Assembly (NCBI GenBank): GCA_963921825.1
Contig: OY997594.1
Coordinates: forward strand, 8,313,001-8,377,000
DNA length: 64,000 nt
Source: Erodium maritimum
Taxonomy: Eukaryota > Streptophyta > Magnoliopsida > Geraniales > Geraniaceae
Reading direction: 5' to 3'
A program made the translations under genes and the position numbers. The notes below the pieces were generated by a model. The model had not been told where the DNA came from and made no database searches. It was given only the letters and a program-made list of their open reading frames with translations. Of this stretch, positions 1 to 64,000 are shown piece by piece (the stretch's first letter is position 1; the number at the start of each line of letters is the position of its first letter).

Positions 1-36
1 CCTGTTTGAAGAAATTAACATCTTTTTTCTAATCAG

Positions 37-3000
37 GTATTAACATATGCACAACAATCTAGGGAGCAAGCCAATGTTGAACAAGATAAACTTGAGAAAA
101 GGATCCAGGAATTCAGGACTCAAGCAGAGATTAATAATTTTGAACCTTCCAGTGAGACAGAGCCTTCCACTGGTGTTGATGGTGTTAATAATGTTGTTTG
201 CAAGAGCTCTTACAGTAGCATAGAAGCGATGATGCAGGCAGCCACATGTGGCGAGGTAATTAGTTAATTTTCATAGTTTTCTTGTGAACTGGAGGTTCAT
301 CTGACGATGGAGAAAAAGGAGAATCTTCTGTTGTTTGAAGATATTATATCTTCATTACAAGGTACTTACTCTAAAATTATATTTATTTGATTTTCTTTCA
401 TATGTAGGTTAAGACTATCAAGCAAGGGTATCTTTTAAAAAGATCATCAAATATGAGGGGAGATTGGAAAAGGAGGTTCTTTGTGCTTGACAGTCATGGG
501 ACATTATACTACTACAGAAGTAATGGAGCCAAACCTATGGTATGTTATTCCAATATGTACTTTTTGATCAATGAACTGTGTTATCGGTGCTTTCGGCTTT
601 CCCTTTACATATTTGCTTTACTTTAGGTTGCAATGCATGAATTGAATTATCCTCCAATTATAGCTGAAGAAATTTACTCATTCATGCAAAGTATTAAAGA
701 TATTATAAAATGAATGGTATAATATTCCGAGGAACTACATTTTTGTTACATTATTCACATGATTGCATACCAAATTCCTTTCCATCTCAACATGAGTCAT
801 AAACACCAACACCCAAAGCAGGACAAGATACATTGTTGGGTGTTCAAGGGACTATGTTAGGCCGTCAACTGAGCTTGTTCATTTGGTCTTCACTGCTGAT
901 TAGGGCTCATGTGCCCTCTTTCGGTATGTACTTTGGAGAGCTTCTCCGTGAGCAGTAGCGCATGCTGAGCTAAGAAATATTGGAATAGGGTTCCTCTCAT
1001 GTCACCTATGCAGTTCGAATCACTCCCGCAAGTATAAGGTGCCGTTTCAAGTTGAAACGGATGATGGTAGTCACAGTGGCGGATCTAGCTTTTCTGTCGA
1101 GGGGGGCACCAAATTTTTTTATAACGGAAGACCTTACCTTAGAAAAATCAAATATAGTCTACTGAAGCAGTCAATCGAGTACGATACTCATCACGATCTT
1201 GGTCTGTTCTCCTCAATATTATATTCTCGATATTTTGCTTCTGATTCCTTAGAGCTTCCATATCTCTGAAAGCTTTATTGTGAGCACTAGCATGACCTCC
1301 AACATGATCTTGCAAAGTTTCATTTTCTTCCAATTAGAAAATCTTTTCCCAACAAATAATTCGCCACCCGATTGCTCTCCAATACATGGGCTAAGAAGAT
1401 AGCAACACAAACAATAAGCAGTGTCGTTTGATATGCTATACTCTAGCCAGTTCGGGTACTTCTTAAACCATTCTCGATTGAACTTCCTTGTTTTCTTTCC
1501 ATATTTATTAATGAAAAATCATGTTGATGTGGTTAACATGGACCCCTTTGTATATATTTCCTTCTCACTTATCTCTGTAGAAAATAAGAAATTGTTCTTA
1601 TTTACTTTATCTGAATATACAAAGGAACTACATATATATACACACTTTCATGACTCTTCCAATACCCCACTAATGGTAATAGGTGACTCTTAGACTTCTA
1701 GGGCTATTAATGGGTGACCCTTAGTCTCCCATATTTATTACACTCCCCCTCAAGCTGATGCATAGATGTTAATCATGTCCAGCTTGTTACAAAGATAATC
1801 AACCCGAGTACCCGGAAGTGCTTTGGTGAACATATCTCCTAATTGTTCTCCGGTCTTTACATACGCGGTAGTAATCAAATTCTGCTGAAGCTTTTCACGG
1901 ACGAAATGACAGTCAATCTCGATATGCGTGGTTCGTTCATGAAATACGGGATTTGAGGCAATATGAATAGCAGCTTGATTATCACACCATAATTTTGCTG
2001 ACATGGAGACTTTGAGACCGAGTTCTGAAAGTAGTTGATAGATCCACATTATCTCAGCAACTGATTGAGCCATGGCTCTATACTCTGATTCTGCACTAGA
2101 ACGTGAGACAACATTTTGTTTCTTACTTTTCCATGAGACTAAATTTCCTCCCACAAACACACAATATCCCGACGTAGATCGCCGATCAATTTTGGATCCT
2201 GCCCAATCTGCATCTGTGAAGCATTCTATATGAGTATGGTTGTGGTTATGGTAGAGTAAACCACGTCCTGGAGCTCCTTTTAGATATGCCAAAATATGTT
2301 CCAGAGCAGTCCAATGTTCAACAGTAGGGGAGGACATAAACTGACTTACAATGCTTACTGAGTATGCAATATCAGGCCGAGTTACTGTAAGATAGTTCAG
2401 TTTCCCCACAATTCTTCTGTACCTCTCTGGATTCTCAAATAGTTCACCTTCTTTTACGAGTTGCATATTTTGAGGTAATGGGGCCGAACATGGCTTGACT
2501 CCTATCTTCCCAGTTTCTGACAACAAATCCAGCACATATTTTCTCTGAGATAAGAATATGCCCTTCTTGCTTCTTGATACTTCTACTCCCAGAAAGTACT
2601 TCAAGACTCCCAGGTCTTTGGTATTAAACTAGCTGTGGAGAAAAGACTTCAGAGAAGAGATGCCCAAGTTATCGCTGCCAGTGATCACAATGTCATCCAC
2701 ATATACGACTAGAAGAATGACACCTGCGGGAGATTTCCTGTAAAACACAGAATGATCGGACTTGCTCTTGCTCATTCCAAACTGTTCAACTGCTTGGCTA
2801 AACTTTCCAAACCAAGCTCGAGGACTCTGTTTGAGACCATATAATGATTTCCGAAGGTGACATACCAATCCACACTCCCCCTGAGCAACAAAACCAGGAG
2901 GTTGCTCCATATAAACTTCCTCATGCAAGTCCCCGTGCAAGAAAGCATTTTTGATATCCAATTGGTATAAAGGCCAATCATAAGTGGCTGCCAAAGAGAT

Positions 3001-6000
3001 AAACAATCGCACAGAGGTTAGGTTAGCCACAGGGGAGAAAGTATCAGAGTAATCCACTCCATAAGTTTGAGCAAAGCCTTTGGCCACGAGTCGAGCCTTA
3101 AGGCGGGCTACACAGCCATCAGAGTTAAATTTAACAGCAAACACCCACTTACAACCAATAGCCTTCTTCCCGGGAGGCAACGGGATCAACTGCCAAGTAC
3201 CATTCGCATCCAGTGCACTCATTTCTTCTATCATCGCTGAACGCCAGCCAGGATGGGATAATGCCTCATTAACAGTTTTAGGAATTGAGACTGAATCAAT
3301 AGAGGCTATGAAGGAACATGATGAAGGAGACATTTGATCATATGACACAAAGGAAGAAATAGGATACGTACATTGTCGTTTACCTTTGCGGAGGGCGATG
3401 GGGAGGTCGTCAGGATCTGGTGGCGAAGAGGAACTTGGCTCCGGACATGCGGCGGGAGGTGCTGGACGACGGGAATAAATGTAACGGATAGGCAGTAGTG
3501 GTGGTGGTGGCGGCGGGTCCGGAATAACAGATGGTGTGGGCGTGGTGGTGGGCTGTAAAACAGGAGGTGCTGGTACAATCGGTTCTCGATGAGAGATGTA
3601 GTAGATTAACAAGTCATCGGTCTCCCCCTGTCTTGGAGTGTGAGGAATTGCTGAATAAAAGAAAGGACAATGTTCCATAAAAGTGACATCAATAGAGACA
3701 AGGTATCGATGAAGATCAGGACAATAACAACGATAACCCTTCTGAACCCGAGAATACCCCAAGAAAACACATTTAACAGACTTAGGATTCAATTTCGTAC
3801 GAGTAGGACGAACATCACGAACAAAACACGTACTCCCAAAGATACGAGGAATAATAGGAAAAAGAGGTTTGGTGGGAAATAAGACTTGATATGGGATGTC
3901 ACCTTGAAGGACAGATGAAGGCATACAGCGTCAGCCCAAAAACATTTTGGTACATGAGTCTGAAATAAAAGTGCTCTTGCAGTTTCAAGAAGATGTCTAT
4001 TCTTTCTTTCAGCAACTCCATTTTGAGACGGGGTATTTACACAAGATGACTCATGAAGGATACTATTCTGGGCCATGTAAGTAGTGAATGGCTCAGAAAA
4101 GTATTCTTTGGCATTATCACTTCTCAAAATACGAACATTAGAACCAAACTGAGTTTGTATTTCAGCACAAAAGGCAGTAAAATGGGAAAACAACTCAGAA
4201 CGATTTTTCAGGAAATAAAGGCATGTAGTTCGAGAAAAATCATCTACAAAAGAAACAAAATACCGAACCCCAGTTTTAGACACTACAGGGGACGGACCCC
4301 AAACATCAGAATGGACTGATTCAAACGGAGAGCTGACTCTTTTCTTGACTCGAGGAGTAGAGGGGAGACGATGATGTTTAGCAAACCGACATGCTTCACA
4401 ATCGAAAGATTGTACCTTCTCAAACCGGGGATAAAGCTTCTTCAAGGTTGGAAGAGACGGATGGCCAGAGCGACAATGGGCTTCAAGTAAGGTTAAGGAG
4501 GCTGAACAAGCGACTGGTGGTGCGGGTTTCTCGGTATTCATGATGTAAAGCCCCCCCGACTCATGTCCTTCACCAATAATCCGCTTCGTCAAAAGATCCT
4601 GAAACAGACAATGATCAAGATAAAATGAGACACAACAATTTAGAGCACGGGTAACTTTACTGATGGACATTAAATTAAACGAGAATCCAAGTAAGCTTAA
4701 GACCGAAGGTAGAGAAATGGATGGTGTGAGGTGGACCGTCCCAGACCCGAGAATAGGGCACTGAGAACCATCAGCTAAGCTTACAGAAGAACATGAAGTA
4801 CGAGGCTCAAAAGTGTCAAGTAATTTAGGGTTACCTGTCATGTGATATGTGGCACCAGAATCAAGGACCCATTGAGAGGGGGATTGGGACGAAACGAGGC
4901 ACTTAGGTAGATTACCTGACTCAGCGGCAGAGGTGACAGAGTGAGATGAGTGCGTGGATGTATCCTGGTACTGGCGAAGGCGGTCATACTCAGCTACAGA
5001 TATAGTGATGGTCTGATTAGAGGAAGTAGCAGCAACATTGGCAGATGATCGTGAGATTAGCTTTGGGCACGATCCCTTGGTATGTTCTGGTTCCTTACAA
5101 TAGAAGCAGATAACTCCCCCTGTCTCTTGATTTCGACTACTCCAACGACCAGGAGCACTTGCTCGTCCACTTCCCCTGTGAGCGCCTCTCCCATAAGGGC
5201 GAGAATTGAGAGGACCGCGTGAATGACCAATAAGAGCATTGTGAACCTCAGGGGTAGATGTCACTTCTCCTTTCTGGGTATCTGTGCGAAGAACTCTGCT
5301 AAACACCTCGACCAATGAGGTTAGCTCTGTGCTAGAAAAGATTTGAGATTTGGCCGACTCAAACTGAGAGCCAAGTCCTGCAAGAAAGCTCATTATAGCC
5401 ATTTGTTCTCACTGTGTCTGTTGAACCTTAACATCTGTGCTGAATGGCATTACTGCATTAAGTTCCTCATAAGTCTTCTTGAAGTTCATGAAATAGGTTT
5501 GTAGGGATTGTCCTCCTTGCTCAGTACGATAAAAGCCCTGACAAACATCATAAATACGAGCAACATTCCCTTTCCCTGAATAAACAAAGTCCAAATAATC
5601 CATTAACTCTTTCACATACTCACAGTGATTAATCAAGCTAACCACTTCAGGGTCAATAGAGTTCCTGATTTGAAGGAACAAGCGTGCATCATTACACACC
5701 CAATCTTTCTTAGCTTCCTCATCAGTAGGGGGTCATCAGACAAGTGATCATCTTTTGAAATACTTCGTAAGTTAATACGAACACTCTTTGACCAACCCGG
5801 ATAATTAGGTCCAGTCAATTTGTGATCGGTAATTCTTGACATTACGGGGATACTTTCCATCAAAATAGTACTTTTGGTCTCTTCGGCCATTCAAATAAAT
5901 AGAGAGTAGAATCGAATAATAACGGATGGAAAATACCCGGATTAGGCAGCCAGAAACGAGGAAATACCAGCACTGTTTTTCACTGGGGCGCGGGGCGACG

Positions 6001-9000
6001 GCAGGCGGCGGCGCGTGGCGTCACGCGCGGTGGCAGGCGACGGCGTGTGGCTTCACGCGCGGCGGTGGACGGCGGCGCGTGGGGCCCATGCGCGGCTGTG
6101 GGTGGCGGCGAAAAAAATCCAGAAACTCGCCGGAGGCTGGTTTTGCCCTTCTGAAGCCTCACTCGCCGGAGGTGAGATAAAATTATGACTGGCAGCTTGT
6201 CAAACGATCCAAAACAGATTCAAAAACCCCTTAGCTTCTCGAGGCAAGTGAGATTCCGGTGGTGGTCGGATGAGTCTCTAATTTCAGATATAGGCAACCC
6301 AGAAGATCCTCTATCTTATGGGATAGGAGGTGAGAAAATAATATAAACGAAAAAACACACCTACACACCTGGGCAGTAAACGTGCACACCGGGGCACCAA
6401 TGGAGGCTCACCTCAACTCACTAATCCCTCAGAGCTATAACCATAGCTCTAATACCATGTAGAAAATAAGAAATTGTTCTTATTTACTTTATCTGAATAT
6501 ACAAATGAACTACATATATATACACACTTTCATGACTCTTCCAATACCCCACTAATGGTAATAGGTGACTCTTAGACTTCTAGGGCTATTAATGGGTGAC
6601 CCTTAGCCTCCCATATTTATTACAATCTCGAATATTAAGAGGATAATCTAGAATAGATGACCTTTTTCCCGGATCCGTTTCAAGACTTTTATAACTGATT
6701 TTTAAACTTGTTCGCACCGCTTTATCACTCTTCTCGAAAAGATCAGTATCTAATTTTACAGATTTCTCATTCTACTAGTTAGAATTCATGGACTCAATTT
6801 TTTTTTGAAATATCTCTCGACCACCATAGTAGCTTTAAAGAGAACTAAACTCGACTTAAATTTACGTAGTCTCAAACTCTAAACAATATCTTAAATAAAA
6901 GCAAAACTTTCTAAGCTAATTAGAATTTGGAAATTAAAGCAAATAGAAGTACAAAACTTGTTAATTAAATATAATAAAAAAATATAAAAACAACTTGATC
7001 CAATCATAATGCACGAAAAATCTTAATATGTAACTAACTCTTAAAGAAGTTGGACAAGTGTATATATTGGAAAAAATAGAAAAAGGAAATATGTTGCTGC
7101 TAAATAAGTGTTACGTTTGATAAGGTTAAAATAAATAAAAGGAAAGACATATCATGATTGGTTGAAGATTGAATGGTCCGAGACTTAAGGAGTTAATTAG
7201 GAAAATAAATAAATAAAAAGAAAGCTAGAGATATAGGTTTAGATTAGGAAGTTCAGAGGGGGCACATGTGTATAAATAACTGATTGTTTTTACATAACTC
7301 TTAACTACACAATTAATTACAGAGAATTGAGGGGGGGCACGTGCCCCCCCTGGGCCCTACATGAATCCGCCCTTGGGTAGTCAGTTGTCCTTCTCCGAAG
7401 ATTAAGGACGTGTTTTAATTTGTCCAAAGTTGTCTACTAACTCGCTCTCTGTTGGACAATTTATTGATGAGAATTGCAATTTTACCGTCTCTTCTGATGG
7501 TTGTGTTGTATAAAATCAGGAGTTGGGGGACTGATAGCAATGGGGCCTAGGGTCAGGCGTCTTTTTCCCTTACAGTTTTCTAAGTCTCAGCCTGCTTTTT
7601 TCTGCTTTTGCTTGTCAAAGAGCTCTAGGAAGGGCGTGGAGTGTCTTGGTAACCTTAACTCTAAAATATGATTTTTTTTGTTTCGCCTTGGTAGTTTGGG
7701 TCATAAAATTTCATAGATTGAGTGTGATGCTTGTAAGATAGGAAAAATACGACTCTTGTGTTTCCTTTACATGGAATTCGTGCCTTCATTGTTTTGAAAT
7801 TATTCATAATGATGTGTAGGGGATTACACCCTTGTGTGAAAAATCAGTTCTCTATGTGCATTAAAGTTTTTCTTATGGATTTGGGTGGGGAATATATTTG
7901 TAATCCTTTTCTTGATTTCTTGACCTCCAAGGGCATTATTGCTCAACATTCATATTCTGAAACTCCTCAGCAAAATGGGATGGTGGGACGCAAGAACCGA
8001 CATCTTTTGGATATCGTTCGAACTTTCATCATTCAATACTCTATTCTCCCTCTTTTATGGGTTGAAGCCATCTATTGCTTTTTATTTGATTAATCCTCTT
8101 CCTTCCCAAGTCTTGCATCTTGACTCTTCGGATTTTGTCTTCATCCTTGTCCTTTTGTGTGTGCACACTTTATTTTCCTTCCCCGTTTTAAACATAACAA
8201 GTTGTCAGCTTAATCTACTCGGTGTGTGTTTCTCAAGTATAATGCTAGACAGAGGGATATGTTTGTTTTGATCCTAGTTCCATGAAAATTTGAGTGTTTA
8301 GAAATGTAGCCTTCTTTGAGAATCAATATTTTTATCCAACATTTTAAGATACTCCGAACTCCAATGGTACTTTGCCTATGTTTGAGAATGTGATCCTACC
8401 ACGTCATCTGTTTCTAGTAGTCCTTCTCCCTTACCCGTCAGATACAAACCTAGTATGGTCTATACAAGGTGTCTTCCTGTGGTTGCTTTGCTTCCTCTAG
8501 CACATCCTGATTTAGAAGAAGAGTCACATGCCCTGCTTGTTTTAGTGTATGCGTCTATTAAGTCACTTCAGTCCACATCTATATCAGAGGTCTCAACTGA
8601 GGATTCTGGTGCAGTGGTCCCCTATGTCATTCTACACGACATTTTGTGCCTCTGTATTAGTATGGGTTCTCACCTTCTACTTCTGTGCTTACTGTCGCTT
8701 TATCTTCTGTTGAGATTCCACCATGTTATTCCAAGGTTGCACAACTCGATAGTTGGCAACGGGTGATGCAAGAGGAATTGTTTGCCTTGAAATTGAATCA
8801 CATTTGGGACATTGCGCCTTGGCCCCTTGGCCCCTTGGTGATACCCCATTGGGTTGCAAACCTTTACTCTGTTAAGGTACGAACAAATGAGAGTATTGAG
8901 CGTACAAGGCTCTTTTGATGGCTTTGGGAAACATAGAAGAGCATGGTGTCAACTGTGAGGATACATTTGCTCATGTGGCAAAAATGACGACGATTTGTAC

Positions 9001-12000
9001 TGGTCTAGCCACCGAAGCCTTGTAGGGTGAACCTTGAATCAGATGGATGTCAAGAATACTTTCCTTTATGGTGATCTTAAGGAACAAATCTATATGCGGG
9101 TACCTTAGGGCTTGCTTCCTTCACCAACTTCCCAGGTCGCTCACTCCATGGGCTGAAGCAAGCCCCACGAGCGGGTATGAGAAGTTTCATGCTATTCTAC
9201 ACGACTTTGCTTTTCAGCCAAGTAGACATGAGATTTCTTTATTTGTGCGTCGCTCATCGGATGGGATTGTCATACTTATATGGACGATATTATAATTACC
9301 GGTACAACCATGTCTATGATTTCTAAGTTGAAGTATTATCTCCATAACTCCTTACAGATGAAACACTTGGGTTCTCTTATGTATGTTTTTTTGGTCTTGA
9401 GGTTCACACTGGCTCGACAAGAATTTACCTAGTCAATGACCTGCTTGACTTATCTGGTATTCATGGCAGTTGTCCGGTAGACACTCCAATGGAGCTCAAT
9501 GTCACATTACACAAAGAAGAGGTGATCTCCTATCAGATCCGACAGTATATCATCGGCTGGTTGGGAGTTTGGTTCTACTCACCCTGATATTTCCTTTGTG
9601 GTTCAGCATGTTAGTCAGTTTTTTCAATGTCTGCGACATTTGCATATGGCCGTTGGTCGTCGCATTCTGCATTATCTTTTGGGCACAGTGGCCAAATGAA
9701 TTTGTTTTCCTTCAGCCACTTCCCTTCATCTTTCAGCATATAGAGATGTCGGTTGGACAGTTTGTGAGGATGTTAGACGTTCTATGGCAGGTTAGTGTGT
9801 GTTCTTGGGCCCTACCTGTATTTCTTGGAAGTGCAAAAAGCAAGACCGAGTCTCTAAATCTTCTATTGAGGCAGAGTATCGAGCTATGTCTCAAACATAT
9901 TCTAATGTTATCTTGAGATTTTTGTCTCCTAAGGCTACTCCACTTCATGTAGGCAATACAGGTGCTATACGTATTACAGCTAACCATGTCTACCATGAAT
10001 GCACCAAGTATATTGAGGTAGACTGTCACTTCATCCATAAAACATATGATTTCCGAGTGCTCTCACTCCCTTATGTACCTTCGAATCTCCAATTGGCTGA
10101 CATTTTTATCAAAGCGCTTCTTCGCCAACGTCATAAGTTTCAGACAGACATATTGTTGTTGGTCGATCAACCCACATCAACTTTAGGGAGGGGGGTCAAT
10201 CCTATGGGTTTTAGGGTCTAGGTCTGTTTCCTAATCAATGCACCTTGTGTAGTATATATATGTGGTCTTATACAAGTCTTGGGTCATCAAATACAAAAGT
10301 CAATTCCTAAGATAGCCACATACCTCTGGGCCAAATCATTTAATAACTTAAGCTTTGGGCTCAAAACAAAATTGAATAATTCATTTAATTTACTAAAAGT
10401 AGCTGCATTAGTATTACTTATAGTTTTTTTTTTGTTCTCTTTCCTTTTTCCTTCCATAAAGCTATTTGGATGAATAGGATTATACGTCTTGATGCCTTTT
10501 CTCTATGATGTTCTGTGTTAAAGAGTTACCCCTTACTTTTAGTGTTTCTTATTAATCTAAACAAGAATGTATAAATAAGGGATAATTGTCCATAACTACC
10601 CTAAAGTTTCGTCCACGTTGTGTGGCTACCCTGAAGTTTTGTCCACAACTTTTTTAGTTTTGACGTAATAGGGATGTTCAGAATGATGGTTTGGGGCCTC
10701 TGGGCAGTGCTTCCCGGATTGAATAGAAGCGTGGACAAAACTTCAATGCACCTACAAAAGCGTGGGCAAAACTTCAATGCACCCACAAAAGCGTGGAAAA
10801 AACTTCAGGGTAGCCACACAGCGTGGACAAAACTTTGTTATAAACTCATTTGTGGACGAAACTTTAGGGTAGTTTTGGACAATTATCCCTATAGATAATA
10901 GAAAACAATGAAAATATATTGTTCAAAGAAGGAAAACAAAAGAGAGAAACAACGGTCAAATGTCACCTGCCATTTATTTTGGCCAAACGGATAGTGTTCT
11001 ATTGGTTATATATATTTTTGTTTGTGTTTTGATTCTTGACTATATATGTAATAAAATATTCTTAGCAGCATGCTGTAATTATGACATTATTTCTTAATTT
11101 TTCTTTGCTTTTCATATAGGGCTTCATATCACATCAGTCAAGTAGTTCCTTTGATCAGAGTGGCAGCGTGTTCAGTAGGTTTCGTACCAGGCATAACAGA
11201 AGCCCATCTCTTAATGAAGAAACTATAGGCTGCCACACCGTGGATCTTCAAACTTCAACAATTAAGATTGACGCGGCGGATACTGATCTCCGACTTTGCT
11301 TCAGAATAATTTCTCCAGTAAAAACATACACTCTGCAGGTGAGCTTGCTGTGAGGATTTGATTGTGGTGCTGGAATGTGCAGCTAATTTACTTCATGATG
11401 AATTGCCTTAAGGAGCCTTGACCCTACTTGAGGCTCATTATATTTTGGATCTGTTGGTAGATGACCCGAATTATCTGCCTGAACAGGACCACAGGGTATT
11501 TGGTTTTACTAGTCTTTATGCGCCTTGATTTGGACAGTATAAAGAAAACATAGTTATCCAAAAGCTTGATATTTTGGGTATTTTGCTCTAAACATCACCC
11601 TGATCTGGCTGGGATAATTCAGCAAGTGGGTTGATAACTAATTTGCTATTCCAATGATAGGAAATGCCATATAAGTATGCAACTTTTTGTTATAATCCGA
11701 GTGATTTCAGGATGATGATTCCGTAAAATTCCTTCACTATATTTGGTCAGGCTGAAAATGGAGCAGATCGGATGGACTGGATAAATAAAATCACTGCAGT
11801 AATCACATCTCTTCTGAATACAAATTTCCTGCAACAGGTAAATCCCAACAGATGTATACAACTTCCAGTATAAAAGTACAACAACAATTGGAGCTTTTGT
11901 TAATAGGAGCCGATAAATATCTTCTGCAGACACAACCAAAAACAAAAGGTTTGGGGAATAGTAGCGGCTTCAATGATTATGAACTGCTAGATAGCTACGA

Positions 12001-15000
12001 GAATCCTGTGAATGCCGTAAATGTTGACCAAGGAGTTTCTGTTTCTAAAACACTTAGAGAAGTTCCTGGAAATGAACTTTGTGCAGAGTGCAGCTGTCCG
12101 GAACCTGATTGGGCATCTTTAAATCTTGGCATTTTATTGTGCATCGAATGCTCTGGTGTCCATCGCAACCTTGGCGTTCATATATCAAAGGTTTGCTATA
12201 TACTCTACCAAAACTTAAGGCCTTCCTTGGTTGTTACTGATGAAATTGTTTACAGTTACTTGAAAACTCGAAATTTTGTACAGCATTGTTTATCTTTTTT
12301 TTAGCATAGTAATAGATTTTATTGATAGACTTTTGAGAACTCAAAACTGATCGTACACGAAATGGAAATATTGAAAGTGGAGATATAAGAAAGGGTTAAA
12401 CATAGTCTCGGGTTTTACAAGCAAGATCCGAGACGCTGACCCTGAAACAAAAGTATTGCTTGTTATGCAGTTTTGTGATGTAGTAGGCACAGGCAAAAGT
12501 CTTTTCCTGACTTGACCTAAAAATGTCCGCAGTGTTTGAGAAACACACTAGTCTCTTGGCGGAGACTTTTTCGAGACAACTAGGGGAATACGGGCATGTA
12601 GGGAGAACACCAGGAAAAGGGGGAGCCTTGGGGTCAAGATGACTCTGACCTCGGCAGGGCGGGGTGTGCGTCCCCAGGCACACCTCGTTGCTCGGTCGCA
12701 TAGTCATTGGCCTTAGCAAGGCTGCTTCGCAGACCTCGCCTGGGTGTCAGTACCCTGATCCAGTGGATAGGGCTGGGGCGGCACAATCCCTATGTCGGAC
12801 CCTGGATTGGGCCTCGAGTGATAGGATGCGCCACAATCCTTATGTCGGACCCTGGATCGGGTCTCTGATGAGCTCAGATGATCGGAAGCCGGCGACGATG
12901 TCAGCGAAGGAGGCGGCGGTGCTAGTGGCATCCCCTTGGGACCTCTGCAGGTCCACAGGCTCGCGGCAAAGGGAGCGGAGGCGGTGGTGTTGGTGGTGGC
13001 CAGTTGATCGCCAGAGGAGAAAACGGAGGAAGTGGTGCTTGATCGCGCGTAGTGGTGGGAGAATGGAACGCCTTTGATCTCTTCCCCCAGCCGTTCCCAG
13101 AGGGTATCCGAAATAGAGACATTGCTCGTGAAGGAGGTGGAGGTGGAGGTGGTGGATGTGTAGCAGTAGATGGCCGGGACGGTGCCCGTGAACAGCGATT
13201 TCACCATGAAGAGCCAGGGCCGGCTGGAGAGAGGGCCATGGTGCTACTCTTAAGAGAATTGTAGGGTATTGTTCTTAGTGACTGATGCAAGATGATACAT
13301 CATTAGGACTCTTAATTAAAATTAGAATTAAAGTTAATGACTGATAAAAAGAGAAAATTACTTGTCCAAATGGTCAAGTGCTTGGCCTTTTGACCCAGAG
13401 GTTAGGAGTTCGAGTCATGACAGTGGTGCAAATCTTAGTCCTAGAAAAGCATGTGCTGAAAAATACGACGTTCACTAATTTCAGAACTACAACTAAAGGG
13501 ATGCTTTGTCTGGCCAACAACAGGTTAGATCTCTATCCTTAGATGTCAGAGTTTGGGAACCAACAATCATGGATTTATTTCGCAGCTTGGGTAATACATA
13601 TTGTAACTCTGTATGGGAGGGATTGCTTCTACTTGAGAAAGACAGCATAGAAAGGTATGATCTCATACCATGACACCAAGTACTATAAGAGAAATGTCAA
13701 TGTGTGTTGATTATCCCGTTTAAACTTTCTGGGTAGGCGAGACATTTTTAGTGCATTATTATTATGTTCAAGCTATTGTTTCAAAGAGGACATTGTAATT
13801 AAATGAATCAAAATGAAATGTCATTGAGATGTTATTTTGATTTAATACTAATGTTATCTGTGAATTCATTGTTCATAGGACGTGCATATTATATATTTTC
13901 AACTAATGCTGCCGTATCATGAAAGTAACTGAGTTTGGAAAAACTTTACCCTCTAATTTTAGTTGTTATAGTATGACTACAAAATGCATGTTCCTTCCTT
14001 ATTCATCAAAATGTTAAATTTCTTAAAGTGTTGAAGTGACATTAAAATGTGGTTTTAGTGACCACTTGATATAGTAGTTGGACTTTCCACCTAAGTGCTT
14101 GAACTTTTGAGTTTGATCCGGCTTTAACATGATATTAGAGCTTGGATTCCCTTCATGCTTCCTCACCATTGGTCCACGTGTGATACCCTTCGTGTAGTAT
14201 ATTTGTGTTATATGGTTTGGTGGAAGTAATGTGTGGAAATTTTCTACTTCCTAATTTTTCTTGTTGTATCTCTATGCAGTATGGATGAAGTAAATCCTAT
14301 ATTTGCTTCAGTCACAAAACCGTGCCCGCAAGATACCTTTTATTGCAAGGAGAAATATATTCACGCTAAAGTACGCATCTAAACTCCTAATTTTATTTAT
14401 TTATTTATCCTTGTTCACACCATTATTAGCATATAAATGCATATATTGCTTTGTATGACTAACCAATTGATCTTATGACTTTCCCTAACTTGAGTGCTTT
14501 AAACTAGTATGTAGAGAAATCACTAGTTGTCAGAGAAACAACTAGATCAGGAAATCCTCCAAGCATCAACATCTGGGAAGCAGTCAAGTCTAACAATCTG
14601 CGACAAGTATATCGTCTTATTGTGACATCAGAAGTAAATATTGTCAATACCATTTTTGATGACGTGTTTGGTGTGGACTTGTATCACCATGTGGATGCAC
14701 AAGACTCAAAGTTAGAAAGGAAAGCAACTAGTCCTGCAACCTGTCGGAGAATCAAGGATACGAATGCATCAGAGAGCTGTTTACAGGGTTGTTCACTATT
14801 GCATCTTGCATGTCACTATGGCCACAAAGTGATGGTCGAGCTCTTGTTGCAATTTGGAGCGGATGCAAATATGCTTGATTACCATGGAAGAACTCCTTTG
14901 CACCATTGCATCTTCAGAGAGCACAATGAGCTGGCGAAGTTTCTAATCAAAAGGTAATGTAACACATCTCTTCTCTGAAATTTACCTAAGCAGCCGATTT

Positions 15001-15147
15001 GAAGTTTGAACTGTGTATGCATGTGTTCTCTGCAGAGGTGCACGTGCATCAACTAAAGATGCAGGGGGTCTGACTGCACTGGAAAGGGCAATGGAGATGG
15101 GAGCTATAACAGATGAGAAGCTATTTATTTTACTTACTGATAGCTGA
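37..15147 (+). CDS. ARF GTPase-activating protein, AGD/ACAP type (BAR-PH-ArfGAP-ankyrin), 3' part of gene
   Basis: Stimulates GTP hydrolysis on ARF GTPases in vesicle traffic (family knowledge: Arabidopsis AGD1-AGD4, including SFC/VAN3). The 5' end with most of the BAR domain lies left of the window. Exons read from splice sites with consistent phase: 37-255 (end of BAR and linker), 408-539 and 11120-11338 (PH domain, begins with [20 protein letters not shown]), 11751-11837 (end of PH), 11930-12190 (ArfGAP zinc finger, C-x2-C-x16-C-x2-C followed by the arginine-finger context [10 protein letters not shown]), 13524-13654, 14280-14370, 14508-14953 (ankyrin repeats, e.g. [19 protein letters not shown]), 15036-15147 (stop TGA). 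Odd: the intron at 540-11119 splits the PH domain and is 10.6 kb long because of nested transposons, yet both splice sites and all downstream frames are intact. Which of AGD1-4 is closest cannot be decided here. Confidence 0.93.
780..1073 (+). mobile_element. left fragment of the old Copia remnant
   Basis: Sequence left of the hAT element that is continuous with 7384 onward when the hAT is removed; the last codons read VETDDGS then continue QLSFSE at 7384, typical of the region after the Copia protease. The outer boundary near 780 is uncertain and no LTR is seen. Confidence 0.5.
1576..1742 (-). repeat. 3' LTR of Copia element
   Basis: 167-bp terminal repeat (the 3' LTR, because the element reads on the minus strand), with TG..CA ends. 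It carries G where the other copy has T in the CAAA(G/T)GAACT stretch, and T where the other has C in CTTAG(T/C)CTCCC. The polypurine tract adjoins it at 1743-1754. Confidence 0.95.
1750..5890 (-). pseudogene. Copia gag-pol polyprotein with two stops and two frameshifts
   Basis: Order on the minus strand: gag start at 5890 ([11 protein letters not shown]); gag zinc knuckle near 5100 ([14 protein letters not shown], with P where a glycine is usual); aspartic protease DSGATYHM; pre-integrase zinc domain; integrase core (HSDVWGPSP, then LRSDNAKEY and [13 protein letters not shown]); reverse transcriptase with YVDDIVITG near 2690; RNase H with DADWAG and [10 protein letters not shown]; end at 1750. 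Breaks: a frame change between about 5700 and 5740, an in-frame TGA at 5406-5408, a frame change between about 3860 and 3925, and an in-frame TAG near 2626. Both stops could come from C-to-T changes of arginine or glutamine codons, which fits decay of a methylated element. The element is therefore not autonomous. Confidence 0.93.
5975..6090. repeat. GC-rich minisatellite in the Copia leader
   Basis: The leader between the 5' LTR and gag contains imperfect repeats of about 35-40 bp built on GCGTGGCGTCACGCGCGG / GTGTGGCTTCACGCGCGG separated by GGCGACGGC-like spacers. The GC content is much higher than in the rest of the element. Repeats in the leader of a Copia may fold or affect packaging; that is inference. 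Confidence 0.6.
6458..6624 (-). repeat. 5' LTR of Copia element
   Basis: 167-bp terminal repeat matching 1576-1742 with about two differences. On the minus strand it is followed immediately by the primer-binding site at about 6446-6457. Confidence 0.95.
7384..10222 (+). mobile_element. old, decayed Copia retrotransposon remnant
   Basis: On the plus strand, in shifting frames: pre-integrase protease-side region ([18 protein letters not shown], about 7430), integrase fragment ([19 protein letters not shown], about 7960), reverse transcriptase with YMDDIIITG at about 9277-9303, and RNase H ([25 protein letters not shown], about 9810), ending with a purine-rich tract GGGAGGGGGG at about 10187. 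Many stops and frameshifts. The 5' part continues left of the hAT element: rejoining 1073 to 7384 (one duplication removed) reads through ADGS-like protease sequence. Most of gag and clear LTRs are missing. Confidence 0.85.
10579..10889. mobile_element. foldback MITE 1, GGGATAATTGTCC family
   Basis: The ends GGGATAATTGTCC and GGACAATTATCCC and long inverted arms (CTACCCTAAAGTTTCGTCCAC at left and its complement at right) make a hairpin of about 310 bp. Flanking 9-mers TATAAATAA (570-578 of this kb) and TATAGATAA (10890-10898) match at 8 of 9, consistent with a 9-bp Mutator-like target duplication. Internal GTTTTGTCCAC/GTGGACAAAAC motifs are shared with MITEs 2 and 3. Confidence 0.8.
12293..13262 (-). 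mobile_element. LINE-like retroposon, minus strand, in ARF-GAP intron
   Basis: A T-run at 12293-12302 marks the poly(A) tail of a minus-strand retroposon. Its 5' half is GC-rich and codes an open stretch of about 164 residues at 12713-13207 that is rich in S/T/P and matches no domain I know. Its 3' half resembles 29165-29640 (shared blocks such as GGGAGAACACC.., GGCAGGGCG and AGGCTGCTTCG). It sits between ArfGAP exons 12190 and 13524. The outer 5' boundary is approximate. Confidence 0.55.
13366..13460 (+). mobile_element. tRNA-derived SINE-like sequence
   Basis: Pol III box A-like TGGTCAAGTGCTTGG and box B-like GGAGTTCGAGTCATG about 35 bp apart, in the style of plant tRNA-derived SINEs (family knowledge). 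It lies only about 60 bp upstream of the exon starting at 13524. Tail and target duplication are not clear. Confidence 0.45.
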
Positions 15148-16030
15148 AGCTATTTATTTTACTCTGTAAGCAGTTGTCATATTTATTATTGAGTGTGGCT
15201 AAGATCATTGTTCAGTAATTAGAAATGGAAAGTTTGCATCAGTTTGATACTACTATATGTGCTGTCTATTAATTATTTTGGTTCTAAATTTGGTGAGTTA
15301 TTTTTCCTTGAAATTCATGAACCGGGTTTTCGGTACATATTATGTATCTGTATGTGTATGAAACTAAGAGGAAAATAGTGATTTCAAAAAGAAAGTTATC
15401 GTTATTAAGTACCTTGGTTTTTTCTTGTTGTTGATATAAAGTACCTTGGGTTGATTTGTGTTGGATGTTTGTATCCAATACAAATAGTAATCAACTTTGT
15501 TGATCCTTTAATACTTAATAATGTTGTTGATTATGTCATGTCAGCCTAAGACTCTTTTCAAATTTAATAAAACTCTATTCTCACCGTTTATTTTTGTCCT
15601 TGTCGATCACTCTTGAATCGTCTTTTTTCTCCGATCAATCAGCCATCATAAATGTTAGATCACCACGCTTATCAACACTTTTCTCAAAGATTTGCTAACA
15701 TTCACCTTTGAGAAGATAGTGTACAAAATCGACATGCGTCAACTCAGCAAGCAACTAAAGTAACGCTATCGGTTAGTTTTATAAGAGGAAGTAATAATAA
15801 ATAGGGACAAAAATCGTCATCTTTTTTCTCTTTTTTCAGATGTTTATGAGTTTTTCTAGAAAAAATGTTCTAACGAGACAACTTAAAACACAATCAATGC
15901 CACCTTGCAATCTGTTATATACTATGTTTATTTATGAGAATTTTATAATTTCATTGGAGTTTTTTTGTGAGGTCGAATGTAATTATTTGTAAATAGTAGT
16001 GACAAAATAAGATTGTTATAAAAGAGCCAG
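15148..16030. other. AT-rich 3' flank of the ARF-GAP gene
   Basis: Follows the ARF-GAP stop codon. It must hold the 3' UTR and poly(A) site (AATAAA-like AT-rich stretches around 15180-15280) and then unannotated AT-rich sequence. No convincing gene or repeat is seen. Confidence 0.5.
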
Positions 16031-16426
16031 TAAAAAATCTTAATCTCTCTCTTCTAATCATTGCCCTCTTTTCTCATGGCTCTTTTGACGCCATGTGAGC
16101 TCCTCACCTATTTTCTTCTCCTTTTGCTTCCTTTCCCCGGTTGCTTTTTTGTGGTTTTGGTGAATCCTTTCTTCCATTGTTGCCGCTCACTATACCGATA
16201 TTGGCTTGTTTTGGCCCCCGCTCACTGCATCACTTTGATCTCTTTCCATTGTGTTTCTTTTCCTAAGTTTCTGTTTTAGGTCTGAAGTGGTATAATGTTG
16301 TGAGGGTTTGTTGTTGGCTAATGGATGTTGTCTCCCTCTGATGATGGTTTGTGATTTATTGGTGTTGTATCCTCTCCTTTTTTTGGTTATCGAGCTTTGG
16401 TGTTGGTTGCGGGCGGACTTGATGCA

Positions 16427-17226
16427 GAGTGTACCTTACAACCAGGAGCACCTTACACAGGTCTCAAACCAAAATACAAAGAAATGAATGAAATACAACC
16501 AACAAGGGTGAACAACGAAGAAATCAGACCAACACAGAGCAAGAAAAACTAAAAACAGAGAAAAAGGTAAAACCAAAAAACCACAATCAGAGCTTCAGGC
16601 ACCAGATGAAACCAAACCAGACAGAACCTTAGCAGTCCAAGGACGCTTGAAAAACAACAGATCCAGCCACAAAACGTTCTCCCCAACCCTTGAAACCCCT
16701 GGACTCTCAAGACAAGGCACTAAGGCCGGAGGTCAGATCTAGTTCTCTTCGTTTTCTCCCTCCCTTGGCTCCTCGGATTGTCCTTGTCCGGTCCCGTTAG
16801 CGGTGGTGCTACGTGTGACTCGGGACCCGTACGCTGGTGTTGGCCGCGTAGGGTTTGTCCGGCCTTAGTGCCTTGTCTTGAGAGTCCAGGGGTTTCAAGG
16901 GTTGGGGAGAACGTTTTGTGGCTGGATCTGTTGTTCTTCAAGCGTCCTTGGGCTGCTAGGGTTCTATCTGGTTTGGTTTCATCTGGTGCCTGAAGCTCTG
17001 ATTGTGGTTTTTTGGTTTTACCTTTTTCTCTGTTTTTAGTTTTTCTTGCTCTGTGTTGGTCTGATTTCTTCGTTGTTCACCCTTGTTGGGTTGTATTTCA
17101 TTCATTTCTTTGTATTCTGGTTTGAGGCCTATGTAAGGTGCTCCTGGTTGTAAGATATCTGTACTCAGATCATTTTGTCCCCTCTTGAGGGAGATTTATC
17201 TACTGCTTTGCTGATCAAAAAAAAAG
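16427..17226. mobile_element. head-to-head LINE 3' ends forming a 300-bp-arm palindrome
   Basis: 16427-16729 is the near-perfect reverse complement of 16859-17156, separated by about 130 bp of unique GC-richer spacer. The plus-strand arm ends in LINE 3' features: GGTGCTCCTGGTTGTAAG, then TTTGCTGATCAAAAAAAAA at about 17210-17226. The left arm is the same 3' end inverted and without a tail. A transcript across both arms would fold into a hairpin of about 300 bp. Sequence at 16030-16426 may be a further, older part of the same insertion. Confidence 0.8.
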
Positions 17227-17245
17227 AGTGTGGAGCGAAAGGAGG

Positions 17246-17329
17246 AATTCAATCATGCCATTTTAGCTCTGACAGACGAGAGCTTGAAATCATTATTGGT
17301 GGTGTAATTCAATCATGCCATTTTAGCTC
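17246..17329. repeat. 24-bp direct repeat pair
   Basis: AATTCAATCATGCCATTTTA followed by GCTC occurs at 17246-17269 and again at 17306-17329, with 36 bp between, just downstream of the LINE tail. It could be a local duplication or the footprint of a lost insertion. Confidence 0.85.
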
Positions 17330-17660
17330 AATTGACAAAACCTATTACAAGATATTGTGAACACAAAAATGGCAAAGTAGACTACAATCATGTAAATTCC
17401 AAGCACCAGCATCACTCCATATATCATACTATATTTGCATTGTAAATATACACAATCTTTGGAATTGGAACCGAAATCCAGTCTGCACTTTTATTATCGG
17501 GTGCTTGCCTAATATCTGCTTACCTGCATTTAAAATGGGATCTCTACAAATTTTCCAGATGAGTGTGTGTGTATACAAAAACTGAAAGTCTCCTACCAGC
17601 TCCTTCTTCATTTACAGCAGAAATCTCCTTGTACCAAAACTCAGCATCATGAATTATGTA

Positions 17661-20600
17661 TCAGCACCTCGGCTCCTGCTTCAAATGGAGCCCACTAGGC
17701 GACCCAAACATCATAGACTGGAGACACAGAATGGACATTAGCTACCCTCAATACATTATATTTTTCTTCTTCTTAACTCATGAATGCTTTTGCAAAAGAA
17801 AGAAACAAGAATATAGGGATAATTGTCAAAACATGCACTTATGTTTCGTCCACAAACGAAATAGTGCACAATGTTTCGTCCACGTCGTCTGGCTACCCTT
17901 ATGAATTGTCCACGCACTTCTGTCAGTAAAATTAACAGAATATTCGAATTTGTAGCCTCACGTGCTATCATGTGCTTGTGTCTGAAATTTTTTTTGGACG
18001 AAATTGCCCTAACAATCCTCAGCCACTCATTTTTTTGGACGAAATTCTTATTTTTGAATTTCAAACCAAAAGAGCAAAATTGTCAATTCAGGTTCTGCTG
18101 TTACACTTTTCTAACAGAAGTGTGTGGACGATTCATAAGGGTAGCCAGACGACGTGGACAAAACATTGTGCACTATTTCGTTTGTGGACGAAACATAAGT
18201 GCATGTTTTGACAATTATCCCAAGAATATAACGCCCACATCAAGAAATAAATGTGGATCATCTGAAGAAAAGTACAGCTAAATATAGACTTGTTATGTTT
18301 ACATGAGAGCTTACCTGAACAGAATTAGGCAATATATTATTTGCCAGATCCTCATTGATAGATACGAGCAGCGGCGGCATTTTACTCATTATGCCAGGCA
18401 TATCTCTCATGCTGCACAGATTGAGTCAAAATCTTATTAAACCATACTATCAACATGTACAGATAAAAACCAGAATAAGCATTGACATAAATGGAAACCA
18501 AATAAAAAAACATGGGATAATTGTCCAAAACTACCCTAAAGTTTCGTCCACAAACGAGATGCACAAAGTTTTGTCCACAATTATCCCAAAAAACATTTAA
18601 AAGGTATACATACTCATTTAGGACTGCAATAATGTTACTCCTCGCCTGACAGAAGAGGTCAATGTTGTCCTGTAACTGTTCATAGAAGTATCAGAACAAT
18701 GTTCTATCTAGTGTGATAGCTTCTAGTGAAGTATATAAGGATCTGTATATATAATTTTTCAGATCTACAAAGAAAATTTATGTCAGAGCACATATACATA
18801 GAATGTTAGAAGACAAGATAGCTTGTAAGAATATTTATTTCCTCTCGATGAATGTATGACCACAAAAACTAGGGAAACGAGGTATGCACCTTGTAATTAG
18901 AAAGATTAGTGGAGATTTGACTAAAAGCTTGATTATTTTGTTCCAAGAGATGCTTAGCAGTGCCACTCATTCCTGAAACTAGCCAAGGAAACAAATATAT
19001 CAACTTTAACTGAAATGTTAAAAAGGAGTAAGAGACACAAGTTAGAAAATATTGGCATCTTCTTACTTTTACACTGGCATTCAACATTGTTAGTAGTCCT
19101 TAAATAATATAAATACATAAAAGGAAACACACATGTTTATAAGAGAAACTAATATCCATTGCTTCATATTGCATAATATACAACTAAGATCATTATGGAC
19201 ACAGCAAAATTAAAGTAAGAATCCTTTTTTATCATTGGGGTGACTATAATGGCAACTCAATCAACTCCACCAATTTAAAAACAAATAAATAAATATGGAA
19301 GAGAAATTATATACGTACACTGACCTTCATATAGCATATGTTCACTCTGGTCCATATGGTACCGCGCGAGAGAATACGGAGTCATGGATAGAGGTGGAAG
19401 TGAAGGTATATTTGCCATTGATGATGATTCTACCAGCTTATCCTGAAGAGGCATGATATTTAGAGTACTGGCAGCACTTAAACCAATATGGAATAGATTT
19501 ACTGTTATTAGTTTTCTAGGTAGTTATTTATAGTTACTTAGTGTGATCATGGGTAGTTATTTATTAATTATGGGTAGTTATTTAAGGTATTGTGATCATG
19601 GAAAGTTGCATGATCTTTGTGTTAGTTTGGAAGTCCAACCTATTTATAAGTTGGCCATTTAATGAAGAGGACATCAAGAATTATAAACAAAAACAAAAAC
19701 CAAAGGCGAAAGATTTCCATCCAGATCTTGTGTTCTCTCTAACGAATGCTACATGAGATATTGCGTTCTCTCCAATGAATGCTACAAAACATATCCCTTA
19801 ACTCGATCCAAATCGGGGACTATAACATCCTTATGAAAGTACTTCTTAACTAAATTAAAATAGGAATCTTGCCTATGGTTCAACAAGTCAAGTATAATGA
19901 GTTGTAACATTAAGTTTATATCATTTCAGTTTCCTTATCATTCTTAAGCAATAAATTCATTGATGAATGTGAAATGTGAAGGAATGAGAGAGCATCATAA
20001 CTTATGTTACTGTATGTTGTAGCAAGTGTAAAGTTACTCATGCAATGGAAATTAAAGGGGGTTGACAAAGTAAGTTGTGCATCAAGGCAGATTAGGATCA
20101 AAACACAACTGTTATTGATGTAATCATTTATAAAGTCAACCTCATCTTGTTGTTGGGTAGTAACATTCAGTTTCAATGAGTGTATGCATGTTTGAGTTGT
20201 TTCTATTCAGATCTCAAGCTAAAATAAACTAGCTTAGTCATTTTTTTCTGCTAAGTCATGACATATATTGGAAAAATATAAAAATAAAATATGTATACCT
20301 TCCTGGTATTCACCTTCTTTCCAGCAGCATGTTCATCAGCTTTTCTTCTCTTTCTCTGTGAAAGATTCACAAAAAACAAACAAACACTCAGCTCACATAA
20401 AGAAATCAGTATTAACAGTACATATTGATTCACTACCAAAAGGGCTGGGCTAAAAATAATTGCTTCATAAGAGGTTGACAAAGTGACAAATAGTGTGTAT
20501 AACAAGATTTCAGAAGGTCTACAGACATCAATGAAATGATAAGCAATAAAAGACTTATGTATAACAAGATTTCAGAAGGTCTACAGACATCAATGAAATG

Positions 20601-21554
20601 ATAAGCAATAAAAGACTTACCGCCATCCACCTACACCTCAGTGCAACATCGCGTACAGTTTTGTCATGCAACAAAGCTGCAATCTTCACATACCTCATAA
20701 TACTTGGCTCCTCAGCATATCTAAAAATTTAAAGAGACGCGTATTAACCACAAAAGGAGAAGGTAAATAAATAACCTTTTCTTTACCATAATCATCATAC
20801 AAGCGGAAAATTTCCAGGCACGCCATTACAACGAAAGTAAGAATAAATAATTAAGAGAATGAACATTGTTTCGTATCTCTTCATGGAGGATAAGAGAAAG
20901 CAGGCAAGTTAGAAACTTGGCTGTAAGACTTGACTAGTTTTTGTTTGAACCTAATCACAGCTCTAAGCATCAGAGAGTACTAGAGTAGAGTATGTTGATG
21001 TAGTTGAAACCATAAAATGACAGTACATCTGAAGCATTAAGAGATAAACGCACAGCCATCACAGATACAAGGGTAACTACTTTAGTTCGTTCTCACAGCC
21101 AATTCTAATTGTTTATAATTACTGACGTAAACTATAGAGATCCTAAACCAATTTGAAACTATCACACGCATCATGCCAAAATACTACAGTTGGACACATA
21201 GTGACATAAGGGTTAAGTAAATGACTGTAAGGATGTGAGCCGTAAGAAGGCGGAACAAAATACTTACATGCCAAGACCTTCCTCCAACTTGTACTGCTCC
21301 TCTGGTGACCAGTCAACAGCCAATCCAGTGTCATGAGTGAGACCAGGAACAGAATCCAGAAGAAGAGAACCTGAAGAATTCCCAGCTTGAACCATCCCAT
21401 GGTTGTTATTAAATACACTAGAATTCCCGTAGTAATTCCCCATGGGAATCATCTCCGATGTGCTGCTAATTACACCGGACTGAAAAGATAGGGCATGCCG
21501 ATTCATAGGAGACCCTAAACCATCCTGAAAATCCATGTTTGATTCAGCTACCAT
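17661..21554 (-). CDS. DUF3755 family protein with a SANT/Myb-like segment (homologue of Arabidopsis At3g07565 type)
   Basis: About 284 residues from eight exons on the minus strand, all with matching phases: 21554-21268, 20720-20621, 20355-20299, 19442-19325, 18972-18890, 18669-18614, 18411-18315, 17717-17661 (stop). The N-terminus MVAESNMDFQDGLGSP starts at 21554. A helix-turn-helix-like stretch follows (VDWSPEEQYKLEEGL ... RYVKIAALLHDKTVRDVALRCRWM), then a basic patch RKRRKADEHAAGKK that could be a nuclear signal, then conserved GTAKHLLEQNNQAFSQIS and MRDMPGIMSKMPPLP-like motifs, ending HLKQEPRC. Likely nuclear; the precise function is not known to me. The last exon codes only 18 residues. 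Introns contain foldback MITEs 2 and 3 and a 62-bp tandem duplication next to the exon 2 donor. Head-to-head with the 7SL gene and convergent with the ARF-GAP gene. Confidence 0.93.
17816..18221. mobile_element. foldback MITE 2 in DUF3755 intron 7
   Basis: Ends GGGATAATTGTC and GACAATTATCCC with inverted arms of over 110 bp (TTTCGTCCACAAACGAAATA and complement). Perfect 9-bp target duplication AAGAATATA at 17807-17815 and 18222-18230. Same family as MITEs 1 and 3. Confidence 0.92.
18514..18587. mobile_element. foldback MITE 3, 74-bp minimal copy
   Basis: Ends GGGATAATTGTCC and CACAATTATCCC, only 74 bp long, with the family motif GTTTCGTCCACAAACGAGA. Perfect 9-bp target duplication AAAAAACAT at 18505-18513 and 18588-18596. 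It lies in the intron between DUF3755 exons 6 and 5. Confidence 0.92.
19500..19830. other. possible solo LTR fragment in DUF3755 intron
   Basis: TAGTTATTTA-type repeats, GTTAGTTTGGAAGTCCAACC followed by TATTTATAAG (a TATA-like box) and repeated TTCTCTCTAACGAATGCTAC / TTCTCTCCAATGAATGCTAC, with the general look of a plant Copia LTR. No internal region or target duplication was found. The rest of the intron (19443-20298) is unremarkable. Confidence 0.3.
20496..20619. repeat. 62-bp tandem duplication abutting a splice donor
   Basis: The 62-bp unit starting TGTATAACAAGATTTCAGAA is present twice without a gap (20496-20557 and 20558-20619), identical by eye. The exon 2 donor of the DUF3755 gene (GTAAGT on the minus strand, 20615-20620) lies at the boundary. 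The first copy carries a near-donor (reverse complement of AGACTTAT) one base from the real one. Confidence 0.95.
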
Positions 21555-22100
21555 TTTAATTTCCTACCAAGCAGTTCAAAATTATTCCTTTCCACAGCAC
21601 CAGAGCTTCAATGGAATGGCAACTCAGGTTGAAAAGGCTGAGGACACAGAAAAACCTAGACAAGATAAAATCTTAGAACTCAGCTCATCACCACCGACTT
21701 GAACCTAACCCCACCACCAAAAAAACCTACAAAAATCGTGAATTGAAAGCCAAGAAAAGCAACCCATTAACCTAATATACAATCAAAAGCAGAATAAAAG
21801 CAGAACACGAAGACCCATTAACTGGAACTCCAATCAAACATCGAAATGGACGAGTGTGTGGAATTGGAAATGCAGAGATATATTATATACACATATATTT
21901 TTTTTTTCAGATGGAGTGATGGATTTTACCTTTGAGAAGGAGACTGCAATTGGGCTGTAGCTAATTTTCTTTTCCGTCACCACTTCTACAACGACTACAC
22001 TTCTGCTCCATCAACAACTGTAACCGATACTGCTTCTTCTGCTACCTTGCTTCAGTGGTACAGTATATTATAATTCATTAATTTGTGCTCTCTCTATTAC
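21555..22100 (-). promoter_or_regulatory. 5' UTR and promoter region of the DUF3755 gene
   Basis: Upstream of the ATG at 21554 on the minus strand there is a possible acceptor (TTGGTAG just before the ATG) and, near 21935, a donor-like CAAAG|GTAAAATCC, which suggests a 5' UTR intron. An AT-rich TATATTATAATTC stretch lies at about 22065-22078. Transcription start is not determined. Confidence 0.4.
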
Positions 22101-22419
22101 TGAATATAGAAAAAGGAGAATAAAATAGGATAACCAATTAGAGGTGGTGAAGGTGGGTTTTTTTTTACTAAAAAAACAAACTTTGATGTTTGTATATCTT
22201 CGAATTCAGCAAAAATGCTGATACCCATAAGCATTTGATGCCAATTATTGTGGACTCTCCACCACCTTCCCTTTTTAACTCACCTTTTATTAGGTCTTCC
22301 TTTTGACATTTTTCTTTATTATTTTTCACTTTTCTGGTTTGTGTCTCATAATTTAATTTGGCTTCATTTTTTTTAGTAAAACTTCTTCAGACTCGAATAA
22401 GCATTAGTATCAAACAAGT

Positions 22420-22461
22420 GTCCCACATCGACGAAGAATCGAATACACAGCATTTTATAAA
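22420..22461 (+). promoter_or_regulatory. USE and TATA box of a Pol III-transcribed 7SL gene
   Basis: GTCCCACATCG at 22420-22430 is the plant upstream sequence element (consensus RTCCCACATCG). TTTATAAA follows at about 22454-22461, leaving about 25 bp between them, the three-helical-turn spacing known for Pol III snRNA/7SL genes rather than the longer Pol II spacing. Confidence 0.9.
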
Positions 22462-22484
22462 CCAACTGATTGACATTTTGCATC

Positions 22485-22787
22485 GCCGAGCTCAGTTGCG
22501 TGAGCTTGTCACCAAGCGGGGCTTTAAGGGTGATTGAACATGGTCTTGACTTTCCAGGTTGGGCCCAAACAGGCCTATACTGGCCCGCCCGATCCAAGTA
22601 GAGAGTTGGGCTGTGGGCCTCAGGCGAAAGCTTGGATCTCACGGCCCTTAGAGAGGAGAGGACCGCGTCAGGCTGGCTTCACAGAGCATCGATCATTTCC
22701 CGCTCCCTTCGGTGGATGGATAACGGGCCGGTTCCTGTTAGGCCCATCTAAACCTGTCGAGTCAAGTCCAACTGGACAATCACTTTT
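22485..22787 (+). ncRNA. 7SL RNA (signal recognition particle RNA)
   Basis: About 303 nt, the usual plant 7SL length. The 5' end GCCGAGCTCAGTTGCG matches the conserved plant SRP RNA start. Further blocks typical of plant 7SL are GAGCTTGTCACCAAGCGGGG, GGATCTCACGGCCC, GAGGACCGCGTCAGGCTGGC, TTCACAGAGCATCGATC and CGGTGGATGGATAACGGGCC. It ends in a T-run terminator TTTT at 22784-22787. USE and TATA upstream fit Pol III. It is the RNA scaffold of the SRP that targets secretory proteins to the ER. One complete copy with an intact promoter suggests an active gene rather than a retro-pseudogene, since there is no poly(A) tail or target duplication. Confidence 0.9.
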
Positions 22788-22960
22788 CCAACTTTATGAA
22801 CACGAAACGACATGTCGTTCATCTGCAGTCAACCTTTTTTTTCTTTCATTTTTCCAACTTTATACCATAGTAATTCATGAACCATGAAATAACAAAACTA
22901 TGCCGTAAAGGAATTGCAATTTATCATAGAAGGGATGGTCTTGAACTCCTTGCCAAGTCT

Positions 22961-24117
22961 TCAAACTTCAGATTGTCTTTTAATAGTGAGGGTGAAATAT
23001 ATGAGAATTAGTGTCCCTATGCTCGACCTGAACCAACCACATTACGGAAAAGTAATTAGATTTGATCATAGAATGCAGATCGTGCGAAAACTAGTGTTGA
23101 TACTCACAGAGTTGCAAAGATGAAAAGGATCTTCCTCGGGTTCAGGCGATTGAATCGCTTGTTCTTTCCATCAGTTGCATCGTTGAGATTAGGACTGCAT
23201 GCTGTAGTTGTGGAAGGTGTTAGAGATTTAGTGGTGATCAATGGCTGCTTCAGAGGTTCAAATTGCGAGTTCACTGCCAAAGAGAGGAGCAAGATTCAAT
23301 CTGTCATGCAACCATTTAGTTCTCACTGTACCAAACGCTTACATATACTACGATAAAAATGAAGCTCACATAAGACCATATTCAGCTAGAAAGATCTCAA
23401 TACAGTAAGAAATTGGTTGGCAGAATATATCATACCCTTAATTACAAGTTTTTTTGATGGGTCGTCTATGTCTTCTTCTTCCATAGTAGCTAACCTTTCG
23501 GTTCGATATGACCATTTCCGAGAGAGTATTCTCTAATGTGAAACAGGAGCCAATAGAAATTCAAAAGTGGTGCAATGCAACAAATTAAATGGAATTTTGT
23601 TGAGAAAGATAATTGGGTTAATTGCATAGCTACCTATACATTTTTTACAGATAACTTTCCAACTTTAAACTTTTATGTCCAGTCACTTAAACTTTGAAAA
23701 ATCAAACTGAACTCTTTTTTTCCAAAATGCCCTTGACCCTAATCTCGAGAAATACCATTTTTTGTCTTTTTAATAGTTTTATTTTTAAGGATTCTTTTTA
23801 CCGGTTTTTACATTTAATCAAAAAGTTTTGGGTGAGATTAGGGTCAAGGGATTTTAGGCATTTTCTAGCCAAAAAGAGCTATGTATAATTTTTTTAAAGT
23901 TTAGGTAGTTGGATGTAAAGGTTTAAAGTTGGGATAGTTATACGCAAAAGACGTATAGTACGCAATAGCTATTTGCAATTAGCCCAAGAAAATTTACAGA
24001 TGTGAAAATTGGAAACATGATGCTCACTGTCATTTTGGGGCTCCCTGAGCTTCTGTCGGAGGCTTGTGTTAGGCTCTCAATATCCAACACCACAGTGGCT
24101 GTTTTGTCGGAAGTCAT
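22961..24117 (-). CDS. small tail-anchored membrane protein, conserved plant protein of unknown function
   Basis: Four coding exons on the minus strand give 139 residues with consistent phases: 24117-24028, 23532-23436, 23273-23108, 23027-22961 (stop TGA). The N-terminus is MTSDKTATVVLDIESLTQ, followed by a serine-rich stretch (SDRSSGSPKMT), RILSRKWSYRTERLATMEEEDI, a linker with KQPLITTKSLTPSTTT, and one C-terminal hydrophobic segment at about residues 111-133 (KILFIFATL..ILIYFTLTI) with a short tail KRQSEV. This is the layout of a tail-anchored protein with its N-terminus in the cytosol. I recognise it as a conserved plant hypothetical but know no function. Upstream, a 5' UTR exon at about 25805-25965 (donor CTTCAG|GTCTGT, TATATATA near 25987) and perhaps a 20-nt exon at 25559-25578 may belong to it; the ATG exon starts at acceptor 24126. 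Confidence 0.8.
23615..23985. mobile_element. foldback MITE 4, GGGTTAATTGC type
   Basis: Ends GGGTTAATTGCATAGC and GCTATTTGCAATTAGCCC with inverted arms (ACTTTCCAACTTTAAAC / GTTTAAAGTTGGGATAGT). The inner arms contain ACCCTAATCTCG / GAGATTAGGGTC. Flanking 9-mers AAGATAATT and AAGAAAATT match 8 of 9. It sits in the intron between the first two coding exons of the tail-anchored protein gene. Confidence 0.85.
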
Positions 24118-24126
24118 AGTGTCAAC

Positions 24127-25558
24127 CTGCTATGAGGAGATTATTAGGTTACACACAAAATTTGATGATATCAACAAATTTTAAAAGTAAGTATAAAAAT
24201 CAACTTATACAGCCTGTAATCATAGCGAACAAATCTGATCAAAAACACTGAAATAGATACCCATTAATTCAAATAATGAAAACAGATCACTATTAAGAAA
24301 TCTCAGACAAGCTGATAAAATGCAACATAGTTGGACTGTAATAACTGTGCCCATAGTTACAGAAAACAAAACAAAAAATTAATTTCTTAGAAATGATCCT
24401 GAGCTAATAGAACAAGTTGCATATAGTAATTGTAGTTAAAGACAAGAGAGAAATGAGATTAGATGAGCATTCCAGCTACGCATCCATACTTGTAAACTAT
24501 TCATTTATTAACAATGGAAAGTGTGCAACTAATGCTTGGACCACCCACCATGTGATGCGAGTAATCATAGACCCCAATGGCCAAGAAAATAAATAAATAC
24601 CTCTTATAATCAATAGCTTATTAGATTAATACCGGAAAAAAAATCACAAATACATTAGAACAGCAATAGCTACAACCTATATATACATCTGGTTTGAACA
24701 AGTTCTCGTGTTTTACCTAACTAGATTAGTTTTGTCACAATAAGCACATTCACATGTCACCACATCAGTGCTTTTGTCCTGCTTTTGATCTGAGGTATAT
24801 GTGGTTTGGCTTTCGACAAAAATACTTTTCGTAGCTGTAGGCTTTTCAGATTCCTTGGTGTTTCCTTGTGGACATGTTTACAAAGCAGAAATTCCCCAAG
24901 CTCCAAATATTGCAGAGATCTCAATACAGTAAAGGGCCCTACTCTGAATTGATATAAAATATTGTGCACATACTTTAATCCGTCATGCAGGTCCACTTGA
25001 TCAGGATGTTTTTATTGATTTTTGCCTGTATTATTATGAATTTTGGTTTCCTTGGTGGGTTGTTTGGTAGTAGAGAATATGGTGATGTGAGACACCAATC
25101 AATTACCAATAAAGATAACCATGGTGCTACTTGTGCATAATATGAAAATTCTGTAGGCCCAAAGTTAAGTCTTGGGTGGCAAGAGAGTCTCTATCCTTCA
25201 ACAACAACAAGATAGCCTAAAGGGTATATGGTAAATTACAAAATATATCAAACTAAAATCAAATCAAAAAGTTTTAAGTTCTTACGCTAGATTAGTTTCA
25301 ACCTATTTATGATTAACAACTTAATCCTCATACTTTGCAATCCACCTTGAAGGAGAAATCTTCATAAGTTTTTGCAGGTAAACAAAATGGGTTCAATTCG
25401 TTCTTCAACACATTAACAATGCATGTATGCTTGAGAAACTGAGCCCCAAACACTATAATTTATTGCTTTACTTGGGCTTTGGTCAATAATCTACAATTAC
25501 AGATCCTAGCCACTGGGATTAAACATTCAAATAATTGTCTAAAAAGAAACAAATTTAC
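24127..25558. other. AT-rich intron or intergenic sequence
   Basis: Probably the 5' UTR intron of the tail-anchored protein gene on the minus strand. No repeat, RNA or coding signal was recognised. A 79-residue open stretch at 24757-24996 has no recognisable features. Confidence 0.4.
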
Positions 25559-25804
25559 CTTGAGCAATGCAACAGCAGCTGCAGCAGAGGAAAAGAAGAC
25601 TAAGCTAAAGAAATTATCATTTTATTTTAACTCATAATTAAAATCTGAACAAAATTTCTAATTTACATTACAAACCAGTCAACAAGCCTGAAAGAAAAAC
25701 AAAATCTTTTCTTTTCAGATTATAAACACACATTTGGGCAAGCAGATTTTGCAGAACAAAAATGAAAAATTGATGGGAAAAGAAGAAGGAGAAACAAGAC
25801 AGAC

Positions 25805-25995
25805 CTGAAGAGAACCCTCCTCCATTCCCAGAGAAAGCAAGCAAAAGAAACGCTCTATTCTCTTCAATGCAGAGAGACCCAGAAGCCCAAAATGATGGAG
25901 AAGAAAAGCTCCACTCCCAAATGTCAGACCTCTCCTTGTGTATGCCAGTTGGGGGAAAAAGCTCCAACCTTTCTTTACCAAAACTCTATATATAT
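25805..25995 (-). promoter_or_regulatory. probable promoter and leader exon of the tail-anchored protein gene
   Basis: On the minus strand, TATATATA at about 25985-25995 is followed about 30 bp later by CT-rich leader sequence, ending in CTCTTCAG|GTCTGTC at 25804-25805, a plausible splice donor. Assignment to the gene at 22961-24117 is inference. Confidence 0.45.
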
Positions 25996-26660
25996 AAAAA
26001 TACGAGTTTCTTCTTCACAAGGATAAAAGTGGGGTTTGTCTAATTTTTAAAACCGAAGCTTTTATATAATGAATGGAGAAGAAGGTGGTTTGGCTATGAT
26101 TTTTTTTTCTCTATCTGCTCTGTTGTTGGTTGCTCAGTGGGCCGTAAATGATAATGTATGCAAGGTGTTGGACGAAATTTCACAATCAACATTTTCTTGG
26201 AATTTTTAAAGTTTGACTTGTCAGGTTGTGCAGTGCAAATTGCATGCGTCTGTATATGAATAGGAGGGTGAGGAGTCAAGTAGGTGATGAAAACTTTCTC
26301 GGCCAAGGAAGGCCTTGAAACACACGATTGGCGATTGGGAATAAATATGTGAAATGAGTTATACATATGGCACACATGCAAGAACATTTTCGGAGGCAGT
26401 GAGACAGAGAGACCTGCTCACTGGTCTGGTCTGGTCTGGACCAATGTTTATTCGGTTTTGAACTGGACCAGGATATACCAAACCGGATTGATTGGACCAG
26501 TTACACAAAAAGATTAGGGTTCTATGTTTATTCTTCCCTTCCTCTTCTAACTGGTCAATCACTTGAGTTTAGGTTTATAAGATCCGGGTTCAAGTCCCAT
26601 CAGGGATAATTCACTGTTTATTTGTTTCTATTTCTCTTGTCTTTGTGGAGTCTCTCTTTT
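25996..26660. other. intergenic, with a short tRNA-like B box
   Basis: Mostly AT-rich. It holds a CTGGTCTGGTCTGGTCTGGA short repeat at about 26418-26440 and a box B-like GGGTTCAAGTCCCATCAGG at about 26586-26604, perhaps the end of a decayed SINE. No gene seen. Confidence 0.35.
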
Positions 26661-26663
26661 TTT

Positions 26664-27700
26664 GAAACAGGTAATCGAGAAAGTGCATTACTCCAAACAA
26701 AAAACCATACAATATAGAGCGTAACCGCTCTGGGTTCTAGATATTTTTCCGGGCCGACCGTAGCAAGTCCAGCGCTCATGGACCCGTAGAAATAGTCTAC
26801 TTTTGATCGTAGACACTAACTCGTGGCATCCCCTTACCAACGTCTCAAAACAACGAGACATAAACGAACTTGTCCAGCAAAAGCAATAAAACAGATAGTT
26901 CCAACAAAAACCAAAAGAAACATAAAACGACCAAAGACAAAGAGTTATAATTGCGGTTTTCCCGAGAACTCCCAACACTAGCAGTCCCGGGTCTGTGGGT
27001 ATAGGCCATAGACGATCACTCCCACCCCCGTCGGGTCCTCTCATTCTTGTAGAGGAGGTCTCACTGCCTCCACTTGTGTAGTCAGCTCCTCCTCTTCCAC
27101 TCCCTGCTTGTTTTCTTGGGGAATAATGCATGATAGCTCCACCTCGTCTTCATCCTCCCAATCCTTTACCGGTGCGATACACTCCGGCTGTTTCCTGACC
27201 TGTTGAGAAACAGATCTGGAATAAGATGGTGGTCGGTCCACCGAATCGACCTCATGCGCGCCAGGAAGAGGAGACCTTGGATACAGGTCCGGCGGAGGGG
27301 CGTTGATGGTTCTCGGGGGCTCGTGTTGTTCACGTTGGTGGGGCTGGTTCTTGCCGAGCTCGGCATGAGGGCGTCGGGGAGCCATCCACGCTGGTGCTTT
27401 TGCCTTCTCCATGGGTCGGGGGTCGTAGGGAACAATTGCGCCCGGTTGCGGTTGAGACGGGAGGGTCTCCGGGACGAGCAGGCAGTATGCTACGCGTTGT
27501 GGTCGGGTCCTTGTGACACGGATGGAGGGACAAGGGGGCGACGCCGTTTGAGGTGGGGAAAGAGATGTCGTGGAGAAACCCTAGGGCGGTCGGGATCTCT
27601 TGGGGTGGTTGTGAAGGGGATTGGTAGTCGGACTTCATGGAAAATGGATCGGAAAAGATGGAGACGGTTGGAAAATGGATTCTTGTAGAGCCTCTTTTAA
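26664..27700 (-). mobile_element. LINE-like retroposon, minus strand
   Basis: A T-run at about 26658-26665 followed by sequence whose complement is CTTTCTCGATTACCTGTTTC then A's, the usual 3' end of plant LINEs. Broken proline/serine-rich open frames (for example from 27643, MKSDYQSPSQPPQE, and one ending at 27041 with acidic WEDEDEVELS) look like ORF1-type coding without a reverse transcriptase. Non-autonomous; the 5' limit is approximate. Confidence 0.6.
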
Positions 27701-27904
27701 TATGAGGGTCCAAAATATTTGGGTGCTTTTTTTTTGCATATTGATTAAAATTTGAAGTATAAACGCAAACTAGAAAAGACAACAAACCAAAAACAACAAC
27801 ATAAGAAACGAAGTAAAGAGGTGAGATTTGAGTCCTGGCCTGTAGGTGTCAGACTTTAATACTATAATAAGATACTCCGCTAATCCAATTAAAAAATTAA
27901 GCAT

Positions 27905-29164
27905 TGTCTCTCTAGAAGAAGAAAAAAGCTATCTCTTCTCTCTTATTTTCGCAACCCTAACCTGAGACCCTATTCGTCGTCGGCGTCCGATCTGGTCCCA
28001 TCTGGAGCCAATGACGACGCTGGTGGCTTCCACCCCCTCCTGTCTTCGTTTCTCTACTAGTCCTTCTCTCCACCTGCTCACGTTTTCCTCCCTTCGACTC
28101 CAACCGCTCCTCCTTTGACACTGGTGGCCTTGCTTCTTTAGATCTATTAGTGGGAGGTGTTTCTCCACCGATTCAGGTGGAGATCGTCGTAGAACTGAAA
28201 ACCATGCCTTAGTTTTGTTCCATGGAGAAGATTTCTTGGCTCAATGTGTTCTCCAACCCTAGATCCACCTATCTCTTCCTCTGTTCTCGGTTTGTTGGGG
28301 TTCCGGACCTCATCGGAGCAAGTGGACTACCGGCGAGGGGTTTGGCCAGTTGGTTATGGTTATGAAGAATCACTTGAAGTGGAGGAGTACTTATCGTCGT
28401 CGTGATTTTTTTCGCTTAGATCTATTGGTGCGGTGTGGATTCCACATTCTGATTTCGTGGCTTTCCTACATGTTTGGTCTCCCACCTTATATCTCATTTG
28501 TCTCTCTGTTTCAGAGAGGTCTGACTGGCTGTTTTCCCCGGTGATGACCAACGACTTATCAGTCCGATCTTCAGGGATTCTGGGAATTGTGGCTTTGGGG
28601 AAAAATTTAAACACTCGGTATCTTCTTAGATGTCGGTTCTCCTCTTTTGGATCACCTCTTTGTGTTGGCTAGGGGTGAGTTACTTTTCTGATAACGGAGG
28701 ACCGAGTGATTGTTTACCTCCTCTGGCTTTGTGTTGGTCCGATTCAAGGAGTAAAAGTTTGGGCGACCGTGGGTTTTGCTGGGTTTTTTTTTATGTTCTT
28801 GTTAGGTTCTGTCTTTTAGCCCTTGTAGGCTTTAGTTTGCTTAATGGTTGTTAAATTTTCTTTGGTAAAATTCCAGGTACCTTTTATTTTCCTTTCATGG
28901 TTGTTAAATTTTCTTAGGTAAGAGTCCCGGTACAAACCCCATATGTGGGTTTTTGTTTGTTGTCCTTTGAGGTCCCTTTTCTGTTTTCTTCAAGTTAGTA
29001 ATATTTGGGTTTAGAGACATGTGGTTTGCCCAATGTTTGGGTTGGTTTTTCTGGTTTGAGGTGTCTTTAAGACATGCTCTTGGTTGTAAGACGAGGGTGT
29101 TCCCTTGACCTTGTTTTTGGTTTGAAAACCTGGTTCTCGAATAATACATTGTTGATAAAAAAAA
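27905..29164 (+). mobile_element. LINE-like retroposon, plus strand
   Basis: Begins in a CCCTAACC-rich, GC-richer 5' part. The 3' part has the LINE-style trailer GACATGCTCTTGGTTGTAAG, GTTGATAAAAAAAAC at about 29150-29165. No reverse transcriptase is readable. Start approximate. Confidence 0.55.
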
Positions 29165-29640
29165 CTAGCAGTGGATCGTCTCCACACGGATGTCTACTCC
29201 GTAGTAGCTCGTAGCACTCATTATCTAGTTCGACCTGAAAATGCCCGTGACAAATGATCTGGATCGTTTGAGGGGATAATAGGCATCTAGGGAGAACCCT
29301 AGATAATAGGGGGAAGGGAACCTCGAGCTTGCACCGACGTTGACAGGGCGAGGCGTGTATCCCCTTACGTGACTCGATGCTCGATGTCCCAATCATTGTC
29401 CTAGGTGAGGCTGCTCTACAGTCCTCACTTGGGAGATCCCTAGGTAAGCCGATGCCATGTCGTCCCTCCGGTGAGGACTTCTTCGTGGGGGCTCAAGATG
29501 TGCATCTTCGGTTGGCAGGGTAGTGGACCGTGTAAGGTGGCCAGGTCGAGCTCCCCAACGATGGAGTCATCGCCAGCATGACGAGGGCTAGGAAAGATGC
29601 TTAAAGGTATCAACCACGTACAAACTCGTCTCTGAACCTT
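29165..29640 (-). mobile_element. fragment of the same retroposon family as 12293-13262
   Basis: Shares order and wording with 12480-12760 (ATGCCCGTGAC-like, GGGAGAACCC, GACAGGGCGAGGCGTGTATCC, GTCCTAGGTGAGGCTGCTC). Direction inferred from the copy at 12293 with its tail on the left. Confidence 0.45.
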
Positions 29641-30768
29641 AGGGTTATATTCGAACCTTAGGGTTTTTCAAACGCAACCGCTCCTTCTCCCCCTTTGCCA
29701 TTGAAGCTCGACTGAGCTTGCTTCACCCTCCATCCACATCGAAGCCCTCTCTCCCTGGTTCTGTGCTTCTCCTCCTCTTTGGCATCCATGGAACCACTCC
29801 AAGCTGTAACCCGGAATACCCTCGCAACCATGACTGTAACCCCGAACACCCTCGCAGTCATGCCCACACCGAAGCCATCTTCCTCGTATGTGCTTCTCCT
29901 CACCAGCGCAACCATAGAATCTGGCCAAGCCAACCTCGCAGCCATGAACCACGACGCCCAATCAAACACGGTGGCTCCGCCCCGCCCCGACCCTCCACTA
30001 TCGAGTTGTCGGACATGAACCGATCACCAGTAGGGATCGCCCTTCACAAGTACACAAGGCACCATGATCGGGATTTCGGCAGCCACCGTTCCCCTTCGGC
30101 TATCATCGTCCCGGAATCGATCTGCTTGATTCCAATCCCTGTGCTTGAAGCCTAGCCCGACCACACCGATGCAAATCCGAAGGAGAGGTAGGAACCTCCT
30201 CCTCGTCGACCACAACCTCTGTCGTGCGCGTCTCTCTCAAAAGGGAAAACCCTAGCCGCTATGGCTCCGCCCTCTCGATGGGTTTGGGATCCGGGAGGAG
30301 GGACTTTAGGCCGGGATCTGTATCCACGACACCCTATGCCGGTCACCTCGAGACTGGACAACCCATTTTGGGTTGACCAGATGATGATCAATCTGCTTCT
30401 GCGTGAAGTATCGATGAAGTCACATCCGGAGCACCGGGCGCATGCTCCGTCCTCCGCCCCACAATTACACAGTCCAGCGACTCAAACCTATGAGTTAGCA
30501 ATACCAGATTGCCCTACTACTACAGTTACGGGGTTCAGAAGAACTGGCATCGCAAGCTCTTTAGGTTACTATGTACGTTTTTCTGTTTTATTGTGGTCTT
30601 TAAGGTCAACTATATATACTAAAGCGACCTCCAATACGGGTCCATGTTTGCCAGAATTCCTACAGGGTTTCCAGACATATGCTGGAACTTAGGGTTAGAG
30701 ACCCCCAAGTTATGTTTATGATTTTTGTCATGATTAATAAAATTTCAACAATCGCGTTTCAAAAAAAT
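29640..30768 (+). mobile_element. LINE-like retroposon, plus strand
   Basis: Starts near CGAACCTTAGGGTTTTTCAA and ends CAACAATCGCGTTTCAAAAAAA at about 30748-30767, a LINE-like 3' end with tail. Several overlapping proline- and histidine-rich open frames, none with a recognisable domain. Confidence 0.5.
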
Positions 30769-30895
30769 AAACATTTTCAAGGTATTAATTTGAATTTGAA
30801 TGCTTGGAAATGTATTAATTTGAATGCTTTTATTTGCATAAATTAATGCATTTATTGAGGGGAAACTCTCTTCCGTTTCCAACCTCTTAACCTCC

Positions 30896-30902
30896 TATAT
30901 AT
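30896..30902 (+). promoter_or_regulatory. TATA box of the cysteine-rich peptide gene
   Basis: TATATAT about 100 bp upstream of the ATG at 31000, at a normal distance for a plant Pol II core promoter with a short leader. Confidence 0.6.
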
Positions 30903-30999
30903 GTTAGAGTTGTTTGTCCAATATAGAAACACCAAAAGTATCCAACATCAGTCTGACAATCTCCATTCATCTTAAACCAAACCTACACAAAAACAAGCA

Positions 31000-31429
31000 A
31001 TGGACAAGTCTTACAGCAACATGCTTACTTGCTTGACCCTCACCTTATTTGTCACAACTTGTAAGTAATTCTTCTACACTAAAACTTACAATTAAGAAAC
31101 ATAGTTCTTTAAACTAAAACTTACAATTTCAATCACTATTACTTGCAGTGCTACTAGATTCTTATACGATCGAAGCTGTCCGCGAGCATTGTTCTAAGGA
31201 ATCTGATTGTATCGATCTCGGGTGCATCGACTCTTCTCCACATTGTGTCAAGGGAAGATGCAAATGTGTCCCACGCAAGGATGCCCAAAACTTAAGTACT
31301 GAGAAGGAAAATTTTCCGACAGCAACAAAATGTTTCAAAGTGTCTGATTGTGTGCATCTAAAATGCATCGACGGTCAGCCGCGTTGTGACAACAAGGTAT
31401 GCAAATGTGCTCCACGTCTGCAAATCTAA
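31000..31429 (+). CDS. secreted cysteine-rich peptide with two tandem defensin-like/NCR-like domains
   Basis: Two exons, 31000-31060 and 31149-31429, join in phase (split TTG leucine) to 114 residues. Exon 1 codes a signal peptide (MDKSYSNMLTCLTLTLFVTT); an intron after the signal peptide is usual in plant DEFL/NCR genes. Exon 2 holds two domains with the same spacing C-x5-C-x4-C-x6-C-x4-C-x-C: HCSKESDCIDLGC.. ending CKC and KCFKVSDCVHLKC.. ending CKC, joined by an about 18-residue linker (DAQNLSTEKENFPTATK). The six-cysteine pattern ending CxC resembles nodule-specific cysteine-rich and defensin-like peptides, but the middle C-x4-C differs from the CxxxC of classical defensins. Role (reproduction, defence or symbiosis) unknown. 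It stands alone between retroposons. Confidence 0.85.
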
Positions 31430-31639
31430 AATGCGTTCCGCACAACGCAAAACTATTAATTATCCCCGCATAAAATGCTATGTTCAATTTTCAATTTTAA
31501 GTCATCATTTGTGGCCATGTAATAAAATACTCGGTTGAATAATCTCTCCCATGTATTGTTGTCATCTTTAATATTGATGTTTTATTTTGATTCGAGCTTT
31601 CTTAGTTATTGTTTTGCTAGTTACAATACTCGGCTTCAA

Positions 31640-32270
31640 AACCTTGTTCAAAGGATATAAAGTTCTTATTTTTGTAATTTAATTGTTGATATTGAAAAAA
31701 GTTCATAAACATAATCGAGTTAAATCCACTTCTTGGGGTGAAAGAGGAGTACAAAAAAGTCTAGCTACATATATCAAAAACTCAAAAAACGACGTAGCCA
31801 ATTATAAAGGTAGAACACCAAGAATGAAACCAACAACTAAGACCGGAAACAGACTCGAGCGCTGGCATGAAAGCTCAGCCTCTAAACAATTCCCAACCAG
31901 GGGTGGATACAATAAAAAAGGTCTGAATACCCAAATTTTACAAACAAAAAGGTTTGAGTACCCAAATTCTACAAACATGAAGATCACAACTAGTAAACTA
32001 GGTTTATAACCCTGATTTTTCTACCATGAAGCACATACAAATAAATAAGGTCAAAATCCGGATTTTCCAACCATTAAGCACAAAACGATACCAACATATC
32101 CCCAATTGACTGTCATAGAATGTAAAACATCTTGTCTCACTAGAATGATGAACCTCTCACGCAGATTGTAAGACAGTCACTAACAAATCGACGACCAATA
32201 CCGTAAACGACAGAAACAGATCGGAGAGTAATAGGTAGACTGCCAAGATTTTTTTTTCATTGTATAAGAG
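31640..32270 (-). mobile_element. retroposon fragment related to 48360-48960
   Basis: Shares wording with the minus-strand retroposon at 48.4-49.0 kb (ATTTTCCAACCATGAAGC / ATTTTCCAACCATTAAGC, CCCAAATTTTACAAAC). It contains the internal repetition CCCAAATTTTACAAACA...AAAGGT / CCCAAATTCTACAAACATGA. No coding potential seen. Confidence 0.4.
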
Positions 32271-32925
32271 TTATGTTTACAAGTTAGGGTTCAATTGAAT
32301 CCAATTTTCAGCTTGTGGTCAGGATTTCACATGTATTCAAAGTAAAAGGTGATATTGAACTTAAAAGGGTATTACTCATTTCAAAAAAAACTAAAGGATA
32401 TTACTTATATATTTCGTCAAAAATCTAATTCGTCTAAAAGCTCAAATGAGACACAATAAAAGACAGAATGTTCAAATGATAATAAATAACATTAGACAGT
32501 CCAATCCTAATATCATATAAGACTCCAACTCTCTTCAAAACTCAAGTTGATAATTTTAAATACAAATACAAAAAGACAAATATTGACCAATTTGGTTAAA
32601 TATTTAAAACCCATTATGTTTAGTTTTCAGTAGTGGAGGATACATGTAAAAAATATTAATAAGTTAATGCACTTATAGTATCAAGGGTAAGGATTTAATT
32701 CATCTTTATTAAGCTTTTATTCGAAAGTTAATAGCATATGTATCGTAAGGTTTTATTTAAACCCTTTCTCTCATGAAAATATGAATTTCATGCAATGGAT
32801 GTAGCATTTATAGTTTAAGAAGAAAGTGCAAGCAATACATCTCTGGAGTGAATATAAACAATGAGCGTGCAAAAGAAGGCAACAAAATATGCAGGAAACC
32901 AGATTTGACAAAATGAAGCGAAGAG
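32271..32925. other. AT-rich intergenic sequence and TIPIN 3' UTR
   Basis: Between retroposon remains and the TIPIN stop codon. It should contain the 3' UTR of the minus-strand TIPIN gene. No repeat or gene recognised. Confidence 0.5.
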
Positions 32926-35703
32926 TCAAGTAGCCTGTGACAAACGGGCCCGAGCTGCAGCTCTCTCTAAAGCTTTCAACCTATTAGCCTCCATTCGAGC
33001 TTTCTGTTCTTCTGTGATCTGAACTTCACCGGGACTCTCAACTCGGTTGCTTTCAACTTTGCTTGATTCGTCTATCTGGGAGCCTCCAACTATCTGTTGC
33101 GGTTCCTGCAATGGAACTCCCTGATGAGCATCACCAATGGTTTTTTTCATTAGTTCCACATCAATAATTCAACTGTTGTCATCCATACAATCTGAACAGA
33201 ATAAATTAAATAGCTTATAAAGATCAAATTGCGATAAATATTACTTACTTCAGTAGCTTTCTCATAAATCTCATGAAGCATTTCTTCCTCCATTTCATTA
33301 GCAAAATGGTTCTTAGATGACGGTTCACCCTGGGGGTCAGGATTCATTCCCTCTGAGAAGACTTCATCAGGCACTGGAATATTAGCATCTTCTTGCAGTA
33401 ACATGAATGAGAAAATAATACCAAGGTTAAATTCATCGGCATTGTAGAGAGTGCTACATGTTTAGCACACTGAGTGAAGAGATTCTATGTACAAATAAAT
33501 GACTGGTAATGTGGTTATTACCCTGCATATACCTGGTTCGTCATTTAGGCATTCAGATACTACTGGAGGTTCATGCAGCTTTGTTGGATCCCCTCCTCCA
33601 GCCACTCTCTCTCGTAAATCTCTAAGGCATGTCTACTTAACAGGTATACGATAAATGAGCGAAAGAAAGATACATGTCTGTATTAAGAATATAAATTGAC
33701 CTTTACATCAGTTCTATAGGCTACAAATTAATAGCAGACCTAGAGCCTAGAGGCAATTAAGTAGTTGACTATGTAAATAATAAATGTAATATAAACGTCA
33801 ACGAAGAAGAACTATAGGCTAAGTGCTCATTCCACATTTAGGAACCTGAGTTCTATGCATAGATCGGGCACACCTAATTTTCACACACTACTTTCATCAT
33901 CTTTAAGATTTCATCTAGACAACCTTTTCCAATTTCCAATTCATTGGCTAATCTAACAGTTCAGCCCAATTCCATAAGTCTTCTAACTTGATTCAATCTA
34001 AACTCGTTTTGCGGAACTAAAGAATACATTCTAAAATAACTTCAATTCAGACTAAAATATTTATACTACTCCTAGACAAGTATCTGTATCATGATACTTC
34101 CAACTAACAATTAATTAGTTAGAATTCCCTTTTAAGCAAATGTCCCTATAAGATTTTGCTATGTTGGCATTGTGGTGACTCATTAGATACAAGATAACTC
34201 TACGAGTCAGCAATATTGTGAAATATGAAATGATATATCAAATATCAAGGTTTTTTTTTTTTTGCAAAACTCAAGGCAATGCCACCTAAATTTCCTTGCC
34301 ATCATCTGTTTTGGCCTTTTTGATCTAAGTTCCACTCTTTCAAATCAATATGGCATCAATGAAACTCATACTGGGAGGTGTACCTGTAAGAAAATTATAT
34401 TTCCAGTTTAATAGTAGTGCATCCAGCATAACATTATTTTTGGATTCATTGAAACCAGATGAATGCTGAGTGTTGACCAGAGTGGAGGGACAATTACCGG
34501 TAATGAAATCTATGAAAACATATTAAAATCTTGAAAGCAGTTGAATATTGAGAATACCATACCTTCACACGATTTGTAGAAGTAACTTGTTCAACCTTGT
34601 GTACAAACTGATCAAATGAATAATAAGGCAGCAAATGAGAGTGCCAGTCACTGTATAAGCCAATCAGTTTCCCTAGATCACTAACCTACAGGGAACAAAT
34701 GATAAAATACACTTTAGACTATAAGAATTGCAACAAATGAACTTAAATTGGCATAATCAACCAATGCCTACTTGGCCAAGTGGTTAAGCACTCGGGTTCT
34801 TGGCCTAACAGTTAAGGTTTAAATCTAGTCGGCTGTAGTACACCTAAGAAGAAGAAGAAGAAGTTATAGCTAACAGCTTCCTTTTTTGGAAAAACTAAAG
34901 ACGTAAGTTTGAATGCAGCACTGAATCACATCACATCTACCGAAAATCAGTATCAACATAATGTTCAAAGTCTACTTTCTCGTAGTAACATCTTCAACAG
35001 AGTAATTGACAGCCAGAAACTTTCTCACACTTTGACATCACAAAATTCTGACGATGTTAGCACATCCACACAAGGGGAAAAAAAATCTTCCTCTGTAACC
35101 AGACTTCCTTACAGATACAACACAATGACCAAGCCACAAGCACCAAACATCTGTTATTACTTCTTTTATGCAAATAAAAATTTAGCTCGTCAATCGGAAT
35201 AAAGGGAGGTTCTTAGTGATAACTACAACTATAACGAACAGATCTACTTACTGGGACCATTGAAATTTCCCAAATTTTGTAGCAAATTAAAACTACAAAT
35301 CACAAAATCGTACAAATACTGGGAAACCAAACCCAACGGTCACAAAATAACCTAAGCCCTAAAGTCGTCCACACTAGATATGAGATGTAATAGAGAGTAC
35401 CTCGTGACCACGGCCGCGGCACTTGAAGTTGCTAGGGAAGTGGCGGAGGACGTAACCAAGGCCATCGTCGGAGAGGAGGAGCTCAGGGGTGAGCTTGGGG
35501 CGGGTTTTGGGGACCTTCTTGGGCTTCTCGGAGGACTTGTTGAGAGGCTTGGAGATACCACCAGTGGGCTTGAAAGAGGAATTGGGGGCGGAGGAGCTAG
35601 GGTTAGGGTTAGGATCGGAAGCAGAGGCATTGCAGTCACGGGACCAATGGCCCGGTCGGCCGCACTTGTAGCAACCTGTCGGCGCTGCTTTTGTCGTCTC
35701 CAT
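32926..35703 (-). CDS. TIPIN/Swi3-Csm3 family replication-fork protein with N-terminal CCHC zinc knuckle
   Basis: Five exons on the minus strand, phases consistent: 35703-35401, 34685-34563, 33632-33533, 33391-33249, about 33120-32926 (stop), 287 residues. Residues 11-24 are a zinc knuckle GCYKCGRPGHWSRDC. The Swi3 domain begins RPKLTPELLLSDDGLGYVLR and runs through DLGKLIGLYSDWHSHLLPYY and DQFVHKVEQVTSTNRVKTCL. The C-terminal part is acidic and ends in a helical EEQKARMEANRLKALERAAA stretch. Family knowledge: TIPIN binds TIMELESS in the fork-protection complex that stabilises stalled forks and supports checkpoint and cohesion; the zinc knuckle is a plant addition (compare Arabidopsis At3g02820). 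Start chosen at METTKAAPTG; an in-frame ATG at 35829 would add 42 residues with no family support. The acceptor of the last exon could instead be 15 bp downstream. Confidence 0.92.
34762..34862 (+). mobile_element. tRNA-derived SINE in TIPIN intron 1
   Basis: Box A-like TGGCCAAGTGGTTAAGCACT and box B-like GGTTTAAATCTAGTC, spaced as in a tRNA gene, followed by a short body and an (AAG)n tail at 34849-34863. No cloverleaf can be completed, so this is a SINE rather than a tRNA gene. Confidence 0.6.
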
Positions 35704-35879
35704 TTCCACAACTCTCTGATCTGAAACTGAGGATCTAAGTGCTGATTTCCTTTTGCTACTATTGATTTTGGCGGGAGCCAAAAGAAAAGGGGGAAACTTA
35801 TTTGTGCTGTATCCGAAATATAAGCCCACTGGAAAGCCCGATGTTATAAAGGAGATGGGATGGTAAAACGAAGGGTTAA

Positions 35880-36318
35880 GGGATAACGCTCGTTCTCAAC
35901 TTTTGTAAATGTTTCGTTTTCACGTTCTAACCCGGGCTAACGTATCGAGTCACTTCCATACATAAAACGTTTGGTTTTTTGCAGAAAGTATAAAAAGCCG
36001 TCAAACTTAACGATTTCGTTAACTTGTCGACACGTGAGGGTCACGTGTTCCAAACCTTTGGGTCTGAAAATGTTGGTTCCAAACCTTTCTGAATGTTTCA
36101 TTATCACGTTTTAACCCAGACCAACGTTTCATTATCGCGATGTGGAAGGGTATTTTAGACTTTTCGATTCCGAAGTTAACGAAATTGTTAAGTTGGACGG
36201 CTTTTTATACTTTTTGCAAAAAACGAAACGTTTAATGTATGGAAGTGACTCGATACGTTGGCCCGGGTTAGGACGTGAAAACGAAACGTTTACAAAGGTT
36301 GGGAACCAGCGTTTTCCT
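35880..36318. mobile_element. foldback MITE 5 at the TIPIN promoter
   Basis: Left end GGGATAACGCTCGTTCTCAAC pairs with right end GTTGGGAACCAGCGTTTTCCT; long arms contain CGTATCGAGTCACTTCCATA and its complement. Perfect 9-bp target duplication AAGGGTTAA at 35871-35879 and 36319-36327. It lies only 50-180 bp upstream of the possible TIPIN starts, so it may supply or disturb promoter sequence. Confidence 0.92.
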
Positions 36319-36320
36319 AA

Positions 36321-36623
36321 GGGTTAATTACCTTTAGTACCTCTTATGTATTGATAACATTTCTTTAGTAGTTTGATGTATTGATAATGTTTTGGACAAA
36401 ATTTTGGTCAAGTTCATGCCATTTTGATGATCTGTGACCAATTCATAAGGGGTATTAAATGTTTTGTTATCAATACACAAGGAGTATTAAATGATTTGTG
36501 ACTAATTAATAAAGGATACTAAATGACATTTACCAAAACAGATGGACTGTTATTAAACGTTACAAACGCAGGGGTACGAAATGTATGTTACTATTAGAAA
36601 AAGGATACAAAAGGTAATTAACT
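36321..36623. mobile_element. foldback MITE 6, GGGTTAATTACC type
   Basis: Left end GGGTTAATTACCTTTAGTACC pairs with right GATACAAAAGGTAATTAAC. The inner arms are ACCCCT/AGGGGT-type repeats around TTATGTATTGATAAC. MITE 5 was inserted exactly at its left terminus, duplicating the end of this element. Same family as MITE 7. Its own 9-bp duplication is degenerate (6 of 9). Confidence 0.75.
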
Positions 36624-37355
36624 TTAAATTAAAAAGCGAAAGAGGAAGCGAACAATATTATTACTCTCATTCACTTCAGACGTGTATTTTACAACTTCAT
36701 TTATAAACTTACATGCAGTGGCGGAGGTAGGTAGGGCCCATGGGGGCACGTGCCCCCCTCAAATATATTTTTTTTGAAATTTTGCTACTAAATTTTGAAA
36801 AATACCCTTTAAATTCTTATAATTTTTTAGTTGTGCCCCTCAAATTTTTTTGACGTTGTGTTACTGCTGATCAGAATTCAGTTGATGATTTGTACTCACA
36901 TGAGGTTTTGTACAGTTGCAAAGTTAGAAAACTTAAGTTTTCAGAGATTGTAAAATATAAACTTTAGGCATAAGTAAGCTAATATGACAAATGTTTGGAG
37001 TAAGGGAATGATTGACCGAGGAAGACACATTTCTGGTAAAAGGTTAGTGAACAATTCGCTTTCTTGCATCTGATGTGGACAGTGGACTGGTTTACTCTTT
37101 GATCCGAGTTTCATATACAGATGTCCTAATTTTGATAGAGAAAATTAACAATCAATCATCAATACTTGCACATAATCATCTATTGTTTTCATTTTCAACC
37201 CTTTTTCATATGGCTCAGGGGATCAATACTTTACAAATCCAAGCTATATATTACATACAATTTCAACCTTAATAATACTTGTAATCTAATCAACTACCGC
37301 GACCATTTCTGGGTCTCCCTGTGGTTCAAACAGATGGCACTTCATGAATCGGAAG
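36624..37355. other. intergenic, with a hAT terminus at 36716
   Basis: CAGTGGCGGAGGTAGGTAGG followed by GCCC and GGGGGCACGTGCCCCCCTC at 36716-36760 closely matches the right end of the hAT element at 7375 (reverse complement), so a related copy or fragment starts here. Its other end was not found. The rest is AT-rich and includes the 3' flank of the glutaredoxin-DEP gene. Confidence 0.6.
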
Positions 37356-40300
37356 CTAAGAATTCACAGACCAATCATAGTTCTGGTGCACAATATGTAT
37401 GGAGCCGCCATCGCCTAAAAGATGCATCAAGAGCCCTACTCTATTTGGATCCAAGTAATTTATAGTCCACTTGAGCATATCCCTCTCCTGTCCAAAGTCT
37501 GCACTTGACCTGCCAGCAAAAGATTTTGTTAGCCACAGTTTCCTTTTCCTTGACTGTAAAGGATAAATGAGGTAGGCATTGAACACTCACCACTTCATGA
37601 TCCTGGTTAGATAAACAGTCCTGCGACCCAGGTCAACCTCAAAACTACCACTTTTGAAGAAATCTCTGGCTGCCTCTCTCAGTTGAGCTTCAACTACTTG
37701 GGGTGAAAAGAACCTTACTTTCGGACTTGACTTTGTCCCATCACACAGTCCAAAATGGATCAGTGGATTAACTTTTGGAAGAGCAAGCTGGAATATACAG
37801 ATACAAGTCTCATTACTTGCCTCCTTGTCATGATTCATATCTACTACTATGTCATTAGTCATGTACATGTTCGGACACGACTCTAATAAATAGATGAAAA
37901 TTGGTTCTGATAAAATCATAAGAGCATGAAAAATGCACTAGATATGATGAAGTCATTCCTCCAAATGATTCAGAATTTAAAGCTTCGATTAAATTTATCT
38001 CATACGAACATTCCTCAGAGTTATTTACCTCTGCTCTCATGTCTCCTGACCCAAAGGGCTTGATGAAGGAGTAAGGGGGCCTTTGGTTACTCCTAAGGAT
38101 CCCATTTTTAATTTCGTCAAGTGAATAGGGGTGCCCGCCAACTATGTATTGGAAGTCAGAGGAGAAGGCTCCCCTATCAAAGATCCCTTCCGGACGTCCA
38201 AGTCTTATAACTGCATGTATGACCATGGCATTGTACAAGTTCAAAAAGAAAGCCAGCTTCTCATCTGATGAGAGTTCTGTGAGATTCACCCGGTGTAAAT
38301 CTTGAATCAATTTTAGATATCTGCATATGGATGGAGGTAAGAAATTTAGAAAATGAAGATAAGTACTCCCTATAGTTAAGTATGTGAGGAAGAAAGCCTT
38401 GTAATAACCTTCTGAACTCCTCGCTCTGGCTGATGCCCACATAATCAACATGGCATCTATCATTTGAGGCATATGACTCAAGTATGGCAGACATAAGCTT
38501 GGTGAGCTTTATGCCTACCTTTGCTGCAGATTTGGGCTCACTATCGTTTGTAGATGCTATGAAATTGTAACATTTGGAGATAGATGGACCATGCTCAAGG
38601 AAACGATAAACGTGGTTTCCATCTTCAAAATCGCTCTTCCTACACAATCACATATTTCTTTTCCATCAGTGTTACCCCACTTAAGAAACCACAAAATTCC
38701 ACACTAGAGAAAAAATCCTTACCCAAAGACATGATGGATGAAGTGCTTCCTAGCAAGTTGCTTTCCAATCTCAGTAGCCTGAATATTTAATAAAAAGCAA
38801 GTTATTAAAACCCAAGAAGGAAATTAAGAAACTCAATAGTAAATACAGCAAAAGACAGTTTCTGTTTTTCTTTTATCAAGAATATGCTAGATATGAAGCA
38901 TAATCATTAGTACAACCTCCCTTCACATGCTTAATCTGTACCACTAGATTCTGGAGCAAAAGAAGTTCAGATGTTGTCCATAGTTATACCTTTTCTCAAT
39001 GTGCTTTTTCATTGGGTGAGCCACCAATCTAAACTCCATTATTCTTTCAATTGTGACAACAGGGGAAAAATCAAATCTAACACAAAATTATGGGTTAATT
39101 ACCTTTAGTACCCCTTATGTATTGGTAACACACATTTAGTACCCTTATGTATTGGTAACAAACTGGATAAAATTTTGGTCAAGTTTAGGCCATTTTGACG
39201 ACCTGTGACCAATTGATAAGGCGTGTAATTGTCCCGTTACCAATACATAAGGGGTATTAAATGATGTGTGATCAATTCATAAGGGGTACTAAAAGTGTGT
39301 TACCAAAACGTAGGGGTGGTTTTTGAACGTTACCAAACGTAAGGGTACTAAAGGTACGTTACCAATAGAAAAGAGGTACAAAAAGGAATCATCCCCAAAA
39401 TTATACTACTATTGGGAAAGGCATAATGATTTTCCCAGTGATGAATAAGTAAATTGTATGGGTCATAAATTCATTAAAGAGAGAAATAAAAGTGATAGAG
39501 GAATGTTTCCACTTTAGATGAGAGAGGAGTCAACATTTGGAAGAGTTCAATATGATAGTCACAGACCTAATCTCCTACGGTGCTGCCTGAAAAAAAAACA
39601 TTTCTCTAATGCTAGGAAGGTGAAGCAGAGTTCAATCACTGGTCCACTTGGTCAAGCCCAGAAAATCAAGAACTTAAATTTATTGACATGAGGAATATGC
39701 CAGACCAGTATAATCAAAATAGAGACCCAAGTCTCCAGAAGCTATGAACTCCCATTTAGTCCCCAAATAATTTCATCTTTGGGTTTAGACACAAAAGCTA
39801 ACAGCACTGTGCTCCAAGCTAGGATAAAAATCACACAATGAATCTAACAGAGGATTCAAGTAAAGGATACAAAATGGAAGTGCATCATGAAATATCTGCC
39901 AGATTTATCTGTTACTACAAGAAGATTTATACCACCTTTGGTAAATAAATAAAAAAAGGGACCCATGAAAAATTAAATAGTCAACCAGAAATTCAGTTTT
40001 CTCTGTTCCTTTTGCAGATCAGACTGTTATAATTTTTTTCTTTTGAGTACGTTTGTGGCAATCAATGAGTACTGCAACGAACTACCATAATCCTAATTAT
40101 TTATCAATTAATTAGTTACCAAGAGAGTGGCTCTCGATTAGCAACATAATGCTTGCACGTTCGTCATCATAAATGATGCCCACAGAAGACACGCCAAAAC
40201 TCAATGCCATAGTTGGCTGTTGGCTCCGCCTCGTAAGGAGGGAAGGGCAGGTTCGTCCCTTCATGTAAAATCGAATTATTTAAGACTTGATACTATTCTT

Positions 40301-41642
40301 CTATAGACTGATGCTGGTCAGCGGCTTAAGATCCACTTAACTTAAATACCACGTAAACAGTAGAGAAAACAATCACATGCTTCGCAGTTTCATTCTTTCA
40401 ACTTCAAAATTGATAATCAAAAGAATCAACGGACCAAATTGATAGAATGCGAGCAAATGGAAGTCGTACCTTCTTTCGGGCGCAGTCAAAGTGGTGAATC
40501 AGCACATCGACGACCTCGCTCCCGGCGAAGCAGTTCCTGACGAGCTTCATCTTCAACAGGCGGTCCTGAATCGGCAGCCTCTGTCTCAGCATCCTCACCA
40601 CTGCCACCATCTCATCCTCCCACTCCTCCTCCGGCTCTTCGGATCCGTACACCGGCGGCGAGGGCGCGTCCTCGGGGCACTTCACGCCGAGTAACTCCTT
40701 CAGCCTCTGGTCGAAACCGCCGCTGTTTCTCAGCGAGTTCAGCGCCACCAGTCCGCCGAAGAGCTTCTCGTTGAAGAAGATCTGCGGCACCTGCGAGGTG
40801 TCCGCCCTTTGTACCAGCTCCCTCGTCCTCTCCGGATAAACATCGAGATTTATTTCCACGAAATCCAGCCCCTTCTCTCTGAAAAACGACCGCACCGCAG
40901 TAGAGTCTCTGCAATCGGTTCTGGAGAAGAAGGTGATTCGGCCTTTGAGCTCCGACTCGCCCTCCTCCTCTCTTTTATGGTTCACGATCACCTTGAGCCC
41001 CGAGAGATTGAACTCCGTAACTGGGGGGTTTGTTTCGTTCTGTTCGTCTCTGAAGGAATTAAACCGCTCCGAGATCGCCGCCGATAAGCTGCTACTGCGC
41101 TCGCGGATGTATTTCCCGATCGCCGGCATGTCGACGGCTATGGTCTCCGGCAATGACTGCGACCGATTGAATTCACGATGATCCGGAGACAAATTCAAAT
41201 TCGAATTCGAATCAACATCTATCCTATTTGGTAATTCTGGAGAGCTCGCGGCAGTGATGACTCCAGGCGGTGCTTCTGGCTTGGGGAGCAGGGAAGGAAT
41301 CGTGCACAATACATAGCCGTCGAATTTGGAAGTCCTCGAATCTGAATCCGAACCGTTTTGATTCCCAAAGGAAGACTCGTTTAGAAGTCCTTCGGATTTC
41401 TCGGTCATGGGCGATGATGGCGACGATGAAGAAGCAGACGAAGAGAACAGGCCTTCGTCGCTGGCGTTTGTGTCAGAGCCTTCGTTTTCAGCAAAATCTG
41501 CGTCCGCCATCACCGTCCCTGATTCCTCGGGATTTTCACCTGAAATGGAAACTGCCGGCTTCTCCGCCGGTTTGATTCCACCGCCGTGTCCTTCAATTTC
41601 AATTATTGCCATTTCCGGGATTTGAAAGGAAACCACCAACAA
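37356..41642 (-). CDS. glutaredoxin-DEP-DUF547 protein
   Basis: Six exons on the minus strand with matching phases: 41642-40470, 38778-38723, 38639-38409, 38320-38029, 37787-37591, 37509-37356 (stop); 700 residues, or 690 from the second ATG at 41612 (MAIIEIEGHGG), which may be the true start. A serine- and acid-rich N-terminal half is followed by a glutaredoxin-like domain at about 232-300 (GRITFFSRTDCRDSTAVRSF, then SQVPQIFFNEKLFGGL), a DEP domain at about 345-435 (LRQRLPIQDRLLKMKLVRNCFAGSEVVDVL) and a DUF547 domain (LSSDEKLAFFLNLYNAMVIH, about 500 onward). The usual Cys-pair active site is CRDS, so the fold is kept but only one cysteine is present. Relatives in Arabidopsis (e.g. At4g08550) are uncharacterised. 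TATAAA at about 41751-41756. Intron 1 holds MITE 7. Confidence 0.93.
39092..39395. mobile_element. foldback MITE 7 in glutaredoxin-DEP intron 1
   Basis: Left end GGGTTAATTACCTTTAGTACC, right end GGTACAAAAAGGAATCATCCC. Arms of ACCCCTTATGTATTGGTAAC-type sequence in both orientations. Perfect 9-bp target duplication CAAAATTAT at 39083-39091 and 39396-39404. Close relative of MITE 6. Confidence 0.92.
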
Positions 41643-41830
41643 AAACGGAAATTGCAGAAAGTTTTCAAATTATGTAAGGATGGGAAGGGGAAGAAAGAGA
41701 CGAAAATGGAGCGCGAAGAGAGCTATGAACACGGAAAGGGAGTGAGGGGTTTTATAATAGATGGAGGGTTTTTGGAGAGGTGGAGAAGAGGTCAAGAACG
41801 TGAAGACATGATGTAGTGGTTTTGGGCCTG
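41643..41830 (-). promoter_or_regulatory. core promoter of the glutaredoxin-DEP gene
   Basis: The complement of TTTATA at 41751-41756 gives TATAAA, about 110 bp upstream of the first ATG. The leader between is AG/CT-rich as in many plant 5' UTRs. Confidence 0.5.
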
Positions 41831-42340
41831 TCCGGTGAGCTCGATAGCACGACTCGGCCGGCCCACTGAAATCATCTTTGTGGGTCCCGTTAAATCGAAA
41901 ATAATTTATTATGGTTCATTTTAATGAAACATGTCTGCATGCATGCTCAATTGTTCATCCAATTATCTTTCTATATTGTGAGACAGAATAAAGAAAGAAA
42001 AAACTATCTAACACAGCCCAGTCCATTCATTTGTGTTGATAATCCATAAAGAAAAAAACATTAACCAGCTCTTCTAAATCAAATAAATTTGTAGACCTAG
42101 AAAATTCTCTGGGCTATCTTGTATTCTAATAGCGTATCTATTCTCCTTCAATCCGTCATAGACGTTGTTGCAAACCAGTACTTTCTCTTTGTTGTCCGTA
42201 AGTAACCAACTCCAACTAATCACCATTGTTGTCTATCGTCGTATTGGTAATGTCTTCTCGACAGTCCAGCAAGGTGATCAAACCCTAGAGGAGTCGTAAA
42301 CCTACAAAACAAAAGAAAAATGGTTGACCCTCCTCTCCAT
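41831..42340. other. intergenic, no clear feature
   Basis: AT-rich sequence upstream of the glutaredoxin-DEP promoter. No gene, RNA or terminal repeats recognised. Confidence 0.4.
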
Positions 42341-42344
42341 AGCG

Positions 42345-43640
42345 ATTACCCTCGATGAATATTCCATTACTGACCGTTATCTGTGTCTCATTGGTTGTTC
42401 ATCCCTCCTATAGTGGCCCCTCCCCGATGATGACTACTCCTCCACTCTATGGTGATCCTTCCTCATTGATGCCTCTTCCTCCCCTCCACATCGGTCTCTC
42501 CTCTCCACAACGGTCCCTCCTTAATAATTATTTCCTCAAGGTTCGTTGTCATATCGCATTGAAACAGGTACCGTCCCTCGATGACTTTCAGGAGGATTAT
42601 CTATAAGCTCAATTGGTTTGGGTGGGAACGCAGTGATTGAGCTCTCGTACAATCCGATGGACGAGATTTCTCTAGTATGTCGTCTATATGGCATGACAGG
42701 TTGTCTCCTCACGGTTCAATCGTACATTCCAACGATGATGCTCCGGTCATCACAAAGGCTTGGGGTACAACCTCGAAAGGGGTTGTGGTCAGGGACCTAG
42801 GTCCTTATGTCGCTGCTTTCTTGTTCCCCTCCTAGACATTTAAGGATAGAATTTGGCGCGAGGAGCTATGGTGCTTCAACCCCTCATCTGCTCTAATCTG
42901 TCGGCGCAAGGGGTTGTGACGACGCCCCGTTTTGACTGCATCAAATTGTGGACCCAGACGAGGGACATCCCACCGAATGTCATGATGGAAGCTATAGGAA
43001 CTCTCGTGGGGGAACACCTTTGAGGATTGTGTGAATGTCACAACTGACCGGTGGGTCCTCTATTGGGAGGAAGGGGGATCCGGGTTAGGCTCTGGATGAA
43101 CCTGGACCGCCCCCTTCGACGAATTGTGGTCCTTAAGTTCCGTGAATTCTCTCAACCAGTTTGTATTAAACTTCAGTACAAACGCCTCCCAATGTTATGA
43201 TTCAACTGTGGCCGCTTGGAGCATATAGTCCAAGAAAGCACGACTACCATTCTAGGGATGCCACGGTACGACCTCTCTTTGGTGGATGACCAGAATAAAG
43301 GCCTAAGGCACCACTTCAACACAAACTGGCCAAAGTTGAATACCCCCGTATCCAATCACCATCCGGACCTAACTTCCCATGGGATTCGGAACGACAAGGC
43401 CATATATCCATGCACCACCACTAACGTTTGGCGTCATTCCTAAGATCCCAACATATCCCCATATGCAATTGCCCACCTAGTAACCACACTCCAGGGTGGA
43501 GACAAGGAAGAGTTTGGCCTGATAAAGACCGTTAAGTATAATGCTCGACATCTTGCCTGACCCGCATTTGGGAGGGACATGCACCAACTAGGTCCTGCCC
43601 AAGGTTGTAAAAACGCTAGACCCTAGTCGGGCGACGAGGG
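42345..43640 (+). pseudogene. decayed LINE ORF1-type fragment (DUF4283/CCHC knuckle)
   Basis: In broken plus-strand frames I read RIWREELWCFNPSSALI (about 42847-42897), LWMNLDRPLRRIVVLKF (about 43092-43142) and KLQYKRLPML then FNCGRLEHIVQES (about 43170-43240). This is the order of the DUF4283 and zinc-knuckle region of plant LINE ORF1 proteins. Several stops and frame changes; no reverse transcriptase follows. Confidence 0.65.
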
Positions 43641-43839
43641 TCCTAGGTAGGGATTAATCGGATTTGTATTTTTAAATTTTTAATTATTAATAAATATATA
43701 ATTAAATTACATATAAAAATACTAATAGTTATAAATCCTGCACACTCAACAAATGAGAGGAATAGGCACCCTTTAGGACTCGGGTGAGATACCATGACCT
43801 ACAAAGAAACTCCCTCACAATACCACCAGTGGGAATCTT

Positions 43840-43856
43840 GGCACACACACATATGT

Positions 43857-43887
<31 letters not shown>

Positions 43888-43895
43888 GGGGGGGG
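43840..43895. repeat. (CA)n-(TG)n palindrome followed by a 25-base G-run
   Basis: CACACACACATATGTGTGTG continues as (GT)n and then an uninterrupted run of about 25 G (43871-43895). This could form a cruciform and a G-quadruplex. Length of such a run is easily changed by sequencing or assembly error. Confidence 0.9.
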
Positions 43896-44276
43896 ACAGA
43901 AGAGGAATGAGACTCAAGTCATTGAGCGGAAGAAGATCGCAACAAAGAAGAGGGTCTTGGGTCCAGCTGACATAACCCCTACAAAAGAGTTTCAAGAACA
44001 TCAGACGAGGTCTGGAAAACAGTCTCGTTAGGATAAATGAGAGGATCTAAGGGATACGGGGCACATGGGAAGAAAATTTTCACGGGGACAGAAGAGGAAT
44101 GAGACTCAAGTCATTGAGCGGAAGAAGATCGCAACAAAGAAGAAGGTCTTGGGTCCAGCTGACATAACCCCTACAAAAGAGTTTCAAGAACATCAGATGA
44201 GGTCTGGAAAACAGTCTTGTTAGGATAAATGAGAGGATCTAAGGGATACGTGGCACATGGGAAGAAAATTTTCACG
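43893..44276. repeat. 192-bp tandem duplication
   Basis: Unit starting GGGACAGAAGAGGAATGAGA at 43893-44084 is repeated at 44085-44276 with four substitutions by eye (for example AGACGAG/AGATGAG and GTCTCG/GTCTTG; two are C-to-T). The first unit begins at the end of the G-run. Confidence 0.93.
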
Positions 44277-46100
44277 ACTCACGGTTAGCACCAACTAACC
44301 ATTATCTTCCACCGATTGATGTGATCATTGGCCTAATACCGCACACTTTCACATAAAGCAACAAGTTCACCCTCGTAGGATCAAGCTATAATCATGCAAT
44401 ATATTATGTACCAGGTCGAGCCACAATTGGTCACCGATAAGGCGTATAATTTATTTACCTTAACAATGGCAACAATTATTAAAATCGAGCTTGTCTTTTA
44501 TTAATAGTCATAGGATCAGAGAATTGAAATTGTCTATAGAACATGTTTCTCCTCATACACTGGGTCTTTTTCTTCTGTTTATTATGTAAATTCAATATGA
44601 ATTAATAAAATTTCAGTTTATTTCACTCAAACAAAAAGTATGATCGAAATAGTACTGACATATAAACTGGTCATAAGCATTTGAAAAAATAAGGGTGAAA
44701 CTAGACCCGATAGACTGTCCAGAGGAGATTTAATTACCTTGTCTGCATCGTTTATGTACAAAAACTCCACATCCAGAGCATGTCCGGATTACCTGTAAAA
44801 TTCTGTATTTTTGGCCTTTTGTATTTGGACTGAATCCGAAATTTACCCGAACCTTAACGGGATCACTATTTTGAGCCCAAAATGTTCATTCAACCCATTT
44901 CGTCTCTTAACAAATTAAACACAAGGAAAAAAAACTAAAAAATACTTTTAACCATTTGGGTGAAAAATCATTAAGCTAGGATCATTTATCCATGCTTAGG
45001 CTATCCACAGTGGCGTTGAAACGACGAGGTTTTTGGGCGTCGAATCTGTAGTGGCGGTGGAAATGGGCGTCAAATCCGAATATGCGGTACGGAGTCGGGT
45101 CTACGTCGAATTTGTGAAAACGCAGATTCAACGTCAAGGGTTTTGTAGACTCAACGAGTCGTCGAATCGACGGATTCAGGGCTCAACCGAATCATGGATC
45201 AACGAATGAGGGTGTGACGCATGACACGGTTCAGGCTTAAAGGATGGCTTCAACGCTTCGTCTTCCTCACGATTCTTCTTCCTCCGTTTCTTCGACTTCC
45301 TCTACCTCTGTCGTTTTTTACCTCACCGTTTCCACCTCCGGCGTTTCTCCACCGTCGTTTATACCACCGACGATTCTCCACAGAAGTTTATCCCTCACAT
45401 TTACCGACATCCGGCGTTTCCGCCACCACCGTTTTCGCCGAAGCGTTTTCTCCAAAAATGTCGTTTCTCCACTATCGGAGCGTCACAACCGTTTCTCCAC
45501 CACTAGACCGTCTCAATCGTTTCTCCACCAGTATTACCTCGCCAATGTCGCTTGTCCACCCGCCGTATCTACACATTAATCTCAAAATAGACCGAAACGG
45601 TCTATTCCCACTACGACAAAAAAAAAACACTAGACCTACGAATCAGGTCTAATCACCTTTTATTTCCTCCTAATCTACCTCATTAGACTGGGATTAGATC
45701 GATTTGGGTCTAATCCCATTATGGAATGTCTTAATGGTGAAAAAAAAAAAACTAAATCTACTCTAAATAATAATCAAATGTATTATACAAGTATTAAGAT
45801 AATGTTATAAAAATTTACAATCATAAATAGAGTATCAGACTATAATCATTTTCTCACAACAGTTTTATCCTTCTTCCACAAGAAGCTTTATCTTCTTCAT
45901 GACATCTAATGAAGCTGTTTTACTAACAATTGCACCTTTTAGTCCTCAAATTTCTTTAAAACAAAGTAAGAAATAGAATAACAGTAAGAACTCAAATACA
46001 CAGAAAAACGAAGTATGAAACTAACGGAGTATGATATTGATACTTTCTTGAACTTTTTCAAACGAGTTCACAACTTTCTCGTCATCCAACCATAAATTAA
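44277..46100. other. AT-rich intergenic with a serine/proline-rich open stretch
   Basis: 45221-45652 is open in overlapping frames and dominated by CTC/TCC/ACC repeats (low complexity), with no domain. It is probably part of a mobile element starting near 45003 (GGCTATCCACAGTGG). Otherwise no recognisable feature. Confidence 0.35.
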
Positions 46101-46119
46101 TTGGGCACTTAAACCAAGT

Positions 46120-46570
46120 TCACATTTGTCTTTTCTTTTGGGTTTAGTTTTATTTTGGTTTGGGCCTTGTTGTCCTTAGTTAGGTTGACCCCTTGTTGGG
46201 CATGGTTGTATTAGGTCGGGCTTTGCCCTTGGTTGTAACCTGTTTGTGATGTATTTCCTATTAGGTTCTGAGACATGTTTAGGTTGGGTTTCCCTTGTTG
46301 GGAAGTCTTAGTTTTGAGGCTGTGTTTGTTGGCCAGTACTCTATTTGTTTATGAGTTTGCTTCATGGTCGAAAAATCAGGGTATAGGATTGTTAGACCCA
46401 TCCTAGTTTTAGCTTAGTTTCTTACTCTGCAAAACACTTGTGTTAGGGACCCCTACAGGGGTCGCCATTGTTTGTAAGATTTTGGTTGTGAGGGTTCGCC
46501 CTTTTCCTCGCTCTTCACTTTGAAGACTTAGTATTTATATAAAAAAAATCTGCTGATCGAAAAAAAAAAG
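46120..46570 (+). mobile_element. LINE 3' end
   Basis: GT-rich trailer (GGTTTGGGCCTTGTTG, TGTTGGGCATGGTTG, TTGGTTGTAACC) ending TATATAAAAAAAATCTGC then TGATCGAAAAAAAAAAG at about 46540-46570, a LINE 3' UTR with two A-runs. No coding part is attached. Confidence 0.65.
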
Positions 46571-48040
46571 TACTGGATCCGGATCTAGCTTTAGATCATC
46601 TGAATATTTAGATTTTGGACTGGATTTTATCTAATTTAGTTTGAATCGATTATTTTTCAAATTGGATCGGTTCGGATTCATTCGAATTTCGGATTTCAGA
46701 ATTTTTGGCATGGTCCTAAAACAAAAATCTGGGGCTCAAAATATAGCTGGTTGTTCATGATTAAGTACTTAATAATATTGGAGAGGGCTTGGTTGTAAAG
46801 TCAACTGGAATGTAAGGTCATAGTGGCAATTTCTTGGTGGTTTTATTTGAACCCGTTAGTTCCTTCCTCACTTGTGGTTGTTTTGTTGCTTGCGCCTAAG
46901 GTTGACTAGTGATAATGATTAGCCGACTAATTAAGTTATAGTCAGTAGGGGAGAATTTACAACCAAATGGCAACCATTGACTCTTTCAACCTACTATTTA
47001 ATTACATTTTATTTCATTTGAAAATCGGATTAATTTCCGAAATTACCCTGCACCCATTTAATATGCCAAGTCCATGCCATGTACGTATTTGTAAAAATGG
47101 ATAAGGATCAAAATGGGATTTATGTGTGAGAGATAAAGACTAAGAGGAACACTGCCGTAATTGAAAAGGTCCAATATCTTATCCAATTAATGTCTCAAAT
47201 ACAACTTGTCAGTCTTGTATTTCATCGTACCAACCATTTGCCGAGTTCATGAATATCCAGAGTTTGACTTTTACTTATTCTCAGTTCTCACACTCATGGA
47301 TGCGTTGATCAAGTAAGTGCTTTTTAACCATTCAAAGTTTTCAGTTCAATAAAAAAATGGTGTTTTTGTATGATTATTCAATACAACTTGTGTGACTAAG
47401 ATGGATAAGTTAAAGTTTTCTAGTAATAAAAGAGCAATCCGTATTGATAACTAACATACACGTTAGTAAATTCCATCAATTCCTTTCATGAAAATCACGT
47501 CATAAACAAATATGTTGTGCTCGGCCCTTCACCTAGGGTAGTTTGGCGGACAAGATGGTGTCTAGTGACCCCTCATCTCTCTTTGCAGTCATAAGGTTGA
47601 TATAAAATAAGGGTAAGCTGGTAAGTTCTCATCATAAGATTGATATGAGTAAAGTTAAAATCGTCATTTTGCTCTCAACTAATTATCACATGCCTACCAG
47701 AATATAATATTTCGTCCATTTTCACTAACAGAATCGTGTGACCAATATTTTATGTATCGTATATATGATTTTACAAACATAAATAGTATAGTGTTCGTGA
47801 CCAATAATTAGGAGTAAGTTTCAATATTTAGCCTTAAAAAAATGAACCTTATGTGCCATTAAATTTCAATTTAATTATTTATATTTGTAGCATGAATTTT
47901 CAAATATTAGTGGGCTTTGACGTCTTCAACTTTTGGGGATCAATCAACCCCAACTTCTTTGAATGGGCTTTTTAATCATGTGAAACCAAGCCCAACAAAG
48001 CCCTTCATCTTTAGAAGTGTTGGACTTGGGAGAAAAAATA
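46571..48040. other. AT-rich intergenic
   Basis: No gene, terminal repeat or RNA recognised between the LINE end and the tRNA gene. Confidence 0.4.
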
Positions 48041-48060
48041 AGAACCAAAAATTAGTTACA

Positions 48061-48134
48061 TGCTCTCGTTGAGAGTCGAACTCAAGACCTCCCGCTTACT
48101 AAACGGGTGCTCTAACCAACTGAGCTACGAGAGC
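48061..48134 (-). tRNA. tRNA-Thr(AGU)
   Basis: Complete cloverleaf on the minus strand: acceptor GCTCTCG/CGAGAGC, D-arm GCTC-AGTTGGTTA-GAGC, anticodon arm CCCGT-TTAGTAA-GCGGG with anticodon AGT, variable AGGTC, T-arm TTGAG-TTCGACT-CTCAA, discriminator A. Boxes A and B are intact. No intron. A T-run (complement of AAAAA at about 48046-48050) follows as Pol III terminator. Decodes ACU (and ACC by inosine). Confidence 0.96.
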
Positions 48135-48350
48135 CTGATGCTATCATTCAGTTCATATGATACATATACTTTATGTTTCTAACTATACAGACTAAAAGTA
48201 ATTTAGAGCACTGTTAACATTAATAAACAGATTATTGGCCTGATAAAATACTAGTACATATATTTTTAATTAAAAAATATTTCTGATAAGTTATCTTAAA
48301 TATGTTTGTCACAATCACAAGATCTATTGTCATTTTTTAGGAGGGATCAT
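48135..48350. other. AT-rich intergenic between tRNA and retroposon
   Basis: Contains the upstream flank of the tRNA gene. Nothing else recognised. Confidence 0.4.
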
Positions 48351-48354
48351 ATTT

Positions 48355-50140
48355 TCTTTTTGAAACGGCCTTATATTATTAAAACTCCATACCTATAAGA
48401 CATAGGAGAAGACAAGGGTAAAGAACCCTCGTGTACAAACACAAGAATCGAAAATGATGTACGACCTCAAACCAACTACAATGGTTCAACAAAGGAACAA
48501 ATAACATCACACCCAACTACAATGGTTCAACAAAGGAACAAATAACATCACACTATGAAGGGTTACAACAGGTATGAAACCAGATTATAGCAATCAAATA
48601 ACAGTCAAACTAGTCCTAAATAAAGAGCAGCGAAAAAGGTCTAATAAGCCGGATGTAACTACCATGAAGCTCCAAATCGAAAAGTTGTAATAAAAAGTTT
48701 ATGTACCAAATTTTCCAACCATGAAGCCCTTGTAGTGTCCACAACCTTCAGCTCGGAAATGTCTTACACAAGAACTCCAACCTCGACCTATTTATACCGA
48801 GAGTACTCAACCACAAAGGCAACACCCAAAAGATATCGCCAAACACTACTCGAATCCCCCAAGTAGTGACTAACTCAGATCAACACCACCGGTTAATCCA
48901 AATGGGGAGTCGAAACTGAAAAACCCTAAAATCATAGTCGGAGTGACGAGATCAGAGGAATCAGTTCCTAGTTCAACGAACCACCTAGACAATGAAAAAG
49001 TGGAAGAGAACTAAAAGTCTCTACATAATCTCTGAAACAACCCTCCAAGTACTGCTCAATTATCATTGGTAACCCACCGAAAGTCAATATTATTCGGCGA
49101 ACTAAGAGGCGAGTTAGAACTCTTTGACTACGATCTCTTCTCCAAAAAAAAATTGAAGAACAAAACACTCTAAACAAAAAGGGGCGAAAAGTAAAAACAT
49201 ACAAAAACAAAGTTAACGGCAAACCAACCACGACTAAAATCGCCACCACCGAAACAACCCCAAGACCCGAACACAGTACTGCTTCAACAAAACCAAATTA
49301 AGGCATAACACCACCATGACGGCCAACACCAGTCGTGGTGTCTGACTACAACAAATATCGAGAAAAGAAAGTATTATATGAGGATCGAGGGGAGGACGAG
49401 ATGGAAGCAAAAGACGGGGATTATAGTGAACGACATATCCGCGATGGATTAGACCAGTTCCCAACAAAACACCGGAGGAATCAGGTAGCTGAACCCCACC
49501 ACCTCGACGAGCAGGTGCACGACCACCGAAACAGATCTGAAAGGTCGAAATCAGATCCACATTGTAACAGATCAGAAATGACCCAACAGAGAAAATTGTA
49601 TGGGGCTTCAACGACGAACGATCACCGGAGACGAGGCCGGAGGAAGAGACAGGGAGTCTCGAGCTCCATTGCTCCAATAACACCCATCGATCTGACGCTG
49701 GAAGAACCACCGTCGTCGAGCCAAAAGTATCCCGCAACACCACCAACGGTCCTCTTCCAGACCCTAAACTGTAGATCTGAAAATACAACCGGAAAAGGAA
49801 GAGTAAGCAAGGAGTGGAGTCGGACCTGAGGATGTCATTCCCAAGAAATTGATCTCATCGGCCGAGACCACCGGGAGACGAAAACAGACGGGGCACACCA
49901 GGGCGAGAAGAGTTCATGACCCGAAGAACCACAAATTGACGATATCAAGGTCATCCATGGACGATCGAGGCTGTGACGACGACCCAAGAAGGAGGAAGAA
50001 ACTGTAAGTAGAAAGAAGAAATGGAGAGGGGAAGGACGAAGGAGAGATATACGAGTGAGTTACTATCGACAACGACTATGAACGAAGGTCACAATCATTC
50101 TCAGCGATGAAGGAGAAGGGGGTGTAGCGTGGAAGAAAGA
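48355..50140 (-). mobile_element. LINE-like retroposon, minus strand
   Basis: CTTTTTGAAACGGCC at about 48358 is the complement of a LINE-type 3' end (GTTTCAAAAAG). The 5' half (49300-50140) is GC-richer and open for 184 residues at 49234-49788 in the minus direction, without a recognisable domain. It includes a 41-bp tandem duplication at 48472-48553. The 5' limit is approximate; no reverse transcriptase is seen. Confidence 0.55.
48472..48553. repeat. 41-bp tandem duplication
   Basis: Unit CCAACTACAATGGTTCAACA (first 20 bases) present twice head to tail at 48472-48512 and 48513-48553, identical by eye, within the retroposon. Confidence 0.93.
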
Positions 50141-50276
50141 CGGCTCAGATTTATTTTAAAGAGATAATGGATTTCACCTTTTTATTGTAAATTAAGTTGA
50201 ATGAAATATGATCACATTCTTTTAATATGTACTTTAAACTACATCGATTCATCTAGACGAATTTTGTTTTATTCGG

Positions 50277-51602
50277 TTTTTTTTTAGAAGAACAAGTTGC
50301 AATTTTATTATAAAGTAAGATAAATTGACAAGCACACAAGTGTGCCCATCATACAAAGTCGAAACCAACTAACAAACAGAAAGTAAAGACAGAAGAGTAA
50401 ATTGTGCTCTGGTAATAGGGGCGGACAAAGAGGGTATCTGCGGTAGCATCCTAGGACACCGATACAGCATGCTTCTTCCAAAGGGCACTGGGCGAGCCAA
50501 CCGAGTGAAGGGGGAATACTGGTGGACCTACATCTACCCCGGTATGTCAGCGTGCGTCGTCCTCCCTAGACTGATAATGGTAGGACTCCTGAACGCGGGT
50601 GTGCTGACTCCGGACTGGCAGGGGAGACAGATATCGACTGAAGATGGAACCTTCGCAATCTATCCGCCGGGAAGGGGCCAAAGTCGACCCACCCCTCCCC
50701 GGGCCACCTCAGACTCATTCCTGTAGGCGGGGGTGCTTGTAGCCCCCCGCCGCTGCTGCGTGTGATTCTCCATCCGGGCCCGGCCCAGTCTGCTGCTACA
50801 GGCCCAACCCCAACTCGCTAGGGTTGTCCCGCGCCTAGGCCACCGGCTTCCCCTTGAGCCGCCTACGTTCCAGCGTCGTCGGCAGCTCTGACATCGTCTT
50901 TTCAGTGTCCGACGAGACTAGGACGACGTCCCGTCCCGCCGCCACTCCCTCATGCAGAAGCCCCGTCGGCCTCCCCCGCGTTCCCCGTGGTACCCGAGGA
51001 CGCGGGCCTCTCGCCGGCAACCAGCGACCTCCAATCACCGCCACGGACCGCCAGCCACTGCCCGGATTCACCTCTCCCATACCCCATACCGCCGAGAACA
51101 GCATCCCCGGCTCTGTCACCTCCCTCGGCGTCAGCGCCTCCGGAGCCGTCAGGGAGGCACCTTCGTCCTCCTCCCCACCATCTCCATCCGACAGCCCCAG
51201 GATCACCCCATCCACCGCCTCCAAACCGAGGACGACGACCTTATCACCATGATCCCCGACTTCACACAGCCACCACTGGCTTGCCAGCGACGCATCCTCA
51301 CGGTGTCGTCCCGGTATGCGAGCTCCCCCCGGCCGGTTCTCCACCGTAGTCACAGGCACCCTCGACGAGCCCCCGTGATCGAACCCTTGTTCCGAGGTCG
51401 GCGTATACCACGATCGGATCGCCGCCCCCGCGTTCTCCATTGATTCCGGCGTGGGCTTCCTGAGCAACACCACGACGAAACCATCCTCCACATCAAGGTG
51501 AATATCCACCGACAGCGGCATCCTTCTTGATTGGAAATCGCAGAACTCTGAAACCCTAGGTTTCAGAGCTGCGGCGCTGCTGAAACTTCTTTTCAACATG
51601 CT
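50277..51602 (-). mobile_element. LINE-like retroposon with an intact 254-residue frame
   Basis: A T-run at 50277-50285 followed by the complement of AAAATTGCAACTTGTTCTTC marks a LINE-like tail on the minus strand. The body is strongly GC-rich against AT-rich flanks. One open frame, 51599-50835, codes 254 residues (MLKRSFSSAAALKPRVSEFC...), with no zinc knuckle or reverse transcriptase that I can see. It could be an ORF1-like protein of a non-autonomous element, or captured host sequence. Confidence 0.55.
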
Positions 51603-51836
51603 TCTCTTACACCCTTATTCAGTTTGTTTAATTTTAAGGTTTAGTGACAAAAATGTTTCTTATATATATAAAATACAAATTTATTTATTTATTAGAAGTA
51701 AATTTTATAAAAGATGAACACATAATCTTCTGAATCAAAATAATTCTATTTTTCATATAGAGAACATTTTCGTCATTAAAACAAAAACATAGATATGATT
51801 GAGATAAATTGATACAATTTAAAATAGGGATAATTA

Positions 51837-52307
51837 TCATTCCCAACCCCAAACTTTACGTCAAATTCATATCCTAACCCTTCCTCACCTTTCGTTTCAA
51901 ATCATAACCTCAACTTTCATTTTTTTTTTCAAAACCTATCATTTAATGTTCAAATTAACGTAACAGTTAATTTGCTAGTCACGTGCACACTTAAGTGACC
52001 CCATATTTCGAATTTATTCCCATTTTCCCCCTTAAAACTACTACTTAAGTGTAAGATTGTGAATGTGAATGGATTTAGGAGGGTATCAATGAGAAAGGGT
52101 CAAGGGTAAAAATAGGAATAAATTCGAAATATGGGGTCACTTAAGTGTGCACGTCACCAACAAATTAACTGTTCCGCTAATTCGAACAATAAATGATAGG
52201 TTTTGAAAAAAAAACGAAAGTTGAGGTTAGGATTTGAAACGAAAGGTGAGGAGGGGTTAGGATGTGAATTTGACGTAAAGTTTAGGGTTGGGAATGATAA
52301 ATATCCC
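51837..52307. mobile_element. foldback MITE 8, GGGATAATTATC type
   Basis: Left GGGATAATTATCATTCCCAA pairs with right GGGAATGATAAATATCCC. Arms of about 150 bp include AAACTTTACGTCAAATTCAT and complement, and a central GTGCACACTTAAGTGACC motif in both orientations. Perfect 9-bp target duplication TTTAAAATA at 51828-51836 and 52308-52316. Confidence 0.93.
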
Positions 52308-52653
52308 TTTAAAATACATAATAGTGAAATGCAATTTCTCCATATTTTACTTACATTCGCATTTGCCAACCTTCCATTACCAAGTTTGAAGGTATGCCTA
52401 GAAATGACTGGTAAAATGTGAGAATTACCAGTCTAGTCTTAATAAGATTTTCTTGAAAGTGAAAGACACTTAAATTCAAACCATATATTATAGACTTATT
52501 TTATCAAAAGATGCAATGTTAAATTCAACACTGCAACTTTTCCATACAAAAGTGACCAAACCAACAAAACGGGGCACATGACATCATAACAACATATCCA
52601 TTTCTTCAAAGGAAAATGGCATAATATCACACACAAGAAAAATGTTTATCCCA

Positions 52654-53915
52654 TCAAGCATTGGACTCCAGATCATCTTCCATTTCATGCACAGCCTGAA
52701 GGGGGCCGCTCCCAAATGTAAAGCCAGCCTCTGAGGTATTACTCAGAGGACCATTCCCGAATAAACAGACCTGTGGCTCAATCTGGTTCAAGAGACTCAA
52801 CTCATCATCGCACAGAGACCAGTTGAAGATATCTATGTTTTTCCTGATCCTCTCAGCCTTGAGGCTACAAGGTAGGACACTGGTCCCTCGTTGCAGCCCC
52901 CATCGAAGGACAACCTACAACAAACAACATATCTATTTGTTTAGCACTGAACGGAGGAAGAAATTGCTATTTTTACATTGTACCTGTTCAGGTGTCTTTT
53001 TGAGTCTAGTAGCTATCTCAGCAACAACCGAGAGTTTCAGCATAGGCCCATGTACAGACCTTGACCTCCTGAATGTAATACGAGGTGTTCCAGGCTCGTC
53101 TTCACCTGATCCGCTATCAGATGGCCCTGAAGTTGTGGTGGGTACTCCTAAAGGTGTATGAGCTGAAACGTGTATGCCTTTCAATTGACAGAACTTCACA
53201 AGCTCATCTTGCCTCCAGAACGGGTGCAGTTCCACCTTATCAATCAACAAAATAAAGTTTAAAACATCATCTTGGACAACAAAATGTATTGCCAATGATG
53301 TTTCCTAATGAAATCAGATAACCGAAAACTCAATTAGGAGCAAACCTGATTGACTGCAGGGACATTTTTTGCGAACTTAAGCAATTCTTTGAGCTGCTGC
53401 ACATTGAAATTGCTAACCCCAATAGCTCGAACTAAACCCATATCAACCAGACTTTCCATAGATTTCCAAGCTTTCTTCAGCCTGTTCAGAAACTGCCTAT
53501 ACTCATTCCCTGACTTGGAAGGAGGATCAGTAGCATCTCCAAATGCCGAGCTATCAGGCCAATGCATCAAATAGAGATCCAAGTAGGAAACACCGAGGTT
53601 CTTGAGAGAAACCCTAACATAATTCTCGATCTTATTGAGAGAATTCATTGTGCAGTAGAGCTTAGAAGTCAAGAAAACATCTTCTCTCTTCAATGGCCCT
53701 TTGAAAGCCGCATTCAGTGCCTCCCCAACTTCAATCTCATTCCCGTAAAGATGAGCACAATCTATGTGGCGGTAACCAATTGACAAGGCCGTCTTGACGG
53801 CCTCAACACAGAGGTCTCCATCACTCTGCCATGTCCCAAGCCCAATGGCTGGAATTTTGGCTCCTGTGTTCAACTTAAAATGGCTTCCAGATAATACCCC
53901 ACCCTTCCCCTTCAT
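52654..53915 (-). CDS. aldo-keto reductase (AKR4-like) with insertion
   Basis: Three exons on the minus strand, all phase 0: 53915-53346, 53235-52984, 52914-52654 (stop), 360 residues. NADPH-dependent reduction of carbonyl compounds (family). The catalytic tetrad is visible: D52 and Y57 ([11 protein letters not shown]), K85 (FLTSKLY), H118 (LYLMHWP). The (beta/alpha)8 motifs [15 protein letters not shown] and VNQVELHPFW are present. Odd: after SAHTPLG there is an in-frame insertion of about 30-35 residues rich in S, G, E and R ([20 protein letters not shown], then RRSRSVHGP), making the protein about 40 residues longer than usual. The usual PKS cofactor-binding lysine is PCS ([15 protein letters not shown]). 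Exon 1 is unusually long for a plant AKR4C gene. It may be a divergent, non-classical AKR. Confidence 0.92.
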
Positions 53916-55532
53916 TTCCCCTCAATCTAAATCACAAGATCCCGACAACCCAGCAACACAAAACCACTCTAGAGCACAGGAATCAAAGGTAAATCAACCT
54001 AACAACAAATTAGCTAATAACAAAGTGCAGTTGATGATAAATCTTGAGAATGGCAACGAGCAATGCAAATCCAGATGGTACCCACTTATAAAATAAAAAT
54101 CAACAATCGAACCCGATTCATTAAAGAGACAGAGAAGACCTTCGCAGCTCCAAAGCTCCAACAGCAGCAGCGTTACCTTACTGCGTGTTTGTGTGCAGAT
54201 TTGCCCCAATTCTTCAGCAACTGAGCAATCAGCGAAATCAACCAGAAAAATCCACTTCTCTAAGCGATCCAGACGAACCCAGTTCAAAAAAATCTCTCCT
54301 TTTTTTTTTCCTCTACAAACTAGTGAGTAAGGCGTGGTCAACAACCAAAGCACCGACCCAGCAAGCACTTAGCTGTAAAATGAAAATTTCCGGGTATTGT
54401 GTTTTCTAGGCGAATTGGAGGAGACGAAAGGACTAAAACGGGCACCTTTTGGAGAATCAAAAGCAAGTAGATTGTGAGAAAAGGGGGCTTTTTAGTATTT
54501 TTAAGACCATGGCACCCAACTACCAACTATTATTACGAAATTCCGATAAGCATGGAAGAACTTTTAATAATCTAAAGAGCATGACTTCATTTTCAAGGTT
54601 GTGTGCAGCGGTGCATGCGAGGTAAAATGAAAATTAGTAGAGCTTCAAGTAGAATTTAATTACAAAAATGGATTCAAAATTATTATTTTTTTGAAGGAAA
54701 ATGAATTTACATTAGAAGAAGTATATACTGATTATATAAAAAAAAATGGATCTTAGACTTATAAATAAGGATATTCTCACAACCTGTGACCAGTTTCAAG
54801 ATAGTTTGATGATTGACCGCCTATATATATGTAGGGATGGCAAAAAAAAACTCATATCCAAATGAGTATCCGTTTTTTTTTGCGTTCAGGTCAGTTTTGG
54901 GTCGGGGGCGCTTTTAGGTCCGGGTCGGAGAATGGGTACTATTTTCGGGTATGTTTTTGCAATTATCAAAGCAAAAACATAGAAGAATATATGTTGTCGA
55001 TGGCAGGAGGAAGAAGAAGGGACTGTACCTGACGGCTAGGGTTGGAAAAGGGGAACGTAGAAGAATATACGTTGATATTGTTGTTCGATCTTGCGTGACC
55101 CAAGTACGCGTGTCATATCCAAATGTTGTCTAACACAATGTCTTCGAACATAATTGTCATACCAGATGATCCCCTGCATTACAGTGACATTTTATGCCAC
55201 ATACAATTTTTGTTTTTACTTTTAAGCATGTAATCAAGGTTCCTAACTTTCCAAAAATGCCAATATTACAATAAGACATTATTGGTGGCCGACACCGTCT
55301 TTGTTCGGATTTCCCAGAGAAGCCCGTACTACATTAATGCATTTTGAAAAACTTTATTACGTAATCCGAAGTCACGATTTCTCTAGTTCGAAAGTATTCG
55401 TTAATAAAACCAGATGAGGATTTATAACAAAACTAGCAGCTAGCTAATTGTTGTGCCTTTTTAGCGAGGAGAGAAGTTGGGCTTATTGAGGGCATATGGA
55501 ACTTGTCGAAATTAACAGTCACGCTCCATTAA
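53916..55532. other. AKR leader/promoter and AT-rich intergenic
   Basis: 53916 to about 54450 should hold the minus-strand 5' UTR and promoter of the aldo-keto reductase gene. 54580-55532 is AT-rich with short GGGTCGGG/GGTCCGGGTCGG stretches (about 54898-54930). No gene recognised. Confidence 0.4.
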
Positions 55533-57140
55533 GAGCATGTACAACAGAACGGCCCTGGGTGAGGCCCTGGTCCTGAGGCCTTTGTGCTGACTGGACAAAA
55601 GTCAGGGAGTGGGAGTGCAGAAAAGTGGGTGTTCTACAACAGAAAGGACCTCTGAGGCCTTGGGAGTGCAGAACAGTGTTGACTGGAATATTATTTGATA
55701 TTTTCCTGTTTTATTTAATTCGTTATCAGAAACCGTTTAAATTGTTTATAATTTAAACAATTTTGGAACAAAAATAAGTATTGACAATCAATAATGAATA
55801 AATAAATTCAACACGAATATAAATGAACTTCTAATTTTATTCAACCCCTTTTAATACAACACCAAAAAAACCAGCTCCAAGAGCACAAACGACCACTCGT
55901 CGTCATGGAAACCAGCTCCATATAGACCCCATAAGTGCTCCATAAGATCATTTTGTAGTTGATGGTGGGTCTCAGGATTTATGACACTTTGTTGACAATC
56001 AACTCGTTGCTGGTATTCCAATGGCCCTCCGTGGTGCCATCGTTCTGGTGGTGTCCAATTCGGCATTTCTGGAGGTTGCACCCACAACAACTCCTCCTCC
56101 CCATACTCGTACCAGTCGCGCTCATCCTCTACAATCATGTTGTGTAGAATTATGCAAGTGTGCATGATATCAGCCAAAAAGTCTGCGCTCCAAGACCGAG
56201 CGGGACGGGAAATGATGTGCCACCTTGCTTGAAGTACTCCAAAAGCCCTTTCAATATCTTTTCGAGCACCTTCTTGGCATTTAGCAAACAACTTCTCTTT
56301 GGACTCGAAGGGATGCCGAATAGTCTTCACGAACCGTGCCCATGATGGGTAAATACCGTCCACCAAGTAATAAGGTCGGTCGTACCGATGCCCGTTGATC
56401 TCGTACTCCACAGCTAGATCATGGCCGTAGTAAGCGTCTAGGAATAGATGGCTGTGGTTGAGGACGTTGATGTCGTTGTTCGATCCAGCCATCCCGAATT
56501 GGATGTGGGCTTCCGCACGATTTCTGTTAATCTCTCGGCGCATTGGTTCCCCACGGATGGCCCTCTGGATCCTTGGCATTACTCTCTGCATCTGCCTCTC
56601 CATCATCCACCGGAATCGTCGCTGAACTGGCCGCATTTGGGCTGCCATCTCCTCATATGTCGGCAGTTGGGCTGCCATCTCCGCATGCGTCGGCATCCGG
56701 GGAGCCAGCTCCTCGTACGTCATCTCCTCAGCGACGGACATAACCTCGTCGTCGGACATTTTCAAAAATAGCAAGTAGGAAGTGATTATGAAAGTGAAAG
56801 TAGAGAGTGGTGTGGAAAAAATGAGAGTGAAGATGGGTATTTATAGGGTTAGTTTTTGGTGATTTTTGAATTAAAAAAAAAATATAGCCGTTATTGGCCG
56901 ACCGTTGCCAACGGTCGGGCCACGTGGCGCAGCCACAGGCTGCCACGGCAGCGACGACGCGCAGGGAGCGGGACCGGCCAGCGGGCAGCAGACGGGGAGC
57001 GCAGCGCGCGTATCGGGGGGCGGGGGTGCGAAAATGGGGAGCTGACGCGCGTTTTTCGGCCTCCACAGCGGGTCGGCCCGCGTGCCGCGGTCCGGGCGCG
57101 CGCGGAGTGGGGCGCGGGGTGCGACCCGTTGTACATGATC
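55533..57140 (-). mobile_element. PIF/Harbinger DNA transposon, internally deleted
   Basis: Terminal inverted repeats GAGCATGTACAAC (55533) and GATCATGTACAAC (complement, ending 57140), flanked by the 3-bp duplication TAA (55530-55532 and 57141-57143), as expected for PIF/Harbinger. 1608 bp long, with a shortened transposase on the minus strand. The 5' region (56880-57130) is strongly GC-rich. Confidence 0.92.
55851..56774 (-). pseudogene. truncated Harbinger (HARBI1-like DDE) transposase
   Basis: 307-residue open frame. N-terminal part is repetitive (LAPRMPTHAEMAAQLPTYEEMAAQ), then AEAHIQFGMAGSNNDINVLN, YYLVDGIYPSWARFVKTIRHP, AKCQEGARKDIERAFGVLQARW, IISRPARSWS.. and CIILHNMIVEDE, the C-terminal half of the DDE nuclease with its second Asp and Glu regions. 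Around EAHIQFGMAG the frame jumps from the N-terminal region straight into late catalytic sequence, so the middle with the first catalytic Asp is missing. The frame is still open, which suggests a recent internal deletion. Confidence 0.85.
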
Positions 57141-57143
57141 TAA

Positions 57144-59140
57144 ACTTCTCATATGGCGAAAGAATATATCATCCATCATTCGAAATTAATGTTGGAAGTG
57201 CTCAGTGACGGGCCAACTTTTCCATTAAAGAAGGACATCAATATTTTTTTATGATAATACATAACGTTAAAATAATATAAATTAATGTGAAAATATTAAC
57301 TCAATTTCTCCTAAAACTCTCTCCATATAAAACATAACTCATATAAGAAAACACCCCACAAACCCTAGTTGTCGTCGTCATTGACGATGGTTCTAACTTT
57401 ATATCTACCTACCGTCTTCCTCTCCCCCTTTCATCACTTATTTCATTATGGAGTTTGTTCGTTCTACCTCCCGATCTAGAGCCGACATAGTAAAATTTTG
57501 GCATCTATCGTGGGTCACGTTACTTGGGGTTTGTTCGCCGATGCATACAGATGTCGAAGATGGATTTGGGCGTAGGGTGGGTCGAATATAATCTGGCTCG
57601 GCTAACAGTATTGATGATACATAATCTTACAGATAATGGTTTGTCTTTCTTCCCTCATCTAAACCAAATTCCATCACATGAATGGGCATCCCAGATGGCA
57701 TGGGCAACTCAAGATGATTGCCCGACAATTTCAGAGCACCCCATTACTCCAGCTACGGGTTCTCGAAAAGGGACCAACGGGTTCTCTAAAAGGGACCAAC
57801 GTGTTCTACAAACAGCGTTGTATCGCATGTCTTATAACTTTTTTTTTGTTCATTCTTGTTTTTTTCTAATCTGCGATACAAATCAGATCAAGTTATTGTG
57901 ATCCTGAACACTGGTACACCCTAACTACTTTCTGGATCTTAGGGGTCAATGGGTCATCCCCATATTATGGACACAAGTACTTGGTACCATGATTTATTAA
58001 TAATATATCAATATTATTTCAAAAATATATATTAATATTGCATAAAAATAATAGTTTGAAACCCTAAACAATATGCTCTAGCGGCCCATATCCTCTTCGG
58101 AATCTCCTTTACTCCAACGACCCTTTGTGGGATCATTGTGGCGACATCGGCCCAATAGGACACCAAAGGGTACCCTCTCCAGGCGAGGGCTATCAAGCAT
58201 CCTCGCTAGGAGATATGAGACCACGAGATGGAAGTGGGACGATGGGCTGGAGAACTGCTCCACATCACCTCACACCGGGTTACCTCGGTCTCTCTTCGTA
58301 AGGCGGGACACATTTCCTGTTTAGAGGATACAGAAGACCAACGGGCTCTCGAGATGACCTACACTTCGTTTGTCAAGGGGCCTTTTTACAAGTCCAAGCT
58401 ATAGTCTGAGCACACTCTATATATTGGTAAAATGTGTCATTTGTTTTGTTTTTTCCATTTGCAATGCCTACCGTCCGTCTATGATGCGAATAAATTTTTG
58501 TTATGGGTCTAAAGCATCGTCACACCGACTTTATTGTGGGCTCTCAGACTATAACCTGGAACCTAAAATGTCCCTCTAATTATGTTTTGATTATGCTGAC
58601 ATCATCTTTCTATCGTTAATAATATCATGAATAATACGTGTAAAAAAAAGAATAGTCGGGAAACTAAAAACAATTAGCGGGGATACAATTAGGAAGTTAA
58701 AAAATTTTGAAAGGACATTATTAACAAAATTTTAAAAATATGTAGTAAAAATTAAAAGAATTTTTTTTTTAGTAGACTCCCCCCCTAAATCTAATTTGGC
58801 AACGGATTAACCCACTAAACGTTATCCTTGGTACTATTTAGGGAAAACATAAAAATGACAGCGTTATAATTAAAAGGGGAAGAAATCCGACAAAAAGGAT
58901 AACCTTGTCACATCATCACTATGCAATTGCAACGGACTCTCTCTCCCATAAATGTCCCCTTAACATCATGACTAGACTCCAAGTCATGCGGGGCCCACCG
59001 GATCTCTGAACTGCCAGGTCAACTGTACCGAAACTGATAAACTTTCAGTTCCTCGTACATACATTTCCTGGCGAGGCCTTGCTTGCAATTTCAGGCAAGG
59101 ACTCCCACAACTTCACATTTCCCTCCCAACCCCTCTCCGG
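57144..59140. other. intergenic; possible decayed LTR-type element at 57.3-58.6 kb
   Basis: AAATTTTGGCATCTATCGTG at about 57492 resembles the leader junction of some LTR elements, and 57500-58570 has scattered broken open frames, but no domain, LTR pair or duplication could be confirmed. 58600-59140 is AT-rich and ends in the myo-inositol oxygenase promoter. Confidence 0.3.
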
Positions 59141-59144
59141 ACTT

Positions 59145-59154
59145 TATATATAAA
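59145..59154 (+). promoter_or_regulatory. TATA box of the myo-inositol oxygenase gene
   Basis: TATATATAAA about 75 bp upstream of the ATG at 59229. It shows that the in-frame ATG at 59154, overlapping the box, cannot be the translation start. Confidence 0.75.
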
Positions 59155-59228
59155 TGCCCTCCCTTTCCCATCACCACACCATTCCTGCTATTTACAATCG
59201 ACCATCTACATTCACCAAGCTGATAATC

Positions 59229-61329
59229 ATGGTATTTTATTTTCTGGCTCAACTTTTTTTTTCCTTCATATATTTATATATATTTGTTGTTAATTTACTT
59301 TATATGGGTTTAAAGTGGAGGAGAAGAATGAACTGAACCAAGGGTTTGTGGTGCCTGAAGCTAACGCATTTGGCCAGACTTTCAGGTCATATAACTCTAT
59401 GTTTTTATCTTCTTCTTCTTCCTAATCCTAAAAGTCATGCATATTGATGGTTGGTTCCTCAACAAATTATTAACAGGGATTATGATGCTGAGAGCCTTAG
59501 GCAGAGGGCTGTGGAGGAGTTCTACAGGATCAATCACATTAACCAGACGGTTGATTTTGTAAGTAGTTTGAATTGCAATGTTGATTAGCAAAACCCATTA
59601 GTTATGTTTTTCATGATCAAATTGCAATCTTATTCGTAGGTGAAGAGGAAGAGAGAAGAGTATGGGAAATTGAATAGGGTGGAGATGAGCATCTGGGAAT
59701 GCTGTGAGCTCCTCAATGAGTTTGTGGATGAGAGTGATCCCGATTTGGACGAACCTCAGATCGAGCACTTGTTGCAGACTGCTGAGGCCATCCGCAGGGA
59801 CTATCCCGACCAGGACTGGCTTCATTTAACTGGACTCATCCATGGTAATAATCCTTTTTCAGCATAAACGTGATGTTTTCAAAAACGTATTTATATGTTT
59901 CGTTTATTATTAGAAAGCGTCATTTTCCGTCAAATTCTAAAGTTTTCCGTCAAATACACTACCCCAAACCCTAAAAAACCGCTCCATAACCCTAAACCCC
60001 TATTCTTCCAATTGACTATACTTTAGGGGTTTAAGGGTACATGGAGGGCTTTTTAGGGTTGGGGTAGAGTATTTTAGGGGGATTTTCTAAATTAATAGAA
60101 ATAGTCGTTTTCAGATAATAAATGAAAGATATAAGTATATTTTTGAAAAAAAATGGTGACAACGCATTAGTAGTTAATACTAAAAAAGATCGTTCGAATG
60201 CATATTATTGTGGTTTCCCCTAACCTTTATTGTAATTTTCTCTTCCTTCACTCTTGTTTTGTGTGTGCCTATTTTGGTTAACTTAGTGGATATTGTAGAT
60301 CTTGGTAAGGTTCTTCTTCATCCTAGCTTTGGGGAGCTTCCTCAGTGGGCTGTTGTGGGTGACATATTTCCAGTTGGCTGTGCCTTTGATGACTCCATAG
60401 TTCATCACAAGGTCACTATACTTCTCTTGTGAATCTCAAGTTTCACATACATGATACATAGTTATAAACTAAAACAAAATTGTGGATGATTCTGTAGCAT
60501 TTCAAGGAAAACCCAGACTACAACAATCCTTCCTACAACACCAAGCATGGAATCTACTCAGAAGGCTGTGGACTCAACAGCGTAATGATGTCGTTTGGGC
60601 ACGATGACTACATGTACTTGGTACTATTTGTTCACTCTAGCCTCTCTTTTTTGTCTGCATTGTGAGTAAATCTCTGTTAGCTTAATTGGGTTTTTGTATT
60701 ATGATTATAGGTTGCCAAGGAGAACAAGACCACTCTACCATCTGCAGGGCTTTTCGTTATCAGATACCATTCCTTTTATGGTAAGCAACAGAGTAGATTA
60801 TATTGTTTTCATGTGCTTGGGTGACTGATTTTCGATATTTATTCGTTGTGTATTGCAGCTTTGCATAAGGGAGGAGCATATACGCACTTAATGAACAAAG
60901 AAGACGAGGAGAACATGAAGTGGCTTCAAATATTCAAGTAACAATTTGCAGTCTCTTTCTGAGAATCCATCTTTGTGTTCTTGTTTAGGAGAAAATGAGT
61001 TGAACTAGTTTCACATGCTTGTGCAGCAAGTATGACTTGTATAGCAAGAGCAAAGTTCGAATCGACGTGGAGAAGGTGAAGCCATACTATATATCTCTCA
61101 TTGACAAGGTAAACAATGTTTTTGCCTCAATGAATTTGGTAAAAGGGATCCAAAACTCAAAAATATACTCTGATGTTTCGTTTGAATCTTGAATTGTCGA
61201 TACAAGTATCGAGTACATATAATCATTAACCTTAATTAGATCATTTATCATCCTCTTTATGGTTTTGTACATTATTCTTTATTTCCTACACCTATGTTTC
61301 AGTATTTTCCTGCAAAGCTGAGGTGGTGA
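59229..61329 (+). CDS. MIOX: myo-inositol oxygenase
   Basis: Oxidises myo-inositol to D-glucuronate with a di-iron centre, feeding UDP-glucuronate and cell-wall precursors (family). Exons: 59229-59231, 59321-59385, 59477-59558, 59640-59844, 60299-60411, 60498-60620, 60711-60780, 60859-60937, 61027-61108, 61303-61329 (stop); 282 residues, near the usual length. Signature blocks: [116 protein letters not shown] at the end. H93, H118 and D119 correspond to iron-ligand positions. Odd: the ATG is the last codon before the first donor (ATG|GTATTT), so the start codon sits at the exon junction. The second acceptor could be 59321 or 59324 (one residue difference). The N-terminus is shorter than in Arabidopsis MIOX proteins. 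Confidence 0.95.
59875..60152. repeat. foldback with telomere-like motifs in MIOX intron 4
   Basis: Left arm TTTTCAAAAACGTATTTATA to about 60000 pairs with right arm ending TATATTTTTGAAAA at 60150. Inside, ACCCTAAAAAACC, ACCCTAAACCCC and their complements (GGGGTTTAAGGG, TTTTTAGGGTTGGGG) lie in inverted order. No clear target duplication, so its class is open; the CCCTAAA units resemble telomere repeats. Confidence 0.7.
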
Positions 61330-62372
61330 AACTTGGAGATCTGAAGCAATAAGAGTCAAAAAATTGTATCAGAGATATAGGGTGAAGGATAAAGATAAAA
61401 GGGTAGTGATAAAAGTAAATAAATGTAATCCAATTCCAAAAGATACCCAAAGCTTTGTTTTCCTTTCATTCTCTTCTTGCTCTCATTTTCAGTCAGTACA
61501 TTGATATGAATAATTAAGTATGTTCTGCTCGTCATCTTGCAATTTTATTTTATCAGAGTTTTATAAAAGCTCCTACATAGAAGCAAGCTCAGAACCAACT
61601 GGGAACATCCCCTTTAGACTAAAACAAATCTGCAAAGCACCCAAACAATGAGAAATGAGAACGGTTACAAACCAAACAACCACATCACTACTCGAACAAC
61701 TAAACCAATCAACAACAAACTTGATCTTGAAAGCAGTCAAGATGTCGTGTTCGTCTTCATCTTGCAATTGTGATTCCAAATATATCAAAGAACATAAACT
61801 AACAGTTTTCATGCTGTAAATTCAAATGGTAATTGAACAAAAATACCCTAAACCATATCCTAAATTTCAATGCAATCATAATCTAGAATTCATCACATAC
61901 CCATTCTCAATCTTTCATGTCGGGGTTAGGAAATGTGAGCCAAAACCTACATTGACATGTGCATGACATTAACAGCCTATTACTATTAGGGCTAATAAAG
62001 ATAGTAATTTACAAATACATATCCATTGGCTTGTGCATGATAGTTTAAGAACTGACTTAAACAACAAAAAAATGTCACAAATTTGCCGCTATATAGGGTT
62101 AATATACCATTACCAGTCAGTCTGTAACTCCATAGCCTGCCTAGTTATAGCCAAGTTTGAAGATTATAACACAAACAAACCGCCCTTTTCACTACAAACA
62201 TACAGATTCAACCCAAATACATGTCCCTCGTATCATAAGCAGCAACTTCATTGAAGAGCAACCCAGATAGGAGTGGGTATCCAGGAGCTATAAACATAAT
62301 CCCCCGAAAAAATCATCCAATTATCCACACCAAGCATGTTGGATAGGCACAAAGCATGTCCATGCTGCAAAT
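61330..62372. other. convergent intergenic region
   Basis: Holds the 3' UTR of the plus-strand MIOX gene and of the minus-strand DUF3444 gene. AT-rich, no other feature recognised. Confidence 0.5.
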
Positions 62373-64000
62373 TTAACTCGAGAAGAAATAAATTGGCAAT
62401 GCAGCGGGATCAAGTTCCCAACAACCTCTTAGCTTGCCACCTCTCTCCTTCATCAGGCGAAAAGCAGGGATTTGATGGGAGAACCTTGGCAACTCAGTTT
62501 GAGTGATCTCCAATGTAACAGCAGATCCGCCATGTGCTTGGGCCTTGAAAACTGAGTTGAAGCCACTTACACGCTCTAAAACCAGTACTTTCACCCGCCA
62601 ATCATTTTTCTCAAGGACTTCAACCATCTCATAATCACAATTATCCAAGTCAGAAGACCTTATATTTGTAGCATTCCAGTTCTTATATAATGCCCAGACC
62701 TCATGTTCCCTGGGATATATAGCGTATTCACCCATCTTACCAGTGGGCTGTCCACTCAATTGATGAGAAAACGAGTCAGTAGAAGTATAAGCCTGTGATG
62801 CATCTGACTTTTTCTCAAATATGCCACAGCTGAAGAGGATGTCTTCATCTTCCCCGTGATTCACACACTCAAGCCATGTAACATGCACCTTGAAATCTGG
62901 TGACTTATCGATTTTTGTGACTTGGCCATAGTACCTTGGCAAACCATCCTCATCACCATACAAAGCCCAGAGCTGACCAACCTCAAACTTGTCAGGAGAT
63001 TTATCATCATCAAAGTTGTAGAATTCTGGATCTGGAATTTCCATGGCTTCTGGGGAGGAAGCTATGGGAGAACAACAATCTTCAACTACATTGCCAGAAT
63101 TGCTGTCTTTTGAGTCTAAATGGCCCCCCTTCACATCATTCTGGGGCCTAGATACACTTCCTTCACATCCTGCCATGGGATCCGCACTACCAGCACCAGA
63201 TCTTGAACATGAAACATTAAGATGCCCATTACCAGCCTTAACTTTCAAATCTACAGGAACGTCAATCTCTTCAGTAATGACAGGCAGAGAAGCTGGATCA
63301 AGCTCATAAGATCCTTTCGGAACACCTTCTCTTTCCTCACCACTCATTTCAAAGGATGGAACCCTGTGGGAGAATCTAGTCAATTCACTTGGTGGGATTT
63401 CAGACTTCCCTGTTCCTTCCTTGTCCATTCGATAGAAGAGACTGACAAAACCTTTCACCTTGCCCAAGTATGCAACGGTTAAACCGACATCTTCAACATA
63501 TTCTGACAAGATTTCCACAAATTCATAATCGTACTTAACATTACTGTCCGGATCAGTGGCCCAACTAGTACTCCAGCTCTTGAAAAGGGCCCAAGTTTCT
63601 CCTTTTCTTGGATATATCTTGTAAGAATTTTTACTGCTGCCGCTTTCACAGCAAACTAAGTGAGAGAACATAAGACGATCTTCAGTGGTTTCAGTGTTTC
63701 CTTGACTAAACTTTCCACAAGAAATTGGCAAGTCCCTATTGAACCATTTTATCCCAAACTCATCATCTGAATCTGGTTCTAACCAGGTTATCCGGAGTTT
63801 GAAGCCAGGAACGAAAACTTTCTTGATATGGGCATAGAATCGGGGCATGGCATCCACAGTATCATAAATGGCCCAGGTCTGCCCACATTTAAAACACTTT
63901 TCCTTTCTGATGTTGTCAAAGTCATTGAAATCTGGATCAGGATATACATATAAGTCGATATCAGCTTCAGATCCTATTTTTGAGTCATTCTCTTTTTCTA
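62373..64000 (-). CDS. DUF3444 protein (DnaJ-DUF3444 type), 3' part, runs off window
   Basis: Open on the minus strand from the window edge at 64000 to the stop at 62373, about 540 residues without introns. Two DUF3444 copies: the first from YPDPDFNDFDNIRKEKCFKC.. GQTWAIYDTVDAMPRFYAHI, LRITWLEPDSDDEFGIKWF, and a second from DPEFYNFDDDKSPDKFEVGQ LWALYGDEDGLPRYYGQV.., LPRFSHQIPAFR near the end. The linker between (SRSGAGSADPMAGC.. DCCSPIASSPEAMEIPDPEF) is acidic and serine-rich. In plants this double-DUF3444 tail usually follows an N-terminal J-domain that recruits Hsp70; the J-domain, if present, is outside the window. Function of DUF3444 is unknown. Confidence 0.92.
   Translation of the reverse strand, partial: EKENDSKIGSEADIDLYVYPDPDFNDFDNIRKEKCFKCGQTWAIYDTVDAMPRFYAHIKKVFVPGFKLRITWLEPDSDDEFGIKWFNRDLPISCGKFSQGNTETTEDRLMFSHLVCCESGSSKNSYKIYPRKGETWALFKSWSTSWATDPDSNVKYDYEFVEILSEYVEDVGLTVAYLGKVKGFVSLFYRMDKEGTGKSEIPPSELTRFSHRVPSFEMSGEEREGVPKGSYELDPASLPVITEEIDVPVDLKVKAGNGHLNVSCSRSGAGSADPMAGCEGSVSRPQNDVKGGHLDSKDSNSGNVVEDCCSPIASSPEAMEIPDPEFYNFDDDKSPDKFEVGQLWALYGDEDGLPRYYGQVTKIDKSPDFKVHVTWLECVNHGEDEDILFSCGIFEKKSDASQAYTSTDSFSHQLSGQPTGKMGEYAIYPREHEVWALYKNWNATNIRSSDLDNCDYEMVEVLEKNDWRVKVLVLERVSGFNSVFKAQAHGGSAVTLEITQTELPRFSHQIPAFRLMKERGGKLRGCWELDPAALPIYFFSS

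Follow-up and report, generated by a model that had tools for sequence, protein, structure and literature searches.

Foldback hairpins with 9-bp duplications in a 64-kb window of Erodium maritimum, probable Mutator-type MITEs with a 30-bp arm period in several of their groups

Genes and other features of the locus

The window analysed here is a stretch of 64,000 bp of nuclear DNA from Erodium maritimum (C7:8313001-8377000), whose domain and RNA matches include ArfGAP, glutaredoxin and a plant signal recognition particle RNA. Eight hairpins, numbered E1 to E8 from left to right, lie among the following features, for which a strand is given where one was assigned.

1576-6627, minus strand: Copia-type retrotransposon (ORFs recognised by eye) with 170-bp direct repeats at 98% identity
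about 8386-10218: second Copia-like fragment (by eye)
20496-20619: perfect 62-bp tandem duplication, with another of 41 bp, also perfect, at 48472-48553
22485-22787: full-length match to a gene for the plant signal recognition particle RNA; E4 follows at a distance of about 0.8 kb
43871-44276: tandem duplication of 192 bp (97-98% identity), with a stretch of 25 consecutive G leading into it
48061-48134, minus strand: tRNA gene
55851-56840: long ORF resembling a PIF/Harbinger-type nuclease (by eye only)

E3 is intronic in a DUF3755 gene, identified by its Pfam match and by splice sites read by eye, and E2 lies downstream of a GTAAGC donor of the DUF3755 gene, in a candidate last intron. E7 is located between GRX/DEP and DUF547 exons (Pfam), which are taken to be parts of one gene, and E5 and E6 lie upstream of a CCHC gene, where a Swi3 match falls just below the cut-off. 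Near E1, a search with short motifs of the ArfGAP gene's N-terminal region gave no match, and the ORF near E8 has no Pfam match. The sequence-only reading had put five of the hairpins in introns; this holds for E3 in the DUF3755 intron, and an intron position of E1 and E4 would be tentative.

The eight hairpins

All eight foldbacks with opposed GGG(A/T)TAA-type ends that had been proposed from the sequence were located. Five carry perfect 9-bp duplications (TSDs) and two carry 8/9 matches, in agreement with the initial count; the start first given as 51837 was 10 bases off, and that element begins at 51827. The elements are as follows, none being assigned a strand.

E1, 10579-10889: group A, 311-bp foldback, probable MULE-MITE; TSD TATAAATAA/TATAGATAA, 8/9
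E2, 17816-18221: group A, 406-bp foldback, probable MULE-MITE; TSD AAGAATATA, perfect
E3, 18514-18587: group A, minimal 74-bp hairpin; TSD AAAAAACAT, perfect
E4, 23615-23985: group C foldback; TSD AAGATAATT/AAGAAAATT, 8/9
E5, 35880-36318: group D foldback, 439 bp, with arms of 145 bp; TSD AAGGGTTAA, perfect
E6, 36321 to about 36624: group B foldback, the host of E5; direct flanks unmatched
E7, 39092-39395: group B foldback, 304 bp; TSD CAAAATTAT, perfect
E8, 51827-52307: group E foldback, 481 bp; TSD TTTAAAATA, perfect

An inverted-repeat search of the window recovers these elements independently, the 74-bp E3 solely as the partner of its neighbour. The arms detected by this search measure 108-145 bp in E2, E5 and E8 (115 bp at 96% identity in E2), so that the earlier description of the ends as short is not supported for three of the eight, and 43-66 nt in E1, E4, E6 and E7. 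MULE TIRs are typically 100-500 bp long (PMC3310237); TIRs that are long in this sense are present in E2, E5 and E8, with shorter arms in E1, E4, E6 and E7 and a total length of 74 bp in E3. Self-complementarity over most of the element, the mark of a foldback, is likewise found in E2, E5 and E8 and is partial in E1, E4, E6 and E7; E8 is near-palindromic along its full length, at 84% against its own reverse complement.

A further foldback at 16432-17157 was considered as a ninth member and rejected for its lack of GGG ends and of an evident duplication. Its outer arms are 94% and its inner arms 98% complementary, and it contains ORFs on both strands.

Sequence groups and nesting

All-versus-all comparison of the eight elements (E up to 1e-3) yields five groups, namely A (E1, E2, E3), B (E6, E7), C (E4), D (E5) and E (E8), with no similarity across groups at this threshold. 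The bodies had been described as unrelated in sequence, which is borne out for five mutually dissimilar groups, not for eight separate bodies, as E1, E2 and E3 are related to one another and E6 is 79% like E7. The termini of E5 read GGGATAACG, not GGGATAATT.

The first bases of E6 fall within the right-hand AAGGGTTAA repeat of E5, which places E5 inside the left end of E6. Once E5 and one duplication are removed, E6 is flanked by TAAAACGAA and TAAATTAAA, a 6/9 match counted by hand. E6 is probably the older of the two, its own duplication having eroded.

Copies elsewhere in the genome

The genome searched was the 763-Mb assembly that includes the window. First-look candidates numbered 1210 for E2, 1950 for E1, 2141 for E7, 1386 for E5, 338 for E8 and 902 for E4; these are not copy counts, being unscored and drawn from related families that overlap, and the best 40 were scored for each element. 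Among these best 40, identity is 98-100% for E2, 90-100% for E1, 96-100% for E7 and 94-100% for E8, and for E5 31 matches span at least 436 of the 439 positions at 82-100%. For E4 (best 40 of 902), the best other match is 72% over 352 of 371 positions, with longer matches mostly at 70-77% and shorter stretches up to 85%, and the element appears to belong to an old family. As the scored matches are the top ones, they give no mean family age; nevertheless, the contrast of E2 or E7 with E4 suggests bursts at differing times.

Duplications were inspected in top-scoring copies of E2 (28 of 40 scored) and E1 (30 of 40 scored), and in ten copies each of E7, E5 and E8, hand-picked from at most 39 top matches as those extending to the ends. 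The results, as matching positions, are as follows.

E2, 28 copies including that of the window: 25 perfect, one 8/9, one 7, one 3; other copies perfect in 24 of 27
E1, 30 loci including that of the window, with ends found in 25: 19 perfect, four 8/9 (the window's among them), one 5, one shifted; other loci perfect in 19 of 29, with the ends missed by the pattern in five
E7, 10 other copies: six perfect, two 8, one 7, one 4
E5, 10 other copies: five perfect at the exact end, two perfect with the left end moved by +1 base, two 7, one 5
E8, 10 other copies: eight perfect, one 8, one 3

The Mutator-type 9-bp duplication thus stands up genome-wide: leaving aside the window's own copies, 86 further copies of these five elements were scored and 64 have it perfect, and the three empty sites described below add to this. 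The 22 further copies without a perfect duplication include the five E1 loci whose ends were missed by the pattern. The features expected of MITEs, that is short length, many copies, TIRs and duplications, are all found, with E1, E2, E4, E5, E7 and E8 as the genome queries.

Length of the duplication

Whether nine is the characteristic length was addressed by a census of the window, in which GGG...CCC pairs separated by 50-1200 bp, with a terminal match of 9/12 bases or better, were scored for duplications of 5-13 bp. Perfect duplications occur three times at length 9 and not at any other length; with one mismatch allowed, there are five at length 9, one at 5, one at 6, and none at 7, 8 or 10-13. 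Over 100 Markov-1 sequences, duplications of length 9 average 0.0 per sequence if perfect and 0.01 with one mismatch, which rules out a chance origin. The elements at 35880 (right end CCT), 36321 and 39092 escape the census, the last being recovered at 7/12. Across 96 genomic loci (293,493 bases, many chosen as E1 or E2 copies), perfect duplications number 50 at length 9, one at 6 and one at 8, with none at 7, 10, 11 or 12.

These lengths bear on the superfamily. Duplications are 8 bp long for hAT elements and 3 bp for PIF/Harbinger elements, while MULEs make duplications of 9-11 bp. An exact 8-bp match replaces the 9-bp one in two of the ten E7 copies, both within A runs, which could be taken to favour a superfamily other than Mutator for these MITEs, for instance hAT or PIF/Harbinger. 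Against this, the window is perfect at 9 only (lengths 5-13) and the fetched loci give 50 at 9 versus one at 8; the 8-bp duplication of hAT MITEs is absent from the window census and is not the rule in the fetched loci, the MULE-type length is found in both the window and the genomic copies, and another superfamily is very improbable. With high confidence, the eight features are foldback MITEs that are non-autonomous and belong to the Mutator (MULE) superfamily, falling into five groups.

Empty sites and target preference

Empty counterparts were sought for 44 perfectly duplicated sites (25 of E2, 19 of E1), whose flanks were joined with one copy of the duplication and compared only with the extracted loci and the window. 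Three E2 copies have such a counterpart. The joined flanks of L006 (TTTAAGTTT) align to E1-type hairpins, at best about 93%, and those of L002 (ACTAAAGTT) align to E1-type hairpins at 70-75%; both junctions are ungapped, the nearest gap being one base, 8-9 bases away. The flanks of L028 (TTGTATAAA) match a sixth-family element of locus L008 without gaps for tens of bases on either side of the junction. A fourth candidate, L012, is AT-rich and was set aside, its alignment being too gapped for use.

The same observations dispose of replication or repair slippage, by which inverted duplications would be made without any transposition. The foldback at 16432-17157, which has neither the GGG-type ends nor any evident duplication, does speak for it. 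However, the perfect 9-bp duplications that 64 of the 86 further copies show at dispersed and differing positions, together with the three empty sites, refute slippage for the elements that have duplications, and as a general account it has next to no probability.

Including E5 in E6, four insertions into other such elements are known here. In two of the three empty sites, the landing point is the core AAGTTTTGTCCA of the 30-bp unit described below, and the unit may itself draw insertions. The 54 perfect duplications are 91% A+T, as against 67% in the 100-bp flanks; with both strands counted, position 1 is T and position 9 is A in 69%. Insertion is thus into AT-rich sites, of which the (TA)n repeats targeted by MuTAnT are not the rule.

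Arm units and exchanged middles

In group A, the arms contain the motif AAAGTTT(C/T)GTCCAC repeated every 30 bp. The 25 E1-family copies measured are 310-317 bp (6 copies), 331 bp (1), 340-342 bp (17) and 372 bp (1) long, and E1 itself is about one unit below the commonest form (342 bp). An alignment of seven copies displays gain or loss of units of about 30 bp, the exceptions being the 331-bp copy, which is short by about 11 bases, and a 317-bp copy (L044), which differs in its middle too.

Periodicity was then pooled over 14 arms from the five groups, E3 being excluded as too short. Shift 30 alone stands out, with a mean z of 1.95 (next highest 0.81), compared with a maximum across all shifts of 1.47 in 150 shuffled sets with one arm per element. 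It ranks first of 46 shifts in 6 of the 14 arms, and its mean over sixty random stretches of the window is 0.14. By group, z at shift 30 is 3.0 in A, 2.4 in B, 1.1 in C, 0.7 in D and 2.5 in E; for E5, a best-window test peaks at shift 29, which the whole-arm test does not support. The 30-bp period was not found in the three elements of the sixth family (L008). It is a trait of several groups, not of all, and is weak in C and D (E4, E5). Internal repeats that vary in number, a further property of foldback elements, are present in group A, and the period itself is supported in B and E.

The sixth family has GGGATAATTG-like ends, and its elements occupy L008:136-490, 853-1296 and 2936-3310, within 3.4 kb; two have perfect 9-bp duplications and one an 8/9 duplication.

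An 869-bp element at L034:347-1215, flanked by a perfect 9-bp duplication, has E2 arms (95-97% identity), but the middle between them, about 560 bp long, is another sequence. This one case is the most direct sign that mobilisation acts on the arms and not on the middles.

The long arms also bear on the possibility that the hairpins are retained by the host as sources of small RNAs or as intron regulators. The RNA fold predicted for E2 is -234.5 kcal/mol (z = -25), and several elements lie in or beside genes, as such a role would suggest. Long inverted arms alone give a strong fold, however, and no Rfam microRNA family matches at the gathering score, which at that score excludes known microRNA genes. 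A host role is unlikely.

Mobilisation

For the preferred reading, that of non-autonomous Mutator-type MITEs, a mechanism can be proposed. A MULE transposase supplied in trans would recognise the GGG(A/T)TAATT-like end that the hairpins have in common and, probably, the arm motifs spaced at 30 bp, as putative binding sites. It would excise the hairpin and insert it at an AT-rich site cut with a 9-bp stagger, a cut that produces the 9-bp duplication. The same transposase could plausibly serve all of the groups.

Alternatively, several MULE transposases may move the five groups, the end being a cleavage signal common to the superfamily and the arms specifying the binder. This is about evenly balanced. 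It is consistent with the lack of inter-group similarity at E up to 1e-3, with the difference of the E5 ends (GGGATAACG versus GGGATAATT), and with group ages that differ among the best 40 scored matches (E2 98-100%, E7 96-100%, E1 90-100%, E4 mostly 70-77%). The 30-bp period common to groups A, B and E and the 9-bp duplication in all five elements tested argue for the single transposase.

A tentative proposal, held at rather low confidence, goes further: several unrelated hairpin families may share a single architecture, reached by convergence or by inheritance, in which a common GGG(A/T)TAATT cleavage end is followed by putative transposase-binding motifs 30 bp apart, so that arm length would evolve in 30-bp steps and one transposase could move different bodies.

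The search for a transposase source

MULE domains are plentiful in the genome, with 1627 candidates for PF10551 and 843 for PF03108, and the best 150 of each, which were scored, are all above the cut-off. The top PF10551 matches presumably resemble host FAR1-type genes (by reading only). In 30 PF10551 loci with flanks of about 1.5 kb, no opposed GGG(A/T)TAA pair spans the domain, ends farther away being possible, and blastn of the eight elements against these loci gave no match. Beside one PF10551 gene, at L062:2861-2972, opposed GGGATAATT ends lie 112 bp apart without a matching duplication.

Six further MULE regions of 8 kb contain no pair of the hairpin ends; one of them has a weak inverted pair (14/20) unlike these ends. 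In a high-copy MULE family, the end GGCCTTATTACC is common to the two copies read. A MULE-like element of 5,838 bp at L091:1332-7169 has long inverted repeats, a PF10551 match inside, GGGGTT ends and an 8/9 duplication (GACATTGTC/GACAATGTC); it was rejected as the autonomous partner on account of its terminal GGGGTT, which differs from the hairpin ends.

A pattern search with the E5 end gave 92 matches (control 0), including 31 opposed pairs 287-878 bp apart and 30 unpaired ends, some of which, among them that of the window, are unpaired merely because the other end has more than three mismatches. No pairs 879 bp to 20 kb apart were found by this pattern search. A solitary E5-type end (C8:1642246-1642279) and a complete copy of E5 (C8:1642902-1643339) are about 0.6 kb apart. 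Overall, the small part of the genome that was read contains no transposase-bearing element with the hairpin ends, and most candidates lie outside that part. The end of maize MuDR, GAGATAATTGCC, is one that we take to resemble GGGATAATTGTC.

Relation to known elements

The hairpins belong to a known kind of element, the closest cases being MuTAnT, foldbacks of the kind of FARE and Tm1, and the MULEs of tomato. Across 207 plant genomes, the Mutator superfamily accounts for 41.5% of MITEs, and MITEs favour sites near genes (PMC12550479). Mutator-type MITEs being a major share of plant MITEs, the finding is ordinary in kind. The passages of that survey drawn on here make no mention of 30-bp arm units or of these ends, and a limited open-access search found no description of such units in print, a weak negative.

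MuTAnT of Medicago truncatula is a 292-bp foldback MULE-MITE with near-identical modular arms of 144 bp, a distal G-run and 9-nt duplications, and has copies in transcribed regions, in UTRs or introns (PMC4486113). It is very close to the hairpins in type, in the modular build of its arms and in duplication length. By contrast, it targets (TA)n microsatellites, whereas the hairpins enter AT-rich sites generally, and it has a described related autonomous element, none having been found here in the part of the genome read (PMC4486113).

Tm1 of root-knot nematodes, described under the title Mutator/Foldback, has mostly 9-bp duplications and, in some members, a putative transposase (PMC3169594). 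It shares with the hairpins composite inverted repeats and internal repeats variable in number, but the repeats of Tm1 measure about 14 bp and its inverted repeat does not include the terminal motifs, in contrast to the 30-bp unit and inverted ends found here (PMC3169594). The plant foldback elements FARE, SoFT-type and Tnr8, as cited in PMC3169594 and PMC4486113, are alike in having composite inverted repeats with a variable number of internal repeats.

Tomato MULEs with multiple long TIRs have 9-11 bp duplications and, in some cases, repetitive motifs within the TIRs (PMC3310237). Their TIR families partly lack an autonomous member, as do the hairpins so far; however, they double whole TIRs, while the 30-bp units lie inside a hairpin arm (PMC3310237). 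Tetris of Drosophila virilis is similar in its foldback TIRs, its variable internal tandem repeats and the failure to find an autonomous partner, and differs in its repeats of about 220 bp, in its insect host and in a superfamily that is not settled there (PMC4079207). The SIRC elements of Arabidopsis also contain short direct repeats, with a suggested derivation from the internal structure of MITEs, but these repeats are set apart by dissimilar spacers and are given no fixed period in the passages concerned (PMC10342631).

The useful part of the present locus is a natural series of arms within one genome, differing mostly by whole 30-bp units and spanning recent (98-99% alike) to old (about 72%) families. 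Tetris (PMC4079207) and tandem-TIR MULEs (PMC3310237) are the source of the idea that extra repeats may bring further binding sites or mobility. With the present series one could ask whether mobility rises with the repetition of arm motifs, a proposal made for Galileo and Tetris (PMC4079207) and for the tandem-TIR MULEs (PMC3310237).
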